A DNA stretch of 64,000 nt from Salvia splendens (taxonomy: Eukaryota; Streptophyta; Magnoliopsida; Lamiales; Lamiaceae), in assembly GCF_004379255.2 (NCBI RefSeq), contig NC_056050.1, positions 124,001-188,000 of the forward strand, read 5' to 3'. The notes below the pieces were generated by a model. That model did no database searches, was not told the DNA's origin, and saw only the letters and a program-made list of their open reading frames with translations. Numbering within the stretch: position 1 is the first letter of the stretch; every line of letters starts with the position of its first letter. Position numbers and translations under genes: made by a program. Positions 1 to 64,000 of this stretch are shown one piece after another.

Positions 1-688
1 CTGAAAATGAAGCAACATTAAACCTAAGCATGGTGCATACGGAGGTATCCATGAGCTAGAGAAAAAGAGAGTACTGGAGCAATCGACACAAAATTCAGTC
101 TAAAAGAATTCTCAGTGAGGAACGAAGATATGAAGCTGATAAAGGATGGATGCTGCTCATCTTTCCATGTTGTGCTCATGATACAAACTCCATTGCAACC
201 TTCACCGGATTGAAATCTAATCACCGTCAATCAGAAGACAAACTCAAAACGCTGGATTCATAATTATAAGATCTATGTACTCATATTTTTTTTTGTTAAA
301 AAATGTTTGATTTTACATCCAGTTATATTTGGAAGGAGCATAAAATAGGCATAACCTAACCATTAAACCCAAAACAACTTGAAATTCCTCACAATCGCTG
401 ATAATAAATTCTACTGCATTTTCGAAAATTCAGCAGACAGCAGCAACATTTGGAAATCCAAGCTGATTGTGTGTATAAGCGTCAGATCCAAAGACAAAAC
501 CAGCATTTCTAGCACTGGAAGAATATCTATGCGAGAATTAAAAAAAATCCAAAACGGAACAAAATCAAATAAAACATAAATTATGCAGGAATCAGATTAT
601 CAAAAACGATACGGTAAATAGAAAGCAAATCACCTTTATTTGATAGTTGCGAAGGTGTTGATTCTCTGTAATCTGTCTCAGGATTCAT
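1..688 (-). CDS. 5' exons of a PARTING DANCERS-like gene (partial, runs off left edge)
   Basis: Two exons join in frame on the minus strand. Exon 1 (688-634) encodes an 18-residue start beginning [10 protein letters not shown] and ends AAAG before a GT donor. Exon 2 (199-75) follows an AG acceptor and encodes [20 protein letters not shown] and then an [19 protein letters not shown] stretch, ending before GTACTC. The next acceptor, TTTCAG, lies exactly at the left edge, so exon 3 begins just outside. From memory of the family, the TTW-(K/R)-(D/E)-E-x-HPSFI...SFRLNF block resembles plant PARTING DANCERS, a meiotic crossover protein. That identity is recall, not a search. The reading frame and splice phases are direct observations. 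A TATA-like sequence lies about 60 bp upstream of the ATG. Confidence 0.5.
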
Positions 689-951
689 GATTGCGGCAGA
701 TTGGCATTCGACGAAGCAGAGAAGACGCAATCAGCGACCAAAATGAAACTATATATACGCACTTTGGCGGGAAGAAGGATTTGGGACTAAAATTCAATTA
801 TTTCAAAATTTGTATCAGGTTGTTTTGCAAAACATAAGAACTTTAGATAGTAGTTGAGTGTAATTTCGAATTCAAGTTATTAAGTAAAGGGTTTGTAAAA
901 ATTAAAAATAAATAAAAATTATAGTACTCCTAGTTTTCAGCTGGAAGAAAA
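689..951. promoter_or_regulatory. shared promoter region of a divergent gene pair
   Basis: The two flanking ATGs point away from each other and are 263 bp apart. A TATA-like ATATATA at about 749-757 reads toward the minus-strand gene. The plus-strand side is AT-rich and shows no clear TATA box close to its start codon. Confidence 0.4.
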
Positions 952-3211
952 ATGCCGACGGCCGCCGTGAATGTCGCTGCCGCTTCCTTACCACCTCCCA
1001 AACGGCTCTTCTTCGACCGTCGCTACGGTTGGATGTAAGTCGTAATAAATTACTTACGGTCGAAGCCTTATCTGGTGGCCGCGGAATGTATGAATTTTCA
1101 TATTTCTTCTTGAAAATCATCTAAATATTATTTGGTTACGAGACAAATTATTCTGTAATTTCATGAGTAATTTATTTCGAGCTCACTTCTGATAGAGAAT
1201 ACTTAAATTTGGGTGTTTTTTTATTTGCGTTTGAAGGTTCTGCGTCATTCCTCTAGCAAAAACATTGATTCAGAAGGCATCTGAAACGGTAAGAACCCAA
1301 ATCTCCATATTTGCTTCCTTTGTTTGGTTGATTGCTTGCTGAAGTAAATATAATTTGGAGTTTTATTTGGTAGAAGTTTGGGTTGTTATTATAGCTATTT
1401 CCCATTTTTTATTTGGCTGATTGCTTGCTGAAGTAAACGGCTTGCATTGCAGTTGGGGTGTTATTATGGGTATTCCTCTTTCTTCCATATTTAAATGGTA
1501 GGCTTTTACAATAATAAAGGTTTTATTATGATATAGTAGTATTTAAGAGGAAATTGGGAAATTTGAGAATTACTGAGAAGAGTTATGATGTCCAAATCAT
1601 AGGTCATCAGTGCTAGTCAAGGTAGTAGTGTATTCTTTTGTCAAGATAACTCTGAGAATTTAGAGCTTGATTTTAGTGTCGTTTACTTCGGGTGGTGAGG
1701 AAACGAAGGCCAATAATGTGGAGGAACCAAGTCTAGTTAGCTCTGAAATCAGAGTTGATTATTGAAAGAGTATGCTGATCAATCCCCTTAGACTAAGAAG
1801 CTGCAAGCATTGGATTATGCTTTATCCATTGGCGGATCCAGAAACTAAATATCGTGGGGTCGAATCAGATAATAAATATTAAAAAAATTATTTAAATTAA
1901 ATAATTTATGCAAGTATGGATATTCTGAAAACAATGTACTTCCTTCGTCCTGCCATAAGTGAAGCGTTTTACTTTTTTTGCACGCAATTAAAGAAAAATG
2001 ATATATACAAGAAAAAGGATACGTTGACACTTATGGTGAGACAAAAAGAGTGTACTTTTTCTGTAACAGCTCAAATTTTTAAAAATTAAAAATATAATTG
2101 TAATATGAATGATAAGGTTGAAAATATAAATTATAAAACTAAAATTAGAAGAAATTAAGTTATAGATATTGTTTATTTAGATAAGTTGATTTATTGATAT
2201 ATGAAAATATATATTTAAAATTAATTAAAATTATTAGATAAGAATATATTTTTAATGCACTTCTTAGAATTAATACAACTTAATAAAGAAAGAAAACTCA
2301 AAATTCATAGTATTAAATTTTAAAATTAGAAAACTAAGAAATTTAATTTTTCAAAATTTAGTCAAATTGTGGGGCCATGGACTATATCTGTCTTGATGCA
2401 TCGTAACTAGGTAAATATTGGGAAGAAAAATTATGTGACATATCCATTCTCTCTCCTCATTCTTCACCGAACCCAATTTCGTTTCTCTCCTCGGCAAAAA
2501 AAATTGAAAGCGCCTCCCCAGCCGCGATCTGCCAGGATATTCCAGACGTTTCCCTTCCTCACTTCCTTCCTTTACCTCTGTTCAGTCTCATCTCACACTG
2601 CGTGAAGCGGGGCGGAGACGCGAACGGCGTAGGGTCGGAGGCTGAGGAAATGAACTCTCCGGCGGCACTCCGTGGCCGGTGGTGGGGTCGGCCGACCACA
2701 CTCGACCCCACCTGGATCCGCCGCTGGCTTTATCATTTGTATCGGCATGAAGAGACCATTCTTCTATGCTTTTGTTAAAATCAGAAGTGTGATTAATGTA
2801 GAATGGAGAAAAGCAGCCTTGTTCAATAAAATAATCAGCTTCACGTTTGTTGATAGACTTCTGACGTTACTACATTCCTTTTATCAACTGCATATATACA
2901 ATGTCATTTTTGTTGCAAAATCTTGCTTTTCTTTTAAAAAAATTATAACTGATGAATTCATATATGCTCTTCAACAGGAAAAATTTGTTGGGAGTTCGAC
3001 ACTGGAAGTCCTCGAAAGACCAAAATTGCTCTCACCCAAAGCTCTTCAAGCCACACTCATTCATCAAATGAAAAAATACAAGTCTTCTGTAAATAATGCA
3101 AAACTAGTTACGATGGCACCGGCAAGAAGTAGCAAGACGGAATCGACTCCCATCCCGACGGATCAGCCTAAAGGAAACACTGGATCACATACTGAAGGGA
3201 ATGTAGGCTAA
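952..3211 (+). CDS. small plant protein of unknown function, three exons, possibly decaying
   Basis: Exons 952-1034, 1237-1288 and 2978-3211 join with consistent phases into a 122-residue protein. It starts MPTAAVNVAAASLPPPKRLF, continues FDRRYGWMFCVIPLAKTL across the first junction, and ends with an ERPKLLSPKALQ helix-like segment and a Ser/Thr/Pro-rich tail. I recognise this as a conserved short plant protein family without known function, recalled and not searched. Exon 1 ends at an early donor (GT at 1035). Downstream, in another frame, 1059-1088 reads VEALSGGRGM and is followed by a second donor at 1088, which looks like the ancestral end of exon 1. A TAA at 1036-1038 and a frame change make that longer form unreadable. 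Intron 2 (1.7 kb) holds a 900-bp hAT element, and an LTR retrotransposon starts 62 bp after the stop codon. It may be a pseudogene or a shortened functional form. Confidence 0.55.
1827..2726. mobile_element. non-autonomous hAT-type element (900 bp) in an intron
   Basis: The ends are inverted copies: CATTGGCGGATCCAG at the left and, read inward from the right, CAGCGGCGGATCCAG. Both are followed by GTGGGGTCGA, after a short insertion at the left. Perfect 8-bp duplications GCTTTATC flank it at 1819-1826 and 2727-2734. An 8-bp target duplication with CA-G ends is the hAT signature. No transposase is visible. It lies in the last intron of the small plus-strand gene, and its GC-rich right end lies about 250 bp from the final acceptor. 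Confidence 0.85.
1939..2052. mobile_element. degenerate Stowaway-like MITE nested in the hAT element
   Basis: TA dinucleotides flank a 114-bp segment whose ends read CTTCCTTCGTCCTGCC...ATAAGTG and, inverted, CACTCTTTTTGTCTCACC...ATAAGTG. This matches the Stowaway/Mariner MITE pattern (CTCCCTCCGTCCC ends, TA target) with several changes. Confidence 0.5.
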
Positions 3212-3272
3212 ATTAGTACCTGGTCTGGATATTTTTCACAGTATTGATCTCTCTTTCTTATGATATGATTCT

Positions 3273-4780
3273 TGAATGTAGCTGGATTTGATGTGATGTG
3301 TGCTGATGTAAAAGTAAACTCTTATTAGGTCCAGAGGATTCACTAGAGCACAGGGTCTAGGAGATCATGAACTCTTAGAATTGACAACGACAATCTCGCT
3401 TCAAAACCTCAACCCTCTATACTATTTGCTAGTATAGGGAAGTTGGGATCGAATCCACGAGGACGGAAGGGTTTGGAATGCATTAAGAGAACTTTGGAGG
3501 GTTCGGCTGCTGCCACGCAACAAGAGGATTGAGTTTTAACTACTAGACCTGGGAAATTAAATCTAATCTATTCTATCTACTGGATCCAGAGAACTGAAGG
3601 TGCTTCAAATGTAATTACAATCATGATTTGAAACTGAAAATTAACTTTAAATCATTTACCAAATTTCCTGGATCAAGCTACATAAGTTTCCTAAAACAGC
3701 TAGACAACAGAGCATAAGAAAAAAGTAACAGAACAGATTTCCCTAAATAGCTACCGACAGAAAAGGCTGCAACTAACAAACTAAAGCGGATCTGATTCTA
3801 ACTACCGATTATCATCATCTTCCTCATCAAACAAACATGAACTAGAGCGAAACAGAGCATAGAAACAAAGCATACTTCAAATCGAACGTTAAACAAAACG
3901 ATTAAGCTAAATATCACCAGATCTAATCTACCAGGTCAAGCAAATCAACAATAACAGAGAATTCCATGTAGATCTAGAAAGTACGTACTCAGATTCAAAC
4001 ATTAAAAATGAAATCTACTCTAGATCCATCAGATTCAACACGGACAAAACCAGATCTACAACTTCCAACTCTCGATTCAACTCCGATTCAACCAAATAAT
4101 CAACAAATCAACTCAGATTGCTCTGATCTCAACACCAAACATCCAATAGTTGCGAAAAGCATCCAGATCAGTAAAATCAACACAAAACATTACAAATCAT
4201 AGTGAAAGCAGAAAATGGAACTAGATTAAACCATAAAACGTCAGAGTTTAACACAAAACAGTCGCCGATCTTCCGGCAAGGAAGTCGGTGAGAGAGAGAG
4301 TACGTGCGTAAAAGTAAAATGATTGTTTCTTCGCCCTTATCAGGACGGTGTTACACTTCCAGCTGAACAAAACACACCACACACTACACTACCTCGAATC
4401 GCCCATGAAACCAAATGTGTGAGCTAAGTGAGCGAAGACGAAGAGAGAGCCGAAACACCTAAGGAGTTTTCTAACTAAGAGCGGATGAAACCCTAAACTA
4501 AAAGAGAGCTGCTTCTTCAATATTTTTCCTCGTATTTATAGGCGTGGCTCCAATCCCTAGGGCAACGCTCTTTGCGATTTGACGTTTGTGCCCTTGAGGA
4601 CTTCGCTCCTTTTCTTCACCTTTTTGCTCCTTTTTCCTCTGCCCTAGTAATTGATACTCGTTCCTGGGTCTGGCAGATAATTCACGCATCTGGACTTATA
4701 ATTATACGTTAGCACCATGGAAAACACAGTATTTAGATCCAAAACAAATGCATGAAGCGAGCCTTATCAAACTGCTCACA
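3273..4780 (-). repeat. 3' LTR of the Athila-like element
   Basis: About 1.5 kb, nearly the same as 14553-16051 apart from scattered substitutions and a small indel near 3860. On the plus strand it starts TGAATGTAGCTGG and ends CTGCTCACA. The polypurine-type sequence expected upstream of a 3' LTR, on the minus strand, lies just beyond 4780. Confidence 0.85.
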
Positions 4781-6040
4781 CTTAAACCATACTTGTCCTC
4801 AAGTATGAAAGACAAGAAAGATAAATAAGGCACGTTTCAATGCATGTTCCCCTTTTAACCTACCCTAAGAAAAGAAAATAAAACACGAACTCCTAGACCT
4901 AGACATAGAAACACACAGAAAAAACACAAGACAAAGAAGAAAATAAAACACATAGGTGCATAAACTGGTATTTTTCCTAGCAGCCATCCCCACAAGTTTA
5001 AGGTCAATCCAAGTATCTACAGGCTCAGATTCTTCCCCCTCCCTTCTTCTACCTAGTCAAGTTGTCAGTTCGTCAAGATGGCCTTAGTCTTTACTATCTA
5101 TTGGATTCACTCGATCGCTCATTCCTCACCAGGGATGTTAGGATCATCCACTCTTCATTTTGCCATGCCATTGATACCTTAAGATCGGATGTCACAGAAT
5201 AGTTCCTTAAGGTCTTTCATTGGGTTATAATGGGGCTAGGGAATTACAATGTATATCGGTGAGAATCCTAAGGGGCCTAAGTTGAAAAGGTAATAGTAAG
5301 AACATAATGCGGACATGTGAACTTAGGGACAAAACTTGGTAACAACCTCCCCCATGTATGATTTTATCTTTCCCAGCATTTTGGAGATGTTTCTTGGCTA
5401 CTTAGCCTTATTTTCCCTGCTTTATTTTCACTGGGCCAGATAAATTTTTTTTCTGCCCTTCTCTTTTTTCTATTTATTTTATATATCTATTTTTTTCTTG
5501 GGTCAGGTCACAACTATGCCTGCCCATTTTCTTTTCTAACTTCTTTTCTTTTTCCTGGGCCTGATGACATGTATATCCATTTTTTTCTGCCCATATTTTA
5601 ACCACTTTTCCTCAGGTCAAGTTACAACTTTCCTTGCCCGTTTATTTTTCCCTTGTTTCTCAATCTGTCTTCTACCCCTACCATCGAGCTAATCCATCTC
5701 TGCCCCCTTGTTCACATGGCATGAAAGCTAAAGGTTCTAATAAGAATGGATTCAGTTTAGTTCAGGCCCAAAGAGTTCACTAATGGGTGCCTTTCCAATG
5801 AGGCAGGTTCAGCAGGTTCGAAAGAATTAAGCTCAAAATGGTTATCCCTATTGCCTTTAGTCCTTACTACTTGTGTCACTTTTCTCTTAGCATCAATGGC
5901 AACCACTCTATTATTTCCAATGTGTTTAGTAGAAAGTGTTCTAATCTAGGCTTATAACTCACTTTTAAGTGGGCTTCACAGTTAGTTTCAAATTAAGGCA
6001 TTTTCTATCATTCTCACTTCATCCAACTAACTTTGATTTA
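4781..6040 (-). other. retrotransposon 3' untranslated region, no readable gene
   Basis: This lies between the 3' LTR and the integrase remnant. It is rich in pyrimidine tracts on the plus strand and repeats a short theme (GGGCAGA / CCTGGGTCAGG-like) at about 5420-5650. No open frame of note is seen, so it is probably degraded retrotransposon sequence. Confidence 0.4.
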
Positions 6041-6695
6041 TTAAGGAAAAGGGTCGCACATTTCTAGAGATGGTACTGACTTCGCGATTTTCATCGTGAT
6101 ATTCCGCTGCAGATATGCTCCAATAAGATGGCATGTATAGAGATGGCGAGAAGTGTGGGTGGTCATCAGATTGCACGCCTGGGCTAGCCAGTACCCGAGG
6201 TAGACTTTCACACCTTTCAACATACACCAAGTGAAATAAAGATCCGGTGTAGTGAGGGTAGAGCTGACCTGTCCCATCAAGTTGTAACCAATGAAGATTT
6301 GGGCGAAGCGGAGGAGGTGGTTAGTGATGTGGACTCCTCTTGAGATGCTAGTCTTGAAGCGCCCACCACGCTTATGGGTGATGAGCTCCCAAGCCTGCTG
6401 CGTATCAAAATTGGGAGTTTTCCTCGGGCCAAAATGTCCATCGCACGCTAATGCATGACAGTGGTCCAGTACGTCTTTTTGTTCCCATTCTGGAATGCAT
6501 CTCCTGATTACTAGGTCGGATCTCATTCTCCATAGATACGGATCGTCCCAGAAGTAGTACTTGGCCCCGCTTCTGATTTTCATCCTTTGGGTCCGAGAAA
6601 TCTCTGGGGTACTGGGTAGCTCCCCTGTGACCAAGTAGTTTGCTAAGTCAGCTAACCATGGTTCTTGATGAGTCTCGTTCTCGGCCTTGGTTACT
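6041..6695 (-). pseudogene. integrase N-terminal remnant fused to an ATHILA ORF1-like fragment
   Basis: In minus orientation the frame first reads EPWLADLANYLVTGELP and then a zinc-binding integrase N-terminus with CHALACDGHFGPRKT, as in Ty3-type polyproteins. Right after this motif, near 6415, the sequence changes to a stretch with ISRGVHITNHLLRFAQ and LYFTWCMLKG. This is not integrase and resembles, from memory, the extra ATHILA ORF1-type region of such elements. The catalytic integrase core is missing, which points to an internal deletion or recombination. Confidence 0.6.
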
Positions 6696-8266
6696 GGTCA
6701 GTATAAGGTGCTTTATTGGATAATATCTGCAAAATAGTTGTTAAAGTGTGCAGGTTGAAGTACTAAATCAGGAGAAAAGGTTCAGAAGGAATTCGAGTGA
6801 AAAAGCTGCGAAAAGTGTGCAAACTGGTTAGTATGAGTAGAAAATACGCAAACTGGTCAGGATGGATGCTACAGAACTGGACAAGAGAAGGAAGGACTTG
6901 CTTGGAATAATGAACTATCTAAAGAAGGGCAAAATTGTCATTCCACATGAAGAGAAAGCCCTAGAAATTAGGGCAAGTCACCCTATAAATAGGAGCTGAA
7001 CATAAAGAAAAGAGAGAATTTTGGACACCACTTCACTTAGGACTTATCATCACTACTACATCACTTTTGAGGAGAATAGCTCCACTAGCTCTTAGTTCCA
7101 TCTAAATCCAACAGCCTGACTTGAAGATTCCGGCCACCTGCCGGCGATGAGCATCATGCCTGATTCATTCCAGCCGTCGTAGTTTCAGAAATTCCTCCAG
7201 TTTCAGTTTCTGATGAGCCAAACAATCTTTTACTTGCTTTGTTTTTAAGATTTCTTAGTTTAAGTACTTGTTTTTGCTTGCCTTTGACTTGGATTCCAGT
7301 AGCTACTTAGTTGGAACATCTTTTGGGTTATAATCTTGAATGCAATGAAGTTTATTGTGGTTTTATTTTGTGTTTCAGCTTGCTTATTATCTCTTTCTGC
7401 CTAGTAGCTAGATCTGGTAGTTTTATGTTGATTTCTGTTGTTTAAGTACTTGAATCTACTTTGCTTAGTTAGATCTAGTTTTTCCTCAAGTGATTACAAG
7501 TTTTAATCAGGTTAAGTTCCTAAAAAAATGCATGGAATTCGTTTCTGCTTGTTTCTGTCACCCTGTTCCGCTGACCAGTTTGCGTAGATCTCAGTTTTCT
7601 TAGCTTTCGTTCTTGATTTCAAGTTAAATATTGCATTCACGAATTTTCAAGCTTGAGCATTCATCAATGGAGTTTGTCAGATCTTGTTAGTTTAGCTTGG
7701 TGAAGAAGAAAATGTCACAATCAAAGAATGGGACCACTTGTGTTGCTTTTGTTGCTTTATGCTTTTGTACTTGCACTTTTTCTGTTTTTCTGCACACCCA
7801 GCAGACAGTCTACCAGCATGTCCTTTGATTCCCTTTTCCTTTTGTCTAGCCATTTTTAGTAAGTTTCGTCTAGTAGCTTCTCACATGCACACTCGCACCT
7901 TAGTTTACACACGCATTTTAATTTCTTTTAGCATGCAGCATTTAGAGTCCACCCTGACCTACTGGTCAGGAGGGGTATAGGTTCCATTTCATTTTCCGAC
8001 TAAGTAAAACTCAATCCCAAAAAAGCGTGGTAGCTAACCAACCGCTCCCAGAATGTCATCGCAAGTGTATCTCGCCTACGTCCATCTCTGTGGGATTCGA
8101 CCCTTACTCCACTATACTAGCCAGTAGAAGTGGGTTGAGGTATTTTTTTGTTGATAGGGAAGATAAACACAGACCCAACCACACAGCTAGGTCTAGGTAC
8201 CCTCCTGGCCAGTTGACACACACACACAGACTCATAGTCTCATCTTTTCCCTCCATCAGTTCTGCA
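6696..8266 (+). repeat. nested LTR-like sequence, plus orientation, probably another Gypsy LTR
   Basis: This interrupts the RNase H-integrase region of the minus-strand element. It has a TATA box (CCTATAAATAGG near 6982), a long non-coding leader, and near its end GTGGGATTCGACCC followed by CTCCACTATACTAG. That kind of sequence also occurs, in opposite orientation, in the LTRs of the surrounding element. This suggests a solo LTR or LTR fragment of a related family on the plus strand. No clean target duplication was found, so the boundaries are approximate. Confidence 0.4.
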
Positions 8267-9880
8267 TGTTAGGGTTTTGTATACTAGAAATCACCTTTCA
8301 AGTGATTGAATACTGTAAAACTCTATATATTCTTTTCCAATGAATGCAACAGATTATTTTTGTCATAATGTTGTTATGTTTTACATTTAATGGATGTTTA
8401 TTGCATATTTAAATGTATAAGCGAACGTAACAAAGTCTAAGTCTTTGTTTTAGTAGACCGGTTGGGGGCGTCGTCCATTTTAAGGTAACACGGTCAGTTC
8501 TGAACAAAGAAATATAAGAATTTCACAACCTAGATAGGCCTAGACTACCTATCGTGAAAGGTTGCAATGTCAGTCTGATTATTTATAAGCCTTATTGAAA
8601 TAAGATGACGTTGGTGTGGTATAGCACTGAATTGGATCTAAAACGGCAAGACGAGTCTTTATGCTATCTACTAAAAGATGAGGTCTTGATAATTAATTTC
8701 TTAATCAATGTACGTTAACATTGAGCATACGATATTGATTATCTACTACTTTGACTTACCAATAGGTGCGGGTTTTTCGTAACCCAACGATCCTGGTATC
8801 TTGGGTAGTGGCGATTAATATCTAGCGGTGCTAGGATTGCTATTATATTGAATCGTGCGCGAGGTGAGTCTCGTTTGATAACATCCACAAGAGGAGCTCG
8901 AAAGAATGTTTTATTATTCGGAACCTAGCTAGTTGGAGTTTGATTACTCTATGAATAATAAATAAGCGTTTCTTGCTAAGTCCACTCTTGGAGTTTATAA
9001 GATGTTAATTAATTAAGTCCATAGCAGACGTTGATTAAATAATGGATGTTTCTATCTTAAGCGCAGGAAATAAATGACAAACAAATGGAAACCCGGAATA
9101 CTTGTAATTTCAGATTTGGATGGGCGGTGCAATATTACTTCTTTAGTGGTTGATTGTAATATTCCAATATAAGCTCATATTAAATTGTGGGTTCAATTTA
9201 ATTAGTAAAAAGCTAATTGAGGGAGACCATATCCAAATTCTTCCTTAGATCCCTGACTGGGCCCAATATGTCACTTAATATAAATAAGAGAATAAAGGAG
9301 ACAGAAAATACACTTGTTTCTCATCATAATTTTCGTCCCCCCTATTCCAAGCAGAGGGACGATTTTTCCTCTCTTTCCGTGTGCAGGGTTCTGTCTTCTT
9401 TATTTGAGTCCTAGTATTCTGGTGAGATTTGCCAATACAAATATCAGATTACAGTCTGGGATACCAGTCAGAAGATCCGAGGTCGAGTACTCAAGATCTT
9501 CACGTGGAGAAGACGCAAGCCATCTTCGATTCTTAAGTGAATCAACGAGGTAAATTGGCTAACTCCGTAGCAAGCATGTTTTAGGGATTATTTGTGCAAA
9601 AGCATGTTTAAATTCAAGTTGTGAGCATGATACATGTGAGAATTACGCGAATAGAGTTTATCTAAATAATCTGCTAAATATTACGCGAATAGAGTTTATC
9701 TAAATAATTCATTAAATAGATCAGTTTTTATGTGATCCGTTAGAACGCACGCTTCCGCAGCAAACCCCTTCACTGCATTCAGCGGGTACTTCCCTTTTTC
9801 AGAAACTCCAACTCCAGTTACGGCCATCACTTTATCCCAGCGAATAAGACTCGAGGTATCCCCTGTAAAGTACAGATGTT
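8267..9880 (+). repeat. second nested LTR-like fragment
   Basis: It begins TGTTAGGGTTTTGTATAC directly after the previous segment. It contains a long non-coding run, including a block of the type CACGTGGAGAAGACGCAAGCC near 9501, and a 38-bp tandem duplication at about 9637-9712. Host RNase H coding resumes near 9880. The type suggests an LTR/leader fragment of another retroelement. Its right border and class are uncertain. Confidence 0.35.
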
Positions 9881-10949
9881 CCTCCGGGAACGCATCTGTT
9901 ATAGCTTCTTCAGTATCTCTTTGGAAGATCCTGCTGAGATGGTCAGCTACCTTGTTCTCGGTCCCCTTCTTGTCATTCACTTCCCGGTCGGACTGTTGAA
10001 GTAATAACACCCATCAGATCAGTCTTGGTTTGGACTCCTTCTTTGCCAGTAGATACTTTATTGCTGCGTGATTAGTGAATACTATTACCCTTGACCCCAG
10101 TAAGTACGGTCGGAACTTCTCAAAGGAGTACACGACAGCTAGCATCTCTTTTCTGTGGTATCATAATTTTTCTGGGCTTGATTTAGGGTCTTTGATGCGT
10201 AGAAAATCGCATAGTTCTTCCCTTCAATTTTTTGACCTAAGACTGCTCCGACCGCGTAATCACTGGCGTCACACATTACCTCAAACGGGTAATTCCAGTA
10301 TGGAGCTCTGATAATAGGGGCTGATACAAGCCTTTTCTTTCAGAAGTTGGAAGGCCCCTTGACATGCTTCGTCAAAGTTGAAGTCTATGTCATTCTGCAG
10401 GAGGCGAGTCAGTGGCTGTGCGATCTTTGCAAAGTCTTTGATAAACCTTCGGTAGAATCCAGCATGGCCTAGAAATCCCCTGATTTCCTTTTGATTTGTA
10501 GGGTACGGAAGCCTTGAGATTACGTCTACCTTCGCCTTATCCACCTGAATGCCCTTTTTCGAGACAACGTGTCCCGGAACAATTCCCTCCTGCACCATAA
10601 AGTGGCACTTCTCAAAATTCAACATCAAATTTTTCTCTCTGCACCTTTGTAATACCAGATCCAAGTTGGCGAGACAGGTCTCGAAGGAATGCTCATAAAC
10701 CGTGAAGTCATCCATAAAAATTTCGATACATTCCTCCAATAGGTCTGAGAAAATACTCAGCATGCACCTCTGAAAAGTGTCGGGCGCATTGCATAAACCA
10801 AAGGGCATCCTTCTATATGCATACGTCCCAAATGGGCACGTGAAGGTCGTCTTTTCCTAATCTTCCGGATTGACGTAAATCTGGAAGTATCCACTGTATC
10901 CGTCCAGAAAACAGAAAAACTTCTTGCCTGCTAACCTTGACAGAGTCCA
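9880..10949 (-). pseudogene. reverse transcriptase and RNase H remnant
   Basis: On the minus strand the RT core reads FLDGYSGYFQIYVNPED, MPFGLCNAP, then IEIFMDDF (catalytic FMDD form), and FLGHAGFYRRFIKDF. RNase H follows with CDASDYAVGA, EKEMLA and ENKVADHLSRI. Stops and frame changes separate these blocks. The RT fingers segment that should precede FLDGYSGY is absent: the frame passes from the protease linker (LLEVLRRNKKAI) to this core within a few dozen bases. The element therefore could not make a complete RT. Confidence 0.8.
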
Positions 10950-12178
10950 TCATATGGCCTTCTTGTTCCTCCTGAGGACTTCCAGTAATTCCGCTTCTTG
11001 CTCCCTGGTTAGGTTGCTGTTAACGATCACCGAGAACATCGCGTTCTCCTCCAAATAAGCATACCTTAGGCCTGGGGGCAATGTCTTCAGTTCCTTCTTT
11101 GTTGAACTTGTCTCCTGAGGTAATGGATTCTTCTTCGCCTCCTTGGTGATTAATACTTCATGCCCAGGCAAATTTTCCACGTTAGCTGCGTAGGCTGATC
11201 CCTTAGACCTGGTAGATTCAGGACCTTTGCAAAATTCCAGAATTGCTTCTGCTAACTCTTCATTTGTCATTCCCAGTGTGTTTATTGCCTCGCACCAATT
11301 GGCCACCTCCTTGTCAATGGAGTGACTCAACTCCGAATTTTCCACATGTTCCTGTATCAATTCTGTCTCAAGAAATTCTTGGACCAGGGGGTTAATTATA
11401 TCTACAGCATGCATATTTTCTATATCCAGTGGCTTTTTCATGGCCTCATTAATGTTAAAAGTAAACTTCTCTCCATGATAATCTAAGTAAATAGTTCCAT
11501 CAAAAACATCAATGATTGTCTTAGCGGTGTGTAAAAACGGTCTTCCTAAAAGCACTCCGCTAGACTCAGCAGACTGGTACTCATTCATCTTAATAACATG
11601 GAAATCAACGGGGTATAGAAAATCATGCACCTTGACTATTACATTCTCTAACACGCCCTCGGGACTGATGCACGACCTATCAGCTAATTGAATTACCACT
11701 TTCGTATCAACCATTCTTATTCCTTCCAGTTTCTTATAGAGGAAAAGCGGTAAGACATTTATTGATGCTCTTAAGTCACACATAGCATGCTCGACTCTAA
11801 TGTTCCCGATTGAAATGGGAAGAGTGAACATACCTGGGTCAGTACGCTTGGAAGGCATTCTTCTCTTCTGAATCACTGCCGACACTGTTTCTCCAATCAC
11901 TATTTTGCCATTGGGCTTGGTCTTCCCAGCGATAAACTCTTTGATAAACTTGTTAAAGATGGGCAGCTTTAGAGCTTAGAGAAACGGAAGGTTAATTTCC
12001 AGCTTCCTGAAAATTTCCACGAAGTCCGCTAGATCTTCCTTTTTCTTCTTGAGTTCTCCTATGTAAGGAAAGGGTTTCACTTGCTTTTCGTTGTTGCTAC
12101 GGTCTTCCTTGGAAGATTCTCCAGCCTCTCTTCTGATTTCTTCTATCTCTACCTCAACTCCTGGGCTTGAGAAGTGTT
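10950..12178 (-). pseudogene. retropepsin-like protease region of the Athila-like element
   Basis: The open frame 11900-10950 (316 codons) carries the aspartic protease region. It has IRVEHAMCDLRASINVLP, where D-L-G-A-S would be expected and Gly has become Arg, and later GVLLGRPFLHTAKTIIDV, the second conserved loop. Acidic linker sequence follows up to the RT. Upstream, 12178-11976 is the charged spacer between gag and protease. Confidence 0.75.
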
Positions 12179-12190
12179 GGTCAGCTTCTT

Positions 12191-12523
12191 TTTTTTCATA
12201 CATAGGAGTTCGAGATACATTCGGCAAGCGAACTAGCCCGCCACATCCCCTCGTGGCTCGAATACTTTAGCTTCCCTCCGACGGGTCCGGGCGTGAACTA
12301 GCCAATGTTGGCTCGTAGACTATCCCTCCGATAAGTTCAGCCCCGGTAGACTACCCGCCACCCTCAGACGCGTCCAGGCTCGAAAGCTTGCCAAGCCCCA
12401 AGGAAACAACCTTGAACAGGCCCACAGGGAAATTAATCCCAAAGTCGTGCCATCCAGGAGTCGAACTCAAGACCTCCAGGATGGTGCCATATCCTTGCCA
12501 CCCTTCTCAACCACTTGAGCTAG
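12191..12523 (-). mobile_element. tRNA-derived SINE inserted in the retrotransposon
   Basis: A perfect 12-bp target duplication GGTCAGCTTCTT flanks this 333-bp segment (12179-12190 and 12524-12535). Read on the minus strand it starts CTAGCTCAAGTGGTTGAG, an A-box-like sequence, then has GAGTTCGACTCC (12468-12457), a B-box-like sequence. It ends in an A-rich tail (TATGAAAAAAA) next to the duplication. These are the marks of a Pol III SINE. It interrupts the gag-protease spacer. Confidence 0.85.
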
Positions 12524-12863
12524 GGTCAGCTTCTTGGGGTACTAGTTTTTCACAGTTTTTGCTCTGGTTATCATCCTCTGTTCTGACCTCCCCTGTTTCG
12601 GCTTCCCCTGTTTCCAGTGGAGTTGCAGTGGTCCATTCATCCTTCTTTATTTTCGGACCTTCATACTCTCGTCCAAATCTGAGGGTGATCTGACTGATGT
12701 TCGCCCTATCTGGTGGTTTAACTGAGGCAGGGATCCTTCCTTCATTTCCGCGCATCTCACTCAAAGAAGTGGCGATTTAGGAGAGCTGCTTTGCTAGCAT
12801 GTCCATGGCTGCCTTTTGTTCAACTTGAGCGTCTTGGAACTTATGCACCACATCATTGTTGGA

Positions 12864-14446
12864 CTACATGTTGTTCTGAATGTGTTGCTGCGAGCTAACC
12901 AAATCGTTCACCATATCGTCTAGGTTCTTCAGCTGCCTGGAGTTCTGCTGACTAGTATTTGGCCCTTGCGGATGGTTCGGACCTTGTCCTTGGTTCGGAC
13001 GGAAGTTCCCTTGACCTCCAGAATTGTTGTTGTACTGATGGCTCGGCCCTTGATATCCTTGGTTTCCTTGGTAGTTGGGCTGAGAGCTTTGGTTATTGCT
13101 TTGGTAGTTCCTCTGGTGTGGTGGCACGTAGGAGTTGGCTGGGTTGTTCTGATTCCTATTTACCCAATTAGATTGGTCGCCTTGCTGCCGACTGCCCCAA
13201 TTGTTCCCCTCTTGATTTCTGGCCACCCAGTTCGGTTGTCGCTCCTGAGGGTTTGAATAGTTGGAGCTCTGTTGTTGGGGTGGCAAATTTGGGTCATTGT
13301 CGGACCATCTGAAGTTTAGGTGATCCCTCCAGGGGCATCCCTCTGCTTACATGGGTTCCAACTTCCATTCGGTTTCCAGCTCCCCATTGCATTTGCCTGA
13401 GCTTGGATTTCTCCATCGCCTTGTTGACCATAGCATGGGTATCCCTCCTCTGGACCTGGTATTTGTTTGATCTTCTCGGCTGGGTCCGGTGAATTGTTCT
13501 TCCCTAAAGCGATAAGAATTGCTTTCTCCAGCTTATTCATCCTAGCGTCCATCTGATCTTCACTCTGCACGTTCACTGCATCCACACTCCCTCTCTTAAG
13601 GATAGTACGAGGGGAGTCGTACGCCTTCTTAGCATCGATTAGCCTCCCCAAAATCTCTCGGGCCTCGCTTACTCGTTTCTTCGTGAAATTCCCCCCGCTC
13701 GAAGAGTTTAGTAAATCCATGGATTCTAGATTCGCCCCTTCATAGAAAATGTTGTAGACCTCTGCTTCGCACATCCGATTGTTGGGGCATGAATCGAGCA
13801 ATCCTTTGAACCTCGACCAGTACTGGCTCAAAGACTCATCATAGTCCTGTCTGCATGCCAGAATCTCCTTCTTGATGGCATTGGTCTTGTTCGATGGAAA
13901 GAAGTAATCCAAGAAAAGCAGCCTAAAGTCTGACCATGTGCTGATGGAATTAGCCGGTAACCTCAGTAGCCATGTGTTGGCCTCCCTCTTCAGCGCAAAT
14001 GGGAGAGCTCGCAACCTATAATCCTCTTCTGTTGAGTTTGCAGAACTCGTGTAGAAACTCCTAAGGGCATTCTATCTTTCGTCTGGCATCACGGCCAACA
14101 CATTGGTTTTGATATCGATCAGTCTTTGGGCTGGGGTAATCACTATGGCTTGGGCTGGCTCGCCATTCAGATGGGCATTCAGCGAGCCTATCTCGGGATC
14201 ATTGTCTAGTTCCGCTGCCATTGCAACTCCTCTTTCTCTTTCCGAGTCTGAAGATGACTCAACTTCTTCTTTGATTGGTACGGCTAGATCTTCGTCACAT
14301 TCCGAACTCAACTGGACTGGATCTCCTATTGTCAACCCAGACAGGGTGGTAACATGGGACACTGATTTCTTGATCTTCCAACTAGTTTGAGCGTCTTTCC
14401 AACCAAATGAGCTATTCCAGTGTCCAGACCTTGTACCTCTGCTCAT
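12864..14446 (-). pseudogene. gag of the Athila-like element, interrupted
   Basis: Minus-strand frames run from ATG 14446 (MSRGTRSGHWNSS, acidic Ser-rich N-terminus), through an in-frame stop near 14072, into the capsid-type block 14014-13316. That block has ALPFALKREANTWLLRLP, FFPSNKTNAIKKEI and SLSQYWSRFKGLLDSCP. A Gln/Asn-rich tail follows at 13286-12864 (QQQSSNY, NYQSNNQSSQPNYQG). The order matches Athila-type gag. At least one stop and one frame change break it. Confidence 0.75.
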
Positions 14447-14532
14447 AAACTGAAAAAGAAAAAAAACAAAAATAAGTAAATCAAACTATATACGCCAAAA
14501 CCTCTTAACACAAACACTAATAACGTCATTCA

Positions 14533-14550
14533 TCCCCGGCAACGGCGCCA
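14533..14550 (-). other. primer binding site, tRNA-Asp type
   Basis: The minus strand reads TGGCGCCGTTGCCGGGGA, complementary to the 3' end of plant tRNA-Asp. It lies 2 nt inside the 5' LTR if the LTR begins TGAATGT on the plus strand. This primer is typical of Athila/Tat elements and fixes the element's direction. Confidence 0.85.
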
Positions 14551-14552
14551 TT

Positions 14553-16051
14553 TGAATGTTGCTGGATTTGATGTGATGTGTGCTGATGTAAAAGTAAACT
14601 CTTATTAGGTCCAGAGGATTCACTAGAGCACAGGGTCTAGGAGATCATGAACTCTCAGAATTCAGTCGTTGTCACAACAATCTCGCTTCAAAACCTCAAC
14701 CCTCTATACTATTGGCTAGTATAGGGAAGTTGGGATCGAATCCACGAGGACGGGAGGGTTTGGAATGCATTAAGAGAACTTTGGAGGGTTCGGCTGCTGC
14801 CACGCAACAAGAGGATTGAGTTTTAACTACTAGACCTGGGAAATTAAATCTAATCTATTCTATCTACTAGATCCAGAGAACTGAAGGTGCTTCAAATGTA
14901 ATTGCAATCATGATTTGAAACTGAAAATTAACTTTAAATCATTCACCAAATTTCATGGGTCAAGCAACATAAGTTTCCTAAAACAGCTAGACAACAGAGC
15001 ATAAGAAAAAAGTAACAGAACAAATTTCCCTAAATAGCTACCAACAGAAAAAGCTGCAACTAACAAACTAAAGCAGATCTGATTCTAACTACGGATTATC
15101 ATCTTCTTCTTCATCAAACAAACATGAACTAGAACGAAACAGAGCATACTTCAAATCGAACGTTAAACAAAACGATTAAGCTAAATATCACCAGATTTAA
15201 TCTACCAGGTCAAGCAAATCAACAATAACAGAGAATTCCATGTAGATCTAGAAAGTACGTACTCAGATTCAAACATTAAAAATGAAATCTACTCTAGATC
15301 CATCAGATTCAACACGGACAAAACCAGATCTACAACTTCCAACTCTCGATTCAACTCCGATTCAACCAAATAATCAACAAATCAACTCAGATTGCTCTGA
15401 TCTCAACACCAAACATCCAATAGTTGCGAAAAGCATCCAGATCAGTAAAATCAACACAAAACATTACAAATCATAGTGAATGCAGAAAATGGAACTAGAT
15501 TAAACCATAAAACGTCAGAGTTTAACACAAAACAATCGCCGATCTTCCGGCAAGGAAGTCGGTGAGAGAGAGAGTACGTGCGTAAAAGTAAAATGATTGT
15601 TTCTTCGCCCTTATCAGGACGGTGTTACACTTCCAGCTGAACAAAACACACCACACTACACTACCCCGAATCGCCCATGAAACCAAATGTGTGAGCTAAG
15701 TGAGCGAAGAGGAAGAGAGAGCCGAAACACCTAAGGAGTTTTCTAACTAAGAGCGGATGATTTTCTAACTAAAAGAGAGCTGCTTCTTCAATATTTTTCC
15801 TCGTATTTATAGGCGTGGCTCCAATCCCTAGGGCACCGCTCTTTGCGATTTGGCGTTTGTGCCCTTGAGGACTTCGCTCATTTTCTTCACCTTTTTGCTC
15901 CTTTTTCCTCTGCCCTGGTAATTGATACTTGTTCCTGGGTCTGACAGATAATTCATGCATCTGGACTTACAATTATATGTTAGCACCATGGAAAACAAAG
16001 AATTTAGATCCAAAACAAATGCATAAAACGAGCCCTATCAATTCTCTCACA
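14553..16051 (-). repeat. 5' LTR of the Athila-like element
   Basis: Direct copy of 3273-4780. On the plus strand it starts TGAATGTTGCTGG and ends ATTCTCTCACA. The LTRs differ by few substitutions by eye, so insertion is fairly recent compared with the damage inside. Confidence 0.85.
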
Positions 16052-16424
16052 GAGTTCTTGAATTTTTTTTACCTGCAGTTTATGTCATTGTTTGTTAGTT
16101 GTCTCTCCTTATATCTATTAGATACTGGAAACGGCACAGGCAAGTTTGACACATCTCGTTTTTTCTTCAATTAAAATTCTTGAAACCGCTCACAATCCTT
16201 GATTGAATTATTACTGCGAAGGGGAAGAAAATTTAACAAAACTGTACCTATTACTAATTCTAGTCAAATTTATGGTTGAACATTTACAAAATGTCAAAAT
16301 CCCAAATCTAGATTGAAAAATGTGTACTAGACTACACGTGCGTCAATACTGATCACAATCTCTTGTATCCACTCAATTTGCTGTTCACTCGATTTTCCGT
16401 CAAAATCTATAAACAAATGCGTTA
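16052..16424. other. spacer without recognised features
   Basis: AT-rich sequence between the LTR element and the first Harbinger-type element. The first bases probably continue the sequence that followed the small gene before the retrotransposon inserted. No gene is supported. Confidence 0.4.
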
Positions 16425-18412
16425 GGGTATCCACTGTGGATAGCCGTGGGTTAGGGCGGGCGTGGGGCGAACCATAGTGTAGGCGACGTCCGCCCTGGGG
16501 CGACCGGCATTCGGCGAAACCGGGGCGAGGACGCGCCGGGCGGCCTTTCGCCGCGCCTATAGGCGCGCCGACGGTCCTCGAATTTTTCTTTTTCTTTTTT
16601 TTTCAAAATTCATTCTATAAATACCACTCATCCACCTCCCATTTTTCACCATTTTCAAACACTACCCCTTCATTCACTATCTACACATTCACTCTCTAAA
16701 AATGCATAGTGGAGACGATGAATCACTCGACTCGCATGAATCTGGCTATGGCAGCAACCCTTCACAGAGATATGGCTGCTATCCTACTCAGCCGTCGGGA
16801 TATGGTGGCTATCCTTCTCAGCCGTGAGGCTATGGCAGGTCTCCGTCCCAGCCGTGGAGTTGGAGTCAAACCCCTCCCCCCGCCCTAGGCATCGAGTTCA
16901 AACCTTCATACATCTCAGTCGTGGAGGTCTTCTCCAACGCCCCCACCTTTTCAGCGGAATCTGAGTCGGTCGGCGTTTGGAGATTACAAACCCAACCTCG
17001 ACGCGCTTAACCAGCCACGTCCTGAGTCCCCTTTCCCATCCAGTCACTCTCCTTACACCGAAGCAGATCAAGACGCACTAGATACCATGATGGGGCTGCT
17101 CAGTTCTGGCGTCCCGGATACGCCGGTTGCACGGGTGGAAACGCAAGTTCTGACCCGAAGCAGCGCAGGGGGCGGTGGCGGAAGGAGCGGCGGACGCAGT
17201 GGCGGTAGATCGGGAAGCGCCGGTGGCGGCTCGGGCAGTGGCATCGGCAGCGGCGGTGGCGAGGGAGCCCATAGTGGGCACCGATCAAACCGAGGGGAGC
17301 TTCTAGAGGGGCGTCCTGATGGAGTACGACGAGTTCAAGCCGTGGGGCGCCCGAGAGCGCGACCCAGAACAGATCCGCGAAAAGTGGTCTCGGATTCTCC
17401 CGCCTACCAAGCGGTTCGCGTGCATATACCAGAACAACCTTATACACGCTGAGAGTGGCCGAAGCGAAGCAGACGTGAGGGCCTTGTCAATGGGCCAATA
17501 CTACACGGAGGGCTGGCCGAAGTTCACAATGTGGGAGGAGTATCAAGTCCTCGTGGATTGTCCGAAATTCAAGGCCATCTGCGCGCAAGAGGTCAGTGGA
17601 GCTCCTACGCAGAAGCGTACAAGACACAACCTTGTCGGGGACTACAGCAGCGGAAGCGGCTCGCACTCGTGCGAGCAGAGCGACGAGCAAGTCGAAGAGC
17701 CCGCCCCTACACACACTAGGCGAGGACAGCCCCCGGGACAAAAGGCCTCTATCCGCAGCGCCAGAGGGGCTAGAAGTGCCTCCCGCCTATCGTCGGCGCC
17801 GTCTGGATCGCGTTTCACGCATGCGCCCCAATCCCACCGCCGATGGTTCCTGGTCCTGCCGAGGTCTTGAGGGAAAACCTCGATGCGCAATTGATGCAAC
17901 AACTGCAGGACGTATGTAGCAAATACGGAGCGGAGACTGGCCCGTTCATCAAGAATATATACTTGAAGCTCATAACTCGACTTCAGCGGCGTCTAGGGTT
18001 AGCTGATGAGGCAACTGGGCCAACGGCAGCAGGCAGCAGCGAGGGAGGCGGAGAAGAAGACGAGGAAGCCGACTCCGACACCGAGTAGACGGTGGCGGAG
18101 TTTTTATTTGTATTTTATTTTTATTTGTATTGTATTTTAAATATTCGTTGTACAATTTTACCCTTTTCAATACAACGAGTATTCGGTCCCAATTATCTCG
18201 GTTTCTAATTATTTACACTGCGGTGATTTTAATTATATTTGATTGAAATAAAAAAAATGTTAAAATGAAAATTGATTATAAAATTTGGGGGCTATTGGAA
18301 GTGTCCACCATAGTGGCGGAAACAAATTTTTTGGGTTGTGGACAAAAAATTTGGGGCCATGAACAAATTTTGGGGCGGGGCTATTGGAGTGTCTACATTA
18401 TAGTGGACACTA
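16425..18412 (+). mobile_element. PIF/Harbinger-type element A
   Basis: Bounded by TTA at 16422-16424 and 18413-18415. The left end reads GGGTATCCACTGTGGATAG and the right end, inverted, TAGTGTCCACTATAATGTAG, which is imperfect but recognisable. Inside is a GC-rich leader, then a promoter-like CTATAAATACC near 16615, then a broken ORF1. No transposase is present, so it would depend on another element. Confidence 0.65.
16702..18088 (+). pseudogene. broken Harbinger-associated ORF1 (NAM-associated/Myb-like type)
   Basis: ATG at 16702 opens MHSGDDESLDSHESGYG and a run of (S/P)QPSGYGGYP repeats. An in-frame TGA stands at 16824-16826, and frame changes follow. Further on, the frame 17319-17600 reads WSRILPPTKRFACIYQNNL, HAESGRSEADVRALSM and FTMWEEYQVLVDCPKFKAIC, the conserved block of plant proteins often annotated glutathione S-transferase T3-like or NAM-associated and found with Harbinger elements. 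The end is an acidic tail, EEDEEADSDTE, with stop at 18086-18088. Confidence 0.65.
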
Positions 18413-18569
18413 TTAGAGCATCAACTATGGGACCGCCCCGCCTATAGCCCCGGCGGGGGTGGTCCCGGGGCGGTTTATAGTGGGGGACGTGTCCGCCCCC
18501 GGGGCGGACAACGGACAGGCTATGGGAAGGCAAGGATGCGTCGGGCCGTCCGTTCGCCGCGCCTATAGG

Positions 18570-19101
18570 TAGGGGTGGCAAATCGTGCGTGTCGGGTCGT
18601 TATCGTGTCGACACGATAACGACACGAACACGATAACAGCAAACACGAACACGACCCGTTAAGAAAACCTCAAACACGAACACGAACACGACACGAAATC
18701 CTCAGACACGAACACGACACGAACACGACACGAACCCATTAACGACACGAACCAATTCGGGTCAACACGACACGATAACAACACGTACACGAGATGACAC
18801 GATAACGACTCGATAACAACACGACCTGATAACGGTTAAACCTATTAAAAATGAAAATAATAAGAATTAATAATATTAAAATATTATTTGTTAACGGATA
18901 ACACGAACACGACACGAACACGTATTGTTAACGGATAACACGAACACGACACGAACACGACACGAACACGACACGAAATTTTCGTGTCCTTAACGGGTCG
19001 ACCCGATAAGGACACGAACCCAATAAGCTCTGACCCAAACCCATTATTTTCGTGCCGGTTCGTGTCGTGTTATCGTGTCGTGTCAAAAATTGCCAGCCCT
19101 A
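18570..19101. mobile_element. small hAT-type MITE rich in ACACGA repeats (left copy)
   Basis: Perfect 8-bp target duplication CCTATAGG at 18562-18569 and 19102-19109. The ends read TAGGGGTGGCAAAT and, inverted, TAGGGCTGGCAATT. The 532-bp interior is built largely from CACGAACACGACACG-type repeats and AACACGATAACG variants on one side, with matching GTGTCGTGTTATCGTGTCG near the other end, so it can fold back on itself. Confidence 0.85.
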
Positions 19102-19273
19102 CCTATAGGCGTGCCGGCCATAGTGACCGGCGATCGGCGCGCCGACGGTCAACTCGTAAATTTTTTTTTATTTTTTTTATTACTTACCTCTATAAATACC
19201 ACTCTCCACCCCCTATTTTCATCATTTTCACAAAATCCCTCCATTCAATCTCTACACTTTCACTCTCTACAAA

Positions 19274-19618
19274 ATGCACGGTGGAGACGACGAATCACCC
19301 GGCTCGCAAGAATCGGGCTATGACGGCGATCCTTCACAGCCGTCGGCCGGCTATCCTTCACAACCATCGGGGTATGGCGGATATCCTTCTCAGCCGACGG
19401 GATATGGCGGGTCTCCAGCTCAGCCGTGGATGTGGAGTCAATCTCCCCCGCTGTGGGCATCTAGCCCAAACCTACTTCCATCTCAGTCGTGGAGGTCTTC
19501 TCCAACGCCTGCACCTATTCAGCGAGGGAGGAGGAGGAGGAGGAGGAGGAGAAGAAGAAGAAGAAGAAGACGAGGAAGCCGACTTCGACACCGAGTAGAA
19601 AAGTGGCGGAGTTTTTAG
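19274..19618 (+). pseudogene. internally deleted Harbinger ORF1 in element B
   Basis: It opens MHGGDDESPGSQESGYDG and keeps the QPSGYGGYPSQPTGYGG repeats. Near 19523 it then jumps to the GA-rich 3' end of ORF1, so the central conserved block is gone. The join contains an expanded GAG then GAA triplet run (19525-19570), read as poly-Arg in the ATG frame. The ancestral acidic tail EEADFDTE is in a different frame (stop 19596-19598). It is not expected to be functional. Confidence 0.6.
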
Positions 19619-19908
19619 TTGTAGTTTATTTTAAATATTCGTTGTATAATTTTACCCTTTTGCAATTCAACGAATATTTGGGTTAAATTACCTCGTTTTC
19701 CAATTATTTACATTGCGATGATTTTAATTATACTTTATTGAAACAAAAAATATTTTAAAATGAAAATTGATTATAAAATTTGGGGCTATTGGAAGTGTCC
19801 ACTATAGTGGCGGAAACAAAATTTGGGGCTATGGACCAAAAAACTGGGGCTATGGACAAAAACTGGAGCGGGGCTATTGAGGTGTCCGTCTTATAGTGGA
19901 CACCCTTA

Positions 19909-20599
19909 GAGCATCTCCAATGGCGCCGTCGTCACCGGCACCCCGATTTTTCGCGGACGCCGGTGCTGACGCCGAACCATTGCGAGCGGCGTCGGCGAAA
20001 TCGGCGTCAAAATCGGCTTGCCCACGTCGATTCTTGGGCTGACGCCGATTCTCACGCCGATCCTCACGGCGCCATTGTAGGCCCCGGATCGGCGTCACAC
20101 CGGCGTCAGATTTTTATTTTTTTTTAATTTTTCGAAATACTATATATACGCGCTTTGGACATCATTTTCATTCACACCACTTGTTTTAACGAGTACTCTC
20201 TCTATCTTAATTTCTGTACAAGATCAACACCGAGAAATGGAGAACACCAACGAAGGTACTCCAGTGACGACCGAGTCTCAGACTCCCCCGACTCCCGGGG
20301 GAGGGTCTCAGACTCGTAAATTTTAAATTCCCGGGGAGGGTCTCAGACTCGTAAATTTTAAATTTTAATAGTATTATTCAATTTTCTTGTATTTGTCTCG
20401 TAAATTAAATTTTATATGTTGCTACGATTGTAAATTAAATTATATAATTGTTATTAGTGATGTGGATAGGCTATGGGAGGGCTATTGCATGTCCAGTTGC
20501 ATGTTCAGATGATGTGACAGGAGGATTTTAGTGCTGATGATGTGACAGTGGCAAGACTATGAGAGGGCTATTGCATGTCCAGAACCACTGGAGATGCTC
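19909..20599. mobile_element. PIF/Harbinger-type MITE C (left copy)
   Basis: TTA flanks it at 19906-19908 and 20600-20602. The ends read GAGCATCTCCAATGGC and, inverted, GAGCATCTCCAGTGG, a classic Harbinger MITE terminus. Inside is a GC-rich leader full of GGCGTCGGC-type repeats, a TATATA box near 20142, and a 30-codon remnant from ATG 20237 (MENTNEGTPVTTESQ) followed by duplicated GGGTCTCAGACTCGTAAATT units. Confidence 0.75.
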
Positions 20600-20803
20600 T
20601 TAGAGAATCATAAGAGATACCACTGGTAGATTCTGTAACGAACAAGCTTACAAAGCTCAAACTCTCAAAAACTGCGACAAAGTACAGTTATCATAAATCC
20701 AACCCCCACAACCATAAAGAAAATAAAAAATCTACATCCCAATATTCTGTTATCCTTAATCTTCATCACCACTCATTCCCATTTCCCACCCCCTTCCCAT
20801 AAA

Positions 20804-23800
20804 ATGCCCTCCATTGCTTTAACTAGAACAGCGCCGCCAAGACCGCCGTGCGTCAGCCTCTCCTCTTCCACCTCTCCATCCGCCTCCGTCGCAGCTCTTA
20901 GAAAAAGACCCAATTTTTGCTTCTCTCTATTGGGTTTCAAGCCGAAACGCTTCCATTTTCTGAAGCCATGTTCTTCACTAAGAGAAACCAAGAAATCACA
21001 GCAGCAAACACTCCCCAAGACTCCCAACACAGCTCCACAGAGCCTTAGGAGATACTTAAATTTCAACCCCAGGAGCGAGAATGATGAGAATAGGGACGGC
21101 GATGCGGCGGAGGAGGATGGCGGCAGCGGAGACGACGCTGGCGCGATTAAAGGCACAATCTTGGCGGGACTTCTGCTTGTGGGCGTCGTTGGTGGATTTG
21201 GGGTTGTTGGGTATGTGTACAGAGAGCAGATCAATGCTTTCTTGACCCAGTTTTCTGGCTTCATGGAAGGTGGGATTGTCGAGTCTTGTTTGTTGTTTTT
21301 CATAATTAGTAGTAATTGGTTTGTAGGCTCAAGATTGGATCTTTTGCTTGATATCTGGGGTGGGCAGAGAAATCTCAGCTCGAAGGGCTGCTGTAGAAAT
21401 AAATCGTGAACAAATTTGGGGAAAATGAGGCTTTCTTGATTTAATACATGCTTATGAAAAATGGGATTTGTCTGAAGATGGCATTGATGCATGCTAACTG
21501 GTTTCGTGTGGTGGAGGTTTGATAGATCATTGTTAACATTAGTTTGAGATGAGCATTGTGATTTAGTATTGGAATTTTTTGCTTTATGGGAGAGCAATCT
21601 CAGCCCTAATGGCTGTTGTAGAAAGAAACCGTTGACGAGTTTGGGGAAATTGAGGTTTTCTTGATTTGACATATGCTTGTGAATAGCGAGATGTGTTTGA
21701 AGATGGCAATGATGCATGTGATTGGAAGTTTGATCATTGTTGTGATTAGTTTGAGATGAGCATTGTGATTCAGTATTGGAATGGGGATTACTTCAGATGG
21801 CCCTAAGTTAGATTCTTCACATTTAAATATACGAGGTTCAGAAATCAGAATACAAGAATTTGAATTTCAGATTGCAATTTTCATGTTATGCTCATTATTT
21901 ACCAAATCAATATATTTCAATTACTTCTTGTAGTTGTTAAATTTATGTGGCCTACTGTATTTGAATAATGACTAAGGGGTATTATTCCAATCCCATTAGT
22001 TTCATCTAGTTTTGTAGAAAATTGTGTTTATCAATTGTAAGGTACTTGTGTAGAATTAGCTATTGTTTGCTATAACTGACACTCTTCCATTCAAACTCTA
22101 GTTTCGTATACGGGCTATATGATCAGTTTCGTCTTTGAAAATCTTGAATAAATCCACTCTATTGTTACCCTCATCTGTTTGTTTAAAAAACGATGTATTT
22201 GGTTCTAATGTGTTGTTGTTTACTATTACAGGTTACGGTGCAGCTGGATATGCCCTTTTCGTTGCAGTTTATGCCGGGTTAGAAGTAAGAAACCAGATAT
22301 CATGTTGAGCAAATTTGTTGCTTCTAACTACTTCAATGTTCGTTTCTTATGTTATCTTCATCTGCAAATACTGGCATCAAATCTTGATATATGTTATGGA
22401 TGACCTTTATTGTTTGTTCGACTCTTGGAACCATCAGTTCCTGCACATGAATCAGTATCTGAAATTCAGAATGAATTGATGCAAGTTATTATTTTCTGTG
22501 GTGTAGATACTTGCAATACCAGCCATTCCATTGACTATGTCCGCCGGTCTTCTTTTCGGCACGTTTACTGGGACCATTATCGTCTCTATTAGTGGCACAG
22601 TGAGTTTCAAATAGCTTGGATAGATAGAAAGGGTAATGCTGCAAACTGAGTATTAAGCCGTCTTACTTACATTTCAGGTGGCAGCCAGCGTTGCATTCCT
22701 AATTGCCAGATATTTTGCTCGTGAACGGATTCTAAAGCTAGTCAAAGGAAACAAGAAATTTCTTGCAATTGACAAAGCTATTGGGGAAAACGGTTTTAAG
22801 GTTGTTACTCTTCTCCGTTTGAGTCCGCTGCTTCCATTCTCTCTCGGAAATTACCTCTATGGACTTACAGCAGTCAAGTTCGTTCCATATGTCTTAGCAA
22901 GGTCAGCTCCTTCTTTTTCTTTTTCATGGACTTGTTTATGCTGTCGAAACTAATGCATTTTCTTGGAAGTGAATGGGAAATGGCTCATAACTACGTACAA
23001 TGAGTGTGATAATTGATAACGGATATTGTGTGTTCGACACATTATACATATTCTTGTCCTATTTGACATTAAGTGAGAACGTACATTAGACCGAAACTTA
23101 CATTAGCTAAGCTGCAATAATCTTCTAAGTAATTTAGTGATGTGAATATTGCTGATTAACTGAGAAATTATTGTAGATGAAATCAAACCTTAGCATGTTT
23201 GGGTCTATTATGAAGAATATAGCTTCTTCGACTTTTTCTTTAGCAGGCGGCATGTGATTTAAGTACAGTAACCTTTAACTATGTCTTGGCGCGAAGTCCT
23301 GTTCTTGCAGTTGGTTAGGTATGCTCCCTGGAACATGGGCGTACGTGAGTGCTGGCGCGTTTGGTCGAGCAATACTTGTGAGTCTCTAACCTTAAGGGCG
23401 TTTATCTCTTTAATTTTTGTATCTCAGATGTGAAGTTTGCTCGTGTTTTCCCAATCCAAGATTTTGGGATTCTGCTCCTATTTTTACTGACAAGGATAGA
23501 ATCATACTGCAACTATTTATCAACTATCTCCTAAAAAATGTTGGAGTTGAAGATGGATTAATTTCTTCGTGCTTGTTCACGAGCTAACGACCCGACTTTT
23601 TGCTTGTCCAGCAAGAGGAGTCTGGGGTAGGAGGGTTAAGTGGAGGGAATGGTCAGCTGTGGACACTTGGGATCGGGCTATTAGTGACAGCGTTCACAGC
23701 AACGTATGTAACACGACTGGCCAAGGTAACCCTACTAAATTGTGGTCTATGGCTCAAGATCTGGATCCAAACACTACCAAAATTACAAATACGCCATTAT

Positions 23801-23904
23801 ACGAGCATGATTGACTCGGATAAGAGTGCTCTCTGATGGATCCCGACACGTCTGATACATGTGTTTGTGTTGTCATGCAGGATGCCGTGAAAGATATCGA
23901 GTAA
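20804..23904 (+). CDS. VTT-domain (SNARE-associated Golgi/TVP38-TMEM64 type) membrane protein, plastid-targeted type
   Basis: Seven exons, 20804-21269, 22232-22284, 22507-22599, 22678-22901, 23311-23377, 23612-23725 and 23881-23904, join with correct phases into 346 residues. The first about 60 residues are rich in Ser, Pro and Arg like a chloroplast transit peptide. A membrane segment (GTILAGLLLVGVVGGFGVVG) comes near residue 120. The VTT core follows: YGAAGYALFVAVYAGLE, IPLTMSAGLLFGTFTGTIIV, AASVAFLIARYFARERI and RLSPLLPFSLGNYLYGL, then WLGMLPGTWAYVSAGAFGRA. A last membrane helix is in exon 6. Length and layout match the plant family that includes Arabidopsis At1g22850, from memory. Such proteins act as lipid scramblase-like membrane factors; the plant substrate is not known to me. 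This is the intact copy; the copy at 39162 has frameshifts. Confidence 0.85.
21362..21781. repeat. tandem duplication inside intron 1 of the VTT gene
   Basis: 21362-21575 and 21588-21781 are diverged copies, both with AATCTCAGC, GGCTG(C/T)TGTAGAAA, GTTTGGGGAAA, TTCTTGATTT, GAAGATGGCA and GAGATGAGCATTGTGATT in the same order. No open frame is conserved. Origin unknown. Confidence 0.7.
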
Positions 23905-24289
23905 AGAAGCATCAAAGTATTGATAGATGAACTGTAAATTGGGTACTAATTCATAAAAAAAAATGATGTACCACTCTCTCTATATATCTTCTCTTAAATA
24001 AGGGAGATAGATAAACTGTTCTGCCCTATGACTGTGTATCATCATTTTTCCACATTACCTTTTTATTAGCATGAGGAGTCTTGGATGAGATTCACCTCAA
24101 GATTCGAAAATCAAATTCAATCAGATTATATATTTATTTAGTGCCTATTTGGTAGCAATCATATGATACCTATATGCACCATAAGTTAACATGGTTGATC
24201 CTAGATAGTGTAACAAGCAATGGTGTTTGGTGGAGTAAGATAGAATTCAAATAATGTGTGAAATGACTTTTATATCCTTGTGATTTTTT

Positions 24290-24530
24290 TGGTGCTAAAG
24301 AGGGCCGTAGCCCTTTAAATTAAATTACGAATGTCTAACAAATCTTGAGAAAGAAACACCAATAACATTTGCTAAAAACAATTTAACTACCTCTCTAGGT
24401 GGGAATTGAAATGAAAGAAAATCTACATGTAAACTAAGACTATCTTTAGCGAACCAGTCAACTACCTAATTCTTTTTCCCTTGGTATGTATTTGATGTTG
24501 GCATGTTGCACTCCCAGTCTAATTGCATCA
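24290..24530 (-). pseudogene. possible LINE 3'-end remnant
   Basis: Read on the minus strand, an IPREKELG-like stretch in one frame and VVDWFAKD in another resemble the last RNase H motif of plant LINEs, followed by GGGCTACGGCCCTCTT. It is short and broken by frame changes, so the class is tentative. Confidence 0.3.
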
Positions 24531-26215
24531 TCCTATGTATCACATGGATTAAGTCTCTTGTGGATTGTGGTTAATGATTTAGCTCCTAAATTAACACTTA
24601 ATTAATTAAGCATATATATACTTAATTAAGTTGTAATTCATAATTTTATTGGCATATTTAATAATATAATTTAAATTGTGATTTTATTAGCATCTTTAAT
24701 ACTAATTTATTGAAAAAGTAGTAATTGTTACTTCGTTGGTTTGGATGTGAATTTTTAAAGGTTTTTTTTAACCAATTTAGCTAATTAGTAATGAATAATA
24801 AATACTTAAATAATGGAGTAATTACTAATTGAAAATCTACCCAAATATAAAACCTTTACTTTTACACCAACTTCTTATTTTTTTTGGGCTTCAAGTTTTC
24901 ATCAATCGTCTCCATTTAGCTTTGATGATAGGTACTCTCTCCCTCCCAATCCTCTCTCATCGGCTCCACGATCCGGACTGTTTTTTTTTTCTATGAACCA
25001 TTTTGTCAAAAAATTGTAAATATGACACATGATAAAATGTAGTGCCATGAAAGATTTATAGGTCGGTACCAAACCAAAATTATTTGAATGGATGGCTTCA
25101 TAATCTATAGTAATATCTGCCACTCAAGCATCTCCTTTGTGGATGCATTTGATTCTTTCTTAATTTGCTCATGATTATACCTAAAAAAGTATAAATAGTG
25201 GTCATCCTATTGGCACGGAGTTGAGAATATATACATGGCATTTTTTTGCCCAACCCAAACCTAACAACATAATAAAAGATTTATATTGAAAGTAATATTA
25301 ATTAAGTGGAAGAAGACGGACAAACTAATTGATTTATGCAAACAAACACATCACTCATTTTACAAACATCTGTACGATCTCACTTTACAACACAACTATA
25401 CATGACTCATTCTATATATGATTGTATGAGAATATAAAATACAAATACTAGATTGTAACAGAAGATTTCGAACGTGCAATGTAGTCCTCGCTATCAAATT
25501 GAAGTATATACCATGATTGATGGGAATAAAAGAGACATGAGGGAAGGACCATTAAAACCACACATATCCATGTGATAACATGTGAGCCATAGCCCAATAT
25601 TTAATTTTCTCACAGCATGTATATATATAACTTCAACACCAATGTGCTAGATTTGAAAGCTGGTTTGTGGTCCTCTCCTCTCTACCAAATTCATATTGGA
25701 TGAACTTTCTTTATATATAGACATTACATCAATTTTAGGATCTTTTTGTGATCACATCCTCTGTGTCCATGTCATGTGCTATTAGGATTGATTTTGATCT
25801 TGTTTTTATTCCATGCTGATAAGTTTTCGACAATCCTGATAAACTCAACTGGTTTTATTACGGGACAGCTCATGATGTTCATATCGATCTATTATGGAAG
25901 GCACACAATTCATAATGAATTTTCGGAGTGTTGTTAACTACATATGAGGAAGTGTAGATTAATCATAGCTAGTGTAATCAATACATTTTTTGTTGCTCGC
26001 CAAGTTATTAATAGTAAAATATAAAATCGCCTCTGTATTGAAGCTTATGGTATTAATATGAAAAGTAAAATGAAATACATATCATCTATTGATGTGATGC
26101 ATGTCAACATGAAAAAAAAAGAGTTCTTGAAACTTGAGGTATAAAAATCAATGCACAAATAATCACCACCAATGTATATCCACATAGAAAAGTTCACGAT
26201 GACAAGCCTTATTCA

Positions 26216-26269
26216 CTTTGATCAAAGAGTAACAATCACAAAATTCCTCTCCTAACCCCCCTTCACGTG
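26216..26269 (+). promoter_or_regulatory. conserved palindrome plus G-box in FPF1-like promoter
   Basis: CTTTGATCAAAG, a perfect 12-bp palindrome (26216-26227), is followed 36 bp later by CACGTG (26264-26269). The same pair, with the sequence between, recurs upstream of the second FPF1-like gene (30979-31032). Conservation between tandem duplicates suggests but does not prove regulation; CACGTG is a known bZIP/bHLH core. Confidence 0.45.
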
Positions 26270-26738
26270 TGGGGCATGTGATGTAAGTGGTCACAACAAT
26301 CTACACACATATATTTTCCAAACATTTATTGCATATGTGGTCTAGCTATAATAATAAAATTAATAATAATGCATGAGAATATTGTTCTCCCACTCCCAGA
26401 TTCTCCAATATATATGAACTTTTGAAGAGAAAGAAATTGAAAAAGCCCACAATCAAGCAATAGATTCTCCTATATTAAAAAGAATGTAAGAAACATCCAT
26501 ATTGTTCGTGTACCAAACATAAAATTGTAATGGGTCCCACGATATCTATCTAGGTTTTATTACACAAAACCCTATCAACATTACACATCTTTTTCATTCC
26601 AATATCCAAATTATCTCTCTTTCCCTCTCCCTCATCACACATATAAATACTCTTCCAATCCTCCACTTCAAAACATCACAATTTACTTCAACTTCTCCAA
26701 ACACCATAATTTTTATTTCCAACCATATAAGTTGAGAC

Positions 26739-27073
26739 ATGGCTGGCATCTGGGTTTTCAAGAACAACGGGGTTATGCAGCTCGTAGAGAACCCTGGGGC
26801 CGATTGCGCTGAGAGTAAGGGCGTCTCCAAGCGGAAGGTGCTGGTGCACCTTCCAACTGGGCAGGTGGTATCCTCGTACAAATCCCTCGACCAAATTCTT
26901 CGAAATTTGGGGTGGGAGAGGTACTACGGCGGTGACCCGACCTCTATCAGTTCCACAAACACTCCTCCATCGACCTCATCTCTCTCCCCAAAGATTTCAA
27001 CAAGTTCAGCTCCGTTTACATGTACGACATCGTTGTCAAGAACCCTAATCTCTTTCATGTCAGGGACATGTAG
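26739..27073 (+). pseudogene. FPF1-like gene, first tandem copy, frameshifted in this copy
   Basis: Opens [20 protein letters not shown] and reads [20 protein letters not shown] and [14 protein letters not shown], the hallmarks of flowering promoting factor 1 proteins. One C is missing in the C run near 26935 (GACCC where the other copy has GACCCC), which shifts the frame and destroys the [19 protein letters not shown] part. The other copy at 45097 is intact, so this is more likely a sequence error than a real mutation. Confidence 0.75.
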
Positions 27074-28021
27074 CTTCCATTCTTCCTAGGTTTTCAGATT
27101 CTCTCAGAAAAATGTTTTTTTTTCCTTTTTTTTGTGGGTTTCGTGGTTTGGTGTGATGGGTAGAATTATGTAGCTTCGTAAAGAACAATTATTTGATCTT
27201 GAAGTGTGCTTTCTAGGATAGATAGAAGTTTGAAATGATCATAATTTGTAATTGTTTCATCAAATCGACACCACTTGTTGGATTTCGACTTCCGGTTATT
27301 TTAGTTAGATGGAATCGTATTATGTTTCTTATGTGTAACGAATTTTGAAAATCATATACTACTATTAAAATAAATAAATAAATAACATTATTTAAAAAAA
27401 CACAATATAAATTTATTATTATATATGCGAGACGTCAAGGTCTAAGATTCAAATCTAATCGCTCACCTACTCTTGATTTGTAAAAAGTAACATCCGTCAT
27501 TTTATTCACTTGATATAACATAAATACATAGTGAAGGACTATCCCCTCTAAATCCGTTATACGTACGAAAATTGTTGAGCAACGAATTTTCTTGTCGACC
27601 ACACCAATATTACATGCATAAGCAAAATTTCTAATTAATATAATTGATTTTGTGTATCAGTTCTTACTAAAACAAAATCATCATTATATTTTATGACATC
27701 ACAAATGTATTCCTAATGTTAATTTAATTTTATATTTTATTGAAAGACAAAGTGTCATAAATATTGACCCCCACATTTTACTCTATAATTAATGTTTCAA
27801 TGTACAATAATTGTTAGGTCCTAATAATATATTTAAGCATGCTCCATGCAAAAACAAAAAAGATCCCACATACGATATTACAAGGTACAAACAGTGAAAC
27901 AACCTATGACATACATTAAGATACGAAGCATAACCCTTTACGATGCATACAATATTTTCTATCATTAAAACTTTTTTTTAATGAATAAATTATAGAATAT
28001 CATCCGAACTTATTGTTTACA

Positions 28022-28400
28022 TCATACTCTCGGGCATACCCGAAGGAAAACATCAACAACTAGCCAAAAGGAGACTAAGCATGCCAAAATAACATGGGCA
28101 AGCCCATGGAAGATACATAAGAAAAAACAAATCGATGCATGCAAAGAGAGCCCCGTCTTGAGACACCCAGTGTGGGCGGGCCTCGTTAAAACCCCTTGGG
28201 AATAATTGAAGAAAACCCCATGGGAAAAATTTCCCAATGGAAAAAAGAGTACCATGATGAGTGACTCAAGACGTGCTAAAATTCCACTACCACCTGAAAA
28301 ACAATCACCATTATCATCTATGTGGGAGGTGGAAAACAACTTGATCGTGGATAAACGTGCTCAGATCAAGGAAGCCGCCTACATATATTGCCATTTTGTA
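28022..28400. repeat. dispersed-repeat-like block of unknown class
   Basis: Contains GGCCTCGTTAAAACCCCTTG, AACCCCATGGGAAAA and GGAAAAAAGAGTACCATGAT. This run of phrases is one I associate with a widely scattered plant repeat, without being able to name its family. Short frames in both directions show no domain. Confidence 0.3.
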
Positions 28401-29361
28401 CCCTAAAATATGCAAAAATACCATAATGTAATGATTCGGTAAATTTATTTCGATCTCTGAAAGATGAACTATTTTGTAAAAAACTATATTTTTAAAAAAT
28501 TTAAAAATATGACACGTGGTAGAATTCTAACGTTCCATCTCATCATTTTGAGTGCCAAAAAATTTAGCTCATGTCATATTTTAATTATTTTTTTGAAACA
28601 TTGGGGTTTTTTTGCATCTTGCGATTTCAAAAGTCAAAACATTTTTACAATTCACTCCAACTATCGAACAATAAAAAGAAGACCTAGATATATATTGATT
28701 GGATTGCAAACTATTGATAAAGAATAGAGTTTATTTATCTGAATTATCTTATAGTAATCTCATGTTTTATTTCATCCCTATCTCTATCTTTATGTAGGAG
28801 GGAAGTTTCCATTTGAATGCCTACAAAAAAAATGCTTCTTTAGGCTAAAGCTAATGAGAAAGGGAATTGATCACCTTTTTTTGCGGTACTTCTCTAATAC
28901 CAATAACTTCATGCCTATTGCATAATCACTTATTTTTTATTTCATTAATTAATAGCTCTAAGTAGTGGAAGTTTTCCTGTGAATCCCCTACCAAAAAAGA
29001 ATGCTCTTTCGGCTTTAGCTATAATTTTTTTAGTACTACAATATATACTTGATGCCGATAACATAAAATACTAGAAATCTTTAACAGCATCAGATTCCTA
29101 TACAAAAAAGCAATTAAGAAGTTTACCAAGAAAGATTTATAGGTTGGCTTCATCACTCTTACCAATCCTAACGACCAATTGCCAAGATCCAAGTTCTAGG
29201 CACGCGGCGCACGTGACACACTGCACATGGCCATGTGGCTTGGGTCCGCGGCCTCGGTGGTGCGGGCGGGCGGGCGGCGGCGCGCGTTTAGGTTCTACTG
29301 TCCATTTTAATTAGTCCACTATAATATATTACATGTACATAATAATTTAGCCTATTGAATA

Positions 29362-29614
29362 TTTCATCCGTCCCTGAAAATTTGTCACTTATTTCCATTT
29401 TTGTCTGTCCCTAAAAATTTATCATCTTTTACTTTTACCATTTTTGGTAATGGACCTCACATTCCACTGACTCATTTACACTCACATTTTATTATAAAAC
29501 TAATATATAAAAATAGGACGCATATGTCACTAACTTTTTCAACTCGCTTTCTATTACAATTTTTAAAAACTCGTGCTAGATCAAATTGTGACAAATTGTT
29601 AGGAACTAAGGGAG
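29362..29614. mobile_element. Stowaway-like MITE
   Basis: TA on both sides (29360-29361 and 29615-29616). The left end TTTCATCCGTCCCTGAAAA and the right end, inverted, CTCCCTTAGTTCCTAACAA are both followed by TTTGTCAC. The counterpart in the other repeat copy is 47724-47975. Confidence 0.55.
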
Positions 29615-30598
29615 TACATGTTTCAGGAGGCTCTCGCCACCAATGTGAGATAATTAATCAATTGATTTTTCTCATAGCTCTATTTTTATGATTAACTTTA
29701 ATCCATTATTTTTTACTCAACCGAAATCAATTTAGAGAAAAATGAATATACAACGATCATATAATCTGAACGTAGATCGATCCTATATCATTTAATTTCA
29801 CAAATTAAATGTTCCTTCACATGTACGACCCGGTCAAAACCCTTTGACTGGTCACGATTCCAACATGAGCGCATACCTACTGATTTACTTAAATGTCTCT
29901 TATTTCTTTCTTTTTCCTTAATTTGAAGCCGCGATTATTTTAGTTGAAGGGAGGTGACTATAACTTATTATTATATAATTATGATTATCTAAAAATAATA
30001 TATTTAATCTTTAAACATAATCTTTCGAACGAAATGCCCCTTAATTCACTTATTCTATGATTGATTGATGGGAATTAAAGAGACATGTTTGTAACAAAAG
30101 TTGGTTGTTGTTCAAACAAGGCATATATATGGATGAGGGAAGGACCATTAAAACCACACATCTCCATGTGATGACATGTGAGCCATAGGCCTGTATTTAA
30201 TTTTCCCACAACATAGATAACTTAAGCACCAACGTGATAGATTTGAAAGCTGGTTTGTGGTCCTCTCGTAAAACATATCGGATGAACATTAATTCTGTTA
30301 TATTGATGGCATCAATTTAATTTTAGATCATTTTTAGTTCACATCTTGTATATCCATGTCATATGCTATCTAGTAGGCCAAATTTGTCTTTATTCTATGA
30401 CTGGTAAGTTATCGACACTTCTGATAAACTCGACTGGTTTTTTACTATGGGACAACGCATGATGTTCATATCTATTTATTATGAAAGGTATGGATCAAGT
30501 TAGGATTAAGAACTCTCTAATGAGTACAAGTGTGGGAGGCACACGATTGTATTGTATTTGGGATAAACATATCACACATGTTTGTGTGTTGCTAACTA

Positions 30599-30736
30599 CT
30601 CCCTCCCTTCTGTCTTAATAGATGCTTTTAATTTTCTGCACTCGTTTTGAAAAATTAATAATAATAAATAGTTAAATGCAGAAATAGTAAAGTAAGAGAG
30701 AATAATGTATAGAAGATTAACATGAAACATAGGGAG
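30599..30736. mobile_element. Stowaway MITE in the second FPF1 upstream region
   Basis: TA-flanked, left end CTCCCTCCCTTCTGTC, right end inverted CTCCCTATGTTTCATG. The short size and TA target fit Stowaway. It is absent from the matching position upstream of the first FPF1-like gene, so it arrived after the gene duplication. The other copy is 48961-49098. Confidence 0.65.
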
Positions 30737-30978
30737 TATATATGATCAGAAAGTGTAGATTAAACGTAGGTAGTGTCTTCAAACACGTTTTAGTGGATCA
30801 GTACATTCGTTGTTACTAGCCAAGTATGTTGAATATCATAAATAAAAAATAATAACATCCTATAGTACTGAAGCTCATGAGATTAATATAAAAAAGTAAA
30901 TTTTTAATATACATTATCTATGGTAGTGATGTATGTCCACAAAATAAATTGAGTTCACACATGACTAGTCTTGTTTCA

Positions 30979-31032
30979 CTTTGATCAAAGAGTAACAATC
31001 ACAAAAATTCCTCCCTTAACCCCCTTCACGTG
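30979..31032 (+). promoter_or_regulatory. palindrome plus G-box, second FPF1-like promoter
   Basis: CTTTGATCAAAG at 30979-30990 and CACGTG at 31027-31032, in the same order and spacing as upstream of the first gene. A TATA box ATATAAATA lies near 31360, close to the ATG at 31457. Confidence 0.45.
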
Positions 31033-31456
31033 TGGGACATGTGATGTAAGTGGTCACCCCAATATATATATATATAATAATAATTAATACACATATTTTC
31101 CAAACATAATGCGTGCGAATATTGTACCCCCACTCCTTAGATTCTCCAATATGAACTTATAAAGAGAAAGAAAAATGAAAAAGCCTAAAATCGAACCATA
31201 GATTCTCCTAAAAATAAGAATAGAAGAAACATCTATACATAAAAATGTAATGGATCCCACAATATCTATATATGTTTTATTATACAAAACCCTATCAACA
31301 TTACACATCTTTTTCATTCCACCATCAAAATTAACCCACCCCCTCTTCTTCATCGCACATATAAATACCCTTCCAACCCTTCACTTCAATTCATCACAAC
31401 TTACTTCAACTTCTCCAAACACCTTAATTTTTATTTCCCAGCACCTAAGTTGAGAC

Positions 31457-31794
31457 ATGGCTGGCGTCTGGATTTTCAAGAACAACGGGGTTATGCAGCT
31501 CGTGGAGAATCCCGGGTCCGACTATGCTGAGGGTAAGCGTGGTGCCTCCAAGCAGAAGGTGTTGGTGCACCTACCGTCTGGGCAAGTGGTGTCCTCGTAC
31601 AAATTTCTCGACCAAATTCTCGGAATTTGGGGTGGGAGAGGTACTATGGTGGCGACCCCGACCTCTACCAGTTCCACAAACACTCCTCCATCGACCTCAT
31701 TTCTCTCCCCAAAGACTTCAACAAGTTCAGCTCCGTTTATATGTACGACATCGTTGTCAAGAACCCTAATCTCTTTCATGTCAAAGACATGTAG
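31457..31794 (+). pseudogene. FPF1-like gene, second tandem copy, frameshifted in this copy
   Basis: Opens [20 protein letters not shown]. One T is missing near 31618 (ATTCTCGG where 49819-50157 has ATTCTTCGG), breaking the frame before [12 protein letters not shown]. The rest of the frame is preserved after the indel, including [19 protein letters not shown] and FHVKDM. Probably an artefact of the contig end, not a real pseudogene. Confidence 0.75.
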
Positions 31795-32907
31795 TAAGTT
31801 TGCTGTGATGGCTTGATTTATACAGCTTTGTAAAGTGATTTCGAAATTTCGTTTTTTTTCCTTAATTTCTACTATGGAGTTTGTAATGTTCATAATTTTT
31901 CTTTATTTTATCAAATCGACAGTTCTTGTTGGACTTTGGCTTCACATTAGTTAGATGAAATCGTGTAATTTTTCTTTTGTGGTGTATGTATAAACTGTGA
32001 AATTTGAAAAATATGTTAATATAAATCAATATCATTATTGTTTTAAAAAATTAATATTCCATACATTTATTTTACTGTATAGTATGAAATTTATATAAAA
32101 AATTTACATTTTGCTCACTTGCTAAATTATTAAAATAAAAATAAAATAAGTAAAGTTGTAGTACGTGACTTTTTTAATTAATATAATTAATTTTGTTTAT
32201 TCTTACCAAAACAAGCTCATCGTATGTTTCATGATATCACAAATCTATTCTTCATGTTAATTACTCCCTTAATCTCACTCTAAGTGGAACATTTCTGTTC
32301 CAGCACGGAATTTTATAGAGTGTTGTTTTGTGAATTAAATGGAAAGAATAAAGTAAGAGAGAGTGAAAAAATTAGATAGAATGATATTTCTATTTATAAA
32401 AATGTGTCATTTAGAGTGAGACAACCCAAAAAAGAAAAATAGTTCACCTGAAGTGGAACAGAGTGAGTATATTTTAAAATTGTATTGAAAAAAATAGTGG
32501 CATAGATTTATTGACCCCCGCATTTTACTCCATCATTAATGTTTCCACGTACAATAATTGGTAGGTCATATTTTGATTTGCATTTTCCATGCAGCAACAA
32601 AAAAGGGGCGATATATTATTACAACGTACAAACCTATGACAAATTAGGGTACGAGAATCATAATCTTTTTCACATGCAATACTTTCTATTATAGAATAGA
32701 CATGTCTCTTACAATCACATAATATCGTGATTGATTGACGTTACGTGACATAACATATTTTATAACTTGACCATAAATATGTGACTGAGAAATTGTATGA
32801 CGCGTATAGAGTGAGAGACGAATAATGGCATAAATCAAGGTTCCAAACTAGTAATGAGATTATTACATGAACTCATTTTATATGTAAAAACGTAATAGTT
32901 CTTTAAT
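31795..32907. other. spacer with one Stowaway MITE
   Basis: AT-rich sequence after the second FPF1-like gene. Apart from the MITE at 32264-32467, I see no gene, RNA or repeat I can name. Confidence 0.5.
32264..32467. mobile_element. Stowaway-type MITE
   Basis: TA-flanked. The left end CTCCCTTAATCTCACTCTAA and the right end, inverted, CTCACTCTGTTCCACTTC share the usual terminal inverted sequence, and an internal second copy of the CACTCTAA motif is present. The other copy is 50626-50827. Confidence 0.65.
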
Positions 32908-33784
32908 TGTTCATATTTTACAAACCCATCCCACATCGGATGAATGGGGAAAGTTGGAAGGTGTATATAATTCCTGTCCAACCCCAATTAGTTTGAGGCC
33001 TTCTGGGAGTGACCCAAAAACAAATCCGTGCGGGCTTGACCCAAAGCGGACAATATCAAACTAAATGTTTGCAGTCGACGATCCTAACAAGTGGTATCAA
33101 AGCCCAGGTGGCTATGGGTTGTGCCTGGATGAGCCCCGGTTAGGGTCGGGCCCTGAAGGACTCAAAGTTAGAGTCGGGCCCAGGATGACCCAGGGGCCAG
33201 GGCTGGAACAACCCATGTTCGTGTCAACTGCGTTCCCGATGTGGGTCTCGGTTTGAAGGGAGGTTTTTTGGGTTACAAACCCATCCCACATCGGATGAAT
33301 GAGGAAAGTTGGAAGGTGTATATAATTCCTGTCCAACCCAAATTAGTTTGAGGCCTTTTGGGAGTGATCCAAAAATAAATCCGTGCGGGCTTGACCCAAA
33401 GCGGACAATATCAAACTAAATGTTGCAGTCGACGATCCTAACAAGTGGTATCAAAGCCCAGGTGGCTATGGGTTGTGCCTGGATGAGCCCCGGTTAGGGT
33501 CGGGCCCTGAAGGACTCAAAGTTAGAGTCGGGCCCAGGCCAGGGCTGGAACAACCCATGTTCGTGTCGACTGCGTTCCCGATGTGGTCTCGGTTTGAGGG
33601 GAGGTTTGTTGGGTTACAAACCCATCCCACATCGGATGAATGAGGAAAGTTGGAAGGTGTATATAATTCCTGTCCAACCCCAATTAGTTTGAGGGCCTTT
33701 TGGGAGTGACCCAAAAACAAATCCGTGCGGGCTTGACCCAAAGCGGACAATATCAAACTAATGTTGCAGTCAACGATCCTAACA
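32908..33784 (+). mobile_element. TRIM-type mini LTR retrotransposon with three LTRs (left copy)
   Basis: Three direct LTRs of about 180 bp (32908-33089, about 33267-33443, 33607-33784) alternate with two internal domains of about 170 bp. LTRs carry ACAAACCCATCCCACATCGG and end CGATCCTAACA. Right after LTR 1 and LTR 2 comes TGGTATCAAAGCC (33092, 33446), one base from the initiator-Met tRNA primer site, and a purine-rich GGGAGGTTT tract precedes the next LTR. No protein is encoded. LTR-inside-LTR-inside-LTR arises by unequal recombination or by insertion of one copy next to another. Confidence 0.8.
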
Positions 33785-33967
33785 TATCAAACCACAATTA
33801 AATTAACCACGCTTAAAGAATGGAATTATTTGTTCCAGGATTCAACATAGGTGTTGCATACATTCACAGTATATCTTCGTGATTGAATTACTGAAAATAA
33901 TTCTTCATTTAGTTAACCTTGTATATACATTTATTACTAACACAAGGCAGATGCATTCGATACTCTA

Positions 33968-36564
33968 GGAGTCGTTTGGTTAGCATGACAAATCATGTTA
34001 AATGTTATTATCATGAGTTAACCTGCTGTTTGGTTGCTTTGTTGATAACATGAGGCCCGATGTCGGCCCGTCAAAGCCCGAACTGTTCATCCAAATAACA
34101 TGTGTTTCGTATCAGCATTTGAGGCACCGATTATAATCATGCCTCGACTCCCGTGCCCGATACAGCATCAACATTTCCATTTGCCCTCTATACGTGATTT
34201 GAATTTTGGAAACACCTCCTCCAATAATTCATCCCCAAACCTTGTGTGAAACCACTGCAGACACACCCTACAATTGAAGCCAGAGATTGTTACAACACTT
34301 GAGGACTCCATACCCCCACGCACAAAAGGTAGGCCAAAATTGTTGTATTATTCCCCTCTATAACAATTTGGATCGGTGTTTGTATATGGTCACAAATGCC
34401 GTCTGAATTTTGCGTCCACATCCAGGGGGTCGGCGTTAGGGATCCGATTCGTCCACCGGAATCGGTCGACATAAACATCAGCAAGTTTTCGCCCAAATTT
34501 CAGACGGTTAGTTATTGATGCTCCAGTTCATAAACAATCGACTCTTTCCATTTGTGTTTTTATTTTTTACGTGCTTGATTTTCCAGATCTCCTTTTGTGC
34601 TTTATTTTTTTATGTGCTTGATTTTCCAGATCTCCTCTGTTCTTTATTTTTAGGTGTTGAGCTTTATTATTGCTAAGAATTTTTAATCTCTATTAGTAGT
34701 ATATTGGTTTATAGAAATGGAAGACCAGTTTCTCTGCAGAGTAAATAGTTCTCGTTAGTATGCACACAGAGTTTGTATTGACAAGTTTGTATCTGTTCAT
34801 AACTTGAGTTTGCAGCCAAATTTGAGTACGTGTATGTGCATCACATGACTGTGTATTCGTTAGTAAAGTGAGTCTTTACTGAATCTAGAGTTCTCTAAAG
34901 GCAATTTTATGTTTTTGTGCCCAATATTCATGAATTTCATTCTGATTTTGTAACATTTCCTTGGTAGTTGTAATTGAATTGCTCGTGATGGCCCGTATTG
35001 TTCGTGTACCCCCTTCCGTTAACCTGATGGTGGAAGATATACTTTTTTTGTTGCGTATTCAACAAATCATCATTCTGTACTTATACTTGAAAAGAACAAG
35101 GCGTTTTACACGTCGTGTAAGAAATCACCAAGTTAGGTATTCACTAATTGAGCGAATCCCTCCACAAGTGAGGCATATGAACAGGCTCACTGCAGTTAGT
35201 GATGTCGACTGTTTTTCGAACCTCCGTATGGATAGGAATGCATTTGGACGATTGTGTATTCTTTTAAGAGACCGTGGTGGACTACGGAATGGTCGATTTG
35301 TGTTTACTAGAGGAGCAAGTAGCAATTTTCCTAGGCATTTTAGCCCATCATAAGAAAATAGACCTTCTGGATTTGAATTTTCGTCGTTCGGGTGAAACCA
35401 TTTCTCACTATGTGCATCTTGTACTTAAAGCGGTACTCAAGTTGCATACAATTTTATTGCCTCGGCCTGATCCGGGTGACAAACAATTGTGTTGATCCAC
35501 GATGGCAACACTTCAAGGGTAATCTAACTTTAATTTGCACGATTTGCATTCAATTCTTGCAGTTTGTTGGTAGTAATATATTGTTTTCATAATGCTGGTA
35601 CCGAATTGCAAATAGGGTTTGTATTGGCCGCTTTGGACGGCACTTACATAAATGTGCTCGTAAGGACCTTAGACAAGCCACGATATCGCACGCGAAAGGG
35701 CCAAATCGCGACCACTACTCTTGCGCGTGTGACCGCAATATGAAGTTCTTATACTTTTTACCCGGGTGGGAGGGATCGGCGGGTGACTCTCGAGTGCTTA
35801 GGGATGCTGTCACTAGAGAAGGTGGATTGAGAGTTAAACAAAGGTGTAAGAACCGGATAACTGTGATTATTATAATCCTTGTAGTATTCATTTTATCTTT
35901 TTCCCATTATTTACACTAGCTAAATCCCCATCGTATGGTTGGCACTTGTATAGGAACTTTATTATCTATGTGATAATGGTACGCAAACAGTGAAGGATTC
36001 CTTACTCCGTATAAAAACGTGCGCTATCATTTGAAGGAATGGGGAGTCGGGACCCAGCGTCCGCAAAATGCACGAGAATTGTTTAATCTAAGGCATACTA
36101 GAGCTCGTAACATAATTGAGAGGGCCTTTGCAGTGCTAAAGATGAGATGGGGTATCTTACGAGTGCTACTTTCTATCCGATTAAGATCCAGATCCGGTTA
36201 ATCATGGCATGCTTCCTGCTACACAATTTCGTACGGGGTGAGATGCACAATGATCCAATTGAGCAACACGTTGACGGAGATACACAACCTCTGGTCGATG
36301 AGGAGATTCATGGTGACCTAGAATTCGTAGATCAAGTAGAGCCAACTTCAGAATGGAACCAAATGCGGGATGACTTGGCTAACTCCATGTGGAGTAATGT
36401 GTGTTTTTATGTGACTTTTCCAATTTAATTTGGTTAATTTTGCCTAGAATTGTCAGATTACATCTGTTATATAAGCAGTATCTTATTGTGAGGTTATTAT
36501 AAATAATTACATATTTTCTCAATGTTTTTTGTTTTGTAGCGAGCAATGTCGACGGAACTGAAGA
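33968..36564 (+). mobile_element. Harbinger element, left part only, truncated by the gap
   Basis: The same element that is complete at 52326-59225. Its left end (after CTA at 33965-33967) begins GGAGTCGTTTGGTTAGCATG and the sequence then follows the other copy until the N run. The break is exactly at the gap and not at an element border, which argues that the break is made by assembly. Confidence 0.85.
34988..36564 (+). pseudogene. Harbinger transposase, frameshifted and cut by the gap
   Basis: Same gene as 53348-54919. Many single-base indels, such as GTGTTTACTAG for GTGTTACTAG near 35300 and GATCCGGGTGAC for GATCCGGTGAC near 35470, break every exon. The last exon is lost at the N run. Indel density is higher here than 10 kb further left. 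Confidence 0.85.
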
Positions 36565-36658
36565 NNNNNNNNNNNNNNNNNNNNNNNNNNNNNNNNNNNN
36601 NNNNNNNNNNNNNNNNNNNNNNNNNNNNNNNNNNNNNNNNNNNNNNNNNNNNNNNNNN
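36565..36658. other. assembly gap (94 N)
   Basis: An unbroken run of 94 N between the two copies of the 18.3-kb repeat. Frames that cross it are meaningless. Confidence 0.99.
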
Positions 36659-36779
36659 TTGGAAGTGTCCACCATAGTGGCGGAAACAAATTTTTTGGGT
36701 TGTGGACAAAAAATTTGGGGCCATGAACAAATTTTGGGGCGGGGCTATTGGAGTGTCTACATTATAGTGGACACTATTA

Positions 36780-38264
36780 GAGCATCAACTATGGGACCGC
36801 CCCGCCTATAGCCCCGGCGGGGGTGGTCCCGGGGCGGTTTATAGTGGGGGACGTGTCCGCCCCCGGGGCGGACAACGGACAGGCTATGGGAAGGCAAGGA
36901 TGCGTCGGGCCGTCCGTTCGCCGCGCCTATAGGTAGGGGTGGCAAATCGTGCGTGTCGGGTCGTTATCGTGTCGACACGATAACGACACGAACACGATAA
37001 CAGCAAACACGAACACGACCCGTTAAGAAAACCTCAAACACGAACACGAACACGACACGAAATCCTCAGACACGAACACGACACGAACACGACACGAACC
37101 CATTAACGACACGAACCAATTCGGGTCAACACGACACGATAACAACACGTACACGAGATGACACGATAACGACTCGATAACAACACGACCTGATAACGGT
37201 TAAACCTATTAAAAATGAAAATAATAAGAATTAATAATATTAAAATATTATTTGTTAACGGATAACACGAACACGACACGAACACGTATTGTTAACGGAT
37301 AACACGAACACGACACGAACACGACACGAACACGACACGAAATTTTCGTGTCCTTAACGGGTCGACCCGATAAGGACACGAACCCAATAAGCTCTGACCC
37401 AAACCCATTATTTTCGTGCCGGTTCGTGTCGTGTTATCGTGTCGTGTCAAAATTGCCAGCCCTACCTATAGGCGTGCCGGCCATAGTGACCGGCGATCGG
37501 CGCGCCGACGGTCAACTCGTAAATTTTTTTTTATTTTTTTTATTACTTACCTCTATAAATACCACTCTCCACCCCCTATTTTCATCATTTTCACAAAATC
37601 CCTCCATTCAATCTCTACACTTTCACTCTCTACAAAATGCACGGTGGAGACGACGAATCACCCGGCTCGCAAGAATCGGGCTATGACGGCGATCCTTCAC
37701 AGCCGTCGGCCGGCTATCCTTCACAACCATCGGGGTATGGCGGATATCCTTCTCAGCCGACGGGATATGGCGGGTCTCCAGCTCAGCCGTGGATGTGGAG
37801 TCAATCTCCCCCGCTGTGGGCATCTAGCCCAAACCTACTTCCATCTCAGTCGTGGAGGTCTTCTCCAACGCCTGCACCTATTCAGCGAGGGAGGAGGAGG
37901 AGGAGGAGGAGGAGAAGAAGAAGAAGAAGAAGACGAGGAAGCCGACTTCGACACCGAGTAAAAAGTGGCGGAGTTTTTAGTTGTAGTTTATTTTAAATAT
38001 TCGTTGTATAATTTTACCCTTTTGCAATTCAACGAATATTTGGGTTAAATTACCTCGTTTTCCAATTATTTACATTGCGATGATTTTATTATACTTTATT
38101 GAAACAAAAAATATTTTAAATGAAAATTGATTATAAAATTTGGGGCTATTGGAAGTGTCCACTATAGTGGCGGAAACAAAATTTGGGGCTATGGACAAAA
38201 AACTGGGGCTATGGACAAAAACTGGAGCGGGGCTATTGAGGTGTCCGTCTTATAGTGGACACCC
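36780..38264 (+). mobile_element. Harbinger-type element B (right copy)
   Basis: Same as 18416-19905, with TTA at 36777-36779 and 38265-38267. The deleted ORF1 remnant starts at ATG 37637. Differences from the left copy are single-base indels. Confidence 0.65.
36934..37464. mobile_element. small hAT-type MITE rich in ACACGA repeats (right copy)
   Basis: CCTATAGG at 36926-36933 and 37465-37472 flank it. One A shorter than the left copy near the right end. Confidence 0.85.
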
Positions 38265-38267
38265 TTA

Positions 38268-38957
38268 GAGCATCTCCAATGGCGCCGTCGTCACCGGCAC
38301 CCCGATTTTTCGCGGACGCCGGTGCTGACGCCGAACCATTGCGAGCGGCGTCGGCGAAATCGGCGTCAAAATCGGCTTGCCCACGTCGATTCTTGGGCTG
38401 ACGCCGATTCTCACGCCGATCCTCACGGCGCCATTGTAGGCCCCCGGATCGGCGTCACACCGGCGTCAGATTTTATTTTTTTTAATTTTCGAAATACTAT
38501 ATATACGCGCTTTGGACATCATTTTCATTCACACCACTTGTTTTAAACGAGTACTCTCTCTATCTTAATTCTGTACAAGATCAACAACCGAGAAATGGAG
38601 AACACCAACGAAGGTACTCCAGTGACGACCGAGTCTCAGACTCCCCCGACTCCCGGGGGAGGGTCTCAGACTCGTAAATTTTAAATTCCCGGGGAGGGGT
38701 CTCAGACTCGTAAATTTTAAATTTAATAGTATTATTCAATTTTCTTGTATTTGTCTCGTAAATTAAATTTTATATGTTGCTACGATTGTAAATTAAATTA
38801 TATAATTGTTATTAGTGATGTGGATAGGCTATGGGAGGGCTATTGCATGTCCAGTTGCATGTTCAGATGATGTGACAGGAGGATTTTAGTGCTGATGATG
38901 TGACAGTGGCAAGACTATGAGAGGGCTATTGCATGTCCAGAACCACTGGAGATGCTC
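38268..38957. mobile_element. Harbinger-type MITE C (right copy)
   Basis: GAGCATCTCC ends with TTA at 38265-38267 and 38958-38960, the same as 19909-20599. Confidence 0.75.
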
Positions 38958-39161
38958 TTAGAGAATCATAAGAGATACCACTGGTAGATTCTGTAACGAA
39001 CAAGCTTACAAAGCTCAAACTCTCAAAAACTGCGACAAAGTACAGTTATCATAAATCCAACCCCCACAACCATAAAGAAAATAAAAAATCTACATCCCAA
39101 TATTCTGTTATCCTTAATCTTCATCACCACTCATTCCCATTTCCCACCCCCTTCCCATAAA

Positions 39162-42100
39162 ATGCCCTCCATTGCTTTAACTAGAACAGCGCCGCCAAGA
39201 CCGCCGTGCGTCAGCCTCTCCTCTTCCACCTCTCCATCCGCCTCCGTCGCAGCTCTTAGAAAAAGACCCAATTTTTGCTTCTCTCTATTGGGTTTCAAGC
39301 CGAAACGCTTCCATTTTCTGAAGCCATGTTCTTCACTAAGAGAAACCAAGAAATCACAGCAGCAAACACTCCCCAAGACTCCCAACACAGCTCCACAGAG
39401 CCTTAGGAGATCTTAAATTTCAACCCCAGGAGCGAGAATGATGAGAATAGGGACGGCGATGCGGCGGAGGAGGATGGCGGGCAGCGGAGACGACGCTGGC
39501 GCGATTAAAGGCACAATCTTGGCGGGACTTCTGCTTGTGGGCGTCGTTGGTGGATTTGGGGTTGTTGGGTATGTGTACAGAGAGCAGATCAATGCTTTCT
39601 TGACCCAGTTTTCTGGCTTCATGGAAGGTGGGATTGTCGAGTCTTGTTTGTTGTTTTCATAATTAGTAGTAATTGGTTTGTAGGCTCAAGATTGGATCTT
39701 TTGCTTGATATCTGGGGTGGGCAGAGAAATCTCAGCTCGAAGGGCTGCTGTAGAAATAAATCGTGAACAAATTTGGGGAAAATGAGGCTTTCTTGATTTA
39801 ATACATGCTTATGAAAAATGGGATTTGTCTGAAGATGGCATTGATGCATGCTAACTGGTTTCGTGTGGTGGAGGTTTGATAGATCATTGTTAACATTAGT
39901 TTGAGATGAGCATTGTGATTTAGTATTGGAATTTTTTGCTTTATGGGAGAGCAATCTCAGCCCTAATGGCTGTTGTAGAAAGAAACCGTTGACGAGTTTG
40001 GGGGAAATTGAGGTTTTCTTGATTTGACATATGCTTGTGAATAGCGAGATGTGTTTGAAGATGGCAATGATGCATGTGATTGGAAGTTTGATCATTGTTG
40101 TGATTAGTTTGAGATGAGCATTGTGATTCAGTATTGGAATGGGGATTACTTCAGATGGCCCTAAGTTAGATTCTTCACATTTAAATATACGAGGTTCAGA
40201 AATCAGAATACAAGAATTTGAATTTCAGATTGCAATTTTCATGTTATGCTCATTATTTACCAAATCAATATATTTCAATTACTTCTTGTAGTTGTTAAAT
40301 TTATGTGGCCTACTGTATTTGAATAATGACTAAGGGGTATTATTCCAATCCCATTAGTTTCATCTAGTTTTGTAGAAAATTGTGTTTATCAATTGTAAGG
40401 TACTTGTGTAGAATTAGCTATTGTTTGCTATAACTGACACTCTTCCATTCAAACTCTAGTTTCGTATACGGGCTATATGATCAGTTTCGTCTTTGAAAAT
40501 CTTGAATAAATCCACTCTATTGTTACCCCTCATCTGTTTGTTTAAAAAACGATGTATTTGGTTCTAATGTGTTGTTGTTTACTATTACAGGTTACGGTGC
40601 AGCTGGATATGCCCTTTTCGTTGCAGTTTATGCCGGGTTAGAAGTAAGAAACCAGATATCATGTTGAGCAAATTTGTTGCTTCTAACTACTTCAATGTTC
40701 GTTTCTTATGTTATCTTCATCTGCAAATACTGGCATCAAATCTTGATATATGTTATGGATGACTTTATTTGTTTGTTCGACTCTTGGAACCATCAGTTCC
40801 TGCACATGAATCAGTATCTGAAATTCAGAATGAATTGATGCAAGTTATTATTTCTGTGGTGGTAGATACTTGCAATACCAGCCATTCCATTGACTATGTC
40901 CGCCGGTCCTTCTTTCGGCACGTTACTGGGACCATTATCGTCTCTATTAGTGGCACAGTGAGTTTCAAATAGCTTGGATAGATAGAAAGGGTAATGCTGC
41001 AAACTGAGTATTAAGCCGTCTTACTTACATTTCAGGTGGCAGCCAGCGTTGCATTCCTAATTGCCAGATATTTTGCTCGTGAACGGATTCTAAAGCTAGT
41101 CAAAGGAAACAAGAAATTTCTTGCAATTGACAAAGCTATTGGGGAAAACGGTTTTAAGGTTGTTACTCTTCTCCGTTTGAGTCCGCTGCTTCCATTCTCT
41201 CTCGGAAATTACCTCTATGGACTTACAGCAGTCAAGTTCGTTCCATATGTCTTAGCAAGGTCAGCTCCTTCTTTTTCTTTTTCATGGACTTGTTTATGCT
41301 GTCGAAACTAATGCATTTCTTGGAAGTGAATGGGAAATGGCTCATAACTACGTACAATGAGTGTGATAATTGATAACGGATATTGTGTGTTCGACACATT
41401 ATACATATTCTTGTCCTATTTGACATTAAGTGAGAACGTACATTAGACCGAAACTTACATTAGCTAAGCTGCAATAATCTTCTAAGTAATTTAGTGATGT
41501 GAATATTGCTGATTAACTGAGAAATTATTGTAGATGAAATCAAACCTTAGCATGTTTGGGTCTATTATGAAGAATATAGCTTCTTCGACTTTTTCTTTAG
41601 CAGGCGGCATGTGATTTAAGTACAGTAACCTTTAACTATGTCTTGGCGCGAAGTCCTGTTCTTGCAGTTGGTTAGGTATGCTCCCTGGAACATGGGCGTA
41701 CGTGAGTGCTGGCGCGTTTGGTCGAGCAATACTTGTGAGTCTCTAACCTTAAGGGCGTTTATCTCTTTAATTTTTGTATCTCAGATGTGAAGTTTGCTCG
41801 TGTTTTCCCAATCCAAGATTTTGGGATTCTGCTCCTATTTTTTACTGACAAGGATAGAATCATACTGCAAACTATTTATCAACTATCTCCTAAAAATGTT
41901 GGAGTTGAAGATGGATTAATTTCTTCGTGCTTGTTCACGAGCTAACGACCCGACTTTTTGCTTGTCCAGCAAGAGGAGTCTGGGGTAGGAGGGTTAAGTG
42001 GAGGGAATGGTCAGCTGTGGACACTTGGGATCGGGCTATTAGTGACAGCGTTCACAGCAACGTATGTAACACGACTGGCCAAGGTAACCCTACTAAATTG

Positions 42101-42262
42101 TGGTCTATGGCTCAAGATCTGGATCCAAACACTACCAAAATTACAAATACGCCATTATACGAGCATGATTGACTCGGATAAGAGTGCTCTCTGATGGATC
42201 CCGACACGTCTGATACATGTGTTTGTGTTGTCATGCAGGATGCCGTGAAAGATATCGAGTAA
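39162..42262 (+). pseudogene. VTT-domain membrane protein gene, frameshifted in this copy
   Basis: Exons correspond to 39162-39627, 40591-40643, 40866-40957, 41036-41259, 41668-41734, 41970-42083 and 42239-42262. Exon 1 lost one base near 39411 (AGATCTT against AGATACTT), creating a TAA at 39414, and gained a G near 39480. Exon 3 is one base short (CACGTTACTGG against CACGTTTACTGG). Exons 2 and 4-7 match the intact gene at 20804. All the damage lies in the part nearest the gap, so sequence error is the simplest explanation. Confidence 0.8.
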
Positions 42263-45096
42263 AGAAGCATCAAAGTATTGATAGATGAACTGTAAATTGG
42301 GTACTAATTCATAAAAAAAAATGATGTACCACTCTCTCTATATATCTTCTCTTAAATAAGGGAGATAGATAAACTGTTCTGCCCTATGACTGTGTATCAT
42401 CATTTTTCCACATTACCTTTTTATTAGCATGAGGAGTCTTGGATGAGATTCACCTCAAGATTCGAAAATCAAATTCAATCAGATTATATATTTATTTAGT
42501 GCCTATTTGGTAGCAATCATATGATACCTATATGCACCATAAGTTAACATGGTTGATCCTAGATAGTGTAACAAGCAATGGTGTTTGGTGGAGTAAGATA
42601 GAATTCAAATAATGTGTGAAATGACTTTTATATCCTTGTGATTTTTTTTGGTGCTAAAGAGGGCCGTAGCCCTTTAAATTAAATTACGAATGTCTAACAA
42701 ATCTTGAGAAAGAAACACCAATAACATTTGCTAAAAACAATTTAACTACCTCTCTAGGTGGGAATTGAAATGAAAGAAAATCTACATGTAAACTAAGACT
42801 ATCTTTAGCGAACCAGTCAACTACCTAATTCTTTTTCCCTTGGTATGTATTTGATGTTGGCATGTTGCACTCCCAGTCTAATTGCATCATCCTATGTATC
42901 ACATGGATTAAGTCTCTTGTGGATTGTGGTTAATGATTTAGCTCCTAAATTAACACTTAATTAATTAAGCATATATATACTTAATTAAGTTGTAATTCAT
43001 AATTTTATTGGCATATTTAATAATATAATTTAAATTGTGATTTTATTAGCATCTTTAATACTAATTTATTGAAAAAGTAGTAATTGTTACTTCGTTGGTT
43101 TGGATGTGAATTTTTAAAGGTTTTTTTTAACCAATTTAGCTAATTAGTAATGAATAATAAATACTTAAATAATGGAGTAATTACTAATTGAAAATCTACC
43201 CAAATATAAAACCTTTACTTTTACACCAACTTCTTATTTTTTTTGGGCTTCAAGTTTTCATCAATCGTCTCCATTTAGCTTTGATGATAGGTACTCTCTC
43301 CCTCCCAATCCTCTCTCATCGGCTCCACGATCCGGACTGTTTTTTTTTTCTATGAACCATTTTGTCAAAAAATTGTAAATATGACACATGATAAAATGTA
43401 GTGCCATGAAAGATTTATAGGTCGGTACCAAACCAAAATTATTTGAATGGATGGCTTCATAATCTATAGTAATATCTGCCACTCAAGCATCTCCTTTGTG
43501 GATGCATTTGATTCTTTCTTAATTTGCTCATGATTATACCTAAAAAGTATAAATAGTGGTCATCCTATTGGCACGGAGTTGAGAATATATACATGGCATT
43601 TTTTTGCCCAACCCAAACCTAACAACATAATAAAAGATTTATATTGAAAGTAATATTAATTAAGTGGAAGAAGACGGACAAACTAATTGATTTATGCAAA
43701 CAAACACATCACTCATTTTACAAACATCTGTACGATCTCACTTTACAACACAACTATACATGACTCATTCTATATATGATTGTATGAGAATATAAAATAC
43801 AAATACTAGATTGTAACAGAAGATTTCGAACGTGCAATGTAGTCCTCGCTATCAAATTGAAGTATATACCATGATTGATGGGAATAAAAGAGACATGAGG
43901 GAAGGACCATTAAAACCACACATATCCATGTGATAACATGTGAGCCATAGCCCAATATTTAATTTTCTCACAGCATGTATATATATAACTTCAACACCAA
44001 TGTGCTAGATTTGAAAGCTGGTTTGTGGTCCTCTCCTCTCTACCAAATTCATATTGGATGAACTTTCTTTATATATAGACATTACATCAATTTTAGGATC
44101 TTTTTGTGATCACATCCTCTGTGTCCATGTCATGTGCTATTAGGATTGATTTTGATCTTGTTTTTATTCCATGCTGATAAGTTTTCGACAATCCTGATAA
44201 ACTCAACAGGTTTTGTTACGGGACAACTCATGATGTTCATATCGATCTATTATGGAAGGCACACAATTCATAATGAATTTTCGGAGTGTTGTTAACTACA
44301 TATGAGGAAGTGTAGATTAATCATAGCTAGTGTAATCAATACATTTTTTGTTGCTCGCCAAGTTATTAATAGTAAAATATAAAATCGCCTCTGTATTGAA
44401 GCTTATGGTATTAATATGAAAAGTAAAATGAAATACATATCATCTATTGATGTGATGCATGTCAACATGAAAAAAAAAGAGTTCTTGAAACTTGAGGTAT
44501 AAAAATCAATGCACAAATAATCACCACCAATGTATATCCACATAGAAAAGTTCACGATGACAAGCCTTATTCACTTTGATCAAAGAGTAACAATCACAAA
44601 ATTCCTCTCCTAACCCCCCTTCACGTGTGGGGCATGTGATGTAAGTGGTCACAACAATCTACACACATATATTTTCCAAACATTTATTGCATATGTGGTC
44701 TAGCTATAATAATAAAATTAATAATAATGCATGAGAATATTGTTCTCCCACTCCCAGATTCTCCAATATATATGAACTTTTGAAGAGAAAGAAATTGAAA
44801 AAGCCCACAATCAAGCAATAGATTCTCCTATATTAAAAAGAATGTAAGAAACATCCATATTGTTCGTGTACCAAACATAAAATTGTAATGGGTCCCACGA
44901 TATCTATCTAGGTTTTATTACACAAAACCCTATCAACATTACACATCTTTTTCATTCCAATATCCAAATTATCTCTCTTTCCCTCTCCCTCATCACACAT
45001 ATAAATACTCTTCCAATCCTCCACTTCAAAACATCACAATTTACTTCAACTTCTCCAAACACCATAATTTTTATTTCCAACCATATAAGTTGAGAC
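42263..45096. other. intergenic region, copy of 23905-26738
   Basis: Holds the same LINE-like remnant (about 42650-42890) and FPF1 promoter, with CTTTGATCAAAG at 44574-44585 and CACGTG at 44622-44627. Nothing new is seen. Confidence 0.5.
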
Positions 45097-45432
45097 ATGG
45101 CTGGCATCTGGGTTTTCAAGAACAACGGGGTTATGCAGCTCGTAGAGAACCCTGGGGCCGATTGCGCTGAGAGTAAGGGCGTCTCCAAGCGGAAGGTGCT
45201 GGTGCACCTTCCAACTGGGCAGGTGGTATCCTCGTACAAATCCCTCGACCAAATTCTTCGAAATTTGGGGTGGGAGAGGTACTACGGCGGTGACCCCGAC
45301 CTCTATCAGTTCCACAAACACTCCTCCATCGACCTCATCTCTCTCCCCAAAGATTTCAACAAGTTCAGCTCCGTTTACATGTACGACATCGTTGTCAAGA
45401 ACCCTAATCTCTTTCATGTCAGGGACATGTAG
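45097..45432 (+). CDS. flowering promoting factor 1-like protein (first tandem gene, intact)
   Basis: A single exon of 111 residues, the usual length for FPF1 proteins. It has [20 protein letters not shown] at the start, [55 protein letters not shown] and the typical end [20 protein letters not shown]1 proteins are small plant-specific factors that promote flowering and gibberellin-linked growth; their biochemistry is poorly known. The promoter has ATATAAATA about 100 bp upstream, with a G-box and a palindrome about 470-520 bp upstream. The paralogue lies 4.7 kb downstream on the same strand. This is the unbroken version of 26739-27073. Confidence 0.93.
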
Positions 45433-48400
45433 CTTCCATTCTTCCTAGGTTTTCAGATTCTCTCAGAAAAATGTTTTTTTTTCCTTTTTTTTGTGGGTTT
45501 CGTGGTTTGGTGTGATGGGTAGAATTATGTAGCTTCGTAAAGAACAATTATTTGATCTTGAAGTGTGCTTTCTAGGATAGATAGAAGTTTGAAATGATCA
45601 TAATTTGTAATTGTTTCATCAAATCGACACCACTTGTTGGATTTCGACTTCCGGTTATTTTAGTTAGATGGAATCGTATTATGTTTCTTATGTGTAACGA
45701 ATTTTGAAAATCATATACTACTATTAAAATAAATAAATAAATAACATTATTTAAAAAAACACAATATAAATTTATTATTATATATGCGAGACGTCAAGGT
45801 CTAAGATTCAAATCTAATCGCTCACCTACTCTTGATTTGTAAAAAGTAACATCCGTCATTTATTCACTTGATATAACATAAATACATAGTGAAGGACTAT
45901 CCCCTCTAAATCCGTTATACGTACGAAAATTGTTGAGCAACGAATTTTCTTGTCGACCACACCAATATTACATGCATAAGCAAAATTTCTAATTAATATA
46001 ATTGATTTTGTGTATCAGTTCTTACTAAAACAAAATCATCATTATATTTTATGACATCACAAATGTATTCCTAATGTTAATTTAATTTTATATTTTATTG
46101 AAAGACAAAGTGTCATAAATATTGACCCCCACATTTTACTCTATAATTAATGTTTCAATGTACAATAATTGTTAGGTCCTAATAATATATTTAAGCATGC
46201 TCCATGCAAAAACAAAAAAAGATCCCACATACGATATTACAAGGTACAAACAGTGAAACAACCTATGACATACATTAAGATACGAAGCATAACCCTTTAC
46301 GATGCATACAATATTTTCTATCATTAAAACTTTTTTTTAATGAATAAATTATAGAATATCATCCGAACTTATTGTTTACATCATACTCTCGGGCATACCC
46401 GAAGGAAAACATCAACAACTAGCCAAAAGGAGACTAAGCATGCCAAAATAACATGGGCAAGCCCATGGAAGATACATAAGAAAAAACAAAATCGATGCAT
46501 GCAAAGAGAGCCCCGTCTTGAGACACCCAGTGTGGGCGGGCCTCGTTAAAACCCCTTGGGAATAATTGAAGAAAACCCCATGGGAAAAATTTCCCAATGG
46601 AAAAAAGAGTACCATGATGAGTGACTCAAGACGTGCTAAAATTCCACTACCACCTGAAAAACAATCACCATTATCATCTATGTGGGAGGTGGAAAACAAC
46701 TTGATCGTGGATAAACGTGCTCAGATCAAGGAAGCCGCCTACATATATTGCCATTTTGTACCCTAAAATATGCAAAAATACCATAATGTAATGATTCGGT
46801 AAATTTATTTCGATCTCTGAAAGATGAACTATTTTGTAAAAAACTATATTTTTAAAAAATTTAAAAATATGACACGTGGTAGAATTCTAACGTTCCATCT
46901 CATCATTTTGAGTGCCAAAAAATTTAGCTCATGTCATATTTTAATTATTTTTTTGAAACATTGGGGTTTTTTTTGCATCTTGCGATTTCAAAAGTCAAAA
47001 CATTTTTACAATTCACTCCAACTATCGAACAATAAAAAGAAGACCTAGATATATATTGATTGGATTGCAAACTATTGATAAAGAATAGAGTTTATTTATC
47101 TGAATTATCTTATAGTAATCTCATGTTTTATTTCATCCCTATCTCTATCTTTATGTAGGAGGGAAGTTTCCATTTGAATGCCTACAAAAAAAATGCTTCT
47201 TTAGGCTAAAGCTAATGAGAAAGGGAATTGATCACCTTTTTTTGCGGTACTTCTCTAATACCAATAACTTCATGCCTATTGCATAATCACTTATTTTTTA
47301 TTTCATTAATTAATAGCTCTAAGTAGTGGAAGTTTTCCTGTGAATCCCCTACCAAAAAAGAATGCCTCTTTCGGCTTTAGCTATAATTTTTTTAGTACTA
47401 CAATATATACTTGATGCCGATAACATAAAATACTAGAAATCTTTAACAGCATCAGATTCCTATACAAAAAAGCAATTAAGAAGTTTACCAAGAAAGATTT
47501 ATAGGTTGGCTTCATCACTCTTACCAATCCTAACGACCAATTGCCAAGATCCAAGTTCTAGGCACGCGGCGCACGTGACACACTGCACATGGCCATGTGG
47601 CTTGGGTCCGCGGCCTCGGTGGTGCGGGCGGGCGGGCGGCGGCGCGCGTTTAGGTTCTACTGTCCATTTTAATTAGTCCACTATAATATATTACATGTAC
47701 ATAATAATTTAGCCTATTGAATATTTCATCCGTCCCTGAAAATTTGTCACTTATTTCCATTTTTGTCTGTCCCTAAAAATTTATCATCTTTTACTTTTAC
47801 CATTTTTGGTAATGGACCTCACATTCCACTGACTCATTTACACTCACATTTTATTATAAAACTAATATATAAAAATAGGACGCATATGTCACTAACTTTT
47901 TCAACTCGCTTTCTATTACATTTTTAAAAACTCGTGCTAGATCAAATTGTGACAAATTGTTAGGAACTAAGGGAGTACATGTTTCAGGAGGCTCTCGCCA
48001 CCAATGTGAGATAATTAATCAATTGATTTTTCTCATAGCTCTATTTTTATGATTAACTTTAATCCATTATTTTTTACTCAACCGAAATCAATTTAGAGAA
48101 AAATGAATATACAACGATCATATAATCTGAACGTAGATCGATCCTATATCATTTAATTTCACAAATTAAATGTTCCTTCACATGTACGACCCGGTCAAAA
48201 CCCTTTGACTGGTCACGATTCCAACATGAGCGCATACCTACTGATTTACTTAAATGTCTCTTATTTCTTTCTTTTTCCTTAATTTGAAGCCGCGATTATT
48301 TTAGTTGAAGGGAGTGACTATAACTTATTATTATATAATTATGATTATCTAAAAATAATATATTTAATCTTTAAACATAATCTTTCGAACGAAATGCCCC

Positions 48401-49340
48401 TTAATTCACTTATTCTATGATTGATTGATGGGAATTAAAGAGACATGTTTGTAACAAAAGTTGGTTGTTGTTCAAACAAGGCATATATATGGATGAGGGA
48501 AGGACCATTAAAACCACACATCTCCATGTGATGACATGTGAGCCATAGGCCTGTATTTAATTTTCCCACAACATAGATAACTTAAGCACCAACGTGATAG
48601 ATTTGAAAGCTGGTTTGTGGTCCTCTCGTAAAACATATCGGATGAACATTAATTCTGTTATATTGATGGCATCAATTTAATTTTAAGATCATTTTTTAGT
48701 TCACATCTTGTATATCCATGTCATATGCTATCTAGTAGGCCAAATTTGTCTTTATTCTATGACTGGTAAGTTATCGACACTTCTGATAAACTCGACTGGT
48801 TTTTACTATGGGACAACGCATGATGTTCATATCTATTTATTATGAAAGGTATGGATCAAGTTAGGATTAAGAACTCTCTAATGAGTACAAGTGTGGGAGG
48901 CACACGATTTGTATTGTATTTGGGATAAACATATCACACATGTTTGTGTGTTGCTAACTACTCCCTCCCTTCTGTCTTAATAGATGCTTTTAATTTTCTG
49001 CACTCGTTTTGAAAAATTAATAATAATAAATAGTTAAATGCAGAAATAGTAAAGTAAGAGAGAATAATGTATAGAAGATTAACATGAAACATAGGGAGTA
49101 TATATGATCAGAAAGTGTAGATTAAACGTAGGTAGTGTCTTCAAACACGTTTTAGTGGATCAGTACATTCGTTGTTACTAGCCAAGTATGTTGAATATCA
49201 TAAAATAAAAAATAATAACATCCTATAGTACTGAAGCTCATGAGATTAATATAAAAAGTAAATTTTTAATATACATTATCTATGGTAGTGATGTATGTCC
49301 ACAAAATAAATTGAGTTCACACATGACTAGTCTTGTTTCA
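45433..49340. other. spacer between FPF1-like genes, copy of 27074-30978
   Basis: Contains the dispersed-repeat-like block (about 46380-46765), Stowaway-like elements at 47724-47975 and 48961-49098, and the GC-rich block near 47560-47650. No gene is supported. Confidence 0.5.
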
Positions 49341-49395
49341 CTTTGATCAAAGAGTAACAATCACAAAAATTCCTCCCTTAACCCCCCTTCACGTG
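49341..49395 (+). promoter_or_regulatory. palindrome plus G-box, second FPF1-like promoter (right copy)
   Basis: CTTTGATCAAAG at 49341-49352 and CACGTG at 49390-49395, as in the other three FPF1 upstream regions. Confidence 0.45.
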
Positions 49396-49818
49396 TGGGA
49401 CATGTGATGTAAGTGGTCACCCCAATATATATATATAATAATAATTAATACACATATTTTCCAAACATAATGCGTGCGAATATTGTACCCCCACTCCTTA
49501 GATTCTCCAATATGAACTTATAAAGAGAAAGAAAAATGAAAAAGCCTAAAATCGAACCATAGATTCTCCTAAAAAATAAGAATAGAAGAAACATCTATAC
49601 ATAAAAATGTAATGGATCCCACAATATCTATATATGTTTTATTATACAAAACCCTATCAACATTACACATCTTTTTCATTCCACCATCAAAATTAACCCA
49701 CCCCCTCTTCTTCATCGCACATATAAATACCCTTCCAACCCTTCACTTCAATTCATCACAACTTACTTCAACTTCTCCAAACACCTTAATTTTTATTTCC
49801 CAGCACCTAAGTTGAGAC

Positions 49819-50157
49819 ATGGCTGGCGTCTGGATTTTCAAGAACAACGGGGTTATGCAGCTCGTGGAGAATCCCGGGTCCGACTATGCTGAGGGTAAGC
49901 GTGGTGCCTCCAAGCAGAAGGTGTTGGTGCACCTACCGTCTGGGCAAGTGGTGTCCTCGTACAAATTTCTCGACCAAATTCTTCGGAATTTGGGGTGGGA
50001 GAGGTACTATGGTGGCGACCCCGACCTCTACCAGTTCCACAAACACTCCTCCATCGACCTCATTTCTCTCCCCAAAGACTTCAACAAGTTCAGCTCCGTT
50101 TATATGTACGACATCGTTGTCAAGAACCCTAATCTCTTTCATGTCAAAGACATGTAG
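49819..50157 (+). CDS. flowering promoting factor 1-like protein (second tandem gene, intact)
   Basis: A single exon of 112 residues: [60 protein letters not shown] and [13 protein letters not shown]. It differs from the first gene mainly in the variable stretch after residue 20 and by one extra residue there. The tandem arrangement and shared upstream sequence show a local duplication that included the promoter. A Stowaway element lies about 700 bp upstream in this gene only. It corresponds to the frameshifted 31457-31794. Confidence 0.93.
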   Translation: MAGVWIFKNNGVMQLVENPGSDYAEGKRGASKQKVLVHLPSGQVVSSYKFLDQILRNLGWERYYGGDPDLYQFHKHSSIDLISLPKDFNKFSSVYMYDIVVKNPNLFHVKDM

Positions 50158-51268
50158 TAAGTTTGCTGTGATGGCTTGATTTATACAGCTTTGTAAAGTG
50201 ATTTCGAAATTTCGTTTTTTTTCCTTAATTTCTACTATGGAGTTTGTAATGTTCATAATTTTTCTTTATTTTATCAAATCGACAGTTCTTGTTGGACTTT
50301 GGCTTCACATTAGTTAGATGAAATCGTGTAATTTTTCTTTTGTGGTGTATGTATAAACTGTGAAATTTGAAAAATATGTTAATATAAATCAATATCATTA
50401 TTGTTTTAAAAAATTAATATTCCATACATTTATTTTACTGTATAGTATGAAATTTATATAAAAAATTTACATTTGCTCACTTGCTAAATTATTAAAATAA
50501 AAATAAAATAAGTAAAGTTGTAGTACGTGACTTTTTTAATTAATATAATTAATTTTGTTTATTCTTACCAAAACAAGCTCATCGTATGTTTCATGATATC
50601 ACAAATCTATTCTTCATGTTAATTACTCCCTTAATCTCACTCTAAGTGGAACATTTCTGTTCCAGCACGGAATTTTATAGAGTGTTGTTTTGTGAATTAA
50701 ATGGAAAGAATAAAGTAAGAGAGAGTGAAAAATTAGATAGAATGATATTTCTATTTATAAAAATGTGTCATTTAGAGTGAGACAACCCAAAAAGAAAAAT
50801 AGTTCACCTGAAGTGGAACAGAGTGAGTATATTTTAAAATTGTATTGAAAAAAATAGTGGCATAGATTTATTGACCCCCGCATTTTACTCCATCATTAAT
50901 GTTTCCACGTACAATAATTGGTAGGTCATATTTTGATTTTGCATTTTCCATGCAGCAACAAAAAAGGGGCGATATATTATTACAACGTACAAACCTATGA
51001 CAAATTAGGGTACGAGAATCATAATCTTTTTCACATGCAATACTTTCTATTATAGAATAGACATGTCTCTTACAATCACATAATATCGTGATTGATTGAC
51101 GTTACGTGACATAACATATTTTATAACTTGACCATAAATATGTGACTGAGAAATTGTATGACGCGTATAGAGTGAGAGACGAATAATGGCATAAATCAAG
51201 GTTCCAAACTAGTAATGAGATTATTACATGAACTCATTTTATATGTAAAAACGTAATAGTTCTTTAAT
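50158..51268. other. spacer with Stowaway MITE at 50626-50827
   Basis: Copy of 31795-32907, AT-rich. Only the MITE is recognised. Confidence 0.5.
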
Positions 51269-52142
51269 TGTTCATATTTTACAAACCCATCCCACATCGG
51301 ATGAATGGGGAAAGTTGGAAGGTGTATATAATTCCTGTCCAACCCCAATTAGTTTGAGGCCTTCTGGGAGTGACCCAAAAACAAATCCGTGCGGGCTTGA
51401 CCCAAAGCGGACAATATCAAACTAAATGTTGCAGTCGACGATCCTAACAAGTGGTATCAAAGCCCAGGTGGCTATGGGTTGTGCCTGGATGAGCCCCGGT
51501 TAGGGTCGGGCCCTGAAGGACTCAAAGTTAGAGTCGGGCCCAGGATGACCCAGGGGCCAGGGCTGGAACAACCCATGTTCGTGTCAACTGCGTTCCCGAT
51601 GTGGTCTCGGTTTGAAGGGAGGTTTTTTGGGTTACAAACCCATCCCACATCGGATGAATGAGGAAAGTTGGAAGGTGTATATAATTCCTGTCCAACCCAA
51701 ATTAGTTTGAGGCCTTTTGGGAGTGATCCAAAAATAAATCCGTGCGGGCTTGACCCAAAGCGGACAATATCAAACTAAATGTTGCAGTCGACGATCCTAA
51801 CAAGTGGTATCAAAGCCCAGGTGGCTATGGGTTGTGCCTGGATGAGCCCCGGTTAGGGTCGGGCCCTGAAGGACTCAAAGTTAGAGTCGGGCCCAGGCCA
51901 GGGCTGGAACAACCCATGTTCGTGTCGACTGCGTTCCCGATGTGGTCTCGGTTTGAGGGGAGGTTTGTTGGGTTACAAACCCATCCCACATCGGATGAAT
52001 GAGGAAAGTTGGAAGGTGTATATAATTCCTGTCCAACCCCAATTAGTTTGAGGCCTTTTGGGAGTGACCCAAAAACAAATCCGTGCGGGCTTGACCCAAA
52101 GCGGACAATATCAAACTAATGTTGCAGTCAACGATCCTAACA
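51269..52142 (+). mobile_element. TRIM-type mini LTR retrotransposon with three LTRs (right copy)
   Basis: LTRs at 51269-51449, about 51628-51802 and 51966-52142, two internal domains between, and TGGTATCAAAGCC after the first two LTRs. Same structure as 32908-33784. Confidence 0.8.
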
Positions 52143-52471
52143 TATCAAACCACAATTAAATTAACCACGCTTAAAGAATGGAATTATTTGTTCCAGGATT
52201 CAACATAGGTGTTGCATACATTCACAGTATATCTTCGTGATTGAATTACTGAAAATAATTCTTCATTTAGTTAACCTTGTATATACATTTATTACTAACA
52301 CAAGGCAGATGCATTCGATACTCTAGTGAGTCGTTTGGTTAGCATGACAAATCATGTTAAATGTTATTATCATGAGTTAACCTGCTGTTTGGTTGCTTTG
52401 TTTGATAACATGAGGCCCGATGTCGGCCCGTCAAAGCCCGAACTGTTCATCCAAATAACATGTGTTTCGTA

Positions 52472-52857
52472 TCAGCATTTGAGGCACCGATTATAATCAT
52501 GCCTCGACTCCCGTGCCCGATACAGCATCAACATTTCCATTTTGCCCTCTATACGTGATTTGAATTTTGGAAACACCTCCTCCAATAATTCATCCCCAAA
52601 CCTTGTGTGAAACCACTGCAGACACACCCTACAATTGAAGCCAGAGATTGTTACAACACTTGAGGACTCCATACCCCCACGCACAAAAGGTAGGCCAAAA
52701 TTGTTGTATTATTCCCCTCTATAACAATTTGGATCGGTGTTTGTATATGGTCACAAATGCCGTCTGAATTTTGCGTCCACATCCAGGGGGTCGGCGTTAG
52801 GGATCCGATTCGTCCACCGGAATCGGTCGACATAAACATCAGCAAGTTTTCGCCCAA
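52472..52857 (-). CDS. hypothetical small ORF at the left of the Harbinger element
   Basis: Two minus-strand frames (52857-52685 and 52628-52472) can be joined by GT-AG splicing into about 110 residues, with SLTPTPWMWTQNSDG in the first and CLQWFHTRFGDELLEEVF in the second. The implied intron is only 56 nt, short for plants. I recognise no domain. It could equally be non-coding leader sequence. Confidence 0.25.
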
Positions 52858-53347
52858 ATTTCAGACGGTTAGTTATTGATGCTCCAGTTCATAAACAATC
52901 GACTCTTTCCATTTGTGTTTTTATTTTTTACGTGCTTGATTTTCCAGATCTCCTTTTGTGCTTTATTTTTTATGTGCTTGATTTTCCAGATCTCCTCTTG
53001 TTCTTTATTTTTAGGTGTTGAGCTTTATTATTGCTAAGAATTTTTAATCTCTATTAGTAGTATATTGGTTTATAGAAATGGAAGACCAGTTTCTCTGCAG
53101 AGTAAATAGTTCTCGTTAGTATGCACACAGAGTTTGTATTGACAAGTTGTATCTGTTCATAACTTGAGTTTGCAGCCAAATTTGAGTACGTGTATGTGCA
53201 TCACATGACTGTGTATTCGTTAGTAAAGTGAGTCTTTACTGAATCTAGAGTTCTCTAAAGGCAATTTTATGTTTTTGTGCCCAATATTCATGAATTTCAT
53301 TCTGATTTTGTAACATTTCCTTGGTAGTTGTAATTGAATTGCTCGTG

Positions 53348-54919
53348 ATGGCCCGTATTGTTCGTGTACCCCCTTCCGTTAACCTGATGGTGGAAGATAT
53401 ACTTTTTTTGTTGCGTATTCAACAAATCATCATTCTGTACTTATACTTGAAAAGAACAAGGCGTTTTACACGTCGTGTAAGAAATCACCAAGTTAGGTAT
53501 TCACTAATTGAGCGAATCCCTCCACAAGTGAGGCATATGAACAGGCTCACTGCAGTTAGTGATGTCGACTGTTTTTCGAACCTCCGTATGGATAGGAATG
53601 CATTTGGACGATTGTGTATTCTTTTAAGAGACCGTGGTGGACTACGGAATGGTCGATTTGTGTTACTAGAGGAGCAAGTAGCAATTTTCCTAGGCATTTT
53701 AGCCCATCATAAGAAAAATAGACCTTCTGGATTTGAATTTCGTCGTTCGGGTGAAACCATTTCTCACTATGTGCATCTTGTACTTAAAGCGGTACTCAAG
53801 TTGCATACAATTTTATTGCCTCGGCCTGATCCGGTGACAAACAATTGTGTTGATCCACGATGGCAACACTTCAAGGTAATCTAACTTTAATTTGCACGAT
53901 TTGCATTCAATTCTTGCAGTTTGTTGGTAGTAATATATTGTTTTCATAATGCTGGTACCGAATTGCAAATAGGGTTGTATTGGCGCTTTGGACGGCACTT
54001 ACATAAATGTGCTCGTAAGGACCTTAGACAAGCCACGATATCGCACGCGAAAGGGCCAAATCGCGACCAATACTCTTGCTGCGTGTGACCGCAATATGAA
54101 GTTCTTATACTTTTTACCCGGGTGGGAGGGATCGGCGGGTGACTCTCGAGTGCTTAGGGATGCTGTCACTAGAGAAGGTGGATTGAGAGTAAACAAAGGT
54201 GTAAGAACAGGATACTGTGATTATTTAATCCTTGTAGTATTCATTTTTATCTTTTTCCCATTATTTACACTAGCTAAATACCCCATCGTATGTTGGCACT
54301 TTTATAGGAACTTATTATCTATGTGATAATGGATACGCAAACAGTGAAGGATTCCTTACTCCGTATAAAAACGTGCGCTATCATTTGAAGGAATGGGGAG
54401 TCGGGACCCAGCGTCCGCAAAATGCACGAGAATTGTTTAATCTAAGGCATACTAGAGCTCGTAACATAATTGAGAGGGCCTTTGCAGTGCTAAAGATGAG
54501 ATGGGGTATCTTACGGAGTGCTACTTTCTATCCGATTAAGATCCAGATCCGGTTAATCATGGCATGCTTCCTGCTACACAATTTCGTACGGGGTGAGATG
54601 CACAATGATCCAATTGAGCAACACGTTGACGGAGATACACAACCTCTGGTCGATGAGGAGATTCATGGTGACCTAGAATTCGTAGATCAAGTAGAGCCAA
54701 CTTCAGAATGGAACCAAATGCGGGATGACTTGGCTAACTCCATGTGGAGTAATGTGTGTTTTTATGTGACTTTTCCAAATTTAATTTGGTTAATTTTGCC
54801 TAGAATTGTCAGATTACATCTGTTATATAAGCAGTATCTTATTGTGAGGTTATTATAAATAATTACATATTTTCTCAATGTTTTTTGTTTTGTAGCGAGC
54901 CAATGTCGACGGTAACTGA
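53348..54919 (+). CDS. Harbinger transposase (DDE_Tnp_4 / HARBI1-like nuclease)
   Basis: Exons 53348-53875, 53973-54198, 54308-54753 and 54896-54919 join in phase into 407 residues. The N-terminus is basic (KRTRRFTRRVRNHQVRY) followed by a helical DNA-binding-like region. The catalytic triad is seen as D in GALDGTYINV (near residue 183), D in GWEGSAGDSRVL (near 233) and E in NIIERAFAVLKMRWGIL (near 307), with YYLCDNGYANSEGFLTPY between. These match the plant PIF/Harbinger nuclease family. The start was taken at the ATG after a possible acceptor (TTGGTAG); an upstream non-coding exon is possible. Without the last splice, the frame would run on to 54858 with an unlikely tail. Harbinger nucleases normally work with a Myb-like partner, and one is encoded at 57303-58541. 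Confidence 0.88.
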
Positions 54920-55301
54920 AGAATTGGACATGATACCCGAGTGTCTTTGCGGCGGTGGCAGGATGAAGTTGTTATGTGCTGGGAAAGCGGCCACACACGC
55001 CGGTCGTTACTTTTATAAATGCCCAGCCGATGATAAACATTCCGGGTCTTTCTTGTGGTGCGATGACTACCATTCTCGGATAGGGGATGGCAAGCAACCG
55101 ACATATGTAAAGAGTCAACTTTATCGGCCTAATAAACATATGAAGTACAGGGAGGAAGCGAAAAATAAAAACATCATCAAGCAGGGTAGTGATTGTGGGG
55201 TCTGTGGCCGCTGTCGCGTTGAAGCTCGGGTGAACCTCTTGTTGGCTGGCTTGGGTTTAGTTTTATTATTGGTTGGATTTGTGCTAGGGAAAATGGTGTA
55301 G
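54903..55301 (+). CDS. GRF-type zinc-finger protein with C-terminal membrane segment
   Basis: An unspliced frame of 132 residues from ATG 54903. Residues about 13-53 carry PECLCGGGRMKLLC, GRYFYKCP and SFLWCDDYH, the pattern of GRF zinc fingers, which bind single-stranded nucleic acid in other proteins. The usual Cys before F-x-W is replaced. A Cys-rich DCGVCGRCR motif precedes a hydrophobic C-terminal helix (LLLAGLGLVLLLVGFVLGKM), a layout seen in many small plant GRF proteins. Its start overlaps the last transposase exon in another frame, so it needs its own transcript or alternative splicing. In the left repeat copy the gene is lost at the gap after a few bases. Confidence 0.65.
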   Translation: MSTVTEELDMIPECLCGGGRMKLLCAGKAATHAGRYFYKCPADDKHSGSFLWCDDYHSRIGDGKQPTYVKSQLYRPNKHMKYREEAKNKNIIKQGSDCGVCGRCRVEARVNLLLAGLGLVLLLVGFVLGKMV

Positions 55302-55754
55302 TTTGTTTATGCAAAATGTGCAACAAAGACTCCAACTTATTATGTAGTTTTCTATTCATGAATTATGCTGTTGCTATGACATTTGGTGAATCACCTACAT
55401 GCACTTATATTTTGAATTAAGTTGTTTGTAATTTGTATATTATGTCTTGGACGAAAAGTGACTTATTGACTAATATTTATGGGGTAGGTGTTGTAGCTTT
55501 TATGTTGTAGCTTCTTTTGCGGGATATGCAAACTCACTTCAATGAATCATCTCCAATCCTACAAATGGGGGATTTGATTTGATTCAACTACATCAATAGC
55601 CGTATAGAAATGAATGAGGGGTAGATCAGAGTGATGGAGTGTAAGAATTCTGCTCATAAATGAGGAAGAAGAAAGGATTCTATAAATATGAACCTCATTG
55701 GTGGAGCAACTACACAGTTATATATTTTCTCTCTTTCAACTTAGATAGCGTCAA
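55302..55754. other. spacer inside the Harbinger element
   Basis: AT-rich, between the GRF and Myb-like frames. A TATA-like TATATATTTTC near 55720 may serve the next gene. No coding signal. Confidence 0.35.
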
Positions 55755-56570
55755 ATGGCAATGGACTCACCCCTCCAAAGCTCATTTCTTTACCGTGGAA
55801 CATGGAAGCATGAAATTGACACCATCATTCTGTCCACCATGGCTCGCCTAAAAAAGGACTATGGCTGTGAGGGTTCGGTATTCCCCAGCCACTTTATTTT
55901 CGAGGCTCAGTCCGTGGTGGAGTATCATTTTGGGGTGACGTTTGAATGGTGGGAAATTGTGGATCGCCTTCACTTCTTGGAACAGCGCTATAGGACCTTC
56001 AAAGAGCTCCTAGGAATCGCAGGTACTTACTGGGATCAACCGAGCAACAAGATCATCGTCTCGGCGAACACGTGGGCAAGCCATCTCCCTGTAAGTTCTA
56101 TGCGCTATTTGTAGAAAAGTTAACATTATGTGAATATTTTAAGATGATGTATGACCTTGTAATCGATGTAGAGAAACCATCTCTTCGGGGCATACCACAG
56201 TAGTGGTGACCCTGCATACAAAGAGTTACGGGAGCTGTTTGCGGTGAATGAAAGCATGCAAGGGATAGAGAGAACGTTGATCGTCCTGTCGGATTCTGTG
56301 GAGGCAGCGGGCCATTTGTGTGATGCACCAAAGAAGAATGCACAACCCGTAGAGCCGGGCGAGGTCAACAGTGGGAACCCATTTTCTCTTGCACGACGCA
56401 AGCTCATGTTCGATGACGGAGGACCACAAGACCTTGAGTCAACAAACAAGAATGTCACCGGCCGTGTTTTACCTCGAGAGACCCCATCAAGGAGTCCAAC
56501 ACTCACCTATTCGTGTGGATCATCCAAGCCTGTGACTTGGTATAGGATGCCACGGAAGCCCGATATCTAG
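55755..56570 (+). CDS. Myb/SANT-like protein, first, in Harbinger element
   Basis: Two exons (55755-56090, 56172-56570, GT-AG, phase 0) give 244 residues. The first about 110 residues have the aromatic spacing of the plant Myb/SANT-like DNA-binding fold: HEIDTIILSTMARLKKDYG, FEWWEIVDRLHFLEQRYRTF and GTYWDQPSNKIIV. The second exon is low in structure, with RNHLFGAYHSSGDPAYKELR, RARRK-like basic bits and a Ser/Pro-rich end. The domain call is by pattern, not search. It is not similar by eye to the minus-strand Myb-like protein, so the element seems to encode two unrelated versions. Confidence 0.6.
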
Positions 56571-57302
56571 TCGTGTGCGACTGTGTAGCTTTTTTGTCAT
56601 TATCACTAATCTCGGCTGTGTTTTGAGTTTACTTGGTCGGCTGGTTAGGAATATTTTAGTAGAATGTCGTAGTAAGCATGGGATTGGTGTTAGGCTCGGT
56701 TATCACAGATCTTGATTAGCAAGATCAGCCGGAGCTGTTTCCTTTTGATGCAAATGGAACAATATTAATGGAAGTCCATGTGTTATCATATTTTGATCTA
56801 TTAAAATCATCTATTTCTCTTTGCTGATGTAGTGCTCGACGCAGAGCTGTAACATCTAGATTCAGTCAATAATTTTATCAAGTCGTGATCATCAATGCAT
56901 TGATGATTGAATATTTGTATAGTGATATAAATATGATAAAATCTATGAAAATGAGGTTTGTGAAAATGAATGGAAAATGAGGTTGGAGAGTCTACACGAA
57001 GAATTGAGGGACGCAGCAGCAATTGAGATATATATAACTTTGATATTGTATAAGTAATTAAGAATTAAGCACACAACATTTCACTTCATCCAATAGATAA
57101 TATAACATAGTTCTTGACATGCCAAAAAAGGTCAGCTACAAAAAAGCTACGCCAAAAACCACCAACTGACGTTTAAATTACAGAAATGTCTTCATAGTAG
57201 ATAATATATAAAAACTAGCTTAATTAGGTCCAAAAGAACATAGTTTTTGATTACCCAAATCAACCGGCAAATGTACGTTCCACCCATTGCATGAAGCGAC
57301 TC
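56571..57302. other. spacer between the two convergent Myb-like genes
   Basis: AT-rich. The plus gene and the minus gene end toward each other here, so it should contain both 3' ends. No other feature is recognised. Confidence 0.4.
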
Positions 57303-58541
57303 CTAATTAAGACCTTCTTTCTCAATGATGCGCCTCACATATCCCGGCTTTGAGGCGTCAGGGAGGCCGGTGAAGATTTCCAGCCTCGAGTTCTCCTTAC
57401 CGATGATGTCGCAGAGGTCGTAGCGCTGAGACTCTGTCAGCTCCGGGATGTTTCCCAAATGACGGAAGATCTCTTTCCTAGCTTGGCCCAAGTCGATCTC
57501 ATAACCAATACGAGCGGTCAACTTATCCAAACGTGCATTCGTTTCAGCATGCAAGTTGCTAAGGAGGTTGAGCAAAGCAGAATCATCATCACAGCTCTTG
57601 CGTTTACGAGTCATTTTTTTTGGAGCAGGAGCAGGAGGCGCATTAGTGTTTGCAGCCACGTTCTGCCCACTTTGAGCGCTGTTGTCATCAACAACTTCAT
57701 TTGTGTAGCCGGGTTGGACTTGATCAGACCCTAGAAAGTCTTCAAAGCTTGGGTAGTAATCAGCACTTTCCCCGATAGATGTAAATGCCTCATCCGTGGT
57801 ATTGTTAGCCACTGCCTCGCCAATACCCTCAGCAGTCCCTCCAGTGGCCCTATCGTTCCCAAATATCATCTTCCAATCATCCCAGAGAGGCCAAGCTTTG
57901 TGGCGCATGGTGCGGGCATTGGGATCTTGCTGCAATGGAAAAATGAGTGTGCGGGCGCACAAGTGAAGACATGGCAGATCAACAAATTTTAAACCATGAA
58001 AGAGTGAAGAATATACAACTATCACATACCCTCACGATTTGATCCCATTGGTCATCCGAGCAATCAATTTTGAAATCATTGTGTACGTTGAAGCCAACCC
58101 CACTACGGTCGAGTATTTTGGACAGCGAGTAGTAGTTCCTTTTCCATGTAGTAATCTTGGATTGAATGTGTGGCGTTGCCTTCAAATCAGTAGTTGGGAA
58201 CTCATTTTTCAACCATTCCTCTATCTTTTGTGCATATCCACCTCGGAAGCCATTGTCTGACTTCCATCCTGTGGCAACAAGTTCCTTCAAAGCGGAGATT
58301 AGTATCAGCTCTTCACGGTCAGACCAAGATCTGCGAGGGCGGTCGCACGGGCGGAAGCTTGAGCGGCGATACTGACTGCGGCCTATAACAGAGAATCAGC
58401 ATAGAGGCAAATCAAATTTGGTTAATGTCGTTGCCTACTGGATGTGCATAAATTAGGTGAAAACTGAGTGCTCTTAACCCCCAAACCTTGGGTGCATTGG
58501 CTGCCACCGGCACTAGGTGCATTAGTCCGTGCCTCAGACAT
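57303..58541 (-). CDS. Myb/SANT-like ORF1 protein of the Harbinger element
   Basis: Three exons, 58541-58487, 58382-58030 and 57929-57303, join in phase into 344 residues. The Myb/SANT-like domain (about residues 35-125) reads SWSDREELILISALKELV, GWKSDNGFRGGY, HIQSKITTWKRNYYSLSKIL and FKIDCSDDQWDQIVRQ, then KAWPLWDDWKMIFGNDRATG. An acidic Asn/Thr-rich middle, a basic PKKMTRKRKS nuclear-signal-like patch (near residue 240) and a helical C-terminus follow. This is the standard plant Myb/SANT-like protein found with PIF/Pong elements, which carries the transposase to the element ends. It is divergent from the transposase in the same element, also the usual layout. Confidence 0.8.
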
Positions 58542-59225
58542 TGCTATGAACAATTAAAAACAGAGACAAGTGTTACATACAATTGCCGGTGTATACGGAG
58601 ACAAGAAATAATGAAGAAGAGAGCTCCAGATATGACATGAAGATAGAATGAAAACAATAATTTAAACACCCAGGTAATAAAAGTTCAGACAAAGCTTCTC
58701 ACAGTGAAATCGATTTAGCAGACAAGCAAAAGCGACATACACATCAGGTAATAAAAGTTCAGAGCTTCATGATTAAAACAGAATACAGGGGCCATCAAGA
58801 AAACTAATACTCAACATTATATCAAAAGAAGCTTAGATCTAGGAGCTCTCGGCACATCAACGGGTAACTGGGAACGAAGTATGTTAGTCTAACCTGGGAA
58901 GCTGAAATCTCGAAACCGTCGACGACCTTAAGCTGCCGCCGTCGTGTGGAAAGTTACTCTCAGGAGGAAATCAACCGCGAATGAGGACAACCCAAAGGGA
59001 GGCGATGTAATCCCAAAATAAGTGGAAAATCTTAGGGGCAAAAGGGTCAGCACAAGACCAATATCTACATGCTCAAAGTTAACCAAACAATGGGATGGGA
59101 TTGTTATTCATGATTGAATAGGTGAACCAAACAACTGGATTATCAAGACTCAAGTGCAGATCATGATTATAAACCACATTTGGGCCCAAATATATTAACA
59201 ACCCGTCATGATAACCAAACGGACC
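58542..59225. other. right subterminal region of the Harbinger element
   Basis: Non-coding leader of the minus-strand Myb gene plus the right end. CATGATT / AACCAAAC motifs recur near the terminus (59080-59220) and mirror CATGA and GTTTGGTT motifs near the left end, possible transposase-binding repeats. Confidence 0.45.
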
Positions 59226-59618
59226 CTAGGAGTTTCCAAGATATGGGAATTTGAAATAGAGATAAGTAACATAGGTGATGGATTGACATTTTTGGAGGCT
59301 GAATCTCGTGATATAAACACTAGGAAAAAGAAAGGTCCCCCAATCCAAAAAAAGTAGCACTCCATAGTTCTTCACGTGATGTGGGGTAGTATTTAGTGTA
59401 TTTTTTATATTCGACTTATGAATGATCGATGGCCTCTCAAATTTCATTTCATAAATATTGTTGATCCAATTGAAATTTCACATTTCCGAATTATTTCGAA
59501 TCAGTGTGGATTTATATTATCTAAAAAAATTGGATATTTGTATCGAGTCAGATTGAGCAATTCGATCCGAAATTTGAATTGGATATAGGTTTCAAACTCA
59601 ACTACATATTAATAGCTA

Positions 59619-60754
59619 GAGTGAACTACAAAGACGGTCCCTGGATTATGAGTTTATCTCGCCCTTAGTACCTGGACTTTTAAAATATCTTCAGACAACC
59701 CTGGACTAAGCGTTTATCTCGAAAATGGTCATTTTTCACTGTTTTGGGTCGAAAATACCCTTTTGAGCATTTGAGCAATTTGGTCTTTTTACACTTTTAA
59801 TATTTTAAATCTGATATTATTTCAAAGATGTACTAAATTTGATATTATTTCAAAATTATCATTCTTCTTCCCTTTTACTATCCTTCACTTTGTTTTTTTA
59901 TTTCAATATTAGATTTAATTTTATAAAATTAAATTTTAAATTTCAATTTTTAAATATCAATAAATTTTTATTAATTATTAAAATTACTATTAAATAAAAA
60001 ATTCATAGTTTTAATCAATATTTGATAGTGTCTAATATTTAATCAATAAGGTACGACGACGCCTTAGTTTTAATCAATATTTAATAGTTTTAATCATAAA
60101 TAGATCATATAACACGATTTATTCTAAATAAATATGCATCTAATGTAAGACTAATATAATTTTCATTTATTAATTTGAAAACAATCAAAATTAACTAGAA
60201 AATTTAAACAAAAATTCTCCTATATCAAATTCTTAATCAACTTCATAATATTTAATCACAAGAATTATAACAACCGAAAGAAGCCTAAATAGAATAGCTC
60301 TTATTTTTCAATCATGATTAATTTGTACTTCTTCAATTCAGCTGAATATTATATTAAATAACAAAAATTAATAGTTTTAATAAATATTTATAGTGTCCAT
60401 GAATTAATAGTTCTAATTAAAAATTTTTATTGATATTTAAAAATCAAAATTTAAAATTTAATTTTATAAAATTAAATATAATATTGAAATAAAGAAACAA
60501 AGTGAAGGATGGCAAAAGGGAAGAAGAATGATAGTAATTTTGAAATAATATTAGATTTAGTACATCACTGAAATAATATCAGATTTAAAATGTTATAAGT
60601 GTAAAAAGACCAAATTGCCCAAATGCTCAAAACAATGAAAAATGATCATTTTTGAGATAAACGCTTAGTCTAGGATTATCTGAAGATATTTTAAAATACA
60701 AAAACTAAGGGCGAGATAAACGCATAGTCCAAGGACTGTTTTTGTAGTTTACAC
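59619..60754. mobile_element. Mutator-type foldback element with long inverted repeats
   Basis: The left end GAGTGAACTACAAAGACGG matches the inverted right end GTGTAAACTACAAAAACAG, and the match continues inward for several hundred bases (TTTATCTCGCCCTTAG, AAAATATCTTCAGA, AAGCGTTTATCTC, TTTAAATCTGATATTATTTC). Nine-base flanks TAATAGCTA (59610-59618) and TAATAGTTA (60755-60763) differ at one base, the size expected for Mutator-like insertion. No transposase is present. Size 1136 bp. Confidence 0.8.
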
Positions 60755-60776
60755 TAATAGTTATATGTATGCAAAT

Positions 60777-61019
60777 GTTCACTATAAAAATCCGGCCCAT
60801 GTGAATCAAGTGATGGCCTAAGCCCAAATACCTACCTACCACCGTAACAAGAAAATATAAACTGAAATGCGTCGAGAGAATAAAAATAAAAAACTATTAA
60901 TCCGGAAAAAGGGCTCACGATTCACGCGCGTAGCAATTTGGCAGCGAACAAGTGGAAACCCTAATCGGAACTGCCTGCGACGACGTTATCTGATCTGGGG
61001 AGAGAAGCAAAATCCATCT
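60777..61019 (+). promoter_or_regulatory. promoter and 5' leader of the KH-domain gene
   Basis: GGCCCATG at 60794 and AAGCCCAAAT near 60821 are site-II-like motifs, and AAACCCTAAT near 60957 is a telo-box. Both are common in plant genes for RNA and ribosome functions. The Mutator-type element ends only about 20 bp upstream of this region. Confidence 0.4.
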
Positions 61020-63351
61020 ATGGCGGATGAGAGCGTGATCGCGCCTTCAGAAGCTAGCCCCGTAGCATCCGCCGGAGATGGCCACAAGAGGAAGCTCGAA
61101 GATTTTGACGCTCCTGAGGTTGTTACGGAGTCCGAGAACAGCTCGGATCGTGACGCGGTGAAGAACGGGTCGCAGGAGGAGGGTAATGGCGGTGTGGATG
61201 AATCTGAGACTAAACGGCCCCGTTTGGAGAGCAATGGGGATAATGTTGCCGAAGCTGATGAATCAGGTGGTTTTTGCTGATTGGTTTCTCTGTTGTGAGG
61301 TTCTGCTATTTTCTTCATTTTTCAGCTATGTAGGCTTGCGAGGTGTTAGTGCGTATGCGTATGCGTATGCGTATGCGTATGCGTATGCTTTTGATACACT
61401 GTCTAAGGTTACATTTCCTAATTCATTTACATGTTTTTTCTAAAAATATTACAGTGAAATTATTTACTGTTGAAACTATGACTACAATATGTTTACAACT
61501 ATGTTTGATATAGGGGATGCTGAGCTTCTATCTTTCAAAAAAAGTTGAAATGGAGACTTTTCTAACTGTATTAGTTTAACTTCTTAGCAGTTCCACAAAA
61601 CGGACACACGGAAGATGAACCTGAAGAGGAAGAGGATCCTGAGGAGGATCCTGAAGAGGATCCTGAAGAAGAGTCTGAGCTGCCTGAAATTGAGGATATT
61701 AACGGCCAGTCTATTGAGGCCCAAGAACTTGTTGAAGAGCCTCTTGCGACAGCCACTGAAGAAACAGCTCCGAATGACAATGAGAAAACTGACACTGGAA
61801 GTGTTGGAGAAGCAGGACAACCAAATGCAGAATCTGAAGAAGAACCATCCAGTCTTCCGAGAGAAAGGGATGTTCCAGTTGAGTCTGCTGACAGGCAGCC
61901 AGGTTCAGATACAATACTTTCGCGCAAAATGGAGGTTCCTAATGACAAGGTAAATAAATGGTGCAGTTTACTATTTATACTTTGTGTCTTGCATTGTCCC
62001 ATCAGTTTCTAAGCCATAGCCTGCTCTCTATGTTTTTACATTGGCGTGGATACTTGTTCAGGGTGTTGATAAGTGTTTCTGTTTTACGGTTTGAGTGTTT
62101 GACCTTCTTTGATAAAAGAAATCTATCTCAATAAGTATTTAAACCATGAGAGCTAATTTGAACGTCTTGCACAGTTGCACCTCTATCTGATTTACTAGCG
62201 CATTCTGTCTCTCTCCCAGTGTGTATCAAATGGTATTTTTTTACCCTGGTATGTCTGCAAAATGTTGAAGACGATTCTGAAATTTGTCAAAAAAATAGTT
62301 GAGTTCTGTATAGCTGCAACTAATATATTGTAGAGGCCTCTAAAAAGTGCTTGCTTATTTTTGTTTTTCAGGTTGGAGTTCTTATAGGCAAGGCAGGAGA
62401 TACAATCCGTTCCCTGCAGGATAATTCTGGTGCGAAAATTCAGATTGCGAGGGATGCTGATGCCGATCCACGAGCTGTATCTAGGCCTTTGGAACTAGTT
62501 GGAACCTTGGAAAGTATAAACCGGGCAGAAAGGTTGATAAAGGACGTGATTGCAGAGGTTGGGTTTTGTTGTACTTACTGTTTGATTTTCTTGAAATTAT
62601 TTCTTGTATTCCTGGGCTCTAAGGCATGAATTTGGAACTGATTCTGTGCTGTTAGGCTGATGCTGGAGGGTCTCCCTCACTTGTTGCTCGAGGATTCAGC
62701 ACTGTTCAGGCTGCCAGTGGTGGCGAGCAACTTGAAATTCAAGTCCCAATTGAAAAGGTTTGGTCTTGATGCTTATCTGCTACTATCTCTTTTTCTACAT
62801 GCACACATACCTATGTGTGTGCATATGTTTTATATGTATGTACTATACTTGTGAAAATGAGTTACTAATCTATGTACTGCTACTTTAGGTCGGTTTAATC
62901 ATTGGGAAGGGTGGAGAAACAATTAGAAACTTGCAAACAAGATCTGGAGCTCGCATTCAGGTAATAGATACTCCCTTTGTCCCACTCTAAGTGAATCATT
63001 TTCCTTTTGGGGATGTCCTACTCTAAATGACACATTTCTAAAAATAGAAACATCACTCTCTCTACTTTTTCCCTCTCTCTTACTTTATTCTCTCCACTTA
63101 GCTCACAAAACAACACTACATAAAATCCCGTGAACAGAAATGCTCCACTTAGAGTGGGACGGAGGAGTATTGTATAACTTTCGATAGTTTTGGTCCACTT
63201 GTTGTAGCCAAAAGTTTAAGTCTATTTTTGTCCGCAGCTAATACAACCAAATGGTGCTGAAGACCAATCTAGTGAGAAGATGGTCCGTGTGACCGGTAAC
63301 AAGAAGCAGATTGAGACTGCAAGAGAAATGATTAAAGAAGTTATGAATCAG
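61020..63351 (+). CDS. KH-domain RNA-binding protein, FUBP-like (5' part, runs off right edge)
   Basis: Exons 61020-61266, 61591-61949, 62372-62557, 62656-62757, 62889-62960 and 63238-63351 join in phase. The first 200 residues are acidic and low in complexity (KRKLEDFDAPEVV, a run of EDPEED repeats). Two KH domains follow: the first with VGVLIGKAGDTIRSLQDNSG and GAKIQIARDADADP, the second with VGLIIGKGGETIRNLQTRSG. The GKxG loops bind single-stranded RNA or DNA. The second KH domain ends with VTGNKKQIETAREMIKEVM. Repeated KH domains of this kind resemble far-upstream-element-binding proteins. The protein continues beyond the window; 63352-64000 is intron. Confidence 0.88.
61351..61388 (+). 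repeat. GCGTAT microsatellite in KH gene intron 1
   Basis: Six perfect GCGTAT units plus GC. Intronic and not in frame with the exons. Confidence 0.9.
62971..63167. mobile_element. Stowaway MITE in a KH gene intron
   Basis: TA-flanked, left end CTCCCTTTGTCCCACTCTAA, right end inverted CTCCTCCGTCCCACTCTAAG. It starts 11 bp after exon 5 ends and fills most of that 277-bp intron. Confidence 0.85.
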
Positions 63352-64000
63352 GTTTGTGTAGATGTTTCTTCTTCTTTTATGAGCTTTCATTTAGACTGGT
63401 GCATGTTGATTTCTCTCCTCTTAATGCCCGGCAGGAACTGTTATCTCTGAATAAGCATGTGGAATTACTAAGTGCCATTTTTGCATGTTGTGCTTGTTCT
63501 GAACTGGGTGACATAATGAACTTTTTTATGTATCTTTCTTTCACATATTTATGTTACTTTCTATGCAACTATGTTGTCTTGGTACAATATCGAACATTAG
63601 TATGTCTGCATAGTAAAATCTCTTCGGCATGGATTCTCTTTATTTTATTGTTGAATCTTTCAGCAATAATACTTTTGGCTGTGTGTACTACCTAGTTTTT
63701 TTATAATCCAATGTTAAGGCCTTCGTTGTAGAATGTAGTGTGATAGATAACTGGACATTCCTGGCTGCTTCCTATTTCCTTTAATATAGTTCTTCAGAGA
63801 ATATTATAGTATTTGCTTTCTATTGCAGATTGACTTACTTTTATGGATGATAATTTAGTAAAACTATAATTGGTTGTGGGTTATATATGATGCCCACATG
63901 TTTCAGTCTTAACATATGCTTTGTAGAATCTGCTATGTTTGTTTGATCTAAATAAGCTTTGATGTCATGCCATTGATGTTAAATTAATTGGGCATCAAAG
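63352..64000 (+). other. intron of the KH-domain gene, to the window edge
   Basis: T-rich sequence following the donor after exon 6. No further KH exon is recognised. Confidence 0.55.

Follow-up and report, generated by a model that had tools for sequence, protein, structure and literature searches.

An 18.3-kb tandem doubling on C19 of Salvia splendens very probably reflects an unmerged contig overlap

The stretch of DNA analysed here (64,000 nucleotides; "the window") is part of C19 in the Salvia splendens genome, and its homoeologous locus lies on C20. It carries two nearly identical 18.3-kb blocks on either side of a gap. We consider it very probable that this doubling is one locus assembled twice, from unmerged noisy contig ends that were placed side by side. 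The VTT gene, the real FPF1 pair and the Harbinger transposon would then most likely each occur once at the locus, and the second gene set, together with the broken genes, is probably not real. The case for an artefact rests jointly on a gradient of errors toward the gap, on the fact that no difference between the copies was demonstrated as real (75 of the 89 being decided), on a single-copy homoeolog and on contig ends bounded by repeats. The gradient by itself is insufficient against a tandem duplication, because noise at the contig ends is equally expected where a true tandem junction coincides with an assembly gap.

Results

Arrangement of the two copies

BLASTN returned a single match of 18,309 columns at 99.5% identity between a left copy (18295..36564; 18,270 bp) that directly precedes the gap and a right copy of the same locus (36659..54922; 18,264 bp) that directly follows it. 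The gap itself (36565..36658; 94 N) is the sole N run within the window. A suffix of the left contig is therefore a prefix of the right contig, with the gap between them, which is the geometry of a homotype false duplication. The near-identity around the gap, already noticed in the initial annotation, thus holds with exact coordinates and end-to-end alignment, and both copies break inside elements at the gap, the left in a Harbinger element and the right in another multi-copy repeat. The same placement of the alignment ends at the gap edges is expected for any tandem junction that contains a gap. It is therefore also compatible with a genuine tandem duplication of very recent date on C19, with its junction in the gap and ordinary contig-end noise on truly identical copies, a reading that we regard as unlikely for the reasons given below.

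Differences between the copies

In an affine alignment, the copies differ by 83 indels and 6 substitutions (89 differences), with extra sequence in the left copy at 44 places and in the right copy at 39. All but one of the indels (82 of 83) are single-base, and 56 of these 82 fall in homopolymer runs of at least 3 bases. The affine alignment was preferred to one made with MAFFT, in which gaps were misplaced and 27 "substitutions" resulted. In another repeat pair of the window, 1.5 kb long and probably LTRs (3272-4780 / 14552-16051), the balance is reversed, at 43 substitutions to 7 indels.

Without regard to polarity, the events per third of the alignment number 31, 15 and 43 (uniform-model P 0.0004). 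However, 10% of rotations of the event positions leave the middle third just as event-poor, so this unpolarised U-shape is weak and does not serve as main evidence.

Most assigned errors fall in the gap-proximal copy

The wrong copy at each of the 89 differences was judged by the homoeologous C20 locus, other copies of the transposon, paralogs and reading frames. A decision was reached at 75 of the 89, and at 69 of these 75 the copy closer to the gap is the one in error. In the first third, where the right copy is closest to the gap, it is wrong at 25 of 25 decided differences, and in the last third, where the left copy is closest, the left is wrong at 41 of 41; the middle third is divided (left wrong at 7, right at 2). 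A script alone decided 66 of the 89, with ratios of right wrong to left wrong of 21:0, 2:7 and 0:36 across the thirds (Fisher p = 5e-16, first versus last third, script-decided differences), and 9 further decisions by frame, paralog or element copies brought these to 25:0, 2:7 and 0:41.

Counted by the script per 3 kb from the gap, assigned errors number 28, 7, 4, 4, 0, 0 and 0 in the left copy and 8, 13, 0, 2, 0, 0 and 0 in the right. No left-copy error was assigned farther than ~10.7 kb from the gap, a limit that falls to 9.6 kb if three unsafe substitutions are set aside, and in the right copy the limit is ~9.6 kb. Errors thus rise nearer the gap in both copies, as the initial annotation had claimed, but not right up to it: the 790 bp at the start of the pair, which in the right copy adjoin the gap, are identical between the copies, and the gradient is accordingly not monotone. 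Multi-copy DNA was considered as a cause of this difference-free stretch and dropped, since the Harbinger piece is also multi-copy yet full of errors.

Three of the six exceptions are no more than 500 bp from the midpoint. The other three are clustered substitutions at 25850-25868, where the right copy agrees with the homoeolog, counter to the general direction; their polarity is unsafe, for the homoeolog is a safer guide for indels than for these substitutions, where it merely suggests the ancestral base. Two first-third decisions are weak (20128, with 8 for, 2 against and 8 ties; 20228, with 3 for, 1 against and 14 ties), and 21054 and 31619 are ties by the homoeolog that were decided by reading frame. 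The counts leave out relative positions 1304, 1542, 2043, 2069, 3002, 5989, 6889, 9834, 10312, 10709, 11264, 11659, 12915 and 14072. Among these, 3002 shows a weak hint favouring the left copy, from two C1 loci that overlap, and 11264 and 14072 show weak hints favouring the right copy (one locus each). The indel at 19836 (relative 1542), near the left end, appears by eye to be a left-copy error, a weak hint that runs against the gradient.

These data also bear on the idea that two haplotypes of one locus stand in tandem, as in a heterotype false duplication. The heterozygosity of 0.06% given in the assembly papers for S. splendens, which also report a mean PacBio read of 7.4 kb, predicts ~11 substitutions in 18.3 kb, and 6 were observed, 3 of them in one cluster. 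On the other hand, 83 of the 89 differences are indels whose polarity tracks distance from the gap, and at the 3 remaining substitutions 9 of 9 Harbinger copies show an error in the left copy rather than a haplotype variant. We therefore hold two haplotypes to be a very improbable source of the pair.

Mirrored damage in the genes

A VTT-domain (TVP38/TMEM64-like) gene on the plus strand reads in frame through its matched exons in the left copy (20804..23725), far from the gap, where it matches P0121 SASPL_147949 [Salvia splendens]. Its counterpart in the right copy (39162..42083, plus strand), near the gap, carries frameshifts in two exons and is a probable false duplicate. A long minus-strand ORF (20773-21717) was rejected as the VTT gene, which runs on the plus strand from 20804. 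Both FPF1-like genes, also on the plus strand, show the reverse pattern: gene 1 is frameshifted at 26935 in the left copy (26739..27089) and intact in the right (45097..45432; 111 aa), and gene 2 is frameshifted at 31619 in the left copy (31457..31816) and intact in the right (49819..50157; 112 aa). The Harbinger transposase (DDE_Tnp_4) follows suit, being in frame in the right copy (53348..54753, plus strand; exons 53348-53875, 53973-54198 and 54308-54753) and broken in the left. The mirrored damage described in the initial annotation is thereby borne out for all these genes.

The Harbinger element

PIF/Harbinger elements are marked by a DDE_Tnp_4-type transposase, a Myb/SANT-like second protein, a 3-bp target-site duplication (TSD) and terminal inverted repeats. 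The 6.9-kb element found here (52327..59226, plus strand) extends across the right-hand boundary of the overlap, and its left-copy piece (33968..36564, plus strand) is cut off by the gap. The transposase splice sites were placed by eye and agree with P0241, a DDE_Tnp_4-type transposase (score 75.1, cutoff 24.8) that is identical over 92% of the spliced query; an ORF at 55749-56114 scored 23.5 bits against Myb_DNA-bind_3 (cutoff 23.6). A 17-bp inverted match (94%) lies near both element ends. Three insertions have a 3-bp TSD on both sides (TAG here, TTA in L057 and TAA in L058), and the homoeologous C20 site is empty of the element and carries a single TAG. A literature search for Harbinger transposition in Salvia splendens found no paper in the collection covered.

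The genome has at least nine other copies, which match over 4.1 kb at 99.85-100%. At 28 of 28 scored differences in the left-copy piece these copies favour the right copy, 9 of 9 agreeing at 27 of them and 8 of 9 at one. The presence of a broken version of these genes might suggest an old tandem duplication with one or other copy decaying to pseudogenes. Yet the damage changes copy from one end of the block to the other and consists nearly entirely of single-base indels, and the right-hand element differs from each of the nine by 0-3 mismatches and 0-5 gaps over 4.1 kb, against 28 scored differences between the 2.6-kb left piece and the right copy. The switch in polarity speaks against decay as well, and we give this reading practically no credence.

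Homoeolog and contig ends

On C20, the homoeologous locus is present once and is broadly colinear with the window. C1 and C2 also have VTT-like regions, which are more distant, and each of these occurs once. Both breakpoints of the apparent duplication, which are contig ends, fall within multi-copy repeats. The right contig starts (18295 = 36659) within a repeat-rich stretch (16424..20601; borders approximate, by eye) that is missing at the homoeologous site, and the sequence spanning this start has at least nine copies at 91-95% identity. A search of 1-2 kb around the ends for homology that could drive unequal exchange found no match longer than 30 bp, and such exchange was rejected.

Discussion

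These observations weigh against a recent tandem duplication: its homoeolog is single-copy, its ends lie inside dispersed repeats, the 1-2 kb searched around them showed no homology suitable for unequal exchange, and no inter-copy difference was found to be real among those decided. The initial annotation held that a recent tandem duplication would not predict the gradient. The gradient is real, but that step is too strong, since contig ends may be noisy under either reading. A tandem duplication is expected to show divergence independent of distance from the gap, which was not found; a duplication younger than detectable divergence would, however, lack it too and leave the same sequence signature as an overlap. 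If such a duplication were true, an 18-kb VTT-FPF1-FPF1 block would be doubled in one subgenome of tetraploid scarlet sage, and the doubled flowering-promoting-factor genes could be a cultivar trait.

The initial annotation had proposed that two contig ends cover one locus, and our results support this. The left contig would have traversed VTT-FPF1-FPF1 and ended inside the Harbinger transposon, and the right contig would have spanned the same locus from the opposite side, beginning inside another multi-copy repeat. The 18.3-kb dovetail overlap would then have stayed unmerged, and scaffolding would have set the contigs head to tail with the 94-N gap. Few reads at each contig end may have left single-base indels in the consensus, fading over ~10 kb. 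Polishing may have left the wrong copy unrepaired, because short reads with the true base would fit the correct copy better. Two further points count against an artefact: the overlap exceeds the mean read length, and contigs >99% identical were removed according to the S. splendens assembly paper.

Through a false copy, the reference chromosome would gain a VTT gene, two FPF1 genes and a partial transposon, and intact genes would resemble pseudogenes. In the paper on the S. splendens chromosomes, 3053 duplications between homoeologous chromosomes are given, and expression differences are read from them (PMC8408255); as a general possibility, unmerged overlaps of this kind could inflate such counts. 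The approach is reusable without reads, in that errors tracking distance from a gap can be recognised with homoeologs and near-identical copies of a transposon as references.

Like a true tandem segmental duplication, the pair is a multi-gene block arranged head to tail; unlike one, it shows no inter-copy difference that proved real, has a single-copy homoeolog and hides its junction in a gap. As in heterotype (haplotypic) false duplication (PMC9516828), one locus is kept as two copies, usually with a gap between them; that class needs haplotype variants, whereas nearly all differences here are indels, located in whichever copy is closer to the gap. Our literature search found no plant case of contig-end false tandems among the matches listed by title. 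Homotype false duplication, as described in PMC8081667, concerns vertebrate overlap-layout-consensus assemblies and often has the size of one corrected read, whereas the present case comes from a plant assembled with Canu and spans 18.3 kb, with raw reads averaging 7.4 kb. In both, dovetailing contig ends of one locus stand in tandem with a gap and with unequal consensus quality, and the copies here are separated by sequencing error, as judged from the decided differences with the three clustered substitutions unsafe. The pattern thus fits homotype false duplication at contig boundaries as outlined there.

Results

Differences between the two copies

The only run of N in the window, 94 N at 36565-36658, lies between 18,270 bp (left copy, 18295-36564) and 18,264 bp (right copy, 36659-54922) of the same sequence. 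As stated in the initial annotation, these copies are nearly identical; an affine alignment gave 89 differences, consisting of 83 indels and six substitutions. One-base events account for 82 of the 83 indels, and 56 of these 82 fall in homopolymer stretches of at least three bases. The direct repeats at 3272-4780 and 14552-16051 (95% identity, ~11 kb apart), which are probably the LTRs of a single retrotransposon, differ by 43 substitutions versus 7 indels. Judged by this presumed LTR pair, the pair around the gap is unlike diverging DNA.

Both versions of each difference were scored by script against independent sequences, namely the homoeologous locus on C20 (L031-L036), nine near-identical copies of a PIF/Harbinger element (L039-L047), and 18 copies of the transposon stretch near 20000-20316 (L003-L020). 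Comparison with a homoeolog or paralog gives the derived version and cannot alone separate error from mutation; we regard the derived versions as errors because the side carrying them switches with distance from the gap, and because the VTT (TVP38/TMEM64-like), FPF1, and transposase frames are broken. The script decided 66 of the 89 differences. In the first third of the pair, where the right copy adjoins the gap, the right copy was wrong at 21 and the left at none, with two weak votes (20128 and 20228) among the 21. The last third has the left copy next to the gap, and there the left was wrong at 36 and the right at none; the middle third gave seven left and two right. All 28 scored differences inside the Harbinger piece favored the right copy, by 9/9 element copies at 27 and by 8/9 at one.

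Nine further differences were settled outside the script, using reading frames, paralogs, and element or repeat copies. The right copy is wrong at 21054 (VTT reading frame versus the S. miltiorrhiza protein P0122), at 19726 and 19757 (paralogs within the window), and at 19085 (nested-repeat copies, 6/6 fetched, of at least nine). The left copy is wrong at 31619 (FPF1 frame), at 33068, 33243, and 33693 (paralogs within the window), and at 33968 (start of the Harbinger element, 9/9 other copies). By thirds, the combined ratios of right wrong to left wrong are 25:0, 2:7, and 0:41, and the error lies in the gap-proximal copy at 69 of 75 decided differences.

The six exceptions comprise three indels no more than 500 bp from the midpoint (relative positions 8641, 9206, and 9561) and three substitutions within 19 bp (25850, 25857, and 25868; 44208-44226 in the right copy), a kind of cluster seen nowhere else in the middle of the pair. 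For these substitutions, the homoeolog does no more than suggest which base is ancestral; the right copy has the homoeolog's base at 3/3, and homoeologous reads were possibly misapplied here during polishing. An undecided indel at 19836 resembles, by eye, an error of the left copy close to the left end, contrary to the trend.

Counted per 3 kb from the gap, assigned errors number 28, 7, 4, 4, and then 0 in the left copy, and 8, 13, 0, 2, and then 0 in the right, where all but two of 23 lie within 6 kb. No assigned error lies more than 10.7 kb from the gap in either copy. The dependence on distance from the gap to which the initial annotation pointed is borne out. Its further claim that a true duplication could not give this gradient was too strong, as the gradient, taken alone, would also arise from a real duplication broken at its junction.

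Gene content of the homoeologous locus

The window itself is C19:124001-188000. The 60 kb of the C20 region that were compared contain no N, and matches longer than 150 bp show broad colinearity between this region and the window (parts of 1-3272, then 16228-16431, most of 20602-33972, and 59223-64000). Colinearity is imperfect; the order of some small pieces near 28.5-29.6 kb is disturbed, the C20 side carries additional DNA of its own, and about 16424-20601 and 52327-59226 have no C20 counterpart. The region contains a single VTT region and one match per FPF1 gene; the locus therefore includes VTT and the FPF1 pair a single time. The FPF1-like genes, at 26739-27089 and 31457-31816 in the left copy (45097-45432 and 49819-50157 in the right), are spaced about 4.7 kb apart. 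Since each has its own C20 match, the FPF1 pair itself is real, and these matches make it look like a genuine older tandem duplication. Over its matched part, VTT exon 1 from the left copy shows 100% identity to P0121 (SASPL_147949, Salvia splendens). More distant VTT-like regions (65-84%) were detected once each on C1 and C2.

Contig ends and the Harbinger element

The left contig takes in 2.6 kb of a 6.9-kb Harbinger element before it ends; the length of this element nearly equals the mean read length. The right contig begins within repeat-rich DNA, and at least nine places at 91-95% span its start point; copy numbers at both ends are lower bounds, with 40 candidates scored per search. Within 1-2 kb around the two ends, shared matches are 30 bp or less. 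Contigs tend to break where their ends fall in dispersed repeats, and we infer that such repeats caused the ends here. A nested repeat of ~547 bp (18564-19110) has at least nine copies elsewhere in the genome at 97-99% identity. No difference from the left copy occurs in the first 790 bp after the gap (36659-37448; 18295-19085 in the left), although a contig tip would be expected to hold most errors.

The transposase of the complete element (52327-59226) is in frame, and the element also carries a GRF zinc ribbon and an ORF with a borderline Myb/SANT-like match. At least nine other copies share 99.85-100% identity over the 4.1 kb compared, and two of these compared over the full 6.9 kb share 99.94% and 99.99% (copies in L039-L047, L057, and L058). 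TAA, TTA, or TAG precedes each of the ten insertions; the present insertion is flanked by TAG at either end, and the empty C20 site has a single TAG. Amplification of the element looks very recent, and it may still be active. A literature search on Salvia splendens and Harbinger found no paper.

Discussion

The location of the errors in the gap-proximal copy and the single VTT region on C20 favor the view of the initial annotation that the pair represents noisy contig ends from one locus. Most probably, two contigs each covered the locus, one from either side; their dovetail overlap was left unmerged, and scaffolding placed both in tandem. Polishing probably left the errors uncorrected because reads with the right base would align better to the copy having that base.

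To judge from species, sizes, and locus tag, two papers presumably describe the present assembly. In the chromosome paper, PacBio reads had a mean of 7.4 kb, scaffolding relied on Hi-C, gaps were closed in two rounds, Pilon was used for polishing, and contigs more than 99% identical were discarded (PMC8408255); in the earlier one, the assembly was made with Canu and scaffolded with SSPACE-LongRead, and heterozygosity was given as 0.06% (PMC6030905). The 18.3-kb pair is very probably an assembly artefact of a known kind, the homotype false duplication at contig boundaries (PMC8081667); according to Ko et al., false duplications are marked by gaps separating the copies and by depth at the haploid level (PMC9516828).
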